Assembly (NCBI GenBank): GCA_021018995.1
Contig: CM037590.1
Location: 80,260,097 to 80,324,096, forward strand
Source: Chloranthus sessilifolius
Taxonomy: Eukaryota > Streptophyta > Magnoliopsida > Chloranthales > Chloranthaceae
DNA length: 64,000 bases
Direction of reading: 5' to 3'
Shown one piece after another: positions 1 through 64,000 of this stretch; within the stretch, counting starts at the first letter, position 1, and every line of letters begins with the position of its first letter. The position numbers were made by a program, and so were the translations under genes. The notes under the pieces are model-generated. The model ran no database searches, was not told the origin of the DNA, and saw nothing but the letters and a program-made list of their open reading frames with translations.

Positions 1-243
1 TAAACCTAACTAGAAAGTAAGGCAATGAGAGGGTGCTTAAGTGTCACTAAGCTATACTAAAAACTAAAAGAACAGGAATAAAACTACATCGATAGAAAGG
101 GATAAAGAAGAATGATAATGTGTGTGGTAAAATAAAGATAAAAGATAGAGAAGTAGACAATTAGGAGTAAATCAGTTATGCAACTCAGTGTTAGGCATAA
201 ATCTGTAGCAATCCTTTAGATGGCTACAAGCACATCTACAAGG
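1..243 (-). repeat. Family D LTR fragment, copy of 33001-33241
   Basis: These bases match 33001-33241 with six substitutions and one 2-nt gap by eye. The right-hand copy lies inside a family D LTR in minus orientation, so this is the same LTR interior. The match stops abruptly after position 243, where Athila gag coding sequence begins, so no natural LTR end is present here. The simplest reading is the junction of a tandem duplication whose unit is 244-33241; an alternative is an independent, truncated family D insertion into gag. Confidence 0.85.
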
Positions 244-1501
244 ACTAATTCAAAGTGGATATTCAAAGTGGAGATTGGTCCAGTGTTTCTGCAATGGACT
301 AAGTCAACCAAATAGACATCTGGTAGAGTCAATGAATGGCGGAGGATTCTTGAGCCTCAAGGAAACTGAATCCTATGCTTTCCTAGAAAAGCTAGCTGAG
401 GATTCCCATCATTGGGATTTCACAAAGACTCGGAAATAACCAGTCAAAGCTCGTGATCAGGCCGGAAGTTCAACCAAGAAGGGAGGACTATACGTAGTGA
501 AGGATTCCCCGGATCTTATGTCTAAAATTGATTTTCTCACTCAACAAGTGGAGGAATTGAAATTAAAGAAGAATGTGCATATGATAAATAAACAACCAGA
601 GCCATGTTCAGTCTATGCAAGTTCAATGCATATAGCAGATGGTTGTCCTTCAATGCAGAATTACCATGAAGATACATCTGAACAGCTAAATATTGTGAAT
701 AACTATGGGCGGAATCAAGGAAATATTTTCAATGAGAATAACCCAAATAGTTGGAGAAGCCACCCAAATTTCTCATGGAAATAAGATAATCATAAAATAC
801 AGCCCAGGAAACAGGGGACGAACTTTTATCTCCAATAAAATTTCAACCAAGGACCGCAGCAAAACTACGGTCAAGGGCAATTTCAACAGCAAGGGTTCAA
901 TAATCCAAATCAATTTTAATACAATCAAAATCAGGTTGGGCAGTCATGGCAATTGAACCAGAATTTTTAGTTTGCACAACCAATGGGAGGTTATCAAAAC
1001 CAGCCACAATAAAATTTCGTGCCCATATTTCCACCACCCGGATTTAACAATCCACTGGGAAATACTGCCCAACGTCCTCCTACACAAACTCCTACTAAGG
1101 ACCTGTTGAAACTTATCCATTCTCACACATCCTCAATCTCTAAAATAGAGACCCAAATTGGACAATTGGCAACTTTTCTCTGTGAAAGAGAAAAAAGATC
1201 GTTTCCTAGCCAACCAGTCCCTAACCCAAGGGGTCAGATGGTTGTTGAACAAACACCAACTTCATCACAAGATGATAATCAACAACAAATTCGGGCGATC
1301 ACAACGTTGAGATCTAAAAAGCAAGTCGATAACAAATTAGTGTTGCCAGAGGAGGAGGAAAAGTCTGATGGAGAGAAGATAGTTGAGGAGAAAGAAGAAA
1401 TTGAAGAAAAACTACAAGCAAATGAAACAACAAAAGAAAAGAGTGAACAGAAAAGTTTTATTCCTAAAGCACCGTACCCGCAAAGATTGATGGCACTATG
1501 A
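244..1501 (+). pseudogene. Athila-like gag (degenerate)
   Basis: Gag forms the RNA-packaging particle of the element. The conserved part reads ESYAFLEKLAEDSHHWDF near 360-425, typical of the Athila gag core. A glutamine/asparagine-rich stretch follows (about 800-1000), then a charged region rich in Glu and Lys (1340-1460) ending in a QKSFIPKAPYPQRL motif that marks the gag-protease border in this lineage. Reading frame 2 is kept throughout, but stops occur after HHWDFTKTRK, after SHPNFSWK (784) and repeatedly between 785 and 1018. The N-terminal half is absent because the sequence starts abruptly at 244. No functional product is expected. Confidence 0.8.
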
Positions 1502-2320
1502 AAAAATCACGATGTGGAAGGAATAAATAAGATTTTCAAGCAATTAAAAATTAATATTCCCTTCCTAGATGCCATCCGACAAGTGCCTGCTTATGCAAAA
1601 ATTTTGAAGGAATTGGTCACAATCAAAAGAAAGACAAATATTTCAAAAAAGGCTTTCTTAGCCGAGCAGGTTAGTTCAGTGTTGCAAGCGAAACTCTCAA
1701 TTAAATACAAGGACCCAGGTTGTCCTACAATCTCAATCATCATCGACAATAACCATATTGATCAGGCCCTTCTGGATTTATTAGCAAGTGTCAACTTGTT
1801 GCCTTACTCTGTGTACAAGGAGCTAGAATTGGGAGAGCTTAAGACCACTGCGATGACCCTTCAGTTAGCTGATCGGTCAGTAAAGATCCCTTAAGGAATT
1901 GTGGAAGATGTCCTCATCAAGGTGGATTCTTTTTAATTTCCTATAGATTTTATTGTTTTAGACACTGAACCGGTACCAAATTTGAATAATAGTGTTCCGG
2001 TGATTCTAGGAAGACCATTCCTAGCCACCTCCAATGCGCTAATCAATTGTCGAAGCGGGATCATGAATCTGTCATTCAGAAATATGACAGTAGAACTCAA
2101 CATCTTTAATATTGCCAAGCAACCCATGAAGGATGACGAACATGCACAAACCTGCATAATCAATGAAATCGTAGAAGAAATATTTCATGCATCCGAAATT
2201 GAAGATCCTTTAGCAGCTTGTCTTGCGCATTTTGGAGAAAATTTTGATGTGGATCAACTGATCCAAGAAGTGAATCACATGTTGGACTCCACACCGCTTC
2301 TGGGAGAAGAAAGAAAATAG
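1502..2320 (+). pseudogene. Athila-like aspartic protease region
   Basis: This encodes the retropepsin that would cleave the polyprotein. It continues in the gag frame after one stop at 1499-1501. The flap and active-site area reads ALLDLLASVNLLPYSVYKEL; Athila relatives normally have Gly in DLGAS, so the second Leu here damages the catalytic loop. The second conserved block, VPVILGRPFLATSNALI, is at about 1993-2043. Stops occur at 1892-1894 and 1934-1936. The acidic tail to 2320 (DPLAACLAHFGENFD) is the usual spacer before RT. A frame change occurs between 2320 and 2341. Confidence 0.8.
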
Positions 2321-2770
2321 ATTTTGGAGATCAAATTGAATTGATCAAAGAAAAGCCGAAAGAGGAGGAGAAAGTGTCCTTAGAACTTAAACCTCTTCCG
2401 AAAAATCTTAAGTATGCCTACCTAGGGGAGAATGAAACTCAACTCGTCATAATCTCATCAAAATTGGATGCAAATCAGGAAGACCAACTCATGAATGTGC
2501 TCAAAGATCACAAAAGTGTCATCGGATGGTCGATAAAAGATATCAAAGGCATTAGTCTAACGGTGTGTATGCACCGGATCCATTTGGAAGACAATGCTAA
2601 GCCTTCTAGGGAACCACAGAGGAGACTGAACCCTATAATGCAAGACATGGTCCGAAATGAGATAATAAAAGTTTTAGATGCTGGAATCATATACCCCATC
2701 TCTGACAGTAAATGGGGTTAGCCCCACACAAGTGGTCCCTAAGAAGTCGGGAGTCACAATGGTGAAGAAT
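2321..2770 (+). pseudogene. Athila-like reverse transcriptase, N-terminal part
   Basis: This is the start of RT. LKYAYLGENETQLVIISSKL and the block IHLEDNAKPSREPQRRLNP are typical of Athila just before the palm domain. The open frame 2341-2721 ends early because of a one-base insertion near 2714-2717; the VVPKKSG block follows in another frame. The coding sequence is cut at 2770/2776 by the TAT element and resumes at 26128 without loss of codons, after allowing for the 5-bp target duplication. Confidence 0.85.
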
Positions 2771-2775
2771 GAGGA
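2771..2775. repeat. Target site duplication GAGGA (left copy)
   Basis: This 5-bp direct repeat flanks the TAT element; the partner is 26123-26127. It fixes the element ends at 2776 (TGTG) and 26122 (TACA) and shows insertion into Athila RT. Confidence 0.95.
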
Positions 2776-3500
2776 TGTGCGACCATGGATTCTCTCGAAC
2801 TCGTCGCGGTGATGCACTCATGATGGAATGAAATGTAGAGTCACCACCTAGAGCTTTTAGTGACCCGGGTGACCTTTAAATCAATATTTTGAGCATCGAA
2901 GTGCTAAATATGACTCTAATTTATCGGTCTTTGCCAAAGGCTCTAGGGTAGGGGCTTCGGTTATCCATTGGGAAGGGTCTAGGCACCCGATTAACCCGCA
3001 CATAGTGGTCTCTATCTATGGCCAAAATAAACAAACAAATGGGCGGAGCTTCCCCTTGCGCGAAGGCAATACGGTCCTATCAAGTTTTGAGCGAAACTAA
3101 AATTTCGGCAGCATAACGGCTTGAATCCTTGGATGGAGGAAACACCAAGAAGGTAGAGGAAGAGAGGGGTGAGCCGGAGCTCACGGGCCCTTATTGCACC
3201 ATGGAAGACCTTTGCTTCGGCGTGCTTCCGATGGCTTTATATGGCTTAAACAGTAGGGGAATAGGTTCTAATGCTAGGATTTGATAGATAGGAAGTGTAG
3301 GATGAAGCTAGGGACTAAGCTTGACTAAAAAAGGGGTGATCTAATGGTTGAAATGGGTTGAAAGGGGTGAACTAAGCATGCTGGAATTCTGGTTGAAGAA
3401 TGTAAAATAATATATATGTTTCTCTCACTAGGGCTCTCTCTCTTAAGGTTAACTTTCAACCTTAATTTTTCAACCCTTTGGGAAGAGGGGGGGCCTCTCT

Positions 3501-3510
3501 ATTTATATAG
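3501..3510 (-). promoter_or_regulatory. TATA box of the TAT LTR
   Basis: CTATATAAAT on the minus strand, followed by AGAGAGGCC. The other LTR has CTATAAATAG at 25243-25252 in the same place. It lies about 280 bp downstream (in minus direction) of the palindrome cluster. Confidence 0.7.
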
Positions 3511-3784
3511 AAGAGGTGGGTTAGAGGGTTACTTAAGAGCTAATTGGTTTAGCAATTAGGTAATCCTCCATCTAAGGTTTTCTAGGTTTTTAGGGTCCTA
3601 GGGGTTTAAGGAACCGGTTTCAATGGCAGATGATGGGGTGAGACCATGGGTGACTCAAGGGTTGCATATAAGCTCAAAGGGGGAACAACCAATTTTAAGA
3701 AACCCACCTCAACCAAGGTGATGGTCAAAAGGTCAAACCAGATGGAGGAAATTCGAGCATTTGATGATGGTTACTGTAGCTAAG

Positions 3785-4012
3785 CTGGGCGTATATATTA
3801 CATACGCCCAGTTTATGTACAGTGATTTTCATGAAATCCAGAGGAGATCTGAGAAGATGGGTGTCCGTGGTGGGCCCTACCTATGCTGCGTGTATGCATT
3901 ATATATGCCCAGTCAAATTTGGCTCAAAAATGCCAGGCATATATAATATATATGCCTAACCAAAATGGGCCAAATTTGCTGGGCGTATCTAATGCATACG
4001 CCTGAGCAAAAG
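3785..4012. repeat. Palindrome cluster in TAT LTR, four copies
   Basis: Four copies lie at about 3785-3810, 3886-3912, 3932-3958 and 3979-4005. The consensus across the element is two 10-bp arms, GGCGTATATA and TATATACGCC, around a central A, usually preceded by CTG and followed by TGGC or TGACC. Here the copies are partly decayed, mostly by C-to-T or G-to-A changes at the CpG of the arms. The same cluster recurs at 25528-25752. Confidence 0.9.
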
Positions 4013-4388
4013 TTATGATTTTATGTGAAACTTCAATCGGTCATAACTTTCGAACCATAACTCTAAATTTGGTGATCTTTGGCTTGCTGGAAAGCTGGAG
4101 AAGTCTTCCTTCCAACGGTATGGGGCTCCTCCTTAGCAATGGTCTGTGTAAAATGTTTTATCTCTCCTCCCATCAATTGCTCAGAAGGGTTTAAGTTGAG
4201 TCTGGGAAGGGATCCTAGGGTTTAGGGGTGATCTCTAAGGGTTAGAGGAATGGTTCTAATGGGTTCAGGGTGATTCCTAAAGGTCTGGGTTGGTTCCTAA
4301 GGGTTCAAGGGTGCCATTGGAAGCGCAGGGGTATATCTCTCTCGGAGTACAGACTGATCGGGCCTTGGGCCAAATTTGGGTGTCTACA

Positions 4389-4403
4389 GATGCCCCTCTT
4401 TGG
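4389..4403 (-). other. Polypurine tract of the TAT element
   Basis: On the minus strand this reads CCAAAGAGGGGCATC directly before the 3' LTR start TGTAGACACC. This is the expected primer site for plus-strand synthesis and confirms that the element runs on the minus strand. Confidence 0.85.
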
Positions 4404-6413
4404 TATTCGATCACTAATGATCGGATGCCAAAGACAAGAGACATCCGAAGAGGTCCAAGGCACGTTTGATGGGCCCACCTGGTTCGATCCATGGTGATGG
4501 TGAGTGTACGTAAGCCCTCTCATTTCAGGATATCGTCCGTACCTCAAAGCTAACAGTCCCCAAGCGCATTGCGACATTATTGGGCATAACTGCGATGATC
4601 ACAAAAAGTGTAAGTCTACTAGCCGGGATATCGTCCACTTCCTGAGGGAAATTATAGATTTGTGATGTTGAGTATTAATCTGAACCAGACAGCTCTATGA
4701 AACGGGGTGATCGATCTATGCTTCGGAATCGACGCGAGGTACACAAGGCGAAGGCCTAAACAATGTGTCCAATCCTATGGGGTATTGATAGCTCCATTGG
4801 ATCAGCTGCGGGTGCCCTTACCTAGGTAAGGCTTGGAGTTTTTGGGTGAACCCATCAACCTCGAGGTTGCTTTAGCATGATTTACCTGAGTGGAGCGAAT
4901 ATTGATGTCACAACACTTCTTCGAAATGCATGCCCATTTTCAGAGTAAATTTTTGTGTGTTTTTTTTTTTGAATTTTCTTTTGTTTCGAGGCCTCTAAGC
5001 AAAGCTCAAGGACCTCTGGCAATTTTATTCTTACACAACTCTTTAAGTGGATCAAATGCCAGTTGATACGCTTTAAGAGTGCGTGCACTCTGTTGGGGAT
5101 GGGTGCACCTTGGGGATGTGCCCGTTCCGGTGGCGAGGTGCTCCTGATTCACATGAACCGGAGTGCCTTAACTCGAGATAAAGCTAAAAAAGATTAGGCT
5201 AGGACCAAACATCCATCGAAAGAGATGGTCAATTCTAGCCTCCGTCCCTAATGAAATCACATCTTACTAACTATGCACAGACAGACACCCATCAGGGGCG
5301 ATAAGCAGCAAATAGGCGCGAACGGAAGCCTCGACCCTAAGGTACAATTTACGAGGACAAATGACCATCCTGCGGATACCCAGACACAAGTGCGTACATT
5401 CAACAGGGACATCGTGCCTATACAGGTTTTAAGCCTGTGTAAAAGGAAATAAAAGGGAATGAGCCCTTTGGTCTGTATGTTTGCACATAGTTTGGTTGGT
5501 TGTAATTTCATTTTTGACGGGTCAGTTTCAACTGACAATAGACTTTTCAAATGGTCTGAAGTCAGGTGCACTTTTGGTCAACACAGATCCGAAGGTGGAT
5601 GAACAGAGCCAAAGCTTCGAAGGTGGGGTCAACCTACTCAGGATTTTAACTACATAATAAAAGGTTGTTATTCCGAACCTTCTCCTTCTTTTTCTTTTTC
5701 TTTTTCTCTTTTTTTCTTTTTCTTTTTCTCTTTTGCACATGTCAGCTCGAGACTTTGAGCATGCTCAAACCATTTTTATTTTTGCATGTATCCTTAGGCA
5801 GACCAACTTGCCATGTTGATACACCTCAAGGACTTGCGCATTTCGGTGATAGGTCCTTGGTGTGCCTGTCGGGTCAGGTCCTGACTCCTGGGGATGCGTG
5901 GTCTTGGTCCTTAAACAAATTAGACCCAGCTATCTTGTTTAGGAAAGTAGGTTTAGGAGCGGACCGGGGGTAAACATGGCCAGTATTTCGCCTGCTGGAT
6001 CAGGCATGAGGTGTCCCTGTGTAAATCAGGGTTTGAGAATTTTCGGGTGAACCCGATCATTCTGAATTAAATTAACATGGCTCTCGAAATGGGGCCAACA
6101 GGCGTTGCGACGCTCTTTTGAGAACTAGTGTTGTGTTTCAGGATTTTTCCTTTTTTCTCTCTTTTGTTATTTTATGTGAATCTCTTCTCTCTTTTTTTTT
6201 ATGATTTTATGATTTTATGGAAGCACTCGACGGGCGCTAATAGATCTAGATCTGTTTACTGTAGCACGGTCCCTTAGGGCCAATCGAAGGGAGCTCGAGG
6301 GGCCATTTGGGGATACATGCACCATCGCATGGTGATACGTGGGCTTCTAAGAGGGACTGGGCCTTAATCTAGAGCATACAGAGGGCCTGTCGGGCCATTA
6401 AAGCTAAAAATTG
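4404..6413. other. Non-coding region between TAT 3' LTR and first accessory gene
   Basis: I see no supported gene here. The stretch holds a run of T around 4955-4975, a strong CTTTTT-type pyrimidine tract at 5680-5735, and two copies of a GGATATCGTCC block near 4529 and 4626. It may include the 3' tail of an antisense transcript or the upstream region of the accessory gene. Confidence 0.6.
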
Positions 6414-6540
6414 GCTGGGCGTATATAATATATACGCCTGGTAAATCTTCAGCAAAAATGGCTGGGCGTATATAGTATATATGCTAGCCAAATCTGCGAA
6501 AAAAATGGCCGAGCGTATATATTATATACGCCTGACCAAA
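6414..6540 (+). promoter_or_regulatory. Palindrome cluster upstream of accessory gene 1, three copies
   Basis: Copies lie at about 6416-6441, 6461-6489 and 6508-6537, with a period of 46-47 bp. The first is a perfect match of the two arms GGCGTATATA and TATATACGCC around A. Each copy is followed by AAA-rich spacer (AAATCTTCAGCAAAAATGGC). The cluster sits about 0.9 kb before the predicted start of the PMD gene. I infer a promoter or protein-binding array; no clear TATA box follows. Confidence 0.8.
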
Positions 6541-6786
6541 ATCTGGCAGTTTTAAAACTGCCCGAGCTCGAGCACAAAAGGGGCCCTCTCTTTCAAATTC
6601 TAACTTCTTCCCTCCTCCCTTCTCGAGTTCGGGACAGCCCCCTAGGGTTTTTGCATTTGATATTGCTGGAGTTCTATCACCGGGAGTCGTGTGTGCGGAC
6701 AAAAAAATGTTCATTCTTTACTGATTTTTGGATCTATTTCTTCTCCCATTGAAGGTAATCATCAACCCCTCTTTCATCTTTCTTTT

Positions 6787-7380
6787 GAATTTTGATAATA
6801 TTTTTTTTTGAAATGCTTGATATTCTTCCTTTTTGTGATGACAAATTAATGCATTTTTTTTCAAGTATATGTGATTCCTTATGCCCATGCTCCTCTCTTT
6901 TTTTTTTTTTTCATCATCATCATTTTTCTCCCTTTTTTTTTATTATTATACCATCATTCATCATTCATCATATTATTACTATTTTTTTTTTATTACTATA
7001 TCATCATCGTTCATCATTCATCATCATTTTTGTTCTTATTTGTTTGTTGTTTTTTTTTTTTTTTTTTGATGGATTAGTGCATTTTTTTCTTCTCTTTTTT
7101 TTTTGCATTTTTTATTATTTTTCTCTCTTTTTTTTTTGTTTGAAATGCTTGATGTTCTTCCTATTTGTGGTGAAAGATTAATGCCCCCCCTCCCTTCTTT
7201 TATTTTTTTTAGTATATTGATTCCTTAGGCCTATGCTCCTTTTTTTTTCATTCATTTTCATCACTATTCATCATCATTCTTTTTTTTTTTTTTCATTCAT
7301 TTTTTTTTTGATGGATTAGTGCATTTTTTCTCTTTTTCATTTTTGTTATTTTTCTCTTTTTCCTTTCTTCTTTTCTTTTA
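6787..7380 (+). other. T-rich leader upstream of accessory gene 1
   Basis: Long T runs are mixed with CATCATCAT blocks, and two related units share TGAAATGCTTGAT plus CTTCCT (6810 and 7141). Reading frames here translate into Phe/His/Ser-rich low-complexity protein and are not genes. The tract ends in TTTTCAG before the ATG at 7419, so it may be an intron or leader of the accessory gene. Confidence 0.6.
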
Positions 7381-7418
7381 GTAGCCCTTTCTTATACCAA
7401 TGTGTTCCATATTTTCAG

Positions 7419-9751
7419 ATGTCTGGCGACGAAGGGCAGGATCCACAGGAGGGGCCAGAGATGGCCTATGGTCCTCATGGGGAGCAGTTTATCATTTCAT
7501 AGCACTCCTCTCAACCCTGGTATGAAATGCAAGGTGAAGCCGCCCGCATTGGCCTTCTCCATTGTCAGTACACCCACATCTCCAACTTTGGGATCGCTGG
7601 CTAGGTAAATAGATGAGCCCTTTTTTCTTTTCCTTTGATGCTTTTATCATACCATTTTACTCCTATTTGACAGATCCCTTTTGTTTGCAGCCTCTACCAC
7701 ACATCATGTTTCGGGGTGGCTGGTTCGATCTCCAGCGCCTTGTACTCTATCTTCCCCCAGTGGTGAAGGACCTGCTTGCTCAAGCCGGTTTTGGGGATTT
7801 TATTTCCTGCCCCGCTGTGAGGGCCGACACGGCCTATCTGAAGGCTTTGATAGAGCGCTTTCGCCCTGAGACCATGACGTTTCATATGGCCATGGCTGAG
7901 ATGACCCTTACACCCACGGAATGGTCCATGATTACTGGGGTTCGCATTAAAAGGGTGCCAGTGACACCTACCCACACGCCTGATAGGGAGGAGGTGACTC
8001 GGCTGATAGGGGCCTACCCAACCTCTGGGAACGTTCGTGGTTCCGAAGTCAAGTTATCTTGGCTGGCTGATTTGTTCGAGCCTCATGAGTTAGTGGATCT
8101 AGCCCAGCCCGATGGGTCATTTATCTTGAGCCCGAGCGTGCGCAGATGCTAGCCCGTATTTCTTTGCTGTTTCTTTTGGGCAAGACTCTTCTTTCAAATA
8201 CCAGCGGAGGGCAGGTCTCATTGTCCCTTCTCAGCCTTATGGTGAACTGGGACACTATGCATATGTTTGATTGGGGCGGTACTAGTTACGCGGTGCTCAT
8301 GTCTAGCCTGGTGCGAGCCGTACGTAGGGAGTCCAGCTCCGTTGTGGGCTTTTGGCCTGCACTTGAGGTATTTTATCCTTTGGTCTTAGTTTGTCTGACT
8401 TTTCCTTTTTTGGGGCATATCTGTTTTTATCTGCTTGCTTTCTCAGGTTTAGGGGTATCTGCATTTCCAACCTGGTCGCCCTCTGCTTCTCTCCGAAGTT
8501 CCTACGTTCCCCCTTATGAGCAATTGGCACACAAACCGCCGTCGGGACGTAGGCATGAAGCACCTGGAGTTAGGGCTGCGCTCTCAGTTTGATCTGTTGA
8601 TCCCTGAGCAGGTATAACAATTTCTCTCTTTGAAAATTTGATAGCTCTTTTGTGCTGTGGGTTATGACCAAATGTATATATCCCTCCTTTTTTTTCGTTT
8701 CTGAGCAGGTCATCCTTAACCCCTACGTCGGATCTCCCTTCTAGAACCTGGCTGCAGTGGGCCCTTCTCGCATTTTGTTAGATCGACGCATCATTTTCTT
8801 CTATGGGTCCTGGGCTAGGGCCTATTACCTAGGGGAGAGGGTGGTTCATCAGTATTGTCCTCTTTTCGCTGTGCCCCAAGCTCCTTCAGCTGATGTATTG
8901 GCTCCTGAAGGTTCTACCGAAGTGCTTACCACTCGCTTTCTCCATCACGAGGTCCCCATTGATGACCTTCTCTTTCCTGGGGGATATCAGATGTGGTATG
9001 AGTCTCTACCCTATCATTCTCTGCTGCCCCGATTCGTGCCCGGTGCCAACTTTTTGGCATTTGGTGGTCCGCGGTCTCAGGTAATGTTCTTTCCTCTTTC
9101 TATTTAGCAGCCTTCCATATGATTACCTTGATTGCCCAGCTATTTGAAAAAAAATTGTTTCTCTCTGTAGTTTGGACAGGGTGACGATTTAGATGAGGGG
9201 GTTGAGGCAGCTGCACCTGATGAGGCTACCGGTGCTAGACCTTCTGACCATTCCGGTGCTAGTACTTCCGGCAGTTCTCCAGCTAAGGTCCAGGGGACTT
9301 TTAAGAGCTTGGACGATGCCTTTCTGTCGCGTATGTGTGCCGATGTGGCTGAGAAGGTACGCATATCTGCTGAAGCTATTCGATCCCACCCCCTGAGCTG
9401 ATCCCTGGGGTAATCTCTCCCTTGTTACATTGCTCTTCTGTTTTCTTGGATCATGCTGATGACCTGTGTGACTGATACCTCTCTCTTTTTCTTTTTTTTT
9501 TTGCTGTGCAGAATTATGAGTCGACCGTGAACCAAGTCGAATACTACTGCAACATTGTCGGGCTTAGGGAAGTTGAGGTGGTGAGTGAATACTGACCACA
9601 CCTAATCATTTTCTTATTTACTTTTTGCTTGTTTTCCTACCTAACGGCTTCTGGTGTGCTCATGCAGCATGCTCGTGAAAAGGAGTCACGCTCTCTGCTC
9701 GGCCGCATCTCTCAGGCGTGGACTCGGGTGGGGGAGACCCGTACTTTTTAG
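7419..9751 (+). pseudogene. Accessory gene 1: plant mobile domain (PMD) protein, seven exons
   Basis: The protein belongs to the plant mobile domain family (aminotransferase-like PMD, as in MAIN/MAIL1). Predicted exons are 7419-7604, 7691-8367, 8447-8611, 8709-9080, 9171-9356, 9512-9580 and 9668-9751; all introns have GT..AG ends. Visible PMD blocks are MTFHMAEM-like (FHMAMAEMTLTPTEWSMITG) in exon 2, LSWLADLFE, and ISLLFLLGKTLL. The tail encodes SRSLLGRISQAWTRVGETRTF before TAG. It lies antisense to gag-pol, after integrase, as known for TAT extra ORFs. Damage: stop in exon 1 (after GEQFIIS), a stop at the end of exon 1, a frameshift near 8115-8130, a Trp-to-stop at the exon 3 start, and a stop near 8742. 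PMD assignment is firm; the exon borders are predictions. Confidence 0.8.
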
Positions 9752-10204
9752 AGCGCGACCCGTCGCCGGAAGGAATCAAAGGGGGCTGCCCAGGACTAGT
9801 TTATTTTCTAAAAATTTGAAAGAGTGAAACAATTTAGACTTTGATTTATTGGGGGATATGTAATAATTTTTCTAAGCAATAATTTTTTGGATGGTTTTAT
9901 GATTTTCATGGTTTATATGAATGCTTCATTTGGTTATCTCTCTGCTTTCATAGTTTCCTTTTCGTTGGCATGAAGTGGGCCAGAGCCCCTCCAATGATGG
10001 GGTTGAGTCCGCATGTCATTCTCCGCATATGACCCATGAATACCGCGTCATCCGAGGGTTTCCCATGGGTGTGTGAGCGTGCCCACCTATGGGCTGCCCC
10101 GAGATAAAAAAGTAGGCTAAGGGAAATCCGTTCCTCCCTTGGGGAAGTAAAAGAGAATGAACTAATGTGAGCGTGCCCGCTTGGCAAAATATCCGACATG
10201 TTGC
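9752..10204. other. Spacer between the two accessory genes
   Basis: This is AT-rich sequence after the stop of accessory gene 1 (likely 3' UTR: TAATAATTTTT, AATAATTTTTTG near 9861-9890) followed by sequence leading into the next palindrome pair. I see no gene. Confidence 0.6.
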
Positions 10205-10278
10205 CTTGGCGTATATAATATATACGCCTGGCAAAATATTTAAAATTTTGCCTTGGCGTATATATTATATACGCCTCA
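10205..10278 (+). promoter_or_regulatory. Palindrome pair upstream of accessory gene 2
   Basis: Two copies, at about 10207-10231 and 10253-10277, both keep full arms GGCGTATATA and TATATACGCC (central A in the first, T in the second), 46 bp apart. A TATA-like TTTATAACCC follows at 10301-10310, and the predicted start codon is at 10459. The spacing suggests a promoter with upstream binding sites. Confidence 0.8.
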
Positions 10279-10458
10279 TATAACTGGGCTCGATGGGTTC
10301 TTTATAACCCGAACCTGGCCCTCTTTGCTCCCCTTTTCATCCGGGCTTGGCCTTTTTGCCCCCTTTTTTTCTTTTTTTCTTTTCTCTCTCCTCTTTTCTT
10401 CGAGCGGGTCCGTCGCCCTACATTGATTGATCTTCATAAAGACCAACTTTGTATGTCC

Positions 10459-11976
10459 ATGGACCCGCTTCCCAAGAAAGGCCCAAATTCTCATATGAAG
10501 GCTAGGGCTAGTATACTTCCTTGTTTGGAGCCGAGGCCTAGTTTTTTGCAGAAATGGTATGATAGCTTGGCCGAGGGTGAGCTCGCTGTTCTGGATCGCC
10601 TCGGGTTATCCCGCCTTTCCTCCCTCCTTGCTATTCCTCTGTTGCCCAATCTCTTGCAAGCGACTTTGGCGTCGTGGGACCATAGGGCTCACGTCTTCAG
10701 ATTTGGGTCTAGGGAGCTTACACCAACCTTGGAAGAGCTAGCCTCTATTACTGGCTTGAGGATGCATTGGGGACTTGCAAAAGTAGTGCCCAAACCAGGG
10801 TATGCCAAGGCGGTCCACGCGGTTCTCGATTTGAAAAAGGGTGGGTATGAGAAGGGCTTCGTCGGGGGGCCCACCAGGTGCTCGGTAAAATTCCTGAGAG
10901 AACTTTTCAGCGACTCAAGTCTCCGAAAGTTGCCTATCCAAGATCCTTTCAATGTAAAGGCCTTTGCCCTTTATTTGCTATCGAAAGTTCTCTTCTTTAC
11001 TAGGGGCAAGACATTTTCCCTCGGGTTATGCCATGCCTTGACTGAATTGGAGGGAGGTCATTCACTGGTGCATCTAGTCCTGGCTGAGATGTATCGGGGC
11101 CTGGATGCCTCGGCCTTGGGCTGGGTCGGGATCCTTAGAGGGAGTCCACTCCTTATTCAGATTTGGCTAGGAGAGCATTTGGCTATCATGGGGCCCGTGC
11201 CGAGATTTTTCTTGGTAAGAGGGGATGTGACTCGGGGCTTTCTTACCCGGTGCTTGAGACTGGCCCATGGGAGCATCGAGGAACTGAGGCAATGGCTATC
11301 TGACGCGGGGTTGATCTGGCAACTTCCCTGGATGGACAACACCTTTTCGATTGTCCGCTCTCGGGATTGTGAGGGTATCACGCTTTTGGGGTTGACTGGT
11401 AGTACCTACTATTTTCCATCTCGAGTGCTCCGTCAATTCGGATATACCCAACACATGTCGTGCACTGTGAGGCCACCCTTGTGCTCTCTGATATTCTCTT
11501 GGGGTTCTCTCAGTGACCTAGACCGCATAGTAGCCCTCTAGGAGACCCGCCAATTGGCACACATGTGCAGCTTAGTTCAGGGAGGCATTCTCTCTTCTGA
11601 TTATGAGGTTTGGCTGACATCTGAGGGCTTACCTGTCCCTAACCCAGTTTCGATAGATGCGATAAAGACGGGACTCTGGCCATACAAGGAAACAATGCTC
11701 TGGACTAGGATTGAGTCTCTTTCTGTGGAGAAGCTAGCTTTGACTGAGGCTTTGGGGAAGGAAAGGGCCAGAGCTAAGATGGCGGAGGTGAGAGTTGCTA
11801 CGGCCGAGAGTGAGGTTCTTTGGTTGACTGGGCTTTTGACCGAGTCTCACAGTGCACCTAACGCTTCGCGGAGGCGGCAGAAGAGTCTTCATGGTAGGTG
11901 GTTGTCTGATCGAAATGCCCGTGAGGACTCTCTTCTTACAGAGATCAGTGCTTTGAAGTGTGGTCCCTGTCCCTGA
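10459..11976 (+). pseudogene. Accessory gene 2: PMD-like (DUF7745-type) protein
   Basis: This is a single-exon frame with one amber stop at 11539-11541; the same frame continues to 11976. The start MDPLPKKGPN was chosen over an ATG at 10423 because it follows the leader and begins the conserved part. Recognisable features are a PMD-like FGSRELTPTLEELASITGLR segment (about residues 77-100) and GGHSLVHLVLAEMYRGLDA. After the stop there is a predicted coiled coil (KLALTEALGKERARAKMAEV) at about 11733-11800. I recognise the type of domain that accompanies plant gypsy elements, but its biochemical role is not known. It could be a divergent PMD protein. The lack of introns distinguishes it from accessory gene 1. 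Confidence 0.7.
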
Positions 11977-12249
11977 CCTGTTCCTATACATGCCATAGAA
12001 TATATACACAGAGGGGGGGACTGATGCCCCTTAACAGAGATCTCTTTCCTTTTTTTTTAGGTTATTTCTTCTTTTTTATTTGTGTTGTTTTTTTTTTTAT
12101 ATATACTTGTAAAGAAGGCAGAAGATAGAAAGTGTGTCATGTTGTTATCTTTTTGGGACGTGACACTTCATACATGATGCTTGTAAGAAAAGAAATGAAA
12201 TCTGCTATATATACATATATATTTTTTTTGGTGTTCGAATTTTCTTCCA

Positions 12250-12565
12250 TACGTCTTGCAACGTAAGGGTTTTTATGAAAAAGGAAAATCTATTATCTTT
12301 TTTTGAAATTTTTCTCCTACGCAGTGTGAGGCTTTTTATGGAAAAGAAAAATCTATTATCTTTTTTAAAATTTTCTCCTACACAGTGTGAGGCTTTTTAT
12401 GGAAAAGGAAAATTTATTATCTTTTTTGAAATTTTCTCTTACACAGTGTGAGGCTTTTTATGGAAAAGAAAAATCTATTATCTTTTTTTAAATTTTCTCC
12501 TACACAGTGTGAGGCTTTTTATGGAAAAGGAAAATCTATTATCTTTTTTAAAATTTTCTCCTTTT
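12250..12565. repeat. Tandem repeat, about 61-bp unit, five copies
   Basis: Units contain GTGTGAGGCTTTTTATGG, AAAAGGAAAATCTATTATC and TTTTCTCCTACACA. They begin near 12260, 12322, 12383, 12444 and 12505. Copies are nearly identical apart from T-run length and single changes. Confidence 0.9.
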
Positions 12566-13481
12566 CTCCTCCTTTTTATGATGTCGGTATTTACGAGGCC
12601 AACTGGTGGGTCCTTTTTTGAGCATGGTCGAACCCTGTTTATGAGTCTTCAATTTTTCTTTTTAAAGATGGATAGGTCAGCTTCCCCGAGATTGATTGGT
12701 CTTCTACCTTTACTTTTGGTCATGTCTCAGACGACGTGGTAGAGACGACATACTTGATCGTGATCCAATCCAATTTTTGACATGAGCGGCCCAGCAAAGG
12801 GGAGAAGAGGCTCAAGGGGTCTAGGCTAAAATAGGCGGGCCAGAACAGATCCTCTCCTAATCTCTCTTTTCTTGACATTTTTGCTCACAGTGCCCAAGAC
12901 GAGTTTTCGCCATGCCTGTCATCCCTGTTTTTACCCGTAGCGCCCTTTCGGGTTTTCACCACGTCCATGGGTTCGCTCTCTTACCCCGGTGTCTTTTGAG
13001 TTTTCACAGTCTTTGAACTCAAATTAATTAATAATTTTTATCTTTTTCTTCTTTTTTTTTTTTTAAGAACCAGAAAGCCACGACATGGACATTGATTCCG
13101 TCATAACCGGCTGGATGGGGTTCTGGTGTCGTCTCACGACTCGGCTCATGTTGACTTAACAGATAATATGACTACTTGCGAACCTACAAAGAGGGCTTCC
13201 TTTAGGGTGTAGCTTGGCCATGGGTAGGGTTAGGATTTGAAGGTATGCTGGGTTAAAAGGGTTTCCTTAATACGGCTTCAGTTTTCTCATCATACTTTCT
13301 TCCTTGGGGGCATTTACTATACATGCCCCGTGATTCTTCTACACACACTTTTTTTTTGTTATTCTTTTTCCTCCATTTAAGACAATCTCTTTTTGAAGTT
13401 TTGCTTTTTCGATTTTTTTTGGATTTGATAGTAACTCTATACTCATGTATCTTTCCTCTCTCTTTTTTGGTATATGCACAC

Positions 13482-13533
<52 letters not shown>
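13482..13533. repeat. TA microsatellite
   Basis: About 52 bp of alternating TA with a single ACA interruption. Confidence 0.95.
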
Positions 13534-13674
13534 TGTTTTGGGGGAATAGGTTTATTGAAAGAAAGGCCCAGGCTACTGTGCTTAGAACGATGGCCTCTTT
13601 TGGGTGGTTCTTAAGCAGTCACGTATCTGTTTCATCAATACTTACCTTATCGCGATAGACTATGAATAGAACCG

Positions 13675-14790
13675 TCAGACGTATCCAGTGTTGATGGGCT
13701 CAGGAAGATGATCTCCGTCCATGGTGGCGAGTTGGATGGCGTATCCCGGCAACACTTCTCGAATGACGTATGGTCCTTCCCAGTTCAGCTTGAACTTTCC
13801 TCTTGGATCGGCATGGAGGGATGGGATGATCTTCTTCAGCATAGTGTCTCCTACCTTTAGATCTCGACCGCGGACACGTTTATTGTAAGCGCGTGCGATT
13901 CTCCCCTGGTAAACTTGAGTGTGACACAAGGTTAGGAGTCTCTTCTCGTCCAATAAGTTTAATTGTTCAAAGCGGGATCTCTCTTTTTCTGCATTAGGTA
14001 AGCCTGATTCCATGAGGATTCGAAGCGAGGGCACTTCAACCTCTACCGGGAGGACGGCCTCAGTTCCATACACAAGGGAGAACAGGGTTGCCCCTGTAGC
14101 AGTACGGATAGACGTTTTATAGGCCTAAAGCGCGAAGGGTAACTACTCGCTCTAATCTTTGTAAGTGACTACCATCTTCTCCAGAATGCGGACTAGAGAT
14201 TTGTTGGCTGCCTCTACAGCTCCGTTCGTCTGAGGCCTATATGGCAATGATCGATGATGCTTGATCTGGAATTGAACCCACAAGGCCTGGATGCGCCTAT
14301 TAGCGAAATTAGTGCCATTATCAGTAATGATATCCTTGGGCACGCCAAATTCGTAAATGATGTTGTTCTTGATGAACTTCTCAATGTGACTGGCCGTGAT
14401 GTTGGCATATGACGCTTCTTCCACCCACTTGGTGAAGTATTCAATGGCGACGAGGATGAACCGATGTCCGTTTGATGCTTTCAGATTAATCATTCCGACA
14501 ACGTCAAGGCCCCAGGTAGCTAATGGCCAAGGAGTGGTCATGCAGTGAAGATCAATGGCAGGAGCATGTATTAGACTGGAGTGTTCTTGACACTTGTAGC
14601 ATTTTTGAACATGTTTGCAACAATCCGATTCCATGGTGGTCCATAAGTATCCCTGCCGTAGGATTTTCTTAGCGAGTATGTGACCGCTGATGTGGGCTCC
14701 GCATACTCCCTCATGGATTTCTTTCATAATATTGACCGCTTCACTTTTAGTGAGGCACCTGAGTAAGATGTTATTGTATGATCGCTTGTA
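13675..14790 (-). pseudogene. TAT integrase
   Basis: Integrase joins the element cDNA to target DNA. The N-terminal zinc domain (HEGVCGAHISGH ... CYKCQ) and all three catalytic acidic residues are visible: WGLDVVG, ITDNGTNF and QTNGAVEAANK. The block 14152-14727 is one open frame. Two or three stops lie between 14073 and 14152, after which MYGTEAVLPVEVEVPS and the C-terminal GDTMLKKI...KFKLNWEGPYVI block continue to 13675. It is the last gene of gag-pol. No chromodomain follows, as expected for TAT. Confidence 0.9.
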
Positions 14791-14838
14791 GAGGCATTCC
14801 CCGCAAATGACGTAACCTACCGCTAAAAGTTGAATGGT

Positions 14839-15400
14839 TCATCGGTCTGTCTTGGGTGTACCCTCTGGGAAAGTTAGGGTCTCGAGAAAATTCTTGATAT
14901 CTGAGAACCAAGGTGGCTCATCATCAGGCTTTGTTGGTTCCTCAATCTGGAGGAAGAAGGCGGGCTCATTCCTCTGCTCGATCATGATCGGCTTCATTTC
15001 AACACCATAGGGGATTTCAATCATTGATGTCAAAGTTGCTAATGCATCGGCAAAGCGATTCCTTATCCGGAGGACATATGAGAAAGTCACATCTCAAAAG
15101 CAAGCTATCAGATCCTCGAGGTGTTCATGATAGGGGATCAATTTCTCATCTTTTGTCTTTCAGTCACCATTCGTCTGGCATATGATTAACTGTGAATCGC
15201 CAAATACTCGAAGGTGAGTTACATTCAGATCGAGAGCTGCCTGTAGACCAGTGGCGCAAGCTTTGTACTCAGCCATATTATTAGTGCAGGGGAAGTTGAG
15301 TTTCATAGAGACCGGTACATGGGATCCTTTTGGTGAAATTAGGATGGCGCCAACTCCTTAGCCCTCGACATGCGATGCCCCATCAAAGTTCATTACCCAG
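14839..15400 (-). pseudogene. Second RNase H (archaeal-type, aRH) of the TAT element
   Basis: Dual RNase H is a hallmark of the TAT lineage. The start is VMNFDGASHVEG (catalytic Asp near 15380). It continues past a stop at about 15358 with NNMAEYKACATGL (Glu) and RVFGDSQLIICQ (Asp). This domain keeps its acidic residues, whereas the first RNase H does not. The ORF 14839-15090 covers its C-terminal side (SYVLRIRNRFADALATLTSM). Two stops interrupt it. Confidence 0.8.
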
Positions 15401-15975
15401 GATTCCTCCGTTTCCTCCGTATCCTCCTCTGTCATGAACAGGATGTCCTCATTGGGGAATTCAGTCTTTAAAGGCTCGTAGTCAGGCAGAGGGTTCTCAG
15501 CAAGATGATCAGCGAGCACCTGCCCCTTGATCGATTTTTGAGTGACGTACATGATGTCGAATTCAGATAATAAAAGTTTCCATCGTGCAGTTCGACCAGT
15601 GAGAGCAGGTTTCTCAAATAGGTATTTCAACGGATCCATCCGCACTAGAAGTAGAACGGCTTGGGATAACAGGTAGTGTCGAAGTCTTTGAGTAGCCCAC
15701 ACGAGCACTAGGCATGCCTTCTCCAGATGAGAATAGCACGTCTCATAATCAGTGAACTTCTTACTCAGGTAGTAGATGGCCTGCTCTCTTCTTCCTGTCT
15801 CATCATGCTGTCCTAGCACACAACTCATGGAAAACTCTGTCGTTGATAGGTACATTATCAGAGGTCTACCAGGTACAGGTGGTACCAATACTGGAGGATT
15901 TAGGAGGTAACCCTTGATCTTGTCAAATGCAGCTTGACAATCATCATTCCACTCAACTGTGAATCCTTTCTTAGT
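15400..15975 (-). pseudogene. First RNase H (degenerate gypsy-type) of the TAT element
   Basis: This reads GFTVEWNDDCQAAFDKIKGY, then PGRPLIMYLSTTEFSMSCVLGQ where active gypsy RNase H has an Asp, then KFTDYETCYSHLEKACLVLVWA and the connection QVLADHLAENPLPDYE. Loss of the catalytic Asp is typical of the first RNase H in dual-domain TAT elements. It is in a different frame from RT (shift near 15975). Confidence 0.8.
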
Positions 15976-17071
15976 AGTTTGAAGATCGGTGCACATATCG
16001 GAGTTAACTGTGCAATGAACCAACTGATGTACTGGATTCTGCCTAAAAATCCTCTGACCTCCTTCATTGTAGACGGCGGCGACATTTCAGTGACGGCCTT
16101 GATCTTGGTCGGATCGACCTCGATCCCTCTCCTACTGACAATAAAGCCTAATAGTCTTCCTAACATAGCGTCGAATGCGCACTTTTGGGGATTCAATCGC
16201 AACCTGTACTTTCTCAACCTCTCGAACAACTTTTGAAGGTTTACCAAGTGGACATCCCTTTCCGACGATTTAGCAATCATGTCATCGACATACACTTCGA
16301 TCTCTCGGTGCATCATGTCATGGAATAGGGCCATCATTTCTCTCTCGTATGTTGCCCCAGCATTCTTGAGCCTGAATGGCATCACTTTGTAGCAGAAGGT
16401 ACCCTAGGGAGTGATGAACGCAGTCTTTTCTCGGTCAGCCTCTGCCATCTTAATCTGATTGTAGCCCGAGAATCTGTCCATGAATGAGAGCATTTCGTGC
16501 TTAGCAGTGTTATCGACCAAGATATCGATGTGGGGTAATGGAAAGTCGGCCTTAGGGCTTGTCCTGTTGAGATTTCAGAAATCAATGCACATTCGAACCT
16601 TCCCATCCTTCTTTGGTACGGGGACGATATTGGCCAGCCACTGCGGGTAATTTGATACCATGAGAAACCCTGCATCGTACTGCTTAATGACCTCGTCCTT
16701 CACCTTCAACATCCATTTAGGTCAGAGGCATCTCAACTTCTGTTTAACCGACTTAATATCAGGGTAGAGTGGCAGCTCATGCTCAACCAGATCGGTATCC
16801 AAACCAGGCATGTCTTCATACGACCATGCGAAGACGTCTTGGTATGACCGAAGGAAGTCTATCATACTCTTTCTCTCTACAGGGGACAACGATGTTCCAA
16901 TTTTGGTGATTCTAGGAGCCTCTTTGGTGCCCAAATTGACGTCCTCCGTCTCTTTGATGATCGGGGTCGGGCCATGCTCAAAATCGGCAAATTGTTTGAG
17001 CAGCTCATTGGGGAGCTCATCTATTTGACCTTCCTCGTTCAAACTTATGACTCCTACCTCTTCTTATATTT
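15976..17071 (-). pseudogene. TAT reverse transcriptase
   Basis: RT copies the genomic RNA to cDNA. On the minus strand the frame starts in an acidic leader (LNEEGQIDELPNELLKQF), passes the DVFAWSYEDMPGLD block (about 16830), the WLANIVPVPKKDGKVRMCID fingers (about 16640) and SFMDRFSGYNQIKM, and reaches the YVDD catalytic motif at about 16281-16292. The same frame runs from 17042 to about 15975 with three in-frame stops (16722-16724, and in CIDF*NLN and ITP*GTFCYK). The order RT, RNase H, aRH, integrase is standard. Confidence 0.9.
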
Positions 17072-17362
17072 CTACAGGAAAGGGGTCAGCTTCACGCGGG
17101 ACGAGTATCACGACATCATTTTCAATTTTAATGGGAATTTTAAAGGAAAATATTTTTGAAATTTGTATTTTTTCTATTTTTATGGTTTTTTGCATTTTTT
17201 TGGAAGTTAGCCCCTGGCGAGGTGGATCTCTATATATACAGGGTAGAGTGTCTTAGAGGCTAATCTCGCTCTTTACAGGTTGTTTCTTTTTAGAGAGCAA
17301 GCGCCACATTCACAGTATTTGGCGGCTCCTAGGAGTTAGGGCAAAGATGCCTAGTTACTTAC
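17072..17362 (-). other. Possible intron between protease and RT of the TAT element
   Basis: On the minus strand CAG|GTAAGTAAC at 17362 is a near-perfect donor and CCCCTTTCCTGTAG ends at 17072 after a pyrimidine-rich stretch. The 291-bp interval has stops in all frames checked. Ogre elements have a spliced intron in this place. However, this copy has a stop at 17391-17393, just before the donor, so the splice cannot restore an open frame here unless that stop is a late mutation. Confidence 0.45.
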
Positions 17363-17390
17363 CTGCAAGGCTTGACCTTTACCCCTTTGG

Positions 17391-18860
17391 TTAGAAATGG
17401 CATCGGTAGGCTCTTGCAGTTTCCTCCCTCAGTGTGTTTACGAAGGGATCCTCTGGGACCCTGTCCTCTATGGTTAGGATGGGCCCAAAGTGGCTGGTGT
17501 TAGAGGGATGGGTGGACCGGGGGATATCCTCCTCAAATAAGGAGAGGGTGGCTAAGTCCACCTTAAGGTATGGGGAGGTGATGCAAGGGTTGGTAGGATG
17601 GGCGAAAACAGGCTTATGTGGGGTTACCCTTGTCTCCCCATTCAGATTAATCTTTACCACCCCGGCGCTCACAAAGGTTTGACGGATGTGGGGTTGGGCA
17701 GGATTTTCTTCTTCCAGGTTGATTCCTCTGGCCCTGGCGATTGCTGCGGCTCTTATCCTTTCTTTAGCCTCTCTGATTTCTTCTTCGACGGGCCTATAGC
17801 CCAGGCCAAATTTGGTTTGCTGCCCCTTAGCCCTGACGGGGTCTCTTCTTCCTTGAAGGCACAAGCCCAGCCCTTTCCCTTTTTTATGGCCCCATTTGTG
17901 GAGCATGAATATAGCTGCATCCATCCCTACCCCAATTTTGGCAGGGGTTTTTTCAGGTGACTCGAGGGTAACGGCTGAAAAGTCATACTCAAATCGATGG
18001 AGATCGGTGTCATCTGTTGTATGCGGCATGTTAAGCACTTTCGGATTCTCAATATGCAGAGCGCTCCGCTCCCTGTCTTCTCTGCTCTTACCTACGATGG
18101 TGATGATTCTTTCGCCTGAGATGAATCAGAGTTTTTGGTGTAGAGTTGATAGTATTGCCCCGATCTCGTGTAGCCACGGCCGACCTAATAGTAGATTAAA
18201 AGTAGACTTGATGTCCATCACCTGAAAGGGGACGGTGAAGGTTTGCGGCCCGATGATCAGGTCGAGGTCTCCTTCTCCTATAATTTCTCTCCTGGTGTTG
18301 TCGAATCCCTTGGTGCTTGTTATGGATGGTCGGAAGGTGTTGGGGTTCGCACCGATTTTGATTGTCGTCCTTAGAGGGCATACGTTTAGTGTTGACCCGT
18401 TGTCTATTAAAACTAATGGCACCACCAGGTTTCCTGTTTCCACTATTATATTCAGGGGCTTAGAGTGGTTGTTCCCCTCAAGCGGCAGGTCTGTATCAGT
18501 GAATGAGATGGCATTTGGGGTCAATACTTGCCCAATTATTTCTCCAACCTCATCTGGGGTTACGTGGGTGGAAACATGTGCGTCTTTGAGTGCTCCCATT
18601 AAGGCTTGAAAGTGGAGCGGGGACGTGATTAACAAATCCCACACAGTAACATGTGCGGGTATTCTCTTGAGCTGTGTCTCCAACACATGCTCTCTGGCCA
18701 TTTTCTCAAAGGGGTTCCCTGCGGCCTGCTCTTTCTTCTTCTCTTCTCCTCTGACGGCCCCCGATGCTTCTGGTTGTATGGAAATCCTACCATACTGGAT
18801 AATGAATTCAACAGTCTCCTCTCAGTTGCAACCAGCATTCATGTCCGTCTGTTCATAGCT
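17391..18860 (-). pseudogene. TAT aspartic protease with G-patch
   Basis: The protease active site reads VLIDNGSTLNVCPL (about 18390-18350) and the second conserved block is LLLGRPWLHEIGAI. Upstream lies ARGAVRG-like linker sequence and a conserved PAHVTVWDLLITSPLHF block. After the protease the frame 18038-17391 has a G-patch-like segment (KGKGLGLCLQGRRDPVRAKG, then GLGYRPVEEEI), known from TAT elements. One stop or frame change separates the two ORFs near 18040-18126. Confidence 0.85.
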
Positions 18861-19070
18861 TAACGGCACTTGATGTGGGTCATAGGCAGGTTTTGGGATG
18901 AGGAAGGGAGTGCATGGTGATTCTGGGGAGGATTGGGCTGGGTATGTCAGATTCTAGAGTCCGACCAGGTTGACTCGAATAGGGGGCGGAATGGTAGTGG
19001 CGGGAATTAGCGGGGTTGAACTGGCGGGTGCGGAGGGGGCTTGTACCGGTATTACTTGGGCGTGGTAAGA

Positions 19071-19958
19071 CTAGTGGTGATTGGGGGCGGGTGATAAGGA
19101 TAGTGGGTGAGGGGTTGTTTGTTTGGGTGAGCGTGGAGTTAGATTGGGGGTAAAATAGCGAGGAGATGGTGGGAGTATGACTGGGATAGAGGGGTCTGAG
19201 GGCGATGGGATCGGTTGTTGGGGGATGTGATTAAGAGCTGGCGGGATGGGGTGCGAGACAGGGCAATTGGGGATGAGTGATATGTTGCATGGGATGGGGT
19301 GACTGGGAGATGTCGAAGGTGTGGGTGAAGCGGGGTGATAAGGATACGATAGGGTAGCGGTTGGAGCAGGGGGGTACGGATATGAAGGGTTTGTATATGG
19401 GGTGGCATGGTGGGGCGATGATGGGTTTGGGGATGAAACGGGATATATTAGGGATGATGGAGTTGTGCATGGAATGGGGTGATTTGGGGATGGTGGAGTT
19501 GTGTATTGGGCAAGATGATTTGGGGATGGCAGGGTAGTATACTGGGTGGTGGGATTCAGTGGTGTGTACGGGATGGAATAATTTGGAGATGGCGGAGTGG
19601 TGTATTGGGTGGAGAGATTTGGGGATGTGTATGGGATAGGGTAGTATGGGGATGGTGGGGTTATGTATGGCGTGGGGGGATTTGGGTGTGACGGAGGGGC
19701 ATATGGGGTGGCTGATGGTGGGAGAGTGTAGGGGATGGGGTGATTGGGAGGTGGGGTGTACTGTGGGGTAAATTGGGAGTGGGGCGGATATGTGTATGAT
19801 TGCGGTGGGGCTGTGCCTGTTTGGATTTGGTAGGCGGGAGCGAGAGTGGAAAAATACTGCCCTAAATCTAAGGGCTCCTCTTGGTATGCCGGGGTGGGGA
19901 AGTAATCGGCTAAGTACAATGGCTCGATCACCCCCACAAATGGTTCGTCCTTATTCAT
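19071..19958 (-). pseudogene. Proline-rich linker of TAT gag-pol
   Basis: This is a 295-residue open frame made of Pro/Tyr/Thr/Ser repeats (PPSPNHPIPYTTP-like, about 19 residues per unit) from 19270 to 19760. It is a linker between the gag zinc motif and the protease and probably disordered. The repeats are visible at DNA level as imperfect units of about 57-60 bp, so slippage or unequal exchange has expanded it. The start MNKDEPFVGVIEPLYL is likely internal to the polyprotein. Confidence 0.7.
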
Positions 19959-20025
19959 CTTGGGAAATGAGAACTCCTCTTGATTACTGATGTAATCTGA
20001 GGGTCAAACTCTTCTTCTTCCTCTT

Positions 20026-20361
20026 CTACCCAGTGGATGTGGGCCTGGGGCCTCTTGGGTGCGGTGGTAGAGGGGCTTGATGGATGTTCTGGTTCTGCCC
20101 TTGAGGAGGCGGTGGGGGAACATTTTTTTCTGCTTCTATTAAATATTGGACCATGTGCTTTAATGGGAAGTACCGGTTCGTAGGGTGACCCAGTCCCTGG
20201 TGGAAGTTACAATGCAAGTTCGGGTCATAGTTTCTCGGGATTGTATTGGGTGGTGGGCGAGACTGGAGTAAATTGACCAGATCATTTTGTAGCAACACTG
20301 GCAATAAGACACTTAAAGATTGCCCTAACGGCGTGAACACCAGTTCGAATCGTGCTCTCAT
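20026..20361 (-). pseudogene. TAT gag C-terminal zinc motif
   Basis: The conserved block NYDPNLHCNFHQGLGHPTNR is followed by YFPLKHMVQYLIEAE. TAT gags have a CxxH..H..C motif here; the last cysteine is Tyr in this copy, so zinc binding is probably lost. It lies downstream of the gag core in a different frame. Confidence 0.75.
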
Positions 20362-20499
20362 CTGTTCTTGGCTAAATGGAGCTCTCGGTCCGTTGTTTGG
20401 CCTTGGTGCTTGCTCAAAAGCGAAGGGGATGGTTAACGCTGTATGAGGGGGGCATTGGTATTGGCACAGGGTTAAAGCGATGTTAGTACCTCATCCTGA

Positions 20500-21362
20500 T
20501 TTTCTTTCAATTCTTGGTTCGACAGCCTTCAAACCCTGATGGCCCCGTTGGCCATGCTCTTTCCCAACCTGCCCTCTCTAACGGCGTCTTCGCAACAGTT
20601 GGCATTTAAGACCAAATCAGCAAAACTGGATTGTTGCTGATATACCAAAAATTCCGTGATGACTGGGAGAGGTCCCTTGGTTATCAATTCAATCTTCTCA
20701 TCATCAGGAATCCAGTGGGTCACCTGGACAGCCAATGCCCTCCACCTTCCTAAGTAGGCACTGGAAGTTTCATCATGTCTTTGCTTCAAACGGGCCAGAT
20801 CCGACTTCCTTGGCTCTATGTCCATGTTATAGACATACTGTTCTTTGAATAAGTGTGTCAGATCTTTCCAAGTTTTTATCATGGATGGTTCTAGGGATGT
20901 GAACCATCTCAGTGTTGGGCCTATTAGACTCTTTTGGAACACTTTGATGAGGAGTCATTCATCTCCGCCGTACTGGCACATATCCCCACAGTAAGATTTT
21001 AAGTAGGCGATGAGGTTGTTAGTGCCATTATATTTATCAAACGATGACATCTTAAATTTCTGTGGCAGGGGGACATTCTAGAATAGACAAAGTCTGAAAA
21101 ATCTATCGAATGCAGTTCTACCCCTCCCATCTTCATCTCAGATTCTATACATCCTGTCTATCATTCTTCGCTCTGATTCTTTTGAGGTCAGAGTTGCCTC
21201 CCCGATTTTGTTCACACAGGTGTGACGATGGTGGGCCCAGGGGCCAGCTCCTCCACTATTGTGGATCTCATCCTCCTCATACTGTTGATCATTGTACTGG
21301 TGAGGGGTGAGGTCCGCTGTTTGGACTTGGGGGTGATGGGTTGGATGACCTGGTGGGGCCAC
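20500..21362 (-). pseudogene. TAT gag core
   Basis: The retrotransposon gag domain is clear in 20942-20529: GPTLRWFTSLEPSMIKTWKD, LTHLFKEQYVYN, then DLARLKQRHDETSSAYLGRW. Upstream sequence (21362-20943) carries several stops. Capsid function is inferred from family membership. Confidence 0.85.
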
Positions 21363-22952
21363 AAGGCTTGTAGGGGATGGGAAGGAGTGAATGGATGAGT
21401 GGTTTGTGGATGAATGATGTGCTGAGCTGGGTGCCCATTCTGGGGGTGTGGTTGGAGTGGCGGGATGCTGTAGGTGTGGTTTTGAGGAATGGAGTGGATT
21501 GGATTTTCCGTTGGAGGTGAGATGGGGGCATAAGGGGTATAGGTGAATGAAGGGTACTGGTGAAGGGGTAAGGGGTGGACGGGCCTTGGGTTTGATGGAT
21601 TTGGGCTTGATGATTTTGGAAAGCTTGGGTTGATGGTCCTTGGGTTTGATGAATTTGGGCTTGATGATTTTAGAAAGCTTGGGTTGATGGGCCTTGGGCC
21701 TGGATGTGAGGGTTGGTATGATTTTGGGCCAATGGGCCCTGTTCGGTTTGGGCTAATGGGCCATGTGGTTATTAGGTGTGGGGTGATGGGCCTTAGGCCT
21801 AGGTTTGATAGGTTTGGCTCCAAGGGCCCTGGTGGGTTTGGGCTTGGGCCCATGGGCCTTGAGGGTTTTCGGCCTGGGTCCGAGGCTGATGGATTTTGGC
21901 CCATGGGCCTTGAGGATTTTAGGCCTGGGTCTGATGGGTCTGGTGGGCTTAGGCCTGGGCCTGAGCTTGGGTTTGAGAGTGGGCTTGGGCCCATGGTTCT
22001 AAAGACATTTGGGCTTGGGCCCATGGATTTGTGTGGGTTTGGGCCTGAGATGAGTGGGCTTGGGCCTATTGGGCTTGGGCCTGGGCCTAAAATTGAGGTG
22101 GGGGATCTTGGACGGTATGAATGATGGGTGGTTGGGCATGGTGGTGAGGGAATGGGGTATGGAGGTTTTAGAGACCTAGATGTGGGGTTTGGAATGTAGG
22201 GCTCTGAGAGGTAGCCCATAAGGCATACATCATTCTCATGTCTTCCATTGAGGACATGGATTTAGGTGTGAGATTAGAGGGTGGCGGACCATTCACGGAT
22301 GGAAGGGGTCGGGTGAAATTGGGCATGACCCGGGTATGGGGGGTATGGGTGATTATGCTTGGAGGGTATGGATGTATGGCTATGGAAGATGGTGGGTTAC
22401 TGGTCATACCCTGGGAAAAGTTGGGCATGACCTGGGTAAATGGGGGGGTATGTTGGGATGTGGATGGGCCAAGTGATGTGGAAGGCATGTGAGATGAGGT
22501 GGATGGGATATAGGATGTAGGGGGCATGGATGATGAGGTAGATGGGACTTGGGAGGTAGGCGGGGGACGGGGCTCCCTATGGGGTCTTTAGGAGTAGGGG
22601 GGTGTTGTAAGGGTGTATGGATGAGAGATGGGGATGTATGGGTCGGTTGGTAAATGAGGGTTTCAGTAGGGGATGAGATGGGGGTATGTTAGGAAAATGT
22701 AAGGGTGGGAGATGGGGTGGATGCGAACACGGGTGCCCCAAATGGACCCGTGACATCGAATCGGGTTTGGGTGAAGGTGTTGAAGATCGGGTCTTCTCCT
22801 ATATGGGAATGGGATGGGGATGATGGCGAGGATGTATCGGCACTCGACATGATCCGCTGACGAGTGTTGCATCGATGTCTTGGGTAAGGGCCGAATACTT
22901 TCCTAGTTCTCCTTCTACGGGTTGGGTTTGAGGTCGCCGTAGTGACTGTCAC
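21212..22952 (-). pseudogene. TAT gag N-terminal proline/serine-rich region
   Basis: On the minus strand, starting near 22952 (MTVTTATSNPTRRRRTRKVF), this encodes a Pro/Ser/Gly-rich, low-complexity region. The longest frame is 22219-21212 with repeats of the type GPSPNPPGPLEPNLSN. The DNA shows repeated GGGCTTGGGCCC units on the plus strand (21700-22100). Several stops and frame changes occur between 22689 and 22168. The start is uncertain; the leader carrying palindromes lies about 400 bp upstream. Confidence 0.6.
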
Positions 22953-23359
22953 ACCGAAAGTATACGTATATACGGATTTTTTATTTTTCTATATATATAT
23001 ATATTTTTGGATTTTTCAAATGAAAATTATCTCCCCTATTTAAATGAATGATGATCAAGTGCCCTAGAAAATTTCCCGTCTCGGGTGATATATGTACCTT
23101 TAGTAGGTCCCACGGCGGGATCCGACACACTTCGGAAGAAGCGAAAGGGAACCCTTTCGTTCTATTGAAGGTGAGGGAAACCATGCAAACGACCCGATCC
23201 CCCGGAGCAAATCAATGAGAAGTCGCTTTCTTTTGACTGGGCGGGGGCATATTGGGCGTTACAGAATGCGGGAAGCTACTGTGGATACTAATACCACTAA
23301 TCGGGGAACTTGGGTGGTGGATTGGGCCTCAGATCGGGCTGCCTGAACCCAGTTTATAC

Positions 23360-23527
23360 TAGGCGTATGTATTATATACGCCTGACCAAAACTAGCAAAT
23401 TTGGCTGGGCGTATGTATTATATACGCCTGGCTTAAATCTGGGGATTTTGGCTGGGTGTATATATTATATACGCCTGAGTATTTCTGGGGATTTTTTGCC
23501 GGGAGTATTTAATATATACGTCTGGCA
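23360..23527 (-). promoter_or_regulatory. Palindrome cluster in TAT 5' leader, four copies
   Basis: Copies at about 23361-23386, 23405-23432, 23451-23478 and 23498-23526 have a period of 46-47 bp. They share the arms of the LTR and accessory-gene clusters with a few changes (GGCGTATGTA left arm in two copies, GGGTGTATAT in the third). They lie between the LTR and gag. Role unknown; I infer binding sites for the same factor. Confidence 0.85.
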
Positions 23528-24039
23528 AAAACTGTTCTTCCAGCTTTGTTTGACAGTGAACAGCAAGCCCACAATGAGTCTTTGGAACTGGTTTTCTGGG
23601 AGGGATGCTCCCGGGGACTGCTGTGTATGTTATCGGGTCACTCCGTTCCGCTTCCTAGGGATACACGGCTGAATTCAGGTTGTCTACGCTCTCACCATTG
23701 CGGGTTTTACGGCTTGATCGAAATTGGCAACCCAACCGATATACCTCTGGCGCAAGCGCCTTCTTAAGTACTGGAAGGGGTGGTTCTTTTCAGGATCATC
23801 ACCACTAGGGCTGCCACCTTACTGGGAATCGGGTAAGTTATATTTGTGCCTAAACCCCCTGAAAAACTACCCAAAATACGCAAAAACAGATTTGATTATG
23901 TCCCCACACTGTTGGTTCACTTTTAATTACAGATTTTTAAAGGGGAGTGAATTTAAGTCCAAATTCGGGTCAGGGATGACAAGCCCGTGCCGCCTCAACG
24001 GGCCGGCGTCCACTGTTAGGATATGACAAGAAGTTAAAA

Positions 24040-24385
24040 AAATGATGGGGCCAGTCAAGCGACTAGGCGGAAAATATAAAGTACTGAAATTTAAACTGAA
24101 TCATAAAGGTAAGTAAGAAAGGTGCCAGTCAAGTGACTAGGTGAAAATTGCTGAAATTCAAAGCCGAAACGTAGGGGTAAGTAAAAAGGTGCCAGTCAAG
24201 TGACTAGGCAAAAATTGCTGAAATTTAGAGCCAAAACGTAGGGGTAAGTAAAAAAGGTGTCAGTCAATTGACTAGGCAAAAATTGCTGAAATTTAAAGCC
24301 GAAACATAGGGGTAAATGAAAAAAAGGTGCCAGTCAAAGGACTAGGTAAAAGTACTGAAATTTAAAGCCAAAACGTAGGGGAAAG
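24040..24385. repeat. Tandem repeat, about 68-73 bp unit, five copies
   Basis: Units begin with GCCAGTCAAGTGACTAGGC, itself partly palindromic (AGTCA..TGACT), continue with AAAATTGCTGAAATTTAAAG and end in AGGGGTAAGTAAAAAGG. Starts lie near 24050, 24123, 24191, 24258 and 24329. Confidence 0.9.
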
Positions 24386-24498
24386 TATGTTAGTAAAAAC
24401 AACAAAAATGAAGGAAAAACAGCAGAAAATTAGAAAAAATAGTAATGGTTAGTAAAGATTAAAAAAAAGCCAACAAGAGGGGAAGCGGTAAGGTGATA

Positions 24499-24516
24499 TC
24501 CCCAGCAGAGTCGCCA
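24499..24516 (-). other. Primer binding site of the TAT element
   Basis: The minus strand reads TGGCGACTCTGCTGGGGA, two nucleotides inside the 5' LTR end. This form is typical of TAT/Ogre elements, for which a tRNA-Arg primer has been reported; I have not matched it to a tRNA sequence. Confidence 0.85.
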
Positions 24517-24518
24517 TC

Positions 24519-26122
24519 TGTGCAACCATAGATTCTCTCGAACCCGTCGCAGCGATGCTCTCGCGATGGAATGAAATGTAGAGTCGCTACCTAGAGCTTT
24601 TGGTGACCCGGGAAACCTTTAAATCAATATTTTGTGCACCGAAGTGCTAAATATGACTCTGATTTACCGGTCTTTGCCAAAGGATCTAGGGTAGGGGCTT
24701 CGGTTATCCATCAAGAAGGGTTTAGGCACCCGATCAACCCGCACGTAGTGATCTCTATCTATGGCAAAAATAAACAAACAAATTGGCGGAGCTTCCCCTT
24801 GCCCGAAGAAAATAAGGTCCTACCAAGTTTTGAGCCAAACCGAAATTTCGGCGGCGTAACAGCTTGAATCCTTGGACGGAGGAAACACCAAGAAGGTAGA
24901 GGAAGAGAGGGGTGAGCTGGAGCTCACGGGCCCTTATTGCACTGTGGAAGATCTTTGCTTCGGCATGCTTTCGATGGCTTTATATGGCTTAAACGGTAAG
25001 GGAATAGGTTCTAATGCTAGGATTTGATAGATAGGAAGTGCAGGATGAAGCCAGGGACAAAGCTTGACTAAAAAAGGGGTGATCTAATGGTTGAAATGGG
25101 TTGAAAGGGGTGAACTAAGCATGCTGGAATTCTGGTTGAAGAATGCAAAATAATATATATTTTTCTCTCACTAGGGCTCTCTCTCTTAAGCTTAGCTTTC
25201 AACCTTAATTTTTCAATCCTTTTGGGAAGAGGGGGTGCCTCTCTATTTATAGAGAAGAGGTGGGTTAGAGGATTACTTAAGAGCTAATTGGTTTAGCAAT
25301 TAGGTAATCCTCCATCTAAGGTTTTCTAGGTTTTTAGGGTCCTAGGGGTTTGGGGAACTGGTTTCAATGGCAGATGATGGGGTGAGACCATGAGTGACTC
25401 AAGGGTTGCATATAAGCTCAAAGGGGGTGCAACCAATCTTAAGACACCCACCTCAACCAAGGGGATTGTCAAAAGGTCAAACCAGATGGAGGAAATTTGA
25501 GCATTTGATGACGGTTACTATAGCTAAGCTTGGCGTATATATTACATACGCCCAATTTATGTACATTGATTTTCATGAAAACCAGAGGAGACCTGAGAAG
25601 GTGGGTGTCCGTGGTGGGCCCTACCTATGTTAGGCGTATGTATTATATACACCCAACCAAATTTGGCCCAAAAATCCCAAGTGTATATAATATATACACC
25701 TGACCAAAATGGGGCCAAATTTGCTGGGCGTATCTAATACATACGCCTGAGCAAAAGTTATGATTTTATGTGAAACTTCAATTGGCCATAACTTTCGAAC
25801 CATAACTCCAAATTGGGTAATCTTTGGCTTGCTGGAAAGCTGGAGAAGTCCTCCTTCCAACGGTATGGGGTTCCTCCTTAGAAATGGTTAATATAAAATT
25901 TTGTAGCTCTCCTCCCATCAATTGCTCAGAAGGGTTTAAGTTGAGTCTGGGAAGGGATCCTAGGGTTTAGGGGTGATTAAGGGAATGGTTCTAATGGGTT
26001 CAGGGTGATTCCTAAAGGTTTGGGTTGGTTCTTAAGGGTTCAAGGTGCCATCGGAAGCACAGGGGTATATCTCTCTCGGAGTACAGACTGATCAGGCCTT
26101 GGGCCGAATTTGGGTGTCTACA
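24519..26122 (-). repeat. 5' LTR of the TAT element
   Basis: A 1604-bp LTR homologous to 2776-4388. TATA box at 25243-25252 (minus strand CTATAAATAG) and palindrome cluster at 25528-25752. TG/CA ends and an adjacent GAGGA duplication confirm the border. Confidence 0.95.
25528..25752. repeat. Palindrome cluster in TAT 5' LTR, four copies
   Basis: Copies at about 25529-25555, 25632-25658, 25678-25704 and 25726-25752 correspond one to one with those in the other LTR. Substitutions differ between LTRs but the dyad remains readable in every copy. Confidence 0.9.
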
Positions 26123-26127
26123 GAGGA
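26123..26127. repeat. Target site duplication GAGGA (right copy)
   Basis: Partner of 2771-2775; Athila RT resumes directly after it. Confidence 0.95.
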
Positions 26128-27100
26128 CAACGAACTAATTCCTACAAAATTTCAAACAAGTTGGAGAGTGTGTATCGATGATCAGAAGTTAAATTTGATG
26201 ACAAGAAAAGATCACTTTCCACTCCCATTTATCGATCGGATGTTAGAAAGACTGGTCGGGCATGATTACTATTGCTTCCTCGATGGCTATTCCGGTTATA
26301 ACTAAATAGTCATTGCACCTGAGGATAAAGAGAAAACCACATTCACATTCCCTTTTGGTACTTTCTCCTACCGATGAATGTCGTTTGGGCTTTGTAATGT
26401 ACCAGCTACATTCTAAAGATATATGTTGAGTATTTTTTCAGATATGGTCGAACGATTCCTCGAAGTTTTCATGGACGACTTCTCGATCCATGGAAAAATT
26501 TTTGCTGAATGTTTGAATCATTTGTCGCTAGTGCTTGCACAATGCCAGGAGAAGAACCTTATTCTTAACTGGGAAAAATGTCACTTCATGGTTAAAGATG
26601 GCATTGTTTTGAGACACATCATATCGTCCTAGGGTATCGAGGTCGATAACGCTAAAGTTGATTTAATTACCAATCTCCCACCACTGAGAACAGTTAAGGA
26701 AATCAGATCTTTTTTGGGACACACCAGTTTTTATCAGCGTTTTATTAAAGATTTCAGCAAGATAGCGCGACCACTATGCAACTTACTTTCAAAGGATGTC
26801 CCATTCCTCTTCGACGATAAATGTTTGCAAGCCTTTGAAACCATTAAGGCTGAATTGATAAAAGCTCCGATAATTTAATCTTCGAACTGGGACTTCCCGT
26901 TCGAAATCAGGTGCGACGCCTCTGATTATGCAATTGGAGCTGTTCTGGGACAGCAAATAGAAAAATTACCACATGTAATCTACTATATGAGTCGCACTCT
27001 CAATGATGCCTAGTTGAACTACTCGACCACCGAAAAGGAACTTTTGGCAGTAGTTTTCGCATTGGCTAAATTTTGATCCTATTTATTAGGGTCTAAGGTC
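26128..27100 (+). pseudogene. Athila-like RT (rest) and RNase H start
   Basis: This is the continuation of the RT gene after the TAT insertion. WRVCIDDQKLNLMTRKDHFP, YCFLDGYSGYN and MSFGLCNVPATF are RT palm blocks. The catalytic motif is FMDDFSIHG at about 26470, the Athila form of YxDD. RNase H begins with FEIRCDASDYAIGAVLGQQ (catalytic Asp, about 26905) and STTEKELLAVVFALAKF. All blocks stay in frame 2, with in-frame stops at 26303, 26373, 26414, 26630, 26876, 27011 and 27074 regions, so it is dead. Confidence 0.9.
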
Positions 27101-28636
27101 GTGGTATTTACAGATCACGCTGCTCTGCGTTATCTATTCGCTAAGAAAGATGCTAAAGCACGCTTAATCAGATGGATCTTGTTGTTGCAAGAGTTCGACT
27201 TGGAAATCAAAGACAAGAAAGGCTCAGAATATGTGGTGGCAGATCACTTGTTAAGAATTATTATTAACAAATCTGACGACCCTGTTCAGATCTTGGAGCA
27301 CTTCCCGAATGAACAGTTGTTCGGGATTGATTGCCCACCTTGGTATGCAGATCTTGTCAATTACCTAGTCACCGAGCAATTACCTCACCAATGGTCTAAG
27401 AATGAGAAATCCATTTTCTTAGCTCGGGTGAAACACTACTTTTTCGAAGATCCATATTTATTCAAATATTATCTCGATCAATTCATACGAAAATGTATTC
27501 CTGAATCTGAGCAACCACAGATCATCTCGTTCTGTCATGAGTTAGCTTGTGGAGGTCACTTTAGTTCCAAGAAGACTACAATAAAGATCCTCCAAAGTAT
27601 TTTTTACTGGCCGACAATCTTTAAAGATTGTCATCAGCATTGCAAATCTTGTCACAATTGTCAAATGCTGGGTCGGATCTCAAAGCGCAACATGATGCCG
27701 CTGAATCCAATTTTAGAAGTTGAATTGTTTGATGTTTGGGGGATCGATTTTATGGGTCCTTTTCCAAAGTCGTTTGGAAATATGTTCATCTTCGTCGGGG
27801 TTGATTATGTCTCAAAATGGGTTGAGGCTGTGGCATGTAAAATGAATGATCACAAAGTAGTAATCAAATTCCTAAAGGATCAAGTGTTTTCATGTTTTGG
27901 TATTCCAAAGGCGATAATCAGTGATGGTGAAAAGCACTTTTACAATAAAGTGTTTACCCAATTAATGAAGAAATATGGTGTCACACATAAAGTTGATACA
28001 CCATACCATCCTCAGACAAGTGGCCAAGTTGAAGTCTCTAATCGGAAACTTAAGCGGATTTTAAAGAAGACAATCCATCCAAACCGTAAAGATTGGTCGC
28101 TAAAACTGAATGACACATTGTGGGCGTATCGAACTGCTTTTAAAACTCCGATTGGCATGTCGCCTTATCGGTTGGTTTTTGGTAAAGGTTGTCACCTCCC
28201 GGCTGAACTGGAACATCGAGCATTTTGGGCCATTAAGTCATTGAATTTTGATCACCTGAAATCTGGCACCCAGAGGGGTTTGAAAATAAATGAATTGGAA
28301 GAAATCCGTGCTGACACATATGACTGTGCTAAATCGTACAAGGACCGTATGAAATGGGTTCATGATCAATCTATTCTACATAAATCTTTTGTTGTTGGTC
28401 AACAAGTTCTACTATATAATTCTCGACTTCACCAATTTTCAGGGAAACTAAAAACCCGTTGGAGTGGTCCATTCAAAATCTCTCGAATATTCCCCAATGG
28501 GGCAGTTGATGTCATCAATCCGAGATACGAGAATGTTTTTCGAGTTAATGGTCAAAGGTTAAAACCGTTCCTCGAGGATGCAATTGCATTCCCTGACACT
28601 CTTTCCTTGAGTGATCCAATGGCTCACCCTGACTGA
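27101..28636 (+). CDS. Athila-like RNase H end and integrase, uninterrupted frame
   Basis: A 511-residue open frame that is the C-terminal half of pol; the ATG is internal ([20 protein letters not shown] is mid RNase H). The integrase zinc domain ([11 protein letters not shown] ... CKSCHNCQ), the [14 protein letters not shown] Asp, the SDGEKHF Asp (usual form SDGGTHF) and the Glu in [12 protein letters not shown] are all present. [13 protein letters not shown] is the C-terminal DNA-binding module. It stops at 28634-28636, the natural end. It is surprising to see the longest intact frame here while upstream pol has seven stops. Without upstream pol it cannot support transposition. Confidence 0.9.
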
Positions 28637-30904
28637 GAAATTCATATGGTCGAGCTATCGACATTAAACTAGCGCTCATTGAGAGGCAACCCAATTTTGT
28701 CACACAAAAAAATATATATAAAATAAAATAAAATAAAAATAAAAATTGTTACTTTAGGATTTAGAATTTCATTATTTCGTATGTTTAGTTCTAGAATATT
28801 AGTTTTTCATTTAGTTTAGGTTGTTTTTAACTCCCTAATTAGTGTAGCCACATTACCTTCAATAAATTTTTGGTCATGTTCCAATTTGATGCGCATATTC
28901 TCTGCCCCTGATCTTTGTGTTGAGGTACTTTTCAACAGATCTGGGGTGCAATACCTATTTCAATCAATGAGGACATTGTCATTTTTCAGTTTGGGGGTAT
29001 GTATGGTTATCTATCTTTCATCACTTATTTTCTATTGAAAAAAAAAAAAAAAATCTCAATCAATCGACAATGAAGGTAGATTAATCGACCATCCACTCTC
29101 GATCAATCGACTTCTTCAAGTCAATTAATCAATAGTAGTACAAAAAAAAAAAAAAAAATTTAATATATATATATTTATTTGGAGCCATCACCCACATTAT
29201 TTTGTGATAGTTTTCAAACTTTAGTTGATGATGCATGTGAATTTAATCTTGAGAATATTGATGTCATATTTTGATTACTTGTATCTAGAATGATGAAACT
29301 TAATGTGATATTTTGTGGATGACTCTGAAATTCATGCTTAGATATTAATTTTTTACACTTATACCAAGCAAAGACTTAGAAATCGATGAACTGTTTTGAA
29401 CGTTGAATCTTAGGTTCTTAGTGGAGACTAAACCCGGTGAGCTTTAGAGCTAATTTCCCGTCATTGATGAGTGGATACATAAACTCGAAGTTTTTCTTCG
29501 AATACGAATTATTTTGCATGATCTCATACACTTCACTTTGGCTTGTGACTTTGCATGTAATCAAATTCATATTACTGTGTTAGAGCGTACTGTATATCTA
29601 CTCAAGACAAATAGGCAAGGTTACTATCTTTTAAGGACATGATTGAAGGCCATCTTTGGCTCGTTTGTGCTTAAAATGCCCCACCTCAAATAAATTTATC
29701 CTTCTAGTACCCCTTTGAGCCTATTAAAAAATTTACCTTTACACATTCTTTTATGAGTCACATTAACCTTTAACCCTTCACCATTTCTGAAAATTCAGCT
29801 TTACCCTTCTTATTTCTGAGAAATTAGGAACGAGGGATGAGAATGAACGAAAATAGAGTAAGTGGAGAGATACCGAGTTGTGGTGTTTACTGAGAGTGTA
29901 TGGCAAAAATATAAAAAAAGGGGGGAGAAAAAGAAAAAGAAAACTGTGAAAAATAATAAAAAATATGAGGTGCTTCAAGAAAATGAAATTCAAAAGAAGA
30001 AAAAGGAGTGAGAAAGGAAAAGAAAGTTGAGAAAAATGGAAAAATATTGAGAAAAGATAGCGAAAGATTAGAAAAGAAAAAGAGAAGAAATAGAAAAATC
30101 CAAAGTTAGTTCCTTTTCCAATTGCTCAAAAATTTTGAATCCCAACTTCCAATTCTTTCTTACCCTTTCCTAAGCCCCATTACAACCCTACAAAAGACCT
30201 TCATGATCCAATCTTGCATTGGTAACTGCCTTGTGGAGAGTAAATATGTGATACTTATGGCACTTGATATGACATGCAGAGGATATACAAGTATCTTCTT
30301 ATAAGAATTATTTTTGTTCATTAATTGCATCGTGTTTCATTTATCATGTGAGACCTTTTTGCTTACTTTGTATTGATCTCTCACATGTGTGCGAAAACTT
30401 ACCCATCATCGAAGTGTTTATATTTCAAGAGTATACTTAAAGTGAGGATTGAGTCGAAATAACAGATCCGATGGTTTCCCGTTTGGACTAGTTCTTAGAT
30501 GGATGAATCTTGGTTTGGGTATGCACACACTTCACGTTTAGGCATGAATGGATGAGTTATCTAACAATTTGAGCATTAGATTAATTTGAATGGACACTAG
30601 CATGATTGATATGATATTAATATTTAAGATTGATAATTCACATATTGAAGCAATTAATGTTTTTGTTTTTGAATGGTTTATATGTTACAAAAATCATGTT
30701 TTGAAAACTCAATTTTTTCGATGGTTTGAAATTTTTGAAAGTTTGTGGGTAACTTCACTGTAAACCCTCAGGAGACACAACTCCTCCACTAGGGATCACC
30801 TAGGGGTTTAAAGGCTTGTTGCACAGGCTAAGTGTAATCGTGCTCCGTACGAAAGTGACATTTATTTTCTTTAGTTTGTTTTGCTCAAGGACTAGCAAAG
30901 TGTA
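28637..30904 (+). other. Athila 3' non-coding region
   Basis: In Athila elements this interval can hold an env-like or other accessory ORF; I see no surviving one. It holds a palindrome cluster (29055-29136) between poly-A runs, a purine-rich tract (29905-30110) and 30746-30904, whose sequence recurs inverted at 41487-41680 in the aberrant family D element. Confidence 0.65.
29055..29136 (+). promoter_or_regulatory. Palindrome cluster in Athila internal region
   Basis: Sites include GTAGATTAATCGACC (29076-29090), TCGATCAATCGA (29099-29110) and TCAATTAATCAA. They match the GGTCGATTAATCGACC motif of the LTR in weaker form. Position after integrase mirrors the accessory-gene clusters of the TAT and Tekay elements. 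Confidence 0.65.
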
Positions 30905-30916
30905 GGTTTGGGGGTG
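30905..30916 (+). other. Athila polypurine tract
   Basis: GGTTTGGGGGTG immediately precedes the LTR start TGATGAGTAG. The same tract precedes a family D LTR in inverted form at 41487-41498. Confidence 0.85.
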
Positions 30917-31302
30917 TGATGAGTAGTGAAATATGATGATATTTCACCCCTAAATACATACATTTAGCCATCCGATGAAGGCTATCTGATGAGAATTACT
31001 AGATTTGAAGTGTTACAGGCAAATACAATCCAAGTGCATAAAACAGCCCAAGAATTCCGAAAATAATGTCAAAACACTTTAACCTTGGGTCATCGAGAAC
31101 TTAGTACAACTTGCAGCTTAATTTGGACCTTCAAGACGTCAGATTTATGAACTTTCTAAAACATAAAAGTTGTAGGGCTTTCTGTCATATTTCCAATGCC
31201 ATAAGAATCATGTCAATCTGAATTCGGAGTAGATAGTTATGGTCGATATATCGAGGCAGTGTCTGATGCAAAGTTGGGCGGAAGTTCACGAAAATCTGGG
31301 AA

Positions 31303-31517
31303 GGTCGATTAATCGACCTTACACTCGATTAATCGAGGAAAGTGACGGAGTCTGGCACAAAAAGTACCTTTTTGGTTGAAAAATTATAGGAGGTCGATTA
31401 ATCGACCTTACACTCGATTAATCGAGGTAAGCAAAGAAGTTTGAAACAGAAGTGACTCTGTAGTGCAGATTTTTAGGAGGGTCGATGCATCGACCCTATA
31501 AGGTCAATTAATCGACC
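31303..31517 (+). promoter_or_regulatory. Athila LTR palindrome cluster, six sites
   Basis: Perfect 16-bp GGTCGATTAATCGACC at 31303-31318 and 31392-31407; CTCGATTAATCGAG at 31324-31337 and 31412-31425; GGGTCGATGCATCGACCC at 31479-31496; GGTCAATTAATCGACC at 31502-31517. They occur as pairs with a repeat of about 88 bp. The last site is 40 bp before the TATA-like TATTTAAA. Confidence 0.9.
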
Positions 31518-31556
31518 CTGACTTTTCGAGCCAGGAAACCTACGCGACTTGGAGAG

Positions 31557-31564
31557 TATTTAAA
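31557..31564 (+). promoter_or_regulatory. Athila LTR TATA-like box
   Basis: TATTTAAA, followed by GCCAAACC, immediately downstream of the palindrome cluster. Confidence 0.6.
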
Positions 31565-32030
31565 GCCAAACCAACAACTCGAGAGCTGGATTAGAGTTTT
31601 AATTTTTTTACACACGTAGAGATAGAGATTTTTTATTCTTTTTGAGAGCTTTGTTCCTTTAACCTTTTTAGCATTCCTTTCTTCAAGAATATTGTTTTTA
31701 TTCAATTGATTCCTAGTTTAAATTTAAATATTAGTAGAGAGCATTTTCAATTTCATTTCTAAAGATCATTACACTTGTGGATCAAGCTTGGATCAAAGAA
31801 TTCCTATTGAAAGTTGAGGTATTTTTAATTAATTAGATTAATGTTATTTTTCAGTTATTATTTATTTATGTCATTTAATTACAACATGTGTGGCTAATTT
31901 CTTAGGGATGGGGATCTAATGATTCCCATTCGAGGGATGTACTTCTAATAATATGAATCTAGGATTAAAATATGAGATCTTATTTTATGGTTGTTATGCT
32001 ATCATAAATGGATAAAATTTTCGCTACTAA

Positions 32031-32373
32031 CTGAGATCGAGTGTGCCGAGTCATGCCCTGGATCTCAGATCTATAACGGTAATTTTATCCCAATCATTGT
32101 TATATGATCTTTTTATTTTTATCGTGTAGATTTACTTATGATTACGATCTAGGATCGAGTGTGCCAAGTCATGCCTTGGATCTTGGATCAGTAATGGTAA
32201 TTTGATCTTATTTACTCCCTAATTTAAAATCAAGTGTGCCGAGTCATGCCCTTAATCTCAGATCTATGGTGGTATTCTTATTGGAATTTTTACCCACTTT
32301 GGGGATGATTTTTATTTAAAATCTGAGATCAAGTGTGCCGAGTCATGCCCTTGATCCGAGATCTATATATGGA
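32031..32373 (+). repeat. Four stem-loop repeats in the Athila LTR
   Basis: Each copy has arms of the type CTGAGATC and GATCTCAG around a conserved loop AGTGTGCCGAGTCATGCCC. Copies at 32031-32068, 32146-32190, 32226-32265 and 32320-32373 with variable spacers of 35-80 bp. Loop sequence is better conserved than the spacers, suggesting function at RNA or DNA level. Confidence 0.85.
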
Positions 32374-34280
32374 AATCATCTCTGAAATTAAGTTCGGATT
32401 ATAGGGATGCAATGTGGAACTTATCCGATTTTTGACCATTTATCTTCCATAAAAGATGCATTTCAATGGTATATCTCATAGTTTAATCCTTAGATTTGTA
32501 TTATGGGAAGAACAAACCAAAGATGAGAGGATTTAGTATCTTCATCTTTACCTTTATTTTTGAATTATCAATTAAGTTTTCTTTTGTAGTTAGTAATTAT
32601 CATCTCATAAAACCGCCTAAATCATAATATTGGTAGGGTACTGTTAATTCTTGATAGATTTTTTGAATTACTGTCTCATCTTTTTAGATCTTCTAAAATA
32701 GTCCTCGTGGGAACGATCTCGTACTCTGCACCCACTATCTACAATCTGATTTGTGCGCTTGCGAGTAAAACATCACAATTAATAATCACATCAAGAATCA
32801 CATAAAATGATAACAAAAACAAAACAAAATGAAATAAAAAATGGGTGAACACAAGCACAAAACCAAACTCATAGACCTGCAAGATCCAAGGCCTATTGTA
32901 GCAAGTTTTGAAAGTAAGAGTTTATCCCACAGGGAGTGATGGTCTGAAACCTCAAGGGTTGTATTGTAGTCTCCAGATATAGCTATAGATCTGGCAACTC
33001 TAAACCTAACTAGAAAGTAAGGTAAAGAGAGGGTGCTTAAGTGTCACTAAGCTATACTAAAAACTAAAAGAACAGGAATAAAACTACATTGATAGAAAGG
33101 GATAAAGAAGAATGATAATGTGTGGTAAAATAAAGATAAAAGATAGAGAAGTAGACAGTTAGGAGTAAATCAGTTATGCAACTCAGTGTTAGGCATGAAT
33201 CTGTAGCAATCCTTTAGACGGCTACAAGCACATCTACAAGGTAGAAGAATCCGACTCAACCCATGTCATTTTGATTGCTCTTAACGCTATAATCTTTCTA
33301 CTTAAAATGGTCAAAGACTATCCAAGGGAGATGGTCAAATCACATTAATTAAATCAGAAATCTAACATAATCTAAAGGAATGGATTGATCTTAGGGCTAT
33401 AATCTGTCCACTTAAATAGTCACAGACTATCCTCAGAGATTTTCTCTATCCAATGAATTAAATCAGTCATGAATACCATTACAGACACTATATTTGCAAG
33501 GCTACAAGCTCATGCATCCATAGGAGCAAACTGACCTTGAAACTCAAGTGGGAACCACAAGAGATCCCATGTTGAATGGGGACTTAGATTCAGCTGGTCA
33601 TTGCTACAAATGGCCTACAATGACCCAGCTCAAAAGTCTGCAATATCTATAAAAACTCATATCTACACATTGATGATGGTGATACAAATAGAGTAGAATT
33701 TGGCTCTACACAATCTCTCACTAGGCTATAAGCTCAAGTGCAGAGAAAGAGAATCCCTCTCAGATCTGTGACCAAGACCTGCCTTAAGGCTATAGTCTGT
33801 CCACTCAAATGGTCACAGACTATCCTAATGGTTGCCTTACCCACGAATGATGAGATAGAACATGAATATCACTGCTGCCACCATGGTTACAGGGCTACAA
33901 GCTCAAGCTTCCATGGGAGCATCAAATCTATAAATCCTATGTGGGAAATAAAGGGGAAAGAACACTATGCTAGACACATAGAAAAAGCAATATATTTAAT
34001 GGACATTAAAAATGACATTATATTGAATGAAAAAAACTTACAATGCTTTGCCCTCAAGGCAACAGTCTGTGCAACTCCCAAAACAGCTCCCTCTATTTCA
34101 AGCAAAACCCATTACAAAACTGACAATAAACTAACTATTACATAAAACATAGCCAACAAAGGTTGGGCTAAGGGAGAAGAAAATGGTAAAAGGAAAAGGA
34201 AACTAAACCCTAGGTGAGCGTTGGAAATCCTAGCTCAAATCTCAAGCTATTCCTGGATAGTTTACAAATAGATAACAATG

Positions 34281-34290
34281 CTTTATATAT
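34281..34290 (-). promoter_or_regulatory. TATA box of the minus family D LTR
   Basis: ATATATAAAG on the minus strand, about 230 bp downstream of the palindromes at 34514-34660. Confidence 0.6.
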
Positions 34291-34513
34291 GCAACCCTTG
34301 AAACCCTAATATGCAATAGCCAATCAGATTTGATAATGCTTTTGAGTTGATTTCGTGGCACCTTTGTGGCCCTTGGATTACCTCAGGATGTGTGGGACAG
34401 ATGGGAACCTTGAGAGGTGTGCCCTAGAAGTGTGAAATGTCCAAACTATCCCTGAGCATTGAAATAGGAAGGCTGGGAGTTGAGAACACGAGCCACTGGC
34501 TATCTGGGATGTC

Positions 34514-34660
34514 TGAACCTCGCAAGGTCGCTCTCTGAAGCTCTTTTGCCACTGACCCGCATGAGATTTGCACGACTGCTGCCACCATGGTTCATAGGAA
34601 CCACGTGAGATCTACGTGTGGGCCTATTCTGAATAAAGTGAACCTCGCGAGATCCACACG
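34514..34660 (-). promoter_or_regulatory. Palindrome cluster of the minus family D LTR
   Basis: GAACCTCGCAAGGTC (34514-34528), CCACGTGAGATCTACGTGTGG-like site (34600-34621) and GAACCTCGCGAGATC followed by ACACGAGGTC (34640-34665). The core is CGCG where other family D copies have TCGA, but the outer AACCT/AGGTT arms are kept. Confidence 0.65.
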
Positions 34661-35369
34661 AGGTCACTCTTTGCTCCTCTGCTGCTGTGTTATGCCTGCT
34701 GCAGCCATCTCCACTACCTGGCTCCATACTTTCTCCATCTATTAGACTTCCTAGGCCCACCATAGGATGCCCAATGGCCCCAATGGTGTGCCTAATTTCC
34801 CTAATGGTGTGAACCACTATGGTGCCTTCAATGTCTACCCAACAACTCCACAGCTTGAACTAAAATGCATTCTTTTGGGCTTGAAAATGTGGGATTGCTG
34901 CATTAAGCTCTTATTTTGATGTTATCTACAAAAGCACACATAGAATTCATTCTTATCATGCTCAAAGGTCCATCAAAGACCAGGTGAAGAGATGAAAAGT
35001 GGTACTTTTCAGAGATTAACACTTCTATTAGGAAACCCTTTAGAAGAAAACCCTGAGTTGTGCCCGTATTCGCATGGGAAATCGAGGCTGTTGGTGGGTA
35101 CTAGAGGGGAGTCATCTTCGTATACATTGCGACACAGGCGCAAGAGGGTGGTTCTCAAACCCTTCTGATTCATGAGGAAGAAGCTTTGACAGATGCGCCC
35201 ATTCCCTCATTGAATCCGTGAGAAAAGGTGAGATCTCTTGAATTTTTGATGGATTAGTTATAGCTTGAATCAGCATTTAATGCCTTAGAAGTTTAGTTAT
35301 TGATGTAGAATTAACAAAGGGTAAGAAAAGAAAGAAAAGGAAATCGAATTTTAGAAATAAATGTTGAAA

Positions 35370-35645
35370 TCTCAAAAGTCGCTCACGCGACCTTGAGTCT
35401 CGCCCGCGTGAGATGAACATCAGAGTAGGAGTGAAAATCACAAGTGAGCAGTCGCTCGTGCGACTGAGTCTGCCCATGAGAAGTCACTTGCGTGACCTTG
35501 GAACTCGCGTGCACGACTATCTCAGGCTGTAAGAATGAGAGGAATTAGGAGAACTCAATCCCTCAAGTGGGCTCGTGCAACGGAGATGTGCCATGTGACT
35601 CGCTCGCGTGACCTTAGAACTCGCGCGCGACTGAGCAACTTTGGG
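35370..35645 (+). promoter_or_regulatory. Tekay palindrome cluster in 5' LTR
   Basis: Sites of the type AGTCGCTCGCGCGACT (6-bp arms AGTCGC and GCGACT around TCGC) are repeated at about 35378, 35393, 35448, 35482, 35505, 35596 and 35622 with variable decay. The same array is at 56980-57245 and a shorter one at 53990-54150. Confidence 0.8.
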
Positions 35646-35873
35646 CTATTTTGGATTTTTCTTCAAAAAAATTTTAAATATTTAATGTGTGTAATCCTTT
35701 AAGCACCAGTTAGTGATCCTTCAATACATTGGAATGCAGGTATGAATTAGATATGTACGTGAAGATATTCACTCCTTTTTGCATGATTAAGGTGCTTCGT
35801 GGACCGTGAGGTAGGGAAATTCAATAACCTTACATGTGTTGTGATATGTATGGAAAGTGTGATATTATAAGTT

Positions 35874-36030
35874 CAATAAGCATGTGTGTGTGTGAACTTC
35901 AAAAATATGATAAGCACGTGTGTGTGTGTGTCTGTGAACTCTAAAACATGATAAGCACGTGTGTGTGTGTGTGTGTGAACTCTGAAACATGATAAGCACG
36001 TGTGTGGGCATGAACTCCGAATGTAAAATC
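35874..36030 (+). repeat. G-box containing GT-rich repeats in Tekay 5' LTR
   Basis: Three to four units of GATAAGCACGTGTGTGTG followed by AACTCTGAAACAT, each with the G-box core CACGTG. Similar units occur at 57500-57660, 57985-58020 and 60618-60740. Confidence 0.75.
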
Positions 36031-37004
36031 TGTAAGACCTCAAAATCTAGTTATATAATTATCACAATACACAGTGTTAAACTATAGGTTAAAACTTGCA
36101 TGATGATTTAAGGTTCACGCGAAACAAATCCTAGACTATGACCGGTATGGCGGGATATCCATACAATTTACACCAGCCCACGGTGACTTTCAAGTGGCAC
36201 AAGTGACCCTACTAACGTAGCTCAGGGGCTTGGTATTTAGGCAAGCAACTCTGTTAACGTAGCTCAGAGGCTTGACATCTCGTGTTAAGTGTTCATTGAA
36301 TGATGATAGTTGGGATTCCCATCAGATCTATGTGGCTTCCAATGCTATATACGCTTGAAAGTGGACTTTAAGTTATGTTTTAAGTCATTCATAAGATATG
36401 GAAAGCATGTAGTAAAATCTGAAATAAGTGTGAAACGAGAATTGTGTTAAGAATAAGAAGTGTGTGTGAAAAATGTGTAATTTAAACGTGTTTTTGTGCG
36501 ATTCCTGCATTTTGAAAAGTCAGTTCTCGTGAGATATGATATGTGCCTCGAAATCAAATTATTAAGTCTATGCTTGAAATATGATATGAATGTTATTGAT
36601 AATTTCACTACTGAGCTTATACTGTTAGCTCATCCTTTAACTATACATTACAGGTATAGATGTGGATCTAGGGATTGAGGAGTCTGGCCGAAAGGAAGAT
36701 CCAGATTATATTCTAGAGGAGGAATCAGATCCTCTGCCAGAGGATTACTTCCCTTAGGAGACTTAGAGTGTTTTTCTTTTAAGGTTTGGTGACTGAGGCT
36801 TGGTATGTCAAGCCTTTATATTTAGTTTAGAACAATGGATTCATGAAATGTAATTAATGCCATGAACCACTATTTTGGTGATGGTTGGCCATCACTAGTG
36901 GTTCGTTTCGGTACTGTTAGACTTATGGTTTGCATATGGACAAAATCGTCATTTGTCTTGCTATATCTATATAGAATTGGTGATTTTCTTCTGCCATATA
37001 TGAT

Positions 37005-40000
37005 TGTTAAGCACTGATTTTTGCCACTTTCTACCCCTTTAAACCCTGCTTTTGCTAGGACCTAGAGTGTTTAATAATTGTTTTTAGTGATGTTTTGCAG
37101 CAAGGAAGGATTTACATCCTTAGTGCAGTTTTCCATTAAAAAATGTCATTTAGAGGAATTTTGCAATCCAGCAACTACTTTGACATATGCTAGTAGTGAC
37201 TTCTAAAATGCAACGATGGTCCTATGGGTATAGCAATGCAACTGAAACGAAGTAAGCATTTGAGCTAAAGAAGAGCTTCAGCAGTGGACCTTGTTCCCAT
37301 TAAATGGCTGGGTCAGCACGCCTAGTAAATGGAAGTGCACTTAGTTTCAGCATCATAAGCCACCTGTCAAGTTGCACCAGTAGTCCATCGACCTCTCGAG
37401 TGGATACTCTTCATCTCCTTTGCAGTTGCACCCTTCAACTTGTCAAACCAATAGTAGAAAAATTTGCTTGAGCAGCTCCTGCAGCTGCACTTGCCGGAAA
37501 ATGAAGGAGCAGTTGGAATATACAGCAGCCATGTGTGCAGCAGGATGGGGACTCAAGCCAAGCAGCAATGGGACCTGTCAAGAGCCGAGGTGCGGGAGCA
37601 GTAGCTTGCCGATTGAGACCCTGATCCTATCGAGTGCTGGTGCAGGATCGATTGAATGGTTTATTGGCAGCAGCAGCTCCCTATCATTAGATCCTATTGA
37701 TTAGCTCAGCAAATAGCTTCAGATCCTCACGAGACCTTGTGCTCCATCTCCCATGCATCCTCTCGAAGCTCCCCTTTCAGCACCTATCGACTAACAGGTT
37801 ACACCCTTCACTAAACCTCTCGATCAGCAGGCTATCATGTAAAACCAAACCTGTCGAAAAGCAAGTAGAAGCAGCACATGGAACCTATTGAAATGCTGGA
37901 ATGATCCTGTCGATCGGTTTAGGCAGCTGAAACTTCATCCTGTCGAATGGTTCTTTGCTCAAAACAGTAACCTATCGAATTGCAGCAGCTATCCAACCAT
38001 CGAATACTACAAAACTGCAGCCTGATCCTATCGAAGTGGAGCTCCTCACCAGCTACAGCCTATCAAATAGTGCAGCTAAAACCCCCAGCCAACCTGTCGA
38101 AGAATGTAGCCTTCAAAGCTTTAAACCTGTCGAGCACTCCCAGCTCCCAAACATTCATCCTCTCGACAACTTGAGTTGCAGCCCTATCCTCCAACCTGTT
38201 GACTAGTTAAAACTCCAATCTATCGACAGCATCTCCATGCAAAGCCTTCAATCCTATCGAAAGGATCCTCCCCAGCCATCTTCAACCTATCGATTGGTTC
38301 AATTTAAAGCAGCTGCAGCTCCACCTTCAAACCACTCGAATACTACAAACAACAGCAGCCTTCTAGCAAACCTGCATGCAAGTTTCAACTGCAATCCAGC
38401 CCATAAAGCCCGTTGACCGCCGAGATATCTCAATCCGTTGAAATGCCCAACCTCCGGCTTTCTCCAATTGGCTTATGTGCAGCCAAGATCCTATCCAACG
38501 GTCGATTTCTCAGAAAGAACCTCAAATAAGGCGTCTTATGTGCAGCTGCATATGCATTTATATATATATGCTTCTTGAAACCAGACCATAGCAGCCTTTT
38601 ACCGCTTAAATATCTCAACCTGTCTCGAAGCCCAACCTCCAGCTTACCCCAAACCTGTCGAGATGCAGTCAAGATCCTATCCAACCATCGAATTCTCGAA
38701 AAATCCCTCACACCTGGCGTCTTAAACACAGCTGTAGTTATATATATATATATACTTCTTGTTTCAGCCTCCATTGCAACCTGTCGAAGGGTTCTTTGGA
38801 CTGCAAATTAGAACCTATTTTTTGGGCAGCAAGGATGATTATTGTGTGGGCGACCACTTGAGGTGTGCAACTGGAAAAAGGGGCAGCTTGGGTCCACTTT
38901 GCGGACAGCAAGTATAGAGTTGAGTAGCTGAGTATTTGTAGCTAAACAAGGGCAAATTGGGAACTCCAATGCACAAAAAATGTTGCACATGGGTAGGAGC
39001 TAATTTTTGGCGGGAATGCAACTGAAGCACAATAGAAGGGATCCATCTCTGCTCTCTGATTGGCTGAAACCCAAGGCACAAGGATCAATGCATATGTGTA
39101 AATACCTATCTTTTTGTCGTTTTTCTTCAGCAAGGAACGTAGGAACAAAGGAATAGCCTGAGTTCTCCTTAGCTCATTTAGGTTTAGTTTAGGTTTTTTT
39201 TTTTTTTTTTCTCTTCCCCCTTCTCTCTCTAATCCAGCATGCTGGATTAGATCTAGATAGTAGCTCAGATCTAGTTTGTAATTGTAATTTCGATATGAAG
39301 AAATCTGGATCAATGCACAGACTACAGATTTGGAAACAAGTTTATTGTAAGTGGTTTTGTTTGAAGCAATAAATTGTCAATTTTAAAGCTTAGTTAGATC
39401 TAAAGATCTTGTGGTCCCATTAGATTCTCGATCGGATTTGTGTAGAGGAGTTTGTTAATCAGCTCACCCACTTAACTGGTAGATCTCTTGATGACCATCT
39501 GATTTCCTTGGGTTTGACATGTCTGTAATTTCCTGAGTCTGTGACCTTGGAATTGTAGCATCTATGATAGTTTTAATTGTTCTGATTGATGCTTTAGATT
39601 TGGAGGAGATCCCTAGGATGGTCTGTGACCATTAAAGTGGACAGATCATAACCTTAAGATTAGTCCAAGCTCGGGCTCCAATTGGATTCGTCTGCTGCAA
39701 ATCCATGGATTCGATAAAGTCTATAGGTTGATCTGTGACCATTAAAGTAGACAAATCATAGCCTTAAGACCAAGTGGATCTTGTGATTTGGAGTGGAGCC
39801 TTCTACCCTGCAGCTATGCTTATAGCCAGTTGAGGGATGGTTGCATATCCTCAGATCTTGATCTATTTTGTAATAAAAACTAGGTCCTGGCTGCCTATTT
39901 CTCATAATTTGATCTTTATTTGTCCATCCATCTTCCTCCATCATTTAGTTTAGTTTCATTTCAGTTTTGTAGAATTAGATCTAGTGACAGAAAAACTCTC

Positions 40001-40248
40001 TTTCTTTTCTCTGTTTTCATAGAATTGCCAGATCTGTAGCCAGATCTGGAGATCTACTGTACTTCTTCTAGGTTTAGATCACTACTCCCTGTGAGAAAAA
40101 CTCTTACTTATTAAAACTTGCTACAAAGGACCCTGTATCTTGCAGGTTTAGGATATTTTTGATGTGCTGAATTCATTCTCTGTTTTATTTTGATTTTATT
40201 TTGTTTTTACCATTACACAATAAATCAGCACACTGAAAATCCCTAACA
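37005..40248 (+). repeat. Plus-oriented family D LTR
   Basis: It starts TGTTAAGCACTG and ends CCCTAACA, followed by AGTTTT and the PBS. Palindromes CCTGTCGA-type fill 37385-38790, an inverted CCAAT box (GATTGGC) is at 39057-39063, a decayed TATA (TGTAAATA) at 39097-39104 and hairpins at 39614-39652 and 39720-39760. Confidence 0.9.
37385..38790 (+). promoter_or_regulatory. Family D palindrome-type motif array
   Basis: About 25 sites of the form CCTGTCGA, CCTATCGA or CCTCTCGA, often extended to AACCTNTCGANAGGTT, at irregular 20-60 bp spacing within otherwise unrelated purine/pyrimidine mixed sequence. Short frames read across this region are not genes. Confidence 0.8.
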
Positions 40249-40254
40249 AGTTTT

Positions 40255-40288
40255 TGGCGCCATTGCCGGGGATCGAACCCGGGTCACC
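40255..40288 (+). other. tRNA-Asp type primer binding site
   Basis: TGGCGCCATTGCCGGGGA followed by TCGAACCCGGGTC matches the complement of the tRNA-Asp 3' end, as used by Athila-type elements. It is longer than the usual 18-nt PBS, extending into the T-arm. It is not a tRNA gene: the rest of the tRNA is absent. Confidence 0.85.
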
Positions 40289-40289
40289 C

Positions 40290-41486
40290 GCGTGACAGTA
40301 GTGATCTAAACTTAGAAGAAGTATAGTAGACCTCGGATCACTCGGATCAGATTCTAAGCAAAAGAAGAGATGGAGATGGTGTCAGAGGAGTTCAAAATTG
40401 AAATGGCTCAGATAGTGAGATGAATCAGTGACCAAATTGCGAAAGGAGGAAATGAGTTGAGATGAATTTGATAGGAGGAATGAATGAAATCTGGGCTCCG
40501 TGTTGAAGGAGAAAGAAATCAGTTATATATATATGCACATCTCTGATTTAGACTGAAAATGACAGGTTGAGATATTGAACGATCAAGAGCTGCTATGAGA
40601 TCTGAGCAAAGAAACATATATATATATATATGCATGCTGCACATGAGGTGCTGACGGTAGACGGATTGACTGCAGCTGAGGTCTCAACAGCAGGATGGGC
40701 TGGATCAGCTGAGCTGCATGCAGGCTGAAGGCTGGTGCTGTTGTAGTATTCGATAGGTTGAAGGTGGGGTGCACTGTTTTAAGTGAACCAATCGATAGGT
40801 TGAAAGGCTGCAGGCTGGGCTGTTGAGGCTTTGCATGATTTGATCGATAGGCTGAGTTTGCTGCAACAGGATGAGGCAGCTCGGGCTGAGATGTTTGGAC
40901 AGAGTTCGATGTGATGAGGTTGGCTGCATCGATAGGTTGCGGCTGGTGAGGATTGACAGGATCAGTTTGAGATGCAGGATCTGACAGGTTGAAAGATCTG
41001 CTGGTCTGATCAGGCTGCTGAATCCTTCAAAGCTGCAGGATGCTGAAGATGTTAAATCTAAAATAAATTTAGATGTGAAAGTGGATGCTCAAACCTAACC
41101 TTTGCTAGTCCTCGAGCAAAGTGAATTTTAAAACAACTAACCTATGAAATAAAATGCCACTTTCGTAGGTGTGCTGACCCAGCCATTTAATGTGCACAAA
41201 GTCCACTGTTGAAGCTCTTCTTTAGCTCAAATGCTCGAGCATATTGCTGCGGCAACTATTTTACTTTCTCATCTACTCGCCATCGCACCATTCCATTCCT
41301 TTCTCATTCAAAGTAGTTGCTTGATTTCAAAATTCCTCTAAATGGCAATTTTTAATGAAAAATTGCACTAAGGATGTAAATCCTTCCTTGCTGCAAAACA
41401 TCACTAAAAATAATTATTAAACACTCTAGGTCCTAGCAAAAGTCAGGTTTAGAGGTGTAGAAAGTGGCAAAAATCAGTGCTTAACA
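40290..41486 (-). repeat. Shortened minus-oriented family D LTR
   Basis: Its start TGTTAAGCACTG lies at 41486 on the minus strand and it aligns in reverse to 37005-37330, 38320-38600 and 40040-40090. About 2 kb are missing compared with the plus LTR. Motif sites (ATCGATAGGTT and similar) lie at 40750-40975. It contains a 79-bp piece of the element's own 3' internal end. Confidence 0.75.
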
Positions 41487-42720
41487 CACCCCCAAACCTA
41501 ACCTTTGCTAGTCCTCGAGCAAAGTGAATTTTAAAACAACTAACCTATGAAATAAAATGCCACTTTCGTAGGGAGCACGGGTGCATTTAGCATATGCATC
41601 AAGCCTTTTAAACCCCTAGGTGATCCCTAGTGGAGGAGTGAAGTCTCCTGAGGGTTTTCAGTGAACGTACCCACAAACTTCTCTAATAAAATCACTTAAT
41701 ACTCATGCAGCATGCTAAAACATAGTTTAAGAAAAATAAAATAAATTTCACACCATGTCCCTTCAATTTTAAAGGATTTTCAGCAGCAAAAACATCAGTT
41801 TGAAACCTAAAATTTTGCTGTAATTCCTTCATCATCAATCGGCTCATGTCAAGGCATTATGCCTGAAAATTAGTGCAGAGCTCACCTTTAATTTAAGACT
41901 TCTATTTTGATAATGCCCCATTCAAATAAGATTTCAGACTCAAGTCTTACCAGGGCTGTCACTCGCAATAAAGATAGAAGGGTGCATCATTTCACACAGC
42001 TCAAGAGCAGTTACAGCCCTCAAATAGGACTGCAAGCATGCGCATAGGCATTGTTCTAGTTTCTAAAATTTTCTAATTCTTTTTACCATAGATTAAACAA
42101 ATCCTCATCTCCATATGACAGCTCAATCCATTTCAGATCAATAAGGTCCTTTTATTTGGTTGTAATGTGGCTTAGGGGTGAAATTGGTAAAATAATAAAG
42201 GGGTAAAATGGGATCCAAAATTAAGAAATCAGTAAAGGTAAGGAGGTGGTCTAGACAACACCTTCTTCATTTCAGCACCTTTTCACTTTCTTTTTGAATT
42301 TTTGGACTTGAAGTGATCAGCTTCTTATCTTCGTGTAGATTTTCAAATGAGGTGACTTCTCTTTCTCATCCTTTTGTTCTGTTTATTATTTTTTTCTTTT
42401 GTATACCTTTTTTTTTTTTCTTTTTATGAATTGGGATGCCACAACTATACATCACACTAGCCTTCAAATATACTTTGTTCTTCTTTTAACCAAACATCGA
42501 ACCTTGCACCTCGGGCCTCACTTCTCCTCCTATTTCTTGAATTCCTCAGATTGAGGGTGAGCTGAAATAGGTCAAAGGGTTTTGGGTTCAAATTTTCTGG
42601 TTTTCATCAAGGAAAATTGAGACTTTTAAGGCTATCAAGTTGTTTCAACTTGGATTTGCCTAACTTCTAGTGATCAGAATTAGGTCCAGTCAGTCATCAG
42701 AATAGAAAAAATTGCCAAGA
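41487..42720 (-). other. Inverted 3' internal sequence of an Athila-type element
   Basis: On the minus strand the end reads GGTTTGGGGGTG before the LTR start, i.e. a polypurine tract. Sequence around 41590-41680 is the complement of 30746-30830 in the Athila element. No coding sequence is seen. Confidence 0.75.
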
Positions 42721-42862
42721 ATGATGACTCTATCTGCTTTGTAAGAGATATAACCTGAAATTCCACTGTGTGAGTGGACATACTATGTGTTCAGTCAAGG
42801 ATCGTCAGAATCGACGATATGATGGCATGGGTTTCAAGGTTGGAAATTCGGGCTGTTACAGT

Positions 42863-42878
42863 TGGTATCAAAGCATAG
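42863..42878 (+). other. Initiator-tRNA-Met type primer binding site of Tekay
   Basis: TGGTATCAAAGCATAG, one base off the common TGGTATCAGAGC, two nucleotides after the LTR end. This is the PBS used by Del/Tekay elements. Confidence 0.85.
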
Positions 42879-42988
42879 GGCTTTAAAATTTTCTGACAAG
42901 ACCTAGACTTAGACTCCTAGTTTAAGATTTTGTTAGAGTATAGGGACTATCTGTTGATGAAACTTTTGTTTCATGTTAACAGATCAGT

Positions 42989-43399
42989 ATGTCCACTAGA
43001 GGGAGAGGCAGACCGAGAGGCGGTTGTGTCCAAATTACAAGGAATGGTGAAGAAATTCTCATGGGTTCAAATTGGATTCCGATTGGTGAAAGAAATACCC
43101 CGAAAGAAGAAAACTAGGAAGTAGATGAGAGAGGAAGAATGGCACACAAGCCATAGAGGCTGTGACCAATGCGATGGCCTAGCAGACCAAGTTGATGGCT
43201 GCAAACAATGCCAATAATAATCAACCTCCACATTCAATGTTTGTAGAGTTTAAGAGGATGTGTCCTCCAAGTTTCTCAGGATAGGCTGAACCATTATATG
43301 CAGAAAAATGGCTTAACGAAATTGAAAAAATATTCAATGTATTTCCATGTACCGAGGATGAACAAGTCAGGTGGGCTACTTTTAAGTTAGATGGGGAGG
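42989..43399 (+). pseudogene. Tekay gag, N-terminal part
   Basis: Starts MSTRGRGRPRGG, a common Del/Tekay gag start. A stop and frame changes follow near 43118. The gag core FKRMCPPSFSG, then LYAEKWLNEIEKIFNVF is at about 43250-43350. Coding sequence is interrupted at 43399 by a family D solo LTR and continues in frame from 45746. Confidence 0.8.
43395..43399. repeat. Target site duplication GGAGG (left)
   Basis: Partner at 45741-45745; flanks the solo LTR in Tekay gag. Confidence 0.85.
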
Positions 43400-45740
43400 T
43401 GTTAAGTAGTGAAAAATACCATTTTTCACCTCCTAACCTGACCTTTGATGGACCCTTGAGCTGACTAATAAGGTGTTTTAAGTGTGTTTTGTAGATAAGT
43501 AATAAATTACAACTTACTGCAGAAACTCATTTAAAAGAGCCCAAAAAGCATTATGCTACCCAATTGGAAAGGCTTGAGACCAAGTCCAGCTGTAAGGAAG
43601 AAAGATTGAACCTACTAAGGGGTTGTTGAGTGTTGAACAAAGGAAGAACAGCACACCCAAGATGTGTGCCAATTGGGGAAGCACTAAAAATATGCTATCG
43701 AGAGGTTCCATGAAGCTGTCGAGAGCTCCACAACACCTGTTGAGAAGTTCTGAGAGCAAGGAATGAAGCTGTCGACAGGTACTGAGTTGAAAAGATGAAG
43801 ATCTCGAGAGGTTGCACTACCTACTGAGAGGTTGGAAGTACAGACATGGATCCTGTCGAGAGGATACTTCAAGGTACAGATGAAGTCGAGAGGTTCTAGA
43901 TACTTATCGCGAGGTACAACTGAACCTGTCGAGCAGTGTAAGATAACCTATTGACAACTTACCTGAAGTAATGTTCATTCTCACGAGGATTGAGCCAACC
44001 TGTTCAGCACTTCACTGAAGATTGTATAACCCGTAGAAAGGTTGAGTATAACCTGTCAAGAGGATGAGTGTGGAACTAGGCAGAACGAAGAAATAAGCCT
44101 TCAATCCTATCAACAAGTTCAAATCAACCTCTCGAGATGTTCTCCCAAGCTGTCGACAGGATCTTCATTAACCTATCGAGATGCGTCCAAACCTATCGAG
44201 AGCTACTTTAATCCTATCAAGAAGTCTGCAAAGCTATCAAAAGCCAATGCAACCTATTGACGTGAACATAAAGTAGATCCAGAACCTGTCGAGAGGTTCC
44301 TTGAACCTCTCGACACTCATTTTGGCAACTTCTCAGCGTGTTTCTTCAACAACTGTGACTTCCAGAATTCTGTGCACGAATTCCAAAGCACTTCAACAAC
44401 TCTTGGGGGTATTTTTGGCACATAATTGGGCACGAGTGGAAACCCTAACTACTTCATGTATATTTGCTAGTTGAGAGCCAATGGGAGAGAACTTTTAGAA
44501 GAGAAATCAGCCACATCAGTATAACACTCTGATTGGCTAAAACGGATCTGAGGGCAAAGGAGGAGAGTATAAAAGCTTGAAGAAAATACAGAACAACCAT
44601 CTAGAGTTTGAGAGAACCAGAGCTTAGTGTGAGATCCATTTTTCCCTCTAAATTTTCCTTCCTTCTTCCTACTTCTCCCATTCTCTCTTTAGCCAATCAT
44701 GAGTGGCTAAACTCTTTTCAGTAGTTAGGGTGAGGTCTTGAGCTGTAAATTGAGAGATTCAGAGGCTTGTAAGAGATTTTATATTGCACAGATTGCAGAT
44801 CTGGGCACAATAGTATTATAAGTTTGTAATATAATTATAGATTTTAAAGGTGATTCTAATCTACATTTCACTTTTTCGTATTTGATTTTCCTGGATTGGA
44901 TACTCCTGCGGATGCTAGCCAGAAATGGAGAGCTGGTAGCCTGGCATCTACAGCATCTGCAATAGTTTTCCTGTCTCAATCAAGATCAATAAATTGGAGT
45001 AATCTCGGGGATGAACTATATTCAATAGAAGGGTTAGGACTGTATCAATTAGAAGGGCAGAGCCTAACCTCTGGATTGCCTTGATCCATTGGTGGAGATT
45101 GGATTCTTATACCTCACCTCTGTCGGAAGAACTTGGGTAGATCAATAAGTTTGAATAATCACGGGGATGAACTGTATCTAGTAGAAGGGCAGATCATAAA
45201 CTTAGGACTGTATCCAGTAGAAGGGCAGATCCTAACCACAGGATTGCTTTGATCCATTGGTGGATTCGGATGAACCTGGGAAGCTTGGAGCCAGAAAAGA
45301 GGATCATTGCAAATCAATTCTCTGCATTGCCTTTGATTCCTTTGATTTTCAGTGAGAGACCAATATCCCTTGCTGTTGTTCTCACCCTTTTGAATTTTCA
45401 TCTCTTCTATACCTCCCCTTATCTCTGTGTTTGATTAGATCTGGATCAATAGCATTTATCTTTTGTAGTCTGAAGTTAAAGTGACAAAACCATAAAACCT
45501 CTCCTCTTTCCTGCTTTAGCAGTTTAAATTAGGATAGAGTTCCAGATCTACAATAGATCTGGAGATTTACCATCCTTTAGAACACATTTCCCTGTGGACA
45601 TACCCTTATTTATCAAAACTTGCAGCAACAGCCCTGATTCTTGCAGGACTACTTGCTTGCCTGGATTTAACCTTGCTGTAATTTGTGCAGTTAATCTATT
45701 GTTTTAATCATATAATAATTGCAAGGCGGGCAGCACAATA
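43400..45740 (+). mobile_element. Family D solo LTR in Tekay gag
   Basis: Starts TGTTAAGTAGTG; ends CAGCACAATA, where other copies end in ACA (one C-to-T change). Duplication GGAGG on both sides. Contains motif cluster 43690-44320, inverted CCAAT (GATTGGC, 44530-44537), TATA box TATAAAA at 44568-44574. A repeated unit with GAAGGGCAGATC/AGGACTGTATCCAGTAG lies at 45025-45240. About 2.34 kb. Confidence 0.88.
43690..44320 (+). promoter_or_regulatory. Motif array in family D solo LTR
   Basis: Sites include CTATCGAGAGGTTC (43693), CTGTCGACAGG (43770, 44152), CCTGTCGAGAGG (43855, 44287) and CCTCTCGAC (44305). They stop about 250 bp before the TATA box at 44568. Confidence 0.85.
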
Positions 45741-45745
45741 GGAGG

Positions 45746-46530
45746 CCGATCCATGGTGGAAATTGGTATCAAGGATAAGGGAACAAGAAAATCCAAATGC
45801 TTTGTAGACATGGGAAGAGTTTGTTGAGGAGTTCAATAAACAGTATTTTACTAAAGTTGTGATGAACCAAATGGAAGTGAAGTTCATTCAATTGGAACAA
45901 GGTCGGATTATTGTCTGAGAATATGGGACAGAATTTATGAGACTTTGAAGGTTTACTCCCGAGCATGTGGCCTCCGATATAATGGAGCCTAAGACGTTTA
46001 AATATGGCTTAAGGCCGAACATTTGCGATAGAGTCTTAATTTTTGAGTTGAAGACTTATGCAGGAGTGATGGGCAAGGCCCTTATAGCCGAGGAGGATAT
46101 AGAAGATATGTACAAGAGAAGGGACCAACAAAATAGAGGAAAGGAGAATCAAACAAGGTCAAATAGCTATGAACCAGTAAATAAGAAGCCGAGGTTTACA
46201 GTACCGACACCTAGGCAACCAAATCAGATGAATTATTTGAAGCCGCCTTTACCTCCACCTACGAGCTTTTATCGTCCGCCTGGTCCTACTTTTACGTCAG
46301 GAGCTTCAGTTACTCAGGGATTTTCACGAGCGACATCGTCTACACCAAGAGAAAAATGTGCTCATTGTGGAAAATCGCACAAGATGTTGGAGTGTAGGTC
46401 TAGTACAAGAGCGTGTTTTAAGTGTGGCAAGATGGGGCACATAATCAAAGATTGCCATGAAGTAAGAAAAGAAGGAATGTCATCAACTTCCACACCTAGG
46501 CCTACACGATCCATGAGGCCTATCGTTTAA
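45746..46530 (+). pseudogene. Tekay gag, C-terminal part
   Basis: Continues the gag core in the same frame as before the LTR insertion, with stops near 45805 and 45917. The frame 45967-46530 includes KTFKYGLRPNICDRVLI, a Pro/Thr-rich linker and two zinc motifs: CAHCGKSHKMLEC and CFKCGKMGHIIKDC (CCHC knuckle, about 46410-46455). Function: RNA packaging. Confidence 0.85.
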
Positions 46531-47100
46531 GGTCGTGCATATGCTGTCAATGCCCTGGATGCTCAGACGTCCAACGACGTCATCCAAGGTATAACTTAGT
46601 TAAATTATTCATTTCTCATCTGAATTTCGTTAGCAATTATAATCGTAGGTAATTAAAAATCAATTACAATTCATGAATGCCACAACACACACCGTATACA
46701 CTTTAAGTAGAATTTTATGTCTGACACTTAGGTACCCTAATTATGCATCAACATGACGACACTTGTAAGAACAGAACATGGGTGTTAATAGACCCAGGTT
46801 CGACACACTCCTTCGTGACTTCACAGTTTGTGACAAAGTTGGGAGTTACTCTGGAGCCATTGAATTTTATTCTGGTAGTGTAATTTCCTACGGGAAGTTT
46901 GGTGAACACGAATATGTTTTGCTGATCAATTGTTGTCCTAGTTGGAGATCGCGAGATGGTGGTAGATCTCATTTTATTAGATATGCAAGTATTTGGTGTA
47001 ATCCTTGGCATGGACTAGCTATCTGCTTACCATGCAAGCGTTGATTGCCTACAGAAAGTAGTTACTTTTCGCCCTCTGAAGGAAAAGTCATTCTGATTTA
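46531..47100 (+). pseudogene. Tekay aspartic protease
   Basis: The active-site block is WVLIDPGSTHSFVTSQFV at about 46781-46835, with the D-S/T-G site as DPGS. A stop follows FILVV (near 46885) and others near 46925 and 47015. Upstream, 46589-46731 is an intron-like segment. Confidence 0.7.
46589..46731 (+). other. Intron-like 143-bp insert in Tekay protease region
   Basis: Begins GTATAACTT and ends ACACTTAG, so GT..AG borders. AGGTA occurs at both ends (46587-46591 and 46730-46734). The insert carries stops in the local frame, and the flanking coding sequence is continuous without it. It may be an intron, a small insertion with 5-bp duplication, or drift. Confidence 0.4.
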
Positions 47101-47153
47101 GTGGTGACAAGGCTAACGTCGCACCATTCATCTCCGCAATACGAGCCGAACAT

Positions 47154-48320
47154 ATGATGAGAAATGAGTGTAGTGCCTATGTTGCATTTTTAAAAGAGCA
47201 ACGAGACGAGAAGAATGACATTGCCGATATTCCAATTGTTTGTAAGTTTTTGGATGTGTTTCTTGAAGAACTACCAGGATTACCACCAGATCGAGAAGTA
47301 GAGTTTCCAATTGACTTAGCCCCAGTCACAGAGCCATTATCTAAAGCACCTTATAGGATGGCTTCAACGAAATTGAAGGAGTTGAAAGAGCAGTTGCAGG
47401 AACTCTTGGACAAAGGGTTCATGAGACCATGTGTTTCTCCTTGGGGAGCACTAGTCTTATTTGTCAAGAAAAATGACAGGTCGATGAGGTTGTGCATCGA
47501 CTATCATCAATTGGACAAGTTGACGATCAAGAACTGATATCCTTTACCCGGAATCGTTGATCTTTTTGACCAATTGCAAGGAGCAAGGTTCTTTTTCAAG
47601 ATCAACTTGAGATTTGGCTACCATCAGTTGAAACTCAAGGCTGGAGATATTCAGAAGACAACATGCAAAACCAGATATGGGCATTAAGAATTCTTAGTGA
47701 TGCCTTTAAGCTTAACTAATGCGTCAGCTTCTTTTATGGACCTCATGAATAGGGTGTTCAAACCACATCATGATACATGTGTGGTAGTATTTATAGATGA
47801 CATCCTCATCTTCTCAAAGTCAAGGGAAGAACATGAGTAGTATTTACAAATTGCTCTACAAACATTACGAGAACACCAACTATATACAAAGCTTAGCAAG
47901 TGTGAGTTTTGGTTAGAATAAGTGAGCTTCTTGGGACATATTATCTTTGAAGCAAGTGTCACAATAGATCCAGCTAAGATAGAGGCCATTGTACAATGAG
48001 AACAATCGAAGATGGTCACAAAAGTAAGAAGTTTTCTAAGTTTGGCTGGCTATTACAGACAATTTGTAAAGGGATTTCTGAGCTCTCAGGTCTGCTTACA
48101 CAACTTATAAGAAAGAATGCGAAGTTTGAATGGACCGAGTCGTGCGAAAAAAGTTTCCAGGAACTTAAGAAAAGGCTTACCTCTGCACCAGTGCTTGCTA
48201 TTCCATCCGGCATTGGAGGGTTTATTGTGTTTAGTAATGCATCACATAGTGGGTTGGGCTATGTGCTTAACCAGAATCAGAAGATTATCGCCTATGGCTC
48301 GAGACAGCTCAAGGATCATT
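47154..48320 (+). pseudogene. Tekay reverse transcriptase and RNase H start
   Basis: RT begins with [20 protein letters not shown] and [20 protein letters not shown], typical of chromoviruses. [19 protein letters not shown] is the fingers block; the catalytic motif is VFIDDIL at about 47790. RNase H begins FIVFSNASHSGLGYVLNQ at about 48220, where Asp is expected but Asn stands. Stops occur at 47535, 47685, 47838, 47920 and 48000 regions with a frame change near 48100. Confidence 0.88.
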
Positions 48321-48672
48321 AAAATAATTACCCCACACATGACCTTTAACTTACAACAGTGATGTTTGTATTGAAGATATTGAGACATTACCTGTATAGG
48401 GAGACCTTTAAGATATTCACTGATCACAAGAGCCTCAAGTACCTGTTCACTCAGAAAGATTTGAATATGAAGCAGCGAAGATGGATTTAATTTCTCAAGG
48501 ATTACGATTGCTCCATTTTATATCACCTAGGCAAGGCGAATGTTGTAGCGGATGCATTGAGTCAGAAGAGTTCAACTCAGTTATCAAGGCTTATCATGGG
48601 AATCCGTCGATGAAAACTTTTAGAAGATATTTCACTATACAATACTAAGATCGGAGTGAAAGAACCTAGAGC
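48321..48672 (+). pseudogene. Tekay RNase H, C-terminal part
   Basis: [40 protein letters not shown] and KANVVADALSQKS are classic RNase H connection blocks. Two in-frame stops. The gene is broken by the solo LTR at 48673. Confidence 0.85.
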
Positions 48673-49379
48673 TGTTAGTCACTGATTTATATCATTTTAT
48701 ATCCGTTAAACATAGCTTTTGTTAGTACTTAAAGTAACTAATAACTACTTTTTAATATTGTTTTGCAGTTAGGAATAAAAATACAGCAAGTGCATTTTTC
48801 CCATGTAACAAGTGTGAATATGAGGAGATGAGAACCAACTTTTATATCTAAAAGAAGTGAGGTCCATGACCTGGAAAATAGCCACTGTTGTTGGAAGAAA
48901 TGATAAAGCAAGGAAGCCCAGGCACCTTCAGCTCCAAATGATCAAAACCAACTTCAACTTTGAGCGCATTGGAACATATCAGCAGCACATTAGAACAACC
49001 ATGTACTCGAGCTGTTATAATGAGCACATTATGTGTGCAGCCAACAACTTCTCGAAGTAGGAGCTTGAGAACCTTAAGTATAAAGCATGGTTAAAGCTCC
49101 ATGAGAGCACTTGAACAGATCTGGAAAGATACATCATGGAGAGTAGTTGAACTTAATGGAGAATGAACCAGGTTGAACCAACAATACATTGGAATAAATG
49201 TACATTAGGAAGGAGGAACTGGGCTTGCACTTACACCAGCTGTATGCACACATGAGAACTCCATCTTCAACTGCAGCAGCAGTCTAAAAGGCTCAGCAGT
49301 TCATGAAGCAGCTACACATTATAGCAGCTACATAGCAGTGGTTGGAGCAGCTCAAGCCTTAGACAAAAGCAGTAAGCAA

Positions 49380-50370
49380 GCCTAGTACTCAACCTATCAA
49401 CTTGTGTACCAGTTGGAGCTAAAACTTGTCGAGTTTGGCTTCAGTACCTATCGAATGGAAGGAGCCTTTATCTCCATCCTGTTGACTTGAAGCAACCTTG
49501 CATCCTCTCGAATTGAAGATGTATTGAACCAGTTGATTGGTTAAATTCATCCTCTCAAGAAGATCATTCCAAGCAGCCCACCAACCTATCGAATAGTGCA
49601 GCTCCCAAGCTATCCTGTCGAGTGGATCTTCAAGGCTTCAGCAAACCTGTCGAAGTGCTCCAGCCATCTGCTCGAACAGCACTCATCCACTTTAGTCAAC
49701 CTGTCGACTAGTCACTCTCATCCTCTCGAATAGAACTCTGCAATTCTGTCGACTTCTGCCTAGAACAACTGCCATCAACCTCTTGAAGTGCACTTAAACC
49801 CCCAGCCATCCTATCGAGAAGAACATTCTCCTAGCTCTTCCAACCTCTCGAACTTTCCAAGTACCCAACCTGTCAAGCAGATGAATTACATTTAAACCTA
49901 TCGATAGCAGTCTCCCCCATCTTGTCGAGCTACACTTCAGCAAACCTCTCAAGTAGATGTTGTTGTATTGTGAATCTAAAAACCATCCTGTCGACTGGTT
50001 CAAACCAACCCCTCGAGATAGGTTTAGCTGGATACTTAAACCTCTCAAATTGCACTACTCAACCTCACGAATTAACACCTGAAGCTGCTGTCTTTTGAAC
50101 CTTCAGCCACAAACCTGTCGAGAAGACCATCCATCCTCTCGAATTCATCTATGAACCCCACGAAGAACTACCTGAAGCTGCTATGGGTTTGGACCCGCAT
50201 CAGCAAACTCTCGAACAAGGCTCTCATCCTCTCGAATCCAGCCAGCAAACCTCACGAGATGTACCTGAAGTTAATGTTGTATAAACCTGCAAACTAACTT
50301 GTCAAGCTATCATCTATCTGCTGCAGTTTAAACTTCATCAAGCCTCAAATATCTTCAGCAAATTCCTCGA
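49380..50370 (+). promoter_or_regulatory. Motif array in second family D solo LTR
   Basis: More than 20 sites of the type CCTGTCGA, CCTATCGA, CCTCTCGA, often followed by A and G (CCTATCGAGAAG, CCTGTCGACTGG). Irregular spacing of 20-60 bp. Ends about 460 bp before the TATA box. Confidence 0.8.
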
Positions 50371-51280
50371 GAGTTCATCATGACTTCTTCAAGCTAATCC
50401 AGCTCGGGCCTCATCGAACTCCATTGAGCTTCAACTATCAAATTGCTAAGGATACTTCAGTTTTCAGCCATTTAATGGAGCACCTTCAAGATCCCAGCAC
50501 TTTGTTAATTCAGGGTCCATCTGGGTGCTTTTGGAAATAACAGTAACTTGGATTCAATTTAATTGCAGCAATTTATGAGGGCTACAGCTGGAAATACCAA
50601 TGGATAGCAGGGGCATTTTTGAGAACTCCAAAGTACAAGAGAAATTCTGCACATGTGCAAACTATTTTTAGAGCAATTCTTGGCGGGAAGCTTCAGCTAA
50701 GCATAACAGAACTGGATCTCTCTCTTATCTCTGATTGGTTGGAATGCTAAACACATGGATTAGCATAAACTAAAATGAAAAATCTCTCCTCTGATTGGCT
50801 GCAACTCAAAGCACATGGATCAATGCATATGTATAAATAAGCATCCTTCCTGCTGTAATTCTTCAACAAGGAAACTAAAAAATTCTCTGAGTTCTCCTTG
50901 ACACATGTAGGTTTAATTTTAGTTTTATTTTTTCCCTTTTCTTTTCCCCATTCGCTCCCTAATCCAGCCTGTTGGATTAGATCTTGGTAGCAGCCAAAGG
51001 CTGATTTGTAATTGTAAATAAATCTGTAAATTCATTGTGAAGAGCTCCGACTTCATGCACAGACTGTAGGCTTGAGGGCAAAGCATTATAAGTTTTGATT
51101 AAGCAATGAAACACTATTTTTAAAGATTTATTAGATCTATAATCTTTCTATTCAATTGCTTTAGATTTTTCCAGTTCTGATGCACCTATGTTTGCCTAAG
51201 CTTATAGCCTTGCAACCATAGTGCCTGCAGTAATTCTACTATTCCATCCTTTATCCTCATTGCTGGAGTAAATCTTTAGG

Positions 51281-51707
51281 ATGATCTGTGACCATTCAAG
51301 TGGACAGATCATACCCTTATGACTAATCCATAAGTGAAGGTGAAATTAGATTCTTCCTCTTTGCACTTATGCTTGTAGCCAAGTGAAAGATTGTAGCAGA
51401 TCCAACTCTTGCTCTGATTTCCTGATCTGTTTTCAGTGAAGAGATATGAAATTATGCAGAGATTGCACCCTTGTGAGCTCGGTCATTGCAGCTATTTGAA
51501 GCAATGACTAGCTGAGTTTAGATACCTAAATAATCTATGATTTCTAGTGGTTCCTACCAGATCTACATAGATTGTTTGATCCTATGGTTGTAAGTGCTTG
51601 TAGCCTTACAAGCATAGTGGCTGCAATGATTTTATTGTTTCAATTTGAACCTTTGGATTGGATGAAATCCATAGGATGATCTATAACTATTCAAGTGGAC
51701 AGATCAT
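51281..51707 (+). repeat. Hairpin pair in family D LTR
   Basis: Two copies of arms ATGATCTGT and ACAGATCAT around GACCATTCAAGTGG, at 51281-51312 and 51675-51707; the first has perfect 9-bp arms. Related copies are at 39614-39652, 39720-39760 and, inverted, 33284-33826. Confidence 0.8.
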
Positions 51708-52213
51708 ACCCTTAAGATCATTTCAAACTCTTGGTTTAATTTGAATTGTTCTACCTTGCACTTATGCTTGTAGCCCAATGAAGGACAACTGCAAATTCAT
51801 AAGTCTTGATCTATTTTACAATAAGAACCAGTCCCTAGCTGTCTATTTCTCCTCATTTTATATTTTATTTTATTATTCATCTCCCTCATCTTTTAAATTT
51901 AGTTTTATATTTCTGTTTTGTAAATTAGATCTAGTGACACCCGAAAAACTCTCTTTCTTTTGAGACTAGGCTAGAATTGCCAGATCTGTAGTAGATCTGG
52001 AGGTCTACTATACAGCCTATTAGGTTTTAGATCACTACTCCCTGTGGGACAAACTCTTACTTTTAAAACTTCCTACAAAATGACCTTGTAACTTGCAGGT
52101 CTGTATATTTTAGAGTTGTTGTTTTCATCTCTTTCATCTCATCTTTTGTCTAATTTTAATTTATTTTTATCACCAATAATAATCAGCACACCCTAAAATA
52201 TATCAACAAGAGC

Positions 52214-53400
52214 CCTAGTGGCAAACATCATTATCCGACCGACGTTCTACGATGATATCTACGAGCATCAGATGAAAGATGCAGAACTTGTCAAGATCAG
52301 ACAAGGTGTGACTGACGATATAAGACCAGATTTCTCTATCAAGGAGGATGGATCATTGTTATTCAGAGGGCGCCTATGTATACCGACAGATGCCGACCTC
52401 TGGCATACCATTCTAAACGAGGCCCACAAGTCAAAGTATAATTTTCATCCGGGTGGTACCAAGAAGTACCAAGATCTAAAGAAAAGCTTGTGGTGGAGAG
52501 GTTTGAAAAAAGATGTTGTCGAGTACGTCTCAAAGTATTTAGTGTGTTAGCAGGTGAAAGTGGATCACCGACATCCATCGGGTTTATTACAACCTCTACC
52601 AATACCAGAATGGAAATGGGAGTCCATTTCCATGGACTTTATTTTAGGACTACCAAGGACGGTAAAGGGACACAATGCCATATGGGTAGTCGTAGATAAA
52701 TTGACCAAGTCAACCCATTTCTTGCCTTACAACACCAAGTATACAACGAGTAGACTTTTCGAGATGTACTTGAAGGAGATCGTTCGATTGCATGGTATTC
52801 CGGTGAGTATTATTTCAAATTGCGATCCGTTGTATACATCATGTTTTTGGCAGAGATTCCAAGAGGGAATGGGTTCAAGATTAGACTTCAGCTCAGCATT
52901 CCACCCACAAATGGATGGACAAACTGAAAGGGTAAATCAAATTATTGAAGATATGCTCCGAGCGTGCATGCTTGATTTTCGAGGATCATGGGTTCAACAT
53001 TTATCTTTAATCGAGTTTACGTATAATAACAGGTACCAGAGGAGCATTGGTATGGCTGCCTACGAAGCGTTATATGGGTGAAGATATAGATCTTCGCTCA
53101 ATTGGGAAGAAATGGGAGAGAAATTTGTTTTAGGCCCTGAAATTCTTGAAGATTCCACTGAAGTTGTATGTTGGATTCGAGAGAGGTTGAAGATTGCACA
53201 GAGTAGACAGAAGAGTTACGTCGATCTAAAATGGACAAGCGTAGACTTTCAGGTTGGAGACCATGTATTCCTCAAGATTTTATCTATGAAAGGTGTAGTG
53301 CATTTTGGGAAGCGTGAAAAACTTAGCCCACGCTACATAGGACCGTTTAACATTTTGGGTCGAGTTGGTGAAACTGCCTACTGAATTGCATTACCTCCGA
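52214..53400 (+). pseudogene. Tekay integrase
   Basis: The zinc domain lies in 52218-52550 (LWHTILNEAHKSKYNFHPGG ... YVSKYLVC), and the core follows: WESISMDFILGLPR (first Asp), then ISNCDPLYTSCFW where ISDRDP is usual, so the second catalytic Asp is Asn, then HPQMDGQTERVNQ (Glu). One stop between 52550 and 52554, one at 53079 after YEALYG, one at about 53382. The C-terminal region QVGDHVFLKILSMKGVV and KLSPRYIGPF is present. Inactive by the Asp change and stops. Confidence 0.88.
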
Positions 53401-53672
53401 AACTCGCAAGAGTACATAATGTATTTCATGTATCCATGTTAAGGAAGTACGTGAAGGACCCGACTCACATTATTGACGAGCAAACGATCAAAATCTGTGA
53501 GGATCTGATAGTTAGAGAGGACCTAGTGCAAATTCTTAACATGAAAGAGCATGTGCTATGTACGAAGTGTATTTCGTCGGTACTGGTGAAATGGCAAAAT
53601 ATTTCACTGGAAGACGCTACATGGGAACGCGAGTCGGACATACGCGACGCATATCCACAGCTCTTCGCATAA
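53401..53672 (+). pseudogene. Tekay chromodomain
   Basis: VHNVFHVSMLRKYVKDPTHI is the standard start, followed by a chromodomain-like fold: YDEDLIVRE-like DLIVREDLVQIL, VLVKWQNISLEDATWERESD and stop at 53670-53672. VLVKW..DATWE is diagnostic of chromodomain integrases, which guide insertion to heterochromatin. Confidence 0.9.
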
Positions 53673-53989
53673 GCTTTGATGTAATTAACGTTGTCAAATT
53701 TGAATAAAGACGGAATTTTTTTATGACTGTTAGATCAATTTCACGTGCATGATAAGATAATGAACGCGTTATAATACAATGATTAACATTATACGAAACA
53801 ATTTACATATGAATCGCTAAATTCATGCGTATCATCACAAATAGATTAAAAGAGGTTGCATCGTAATAATTTAAAGAAGTAAATGTATATACACAGAAAA
53901 ACTCAAATAAAGGATGTAAAAGAAGTCGAAAAAGATCCGTGAAGGACGGAAGAAGGAACCAGATCAGAAAACATTTAAAATTCAAAGAA

Positions 53990-54160
53990 ATTGATGAACT
54001 CGCACACATGAGACTTAAGTCGCTTGCACGACAGCTTCAGAAAGCCACACGAGAAACCTAGACACCACAGTTGCTCACGTGACTAGGTTAGGCGCCAGGT
54101 ATGACTATAAGTCGCTCGCGCGACTCATATGTCGTTCGTGCTACTGTCGCGATATATAAA
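53990..54160 (+). promoter_or_regulatory. Palindrome cluster and TATA box before Tekay accessory gene
   Basis: Sites AAGTCGCTTGCACGAC (54018), GTTGCTCACGTGAC (54069), AAGTCGCTCGCGCGACT (54108) and GTCGTTCGTGCTAC (54131) match the LTR motif AGTCGC-TCGC-GCGACT. TATATAAA follows at 54153-54160, about 235 bp before the ATG. It looks like a separate promoter. Confidence 0.8.
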
Positions 54161-54390
54161 GCCACGAGTCATTTTTTCCCTTTAGTTTTAGGGCGCTAAA
54201 GGACTTTTGAAAGCTAGGACTTTCCCCGTCCATGGACCTACACCAAAAATCTCTCGGAATCACCTTGGAATTGTTCAAATTCGCACATCCCTACGAGCAA
54301 AAGGAGATTTCTTTCAATTTTCCCCGCATGAAAGGGTAAGGCTTACGGTCTTGGTTCAATTTTCGTTCATTCTCTTTTGAAATCGGATAA

Positions 54391-55559
54391 ATGGGTCCCA
54401 AGAAAATGTTGGCATCTAAGCCACCACCATCCAAGCGTCAAAAGGTGCCTCCTCAATCAATTGTGAGGAGTCCACCCTCGAATTGGTGGAATTTGAAGCG
54501 ATTAGAGGTCGAATGGTTCGTCGATAAGGATTTGTTCACGAACCAAGAGACAACCACATGGACCTTAATCTATTTGAATGCCGCGGGAATGACGTCACTC
54601 CTTGAGCCATTCCACGAATATTGCTTCTGTAGGCTTGTACGCCTATTTTACCAAAATTTAAAAATGAGCATCGATAACATCGAGTTTGTAACCGAGATAG
54701 ATGGTAACAAATTTCAGTTCGACCTAGACGACATCGCTACATCAATGAGATGCTCATCAAGGTATGTGGAAGGTGGGACTTTGGAATCTCCGAATGTTGG
54801 AAACATATCTTTCGAAGCTATCATTGCCGACATGACTAACGGACAAAATGGATCAGGTTTGTCAGTGAGGAGGGCACAATTGTCCGACTACATGTGGGCT
54901 CTTGATATCATTTTTAGGAAGAACCTTTTTCCTATGGGTCATGAGCAGGAGAGGAGGGATGCTTATCTCCAAGCCTTGTACTTGGCCTACAAGGGAAATG
55001 GTACTTTGCCATGGCCTTGGTGAGTGAAGGGATCGTATATGCAAAGAACAATGCACGGGAGGGTCAGATCAAAGTAACCCTCAAACATTTTCCGTATGCT
55101 CGGTTGATCATGAGAATGATCAAGCAGTATGTGAATGAAGAGACCGATGGCGAATACAATATTTCGCCAGCTGAGCCCAAATACACTACCAACACCCAAC
55201 AGTATAGATTCAATGATTTTAAAGTTGGTTTGGATAGTTTAAGGACGAGCGTGAAACGCCGTCAAAACTAAGAACTTGCGCAACGAGCGCAGCAACAACA
55301 GCCACACCCTAAGCCTGATCAGGCAGCTCAGTGTTTGGTTCCACCACACCAGATTCCAGTTCAGCCACCGATTCCTCCATACGGTGGTGTGGAATTCACA
55401 TTTGAGCTTTTTCGAATGATGGATTTGCAAGATATAGCGCTCAAGAGGATCGAGCAGCAGAATGAGCAGACCACACGCCAGGTCTATTACCATGAGGCCA
55501 TGCTGAGCGATGTGATGCTCGAGGTATGTACCAGAGGCCTCTACTTCCAGAGCTGGTGA
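54391..55559 (+). pseudogene. Tekay accessory gene (putative plant transposon protein type)
   Basis: Extra gene after the chromodomain. MGPKKMLASKPPPSKRQK has a basic, NLS-like N-terminus. The middle segment with MWALDIIFRKNLFPMGHE, DAYLQALYLAYKGNG and VSEGIVYAKNNAREG resembles the putative plant transposon protein domain seen in gypsy accessory ORFs; I am not certain of the family. A one-base loss near 55008 moves the frame and a stop lies at 55269-55271; the frame then continues to LQDIALKRIEQQNEQTTRQV and stops at 55557-55559. No chromatin or catalytic motif is recognised. I infer a nuclear role from the basic tail. Confidence 0.65.
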
Positions 55560-56153
55560 CACAGGTGGTGAGGACGAGGAGCAGCCACGGCGACAAGGAC
55601 TAATTGGATGTCGTATTTCTTTTTGAGGGCTAGGGGTTGACTGAAGAAATGGTGAACTTTTGCTGAGAATATTTTGAGATGTAACTATTTGAAATATCCA
55701 GTTCTCAAACTATGGTGCATGGTTGCGCAGATGTAAATTTTTGGTTTTTGGAGTAATCTCATATTTCGCATGGTTGTTATGAATGGTGATTTCGTCGTGA
55801 TTTAGTATAATTTGAATTCTGTGTGAGTGTTATAGAAATGTGGTTGGCATGGATATTCCTGTGCATTGCAGGATAAAATTGTTGTGGATATCATGGTTGC
55901 AGGTACAAGGTTGAAATTGAAATGAAAAATCGAACCTAATTGGCTGTGATGATATGTGTGAAATGTCCATTTGTTGTGAATATGTGTGAGTCATCATGTG
56001 TGCACTTGCAAGGAATGTGTACGGTTATGAGTAGGTGTGAAGGGATACGTGTGTGTGCATAGGTGTGTTCATGCTCTAGTTATCCATGATATGTCATGCG
56101 CACTAGGGTATATTACAGGTCCACATATCATCTCATGTTCAATTTTCGAGGAC
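55560..56153. other. Tekay 3' internal non-coding sequence
   Basis: AT-rich sequence between the accessory gene and polypurine tract. No gene seen; some GTGTG runs at 55985-56080. Confidence 0.6.
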
Positions 56154-56173
56154 AAAAATTTTATAAGGGAGGA
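56154..56173 (+). other. Tekay polypurine tract
   Basis: AAAATTTTATAAGGGAGGA immediately before LTR start TGTAACACCCC. Confidence 0.85.
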
Positions 56174-56979
56174 TGTAACACCCCTAATTAGGAAATCGTG
56201 TAGATCAACTTGGTAAACATGTCGGCGCTGGGCGCACTATACCATGTCAGAATTTAAGACATCACTATGTGGGTGTAATAGTCATTGAAAATGTGAGATA
56301 GAAAGAACACAAAGTTAGGCGTATGGGGTTCACAAGTGAACCAAACTAAGATTTTCCTAGAACATTGGTGTGTGTGTGTGTGCTTCACGTGGAAGCAAAC
56401 AAAGGACTTAAGTGTGGGATGACTTCTCAAGGAAGTCATTTGCTTCTTTTCTACTGAGAGAGGGTGAGAGCTTGAGGAGAAGGAGACCCTACCTCTAGCT
56501 ATTGTTGTTGATCTCCCTCTTAACCTTCTTCCTTGAATTTGGAGTAGCACAAAGAGGTCATCGAGCTCACATGGTCGGAATGCGCAAGTAAGGGAAGGGA
56601 GAAAAAACCCAAGTCTATGAAAACCTTCCATTAGAAACCCTTAAGAAGAAAACCCCGAGTTGTGCCTGTATTCGCAAGGGAAATCGAAGTTGTTGGTGGG
56701 TACTAGAGAGGAGTTGTCTTCGTGTACATTGCGACACAAGCACAAGAGGGTGGGTCTCAAATCGTTCCAATTCGTGAGGAAGAAGCTTCGATAGAAGCGT
56801 CCATTCCATCATTGAATCCGTGAGATAAGAAGGTGAGATCTCTTGAAATTTTGATGGATTAGTTATAGCTTGAATAAGCATTTAATGCCTTAGAAGTTAG
56901 GTAATTAATGTGGAATTAAGAAAGGGTAAGAAAAGAAAGAAAAAGGAAATCAAATTTAAAAAATAAATGCTAAAATCTC

Positions 56980-57245
56980 GAAAGTCGCTCGCGTGACCTT
57001 GAGTCTCGCTCACGCGACTTGAAGTCACTCCCGCAAGATGAGCTTCAGAATAGGCATGAAAATCACATGTGCACAGTCGCTCGCGCAACTGAGTCTGCCC
57101 ATGAGAAGTCACTTGCACGACCTTGATACTCGCCCGCACGACTATCTTAGGCTGTGAGAAAGAGGGGAATTAGGAGAGCTCAGTCGCTCGAGTGGGCTCG
57201 CGCGACTGATATGTGGCACATGACTCGCTCGGAAGACCTTGAAAC
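56980..57245 (+). promoter_or_regulatory. Tekay palindrome cluster in 3' LTR
   Basis: AAAGTCGCTCGCGTGACC, GTCTCGCTCACGCGACTTG, AGTCGCTCGCGCAACT and related, same order as 35370-35645. No TATA box seen close by. Confidence 0.8.
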
Positions 57246-58024
57246 TCGCGTGTAACTGAGCAACTTTGGGCTATTTGGAATTTTTCTTCGAAAATCTTCC
57301 AAATATTCAGTGTGTAATCCTTTAAGCACCAGTTAGTGATCTATCAATACATTGGAATGTAGGTATGGATTAGATGTGTACGTGAAGATATTCGCTCCTT
57401 TTTGCATGATTAGGGTGCTTCGTGAACCGTGAGGTAGGAAAATTCAATAACCTTACATGTGATATGTGATATATGAAAAGTGTGATATGATAAGTTCGAT
57501 AAGCATATGAAATGTGACAAGCATGCGCGCGTGTGTGTGAACTCTGAAACGTGATAAGCATGTGTGTGTTTAAACTCTGAAAAGTGATAAGCACGTGTGT
57601 GTGTGTGTGTGTGTGAGCTCAGAAATGTGATAAGCACTTGTGAGTGTATGAACTCCGAATGTGAAATGTGTAAGACCTCGAAACCTAGTTATGTAATTAT
57701 CACAATACAAGGTGTTAAACTATAGGTTAAAACTTGCACGATGATTTAAGGTTCACGTGAAACGAATCCTAGACTGTGACCGGTAGGGCCGGATATCCGT
57801 ACAATTTACATAGGCCAACGGTGACGTTCAAGTGGCACAAGTGATCCTGCTAACATAGCTTAGGGGCTTAGTATTTAGGCAAGTGAGTCTATTAACGTAA
57901 CTCTGAGGCTTGACATCTCGTGTTAAGTGTTCATTGAAAAGTGTGATATGCTAAGTGTGATATCATAAGTTTGATAAGGATATGAAATGTGATAAGCGTG
58001 TGTGTGTGTGTGTGAACTTCGAAA

Positions 58025-58029
58025 ATATG
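58025..58029. repeat. Target site duplication ATATG (left)
   Basis: Partner 60613-60617. Flanks the solo LTR. Confidence 0.9.
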
Positions 58030-58645
58030 TGTAGCGACCCTAGATCTCTTAACCTCTGAATTGTAAGATCTTAGACCATACCTTCGTATCATAAACCATA
58101 GAATCATAATAAGGCGATAAAAGCACCTTAAACAGTGGAAGATAAAATTTCTTTAAAACATTAATTAATCAAAATAAAACTTATAATAATGTTTTTATTC
58201 TAATAACAAGTCCAACATGATTAAAGCATAAACTGTTTTGATAAAATACTAACTGATCAATGTCTCATTTATTTAAAATCACTAATAATAACTAGAAAGG
58301 AAAATAGCTAATTAGGCCACGAAGCCATCATCGTCATTCTATCCGGTTTCTTGAGCACCACGTGCCGTCTCATCGCCATAGATCCATACATTGCCCTTGG
58401 TGATACCTATCTCATATGGTCACCCACATCAACAAGGGGTGTAAGTTTACACTTGTATGGATCAGACATGCAATCTATTGAAGCATAATATATCAGTCAT
58501 AGCCATATAAATATTTTGATATATTTCATGTATGTGTGTATGTGGCATGTATAATCTCACTAAGCTGAAATGAACTGAGCATAAACATATATATCAATAT
58601 TACATGAATGCATCATATCATTTAATTTCATCTTTCTTGTCATTT

Positions 58646-58996
58646 AATGCGCGTTAGACTCCGTCCCGCTCAAGACGTTGGGTCTTAATCATACTCATCA
58701 CATGTTTAGTTAGACTCCGTCATGCTCAAGACGTTGGGTCTAATGAATCATATCATTTATTACATGTCAAACTCCGTCCCGCTCAAGACGTTAGGCTTAA
58801 TCATGCTCATCATACTCTTGTTTAGTTAGACTCCATCTTACACAAGATGTTGGGTCTAATTCCTTCTTAGACTCCATCATGTACAAGATGTTGGGTCTAA
58901 TGCTCTTTAATCGTGTTTAGTTAGACTCCATCAAGCACCAAATGTTGGGCCTAATACATTCTTAGACTCCACCGGGTACAAGATGTTGGGTCTAAT
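58646..58996 (-). repeat. Stem-loop array in family E solo LTR
   Basis: About eight units TTAGACTCCGTC ... GACGTTGGGTCTAA with arms TTAGACTC and GGGTCTAA around a 14-16 nt middle (CCGCTCAA or related). Middle parts vary, arms are kept. Confidence 0.85.
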
Positions 58997-59283
58997 GCTC
59001 GTTAATCATGGCTTGATATTTCATCGTATTTTACGTGTCCTGATTGTACATTATATAGATCTTCATGAAACATGTAAAGTGTATGAGAGTGATATCATAA
59101 TACATAAGCATTTAAGTGCATTTAATCATGGTACGCAAATATTAAAGTGTACACAATCATGGTGCATAAATATTACAGTGCATATCATCCGATCATGGTG
59201 TATAAACATTAACATTTAATGAGAGTGTTGTGAGAAGAACTGGAATATAGAACTTAACTACGCAAATAACATTCATTGATTTC

Positions 59284-59835
59284 AAATTCAGGTTCAATCG
59301 ATTGACATCCAATCGTCAATCGATTGACATAATTCTATGCATATCATAATACATAAGGCTCAATCGATTGACTCCTCTGAATCAATCGATTGACATAATT
59401 TTGTGCCTTTTCCCAAAATAACATTATTTATCAGTATCCGTTTATGCTCAATCGATCGATTTCTCATAATCAATCGATTGAATCAAATCCATACATTTTC
59501 TAAAAAGAATGTCCTTTATCAGGGTCTGTCAGGCTCAATCGATTGGCTTCTCTAAATTAATCGATTGAATCAAATCCGTGCATTTTCTTAAAATAATATC
59601 ATTTATTAGTTTCTATCAGGCTCAATCGATTAACTCCTCTGAATCAATCGATTGACATAATTCTGTGTATTTTCTTTCAAAGCAATATCATTTAATCCCC
59701 AATTGATTGACATCCAATTGTCAATTGATTGACATAATTCTGTGTATTTTTTCAAAAATAAACTCATTTATCAATACCTACTTTAATATTCATTCTCAAT
59801 CGATTGACATCCAATCGTCAATTGATTGACATAAT
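59284..59835 (-). promoter_or_regulatory. Palindrome cluster of family E
   Basis: TCAATCGATTGA, a perfect 12-bp palindrome, or one-base variants occurs about 13 times (e.g. 59295, 59320, 59352, 59382, 59451, 59480, 59532, 59620, 59650, 59800). Copies come in pairs separated by CATCCAATCG or TCTCTGAA. Confidence 0.88.
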
Positions 59836-61982
59836 TCTGTGAGCATATATCAAAATGCATCAAATCACATGGTGGGATTTCATCCGTCTTCTTCTTAATT
59901 GAAAATATCAACATTAAGGATCACTAATCATAGCATGCATTTATTTAATCATCCATTCATTATTCATGAAATAAACTCACTAATTTACACAAAAATCTAT
60001 TTAAAAATCAATATTTTAAGTTCAATGGAAAGCATGATTTCTCCATACCTAGATCAATCGTACCACCACGATTAGATTAAGATCCCAACAATGATGATGA
60101 TTTTAGAAGAAGGCAAAGGCCGCTTGAGAATATACGCCAACGTCTCGCCGCACTTTCAAAAGAAGGGTTCTAGGAAGATAAATCTAGAATTTCTTCTCTA
60201 AGGTCTCTAGGGTCTCTGAATGCTCTATTCTTAGGAAGAACTCTAAATGAGTTTATAATTTAGGGTTTTCTGTAAGACACTAATTTATCATATTTTGGGG
60301 ATTATCCAGTGTTAAGCTAACACAACAAGGAAGAGTGTATAAGCTTTTATCTTAAAGTTCAAAATAGAGGTTTAGAACACACATAGCAAGGTTTGATCCC
60401 TAGACCTCTTATCTACAACTTAAAGCTTTTAACCAGTAGGCTACCACATAACTTGTGTCCATTAATGACGAAAATAAATATAAGAGCTTGAAAAATCAAA
60501 ACATATATTTTTAGATAAAACGTTTTGAAAAGTCAAGGCATGCAGTGAATACGATATTAAACACATGCATATATTTTAGGTGTATCAAAGACATAAAATT
60601 CAGATCATGACAATATGATAAGCATGTGTGTGTGAACTCTGAAACGTGATAAGCACGTGTGTCTGTGTGTGTGAACTCTAAAAAGAGATAAGCACGTGTG
60701 TGTGTGTGAGCTCAGAAATGTGATAAGCACTTGTGTGCGTATGAACTCCGAATGTGAAATGTGTAAGACCTCGAAATCTAGTTATATAATTATCACAATA
60801 CATGGTGTTAAACTATAGGTTAAAACTTGCATAATGATTTAAGGTTCACGTGAAACGAATCTCAAACTATGACCGGTACGGCGGGATATCCATACAATTT
60901 AACAGGCCAACGGTGACTTTCAAGTGGCACAAGTGACCCTGCTAACGTAGCTCAGGGGCTTGGTATTTAGATAAGCGACTCTGTTAACGTAACTCAGAGG
61001 CTTGGCATTTCGTGTTAAGTGTTCATTGAATGACGATGATTGGGATTCCCAACGAATCTATGTCGCTTCCAATGCTATATATGCTTTGAAGTGGACTTTA
61101 AGTTATGTTTTAAGTCATTCATGAGATATGAAAAGCATGTAGTAAAATCCGAAATAAGTGTGAAACGTGGATTGTGTTAAGAATAAGAAGTGTGTGTGAA
61201 AAATGTGTAATTTAAATGTGTTTTTGTGAGATTCATGCATTTTGAAAATTCAGTTATCGTGTGATATGATATGTGTATGTTTTAAATATGATATGAATGT
61301 TATTGATAATTTCTCTACTAAGCTTAAACTGTTAGCTCATCCTTTGACTAGATGTCCCAGGTACAGATGTGAATCTAGGGATTGAGGAGTCTGACCGAGA
61401 GAAAGATCCATATTATATTCTAGAGGAGGAATCAGATCTTCTGTTAGAGGATTACTTCCCTTAGGGGACTTAGAGTGTTTTTTTTTGAGGTTTTGTGATT
61501 GGGGCTTGGTATGTCCGACCATTATATTTATTTTAATACAATGGATTCATGAAATGTAATTAATGTTGTGAACCACTGTTTTGGTGATGGTTGGCCATCA
61601 CCAGTGGTTCGTTTCGGTTCTGTCAGACTTATGGTTTGTATAAGGACAAGACCGTCATTTTGTCTTGCTATATATATATAGAATTAAAGATTTTCTTATG
61701 CCATATATGATGACTCTATCTGCTTCACAAGAGATATCAACTTAAATTCCACTGCAAGAGTGGACATAGTATGTGTTCAGTCAAGGATCATCGTAATCGG
61801 TGATTTGACGACACGAGTTTCAAGGTAGGAAATCCAAGCTGTCACACCAGTTGTCTTCTATGTGAAAGGGACTACTGTTTGTTTCTAGATCCTATCAATT
61901 GAAAATTTGAAATTGGCTTGACTTGTGGGTGTGGTTGACGTAATGTGGTCAGTGCACTAGTGTACTTTTCTATCGGTTGAAA

Positions 61983-62030
61983 GAAGAGAGAGAAAGAGGA
62001 GAGAGAGGAGAGAGAGGAGAGTGAGCTTTA
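61983..62030. repeat. GA-rich microsatellite
   Basis: AGAGAGAAAGAGGAGAGAGAG and similar, imperfect. Confidence 0.85.
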
Positions 62031-62913
62031 TTGGAGGATGCAGAAAACAACAATCTTTAGCTCTTCACTGCAAAGACCAGTTTTTGCATCATATAGGATT
62101 CTTGTTAGAACAACTAATATATACTATATTTCTTACAAATGCCTATATTTTTACAGCAATGAAAGTCTTACAGAAAAAAATTATTGCAAAGCCAAACTGA
62201 TCTAGAGCAAATGCCAACAGTTTGCTCCTGCACAAATCACTCCTAATTTTAGCAAACTAAAATTACAACTACAACAAATAGACAAAGCAAGTAAAAGAAT
62301 CTTTAAAAAATACATTAATAAGAGGTTTGCAATGGAAATCTTTTTGGGGCAGCAAAGTTATGGCTTATAACGATTTCAACTGAGATGAATCAAGTAACAA
62401 ATAACTATGGCTTGATGAATAAGGATGACCTACAGTCTATCTTTGAACTCCAAAATGATTTCACAAAAATGGTAAGGTGGACTGAGCAAAATAAAGTCCA
62501 ATAACAGAATGCAAACTACAATCCAATGGATCATACTACTTTCACGGGTTTAAGAATTACAAGAAGAAAAAAATACAAAAAATAAATAACAGAAAATTTG
62601 AAGGTGGAATGAGCAAAGCAGAGTTCAATAATAGAAGCATAGTAGTTGTTCTTAGCTCTTCTCTGTAAAGCCCTGTTTCTGCATCAAATACGATATTTTT
62701 TGGAAGAACTAAAGTAGCCATTAAATCTACTATAAAAGCAACAAAAAAAAATTGAAATTTACATTGCAAACAATATGAGTCACTTGCTCTGTGGTTCGAT
62801 TATGAGAGGGCTTCATGTGCCTTATATAGATGAGAAAGAAATAAGATAAGATCGAATCAAATTTACCTTTGGTCCAAAGCTATAATTACAACAATCTCAG
62901 GTACAGAACAACT

Positions 62914-62997
62914 AGAGATGGGAACCTTTCAAAGTTGTAAATGACTCCAATAGCTAGAGATGGGAACCTTTCAAAGTTGTAAATAACTCCAATTCAG
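62914..62997. repeat. 42-bp tandem duplication
   Basis: AGAGATGGGAACCTTTCAAA unit at 62914-62955 and 62956-62997, differing at very few bases. Confidence 0.9.
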
Positions 62998-63667
62998 GCG
63001 ACACTCCCAATGGGCAAAGTAGGTTACCCTACTATTCAACTTGTGAAGAGATGCCTCTGTGTTGAGTTGTCTCCATCTCACTGCAAGCTACACAGGAAAC
63101 ATGGTTCAAAAGGTTGTGCAAATGCAACTGAAGCTCTCTCTTTGTTGGATTATTTGAAGACCGTTTATAGCCGTTGGCCAACAGGCCGTTGGGAAGAGAC
63201 TTGCTCAAGTGTATTTATGGCACGAGAACTAGACTCAAACAGCTCAGATTTAGAGTTTTCGTGCACATTTCTCTAAGAAATTGAGATGTCGTTGTCGCTC
63301 GAAAAGTGCCCTGTTTTGTGTGGGGCCCATCGCAACTCACGAACGGAGGAAATGGTCAGAATCACTCTGATTTTGCTTGCTTTCTGCGCAAGAAGAAGCT
63401 TTCTGATGTTTCCCCAACTCTCGAACGAGCCCTAGAAAAAGTCAAATTTTGGTTGAAACCCACTGAAATTTAAAATACAGAAAACACTTAAAAATGATGA
63501 AAATTGCTTTTTTCTGAGAAAAATTCTTCGAATCTGATCGATTCTTAACTCAGTTGTTGTTGGCTGCGGAAAATACCTAGAATCTGATTGTTCTCTAGCT
63601 CTCGAATGAGGACGTAAATAACAATGCAGCTCCTAGGCTTCATGATGTGGACAAAAGGAGAATACCA

Positions 63668-63828
63668 CGAGACTGACCCAAAAAATAAGGTATTCCAGTG
63701 ACCGCCAAAACTATCGCTGTTAACAAAAAACCTGCCGTTACTAGTCCTATCGCTATTGAAACAGCAGGGTTTTTGGTTAATATCGGTAATTTTGGCAGCC
63801 GCTAATACTCTTATTTTTTGTAGTGAGG
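63668..63828. mobile_element. CACTA-like MITE
   Basis: The right end on the minus strand reads CACTACAAAAAATAAGAG then TATTAGCGG, a typical CACTA terminal sequence. The left half is the imperfect inverse (AAAAAATAAGGTATTCC, GACCGCCAAAAC). Length about 160 bp, no coding. Left end and 3-bp duplication not clear. Confidence 0.55.
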
Positions 63829-64000
63829 GCACCTACATTTGAAAATCATTGATTGCTTTGAATCATACAATGAAGATCAATTTTCACCCCAATCTCTCAC
63901 ACTGTGGATCTTGAGACTATGGGCATACCTTTCTTGTTAGATATTTAAAAGTTTATTATACTTGTCTTTTCCCAAGAGGTGTGTCTTTTAAATTGAGGTA

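Follow-up and report, generated by a model that had tools for sequence, protein, structure and literature searches.

The shared layout of the palindrome arrays, their family-specific sequences and the match between the control regions of one and the same element suggest that every LTR retrotransposon family recognizes a DNA address label of its own. We estimate a probability of about 0.55 that the palindromes are family-specific target sites of DNA-binding proteins encoded by the elements and resembling VANC proteins, the binding and the anti-silencing effect being what we infer from the arrangement of the sites. Some plant DNA transposons are already known to read labels of their own, and our results suggest that this extends to retrotransposon families. 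The original prediction, which took the arrays for a rapidly diverging self-recognition code, is as a whole partly supported, with self-recognition by a protein as its putative part. Unless a contig is given, coordinates refer to the window, that is, the whole stretch of 64,000 nt that was analyzed (Table 1).

The five motifs, those of TAT, Athila, Tekay and the families D and E, cluster in the window family by family as predicted, with corrections to the counts. The claim that no motif is shared between families holds for the full-length motifs in the window, each confined to its own family, and fails outside it, where a 12-bp core, TCGATTAATCGA, is common to Athila-type and Tekay-like LTRs while the outer bases differ. 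With up to three mismatches, the TAT motif GGCGTATATANTATATACGCC has 16 sites, all inside the TAT element (none in 20 shuffled windows); the five clusters hold 3, 3, 2, 4 and 4 copies, within the expected two to four. The Athila motif has two exact copies (31303 and 31392) and five at up to two mismatches, one of these outside the LTR at 29075. Tekay's AGTCGC-4nt-GCGACT has two exact sites (35450 and 54110), and AGTCGCTCGCGCGACT with up to three mismatches gives 13 strand-counted matches at 10 positions, all within Tekay parts. The E motif is found 7 times exactly and 13 times at up to one mismatch (shuffles: mean 0.25, maximum 2). The more than 20 copies attributed to D are reached when degenerate copies are counted and all D parts pooled; exact copies of CCTNTCGANAGG number just 3, with 24 at up to one mismatch (shuffles: mean 1.35, maximum 5). 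Mostly degenerate, the D copies are distributed across three LTR copies and their surroundings, and 50 of the 51 half-sites CCTNTCGA fall in D parts, the remaining one in TAT (shuffles: mean 4.15, maximum 11). Random palindromes, as judged from shuffled sequence, thus account neither for these clusters nor for the further arrays described below.

The density of generic dyads was rejected as a signal, being too weak against shuffles in most regions. When any perfect dyad with 6-bp arms was counted region by region, the shuffles were clearly exceeded in E (20 versus 5.5 in shuffles; 0 of 200 shuffles), in the Athila LTR (2 of 200) and in the first of the TAT promoters (3 of 200), with no clear excess in D, in Tekay or in the remaining four TAT stretches. 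This test is weaker than that of the motifs, and it is thus the specific repeated motif, not overall dyad density, that carries the signal.

Table 1. Positions of the arrays, LTRs and accessory genes in the window
Feature	Position	Strand	Details
TAT LTR, 5' LTR in the element's direction	24519..26124	-	92% identical to 2776-4390
TAT other LTR	2776..4390	-	pair of 24519..26124, 92% identity
TAT palindromes in LTR	3788..4002		sites 3788, 3936, 3982
TAT palindromes in LTR	25532..25747		sites 25532, 25633, 25680, 25727
TAT palindromes, 5' leader	23362..23522		sites 23362, 23408, 23455, 23502, spaced 46-47 bp
TAT palindromes upstream of first plus-strand accessory gene	6418..6532		sites 6418, 6465, 6512
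TAT palindromes upstream of second accessory gene	10208..10275		sites 10208, 10255
PMD1, first accessory gene	7419..9750	+	antisense to gag-pol; PF10536 plant mobile domain 6.4e-12 at 7613-8152
PMD2, second accessory gene	10453..11538	+	PF10536 1.4e-15, DUF7745 3.2e-7 on 10219-11541
Athila-type LTR palindromes, GGTCGATTAATCGACC and variants	31303..31517		pairs 20-22 bp apart, ~89-bp units
Tekay LTR palindromes, left copy	35377..35613		motif matches
Tekay palindromes upstream of accessory gene	54018..54125		TATA-like word 54153-54155
Tekay accessory gene, first open stretch	54391..55020	+	PF20167 Transposase_32, 0.017, below cut-off
Tekay LTR palindromes, right copy	56983..57190		motif matches
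D array, LTR copy 1, CCTNTCGANAGG, mostly half-sites	37392..38791		motif matches
D array, LTR copy 2	43694..44313		motif matches
D array, LTR copy 3	49447..50235		motif matches
E array, TCAATCGATTGA	59294..59829		pairs spaced 22 bp

The clusters of Athila, TAT and D had been placed upstream of the LTR TATA box. We find a TATA-like word downstream of the cluster in the TAT LTRs (at 281 bp), in Athila (40 bp) and in D copies 2 (248 bp) and 3 (40 and 592 bp); D copy 1 departs from this, and the stretches searched there and for the Tekay LTR contain no such word. The position of several clusters upstream of TATA-like words would suit sites of host transcription factors recruited by the LTR promoters, a different factor for each family, and clustered repeats of host-factor sites are known from plant LTRs. 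We nevertheless hold this explanation to be unlikely, as the motifs of TAT and Tekay are, as predicted, also present before internal accessory genes, and for a further reason that comes from the comparison of TAT elements.

The TAT element of the window has its integrase on the minus strand (rve 7.9e-12) and its PMD genes on the plus strand, and shows the long region of TAT/Retand-type elements between pol and the 3' LTR with ORFs antisense to gag-pol (2776-26124). Its 16 sites occupy five places, of which two are upstream of the PMD genes, and none lies in 10453-23000; the cluster preceding PMD1 is ~0.9 kb from the start codon. A search for TATA-like words at PMD1, PMD2, the PMD2 counterparts on loci L023 and L026 and the accessory gene of L008 found none. 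PMD1 apparently consists of several exons in different frames, both its ends being approximate as read from the sequence, and in the exon at 8089-8592 PMD and DUF1985 match overlapping residues, both below cut-off. The frame of PMD2 is open to a stop at 11539 and continues behind it. The antisense ORF TRP28 (PF04195), which 97% of the recently active Retand clusters contain, had no match in the three plus-strand ORFs scanned, which matched PMD, DUF1985 and DUF7745 instead; with PMD in place of TRP28 and the scan covering these three longer ORFs, we call the element TAT-type only and do not claim Retand membership. A PDB search with PMD2 gave six weak matches (E 0.01-0.02), taken as chance, and a structure predicted from its single sequence was set aside (mean pLDDT 34.7).

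TAT-type palindromes have a common scaffold, GGCG-4nt-TANTA-4nt-CGCC (GGCGnnnnTANTAnnnnCGCC), of which the genome contains 34,945 exact sites against 3 for the control. Three homologous TAT elements, the PMD stretches of the other two being 34-68% identical to those of the window, are alike in the outer scaffold and in the 47-48-bp spacing and differ in the inner 4 nt (TATA, CATG/TGTG and CAAC), which within an element agree among LTR, leader and the promoters of the accessory genes. The agreement is 0.87 between places of one element and 0.32 between elements (2 of 20,000 label shuffles), or 0.88 and 0.34 with one L023 site put in register; with one to three clusters left out, the count is 9-98 of 20,000 label shuffles. 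Such an element-wise code within a constant scaffold and spacing is left unexplained by a host factor, and this counts against that explanation. For the third TAT element, it is the CAAC sites on L026 and L024 that fit the scaffold; a GATTGT-4nt-ACAATC array on L025 was rejected as its label, since it sits in a separate, self-inverted insert.

Across the 50 listed scaffold sites, 30 have identical arms, whereas 5,000 re-pairings of the arms gave 15.7 on average and never more than 24. With these sites grouped on distance alone, the agreement was 0.77 for pairs of one group separated by more than 500 bp (n=48) and 0.60 for sites of different groups (n=1,159); twenty short stretches grouped likewise gave 0.69 (n=13) versus 0.51 (n=177; 15 of 5,000 shuffles). 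The TATA stretch L063, 16 kb from L061 and L062, differs from them in code; setting it apart by code (0.77 versus 0.51) was a choice that favored the result and was replaced by the grouping on distance alone. Mixed arms, such as CAAC/CATG, occur in several TAT elements, and one site group within 18.5 kb (C1:61217207-61235632) has both CAAC and TATA arrays; the TAT label is therefore not always clean.

Beyond TAT, three Tekay-like elements have their LTR motif again before the accessory gene, a different motif in each: the matches of their promoters to motifs W, L016 and L008 are 4, 0, 0; 0, 21, 1; and 0, 0, 4. Together with the TAT scaffold and its variable inner 4 nt, these three LTR-promoter matches carry the proposed pattern of one layout with different sequences far beyond the window. 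In the three TAT and three Tekay-like elements, few as they are, motif and protein both differ between elements. The L008 homologue of the Tekay accessory gene matches Transposase_32 at 1.1e-5, also below cut-off, and a protein search with the Tekay accessory protein gave 70 candidates, none at E <= 0.001. For Athila, D and E, a nonsystematic search identified no accessory gene. To call the LTR families unrelated was an overstatement, as Athila and D are 79% identical across 207 bp near the LTR border.

Scanned without knowledge of the given motifs, 20 further 10-kb pieces yielded 21 palindrome arrays, compared with 0-2 in shuffles. The information in core versus flank favored the motif in 27 of 27 arrays and was discarded as evidence, the arrays having been picked by core recurrence. 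The element on L019 is a MULE (PF10551 1.8e-18) with a Peptidase_C48 piece and a DUF1985 match below cut-off, has 22-bp-phased arrays in and around its plus-strand gene and looks like a Mu-like element with a VANC-like gene, resembling a VANC-type VANDAL element. Homology among PMD, DUF1985 and Transposase_32 was unsupported by profile comparison (hhalign) of a few sequences.

Some arrays form part of longer repeats, and positions 522-644 of L019 belong to a long self-inverted stretch. Such cases would be expected if the arrays were by-products of tandem duplication, of DNA or RNA hairpin formation or of insertion preference, with palindromes expanding and converting together and no specific reader; LTR retrotransposons reportedly insert into palindromes often, to go by a paper's title. 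Conservation fits as well: contrary to what the self-recognition code had been expected to show, the motif columns of 22 copies of the window's TAT family are no better conserved (0.896) than the flanking sequence (spacers 0.910, 5' flank 0.884), the observed value being reached in 1,314 of 2,000 circular shifts; without CpG columns, the values are 0.932, 0.914 and 0.892. Most of these copies are probably dead and drifting, and the test, negative as it still is, thus says little about the active lineage. By-products are, in our judgment, quite improbable: TAT sites separated by kilobases have matching codes, distinct from those of other elements, the arms are identical more often than in any of the 5,000 re-pairings, and seeds recurring at least six times are more frequent among palindromic ones (156 of 769) than among others (51 of 6,215), even if seeds within one array are not independent.

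The closest known system is that of the VANC proteins, which, in the published passages on their targets, contain DUF1985 and bind short motifs arrayed, in one orientation, in the non-coding parts of their own family (PMC5735166). The Arabidopsis Mu-like elements VANDAL21 and VANDAL6 share with our families the dense family-specific short motifs in non-coding regions (the core TCGATTAATCGA being the exception here), the change in concert and the protein encoded beside the transposition proteins, here by the TAT PMD genes and the Tekay-like Transposase_32-like genes. They differ in that ours are LTR retrotransposons with regularly spaced palindromic motifs, a TAT scaffold conserved around a variable 4-nt code, and PMD or Transposase_32-like proteins whose binding is predicted; the word "palindrome" is absent from the VANC paper.

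On the preferred reading, the palindromes would be operators for dimeric proteins encoded by the elements themselves, with the two PMD proteins as candidate readers in TAT-type and the Transposase_32-like protein in Tekay-like elements, and array neighbors are spaced so as to lie on the same helix face (~21 bp) or at a constant distance of 47-48 bp. Bound to the arrays of the LTR, the leader and the accessory promoter, the protein would keep its family's copies expressed, possibly by activation and most likely by countering silencing, the effect that VANC proteins have on VANDAL elements. Protein and target sites would change together into a private label per family, and families without an accessory gene, perhaps D and E, would borrow the protein of another. 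Autoregulation would account equally well for sites in control regions, those of the accessory genes among them, and the protein could instead be a repressor limiting its own element, just as MAIN and MAIL1, PMD proteins of the host, have a role in silencing in the published accounts consulted (PMC5418596, PMC7156037). We find this rather improbable, given that the known system of the same layout, VANC/VANDAL21, removes silencing in the passages cited (PMC5735166).

More tentatively, at least two LTR lineages (TAT-type and Tekay-like) and Mu-like transposons of the same genome might each have a private system in which an element-encoded protein reads a palindromic label in the control regions. 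The TAT label would then combine a constant scaffold with a 4-nt code in each arm; PMD proteins would be its readers, with heterodimers of the two PMDs recognizing mixed arms. The PMD silencing proteins of the host would be relatives of a label reader, perhaps derived from one by domestication. If so, VANC-like self-recognition would be a common strategy of plant transposons, not peculiar to Mu-like elements; the genome would contain tens of thousands of sites of a readable DNA code; and the domain shared with MAIN and MAIL1 would have a DNA-binding function. The arrays provide a concrete and cheap handle on accessory-gene function in plant Ty3/gypsy elements.

TnpA of En/Spm also binds arrayed subterminal motifs, though of a DNA transposon and with a non-palindromic 12-bp sequence. 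It is element-encoded and named, in a passage on such factors, beside VANC as activating its own element with demethylation (PMC10398659). MAIN and MAIL1 have the plant mobile domain in common with the TAT accessory proteins; unlike these, they are host genes, and a promoter motif, "DOWN", is linked in the sections cited to genes down in their mutants, the word "palindrome" being absent from the paper (PMC7156037). As in the extra ORFs of Retand, Tat, Athila and Tekay, the accessory genes here lie between pol and the 3' LTR, antisense in Retand, and DNA binding and regulation have been suggested for such ORFs in the passages on plant Ty3/gypsy elements (PMC11963269); palindromic target arrays are not described in those passages on extra ORFs. 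An extra ORF of Athila is reported as similar to Transposase_32, and the Tekay-like accessory gene here stands behind the integrase, whereas that of sunflower Tekay is given in the same passages as a 5' ORF (PMC11728184).

Private palindromes were found in all five LTR families of the window, the full motifs being restricted to their own family as the original prediction had it. We counted 16 sites of the TAT motif at up to three mismatches (none in 20 shuffles), five of the Athila motif at up to two, 13 matches of the Tekay motif at up to three, strands counted, and, at one mismatch at most, 24 sites for D and 13 for E. The predicted D cluster consists mostly of half-sites, however, 50 of the 51 in the window lying in D, and only three full copies are exact. 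A generic count of any dyad in the window would overlook D, Tekay and most TAT stretches. In the TAT element, GGCGTATATANTATATACGCC palindromes, mostly 46-47 bp apart within a cluster, occupy both LTRs, the 5' leader and, in line with the prediction, the stretches before both accessory genes (PMD1 and PMD2), with none between 10453 and 23000. For Athila, D and E we identified no accessory gene. Five 61-bp tandem repeats lie behind the second PMD gene (12239-12604), and four to five of 67-70 bp, with palindromes resembling AGTCAATTGACT, adjoin the inner side of the 5' LTR of the TAT element (24047-24388); TCGATTAATCGA-like words are also found beyond the Athila LTR array, between integrase and LTR (29075-29110).

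Elements and accessory promoters compared
Feature	Location	Strand	Detail
TAT-type LTRs	2776-4390 and 24519-26124		92% identity to each other
TAT-type integrase		minus
TAT-type accessory genes (two)		plus	plant mobile domain in both
Window Tekay accessory promoter			AGTCGC-4nt-GCGACT, 4 matches
L016/L017 accessory promoter			TTCGATTAATCGAA, 21 matches
L008/L009 accessory promoter			ATTCGAC-N-GTCGAAT, 4 matches
Mu-like element L019, 1-10000	C1:50030001-50040000		transposase on minus strand, VANC-like gene on plus strand

The window is a single stretch of contig C7 in a 2.17-Gb genome with elements of plant type. We scanned 20 further 10-kb pieces, ten next to the window and five from each of two other contigs, for arrays of at least four like palindromes, the given motifs not being used. 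At least one array was present in 14 pieces, and the total was 21, 16 of them with at least six palindromes. Ten shuffles of the same pieces yielded between 0 and 2 arrays of four and no array of six; random palindromes in shuffled sequence do not explain the result. With the window included there were 27 arrays; among their 185 neighbour spacings below 120 bp, 98 were 19-23 bp and 25 were 40-46 bp. Neighbours about two helical turns apart suggest co-operative binding on one face of the helix. Control words share the spacing peak because they are located in the same arrays, and the spacing is therefore a property of the arrays and no independent proof. Among further arrays, L013 holds nine CTTTTCGAAAAG copies (2988-3215) spaced by 20-21, 31-32 or 41 bp, similar in layout to the D motif CCTNTCGANAGG, both being N4-TCGA-N4 with different outer bases. 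A repeat pair of about 3.8 kb and 93% identity, probably LTRs, carries TCGACCGGTCGA arrays (L014 3899-7671 and L015 6267-9998); two ORFs scanned in L015 gave no Pfam match.

Elements resembling those of the window, here called TAT-type and Tekay-like after the lineage names of the original prediction, allowed the motifs to be compared between relatives. The sample held two further TAT-type elements, L023 and L025/L026, with PMD stretches 39-68% and 34-57% identical to the window's, and we infer from order and a common LTR end that the L024 leader is part of the latter. One scaffold, GGCG-4nt-TANTA-4nt-CGCC, fits the sites of L023 and L024-L026 as well as those of the window, while the inner 4 nt of each arm, the code, are mostly TATA in the window, CATG/TGTG in L023 and CAAC in L026 and L024. 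The window and L024-L026 elements have sites in the same places (LTR, leader, before PMD1, before PMD2), the place before PMD1 in the latter consisting of a single site, some 1.5 kb ahead of the last PMD1 match. For sites selected by scaffold, not code, arm agreement was 0.87 between places of one element versus 0.32 between elements, a difference reached by 2 of 20,000 label shuffles. With one site put in register the values were 0.88 and 0.34, and the shuffles reaching the difference numbered 11 of 20,000 without the second window LTR, 9 without the L024 leader, 14 without both, and 98 when the single PMD1-upstream site was dropped as well.

Genome-wide, 34,945 exact scaffold sites were found versus three for the pattern read backwards. 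In the first 50 of these, all on contig C1, the arms were identical in 30 and agreed at three or more of four bases in 38, versus means of 15.7 and 24.4 for re-paired arms; grouped by distance only, pairs within a group that lay more than 500 bp apart agreed at 0.77 and sites of different groups at 0.60. Twenty short stretches around listed sites, hand-picked to span several codes, held 59 sites at up to three mismatches, two of which (CCAG/ACTT) resemble chance; code agreement was 0.69 between places of one group versus 0.51 between groups (15 of 5,000 shuffles), and 28 of 39 spacings were 46-49 or 94-97 bp. Mixed arms are frequent in some TAT-type elements. At C1:48140550-48142950, C1:35533200-35549950 and C1:61217000-61219350 (L057-L062), CAAC is paired with CATG, TGTG or CATC; these may be sites for hetero-dimers, or else two codes in hybrid form.

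The predicted recurrence of the Tekay motif upstream of the accessory gene was seen in the window and, with each element's own motif, in two others: in all three Tekay-like elements in which tblastn detected the accessory gene, the LTR motif recurs in the accessory promoter, and the cross-motif cells were zero in five of six cases and one in the sixth. Where they match, the L008 and L016 accessory proteins share 34-38% identity with that of the window, and those of the window and L008 match Transposase_32 below the cut-off. A TATA-like word follows the promoter array by 28-30 bp in the window and by 10-12 bp in L016 (start codon at 9566); none was found for the L008 gene. A fourth element, L011/L012, has TCGCTCGAGCGA LTR arrays and a Tekay-like integrase, and a search for an accessory protein match there found none. 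The window's Tekay motif has one match each in the L016 and L011 LTR copies.

The expectation that motif copies are better conserved than spacers failed: across 22 copies of this LTR stretch of the window's TAT element (20 of 40 scored places plus the window's two), conservation was 0.896 in motif columns and 0.910 in spacers. At least three sites at up to four mismatches are kept in 20 of the copies, and four in 17; L035 has one and L039 two. Motif columns of D copies 1, 2 and 3 showed 84-87% identity versus 74-76% for other array columns, but aligning arrays of this kind is in itself biased towards the motif. The claim that no other family shares a motif holds for the full motifs in the window, but not for the core TCGATTAATCGA, which outside it is common to Athila-type, L016/L017 and L013 LTRs, with outer bases GG, mostly AT/TT, and AA, respectively.

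The palindromes are best explained as putative family-specific targets of element-encoded proteins, working in the manner of VANC, the anti-silencing proteins of Arabidopsis VANDAL transposons; we do not claim that these elements belong to the VANC system. Of the proposed self-recognition code, the family-specific arrays and the agreement of codes within an element stand, but recognition itself is inferred, and activation, anti-silencing and autorepression may all be compatible with the sequence. We found no description of palindromic target arrays in LTR retrotransposons in a search of the open-access literature. Passages of PMC11963269, PMC5735166, PMC10398659, PMC5418596, PMC7156037, PMC12844716, PMC11728184 and PMC12859917 do not describe such arrays; the word palindrome is absent from PMC5735166, PMC7156037 and PMC12844716, and in PMC11963269 it occurs twice, in a reference title on insertion into palindromes. 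PMC12844716 leaves open a VANC-like action of the extra ORFs of LTR elements, and PMC12859917 cites work on VANC-target structure as unpublished.

VANC/VANDAL elements combine DUF1985 with arrayed motifs in non-coding parts (PMC5735166). L019 resembles them in its palindromes, which lie 22 bp apart in several stretches between coding pieces; it has a MULE transposase (1.8e-18) and an Ulp1-type protease piece above the cut-off, whereas its DUF1985 match is below it. A self-inverted insert adjoining the TAT-type pol in L025 (8322-8624) carries six GATTGT-4nt-ACAATC copies, a motif that it has in common with L019.
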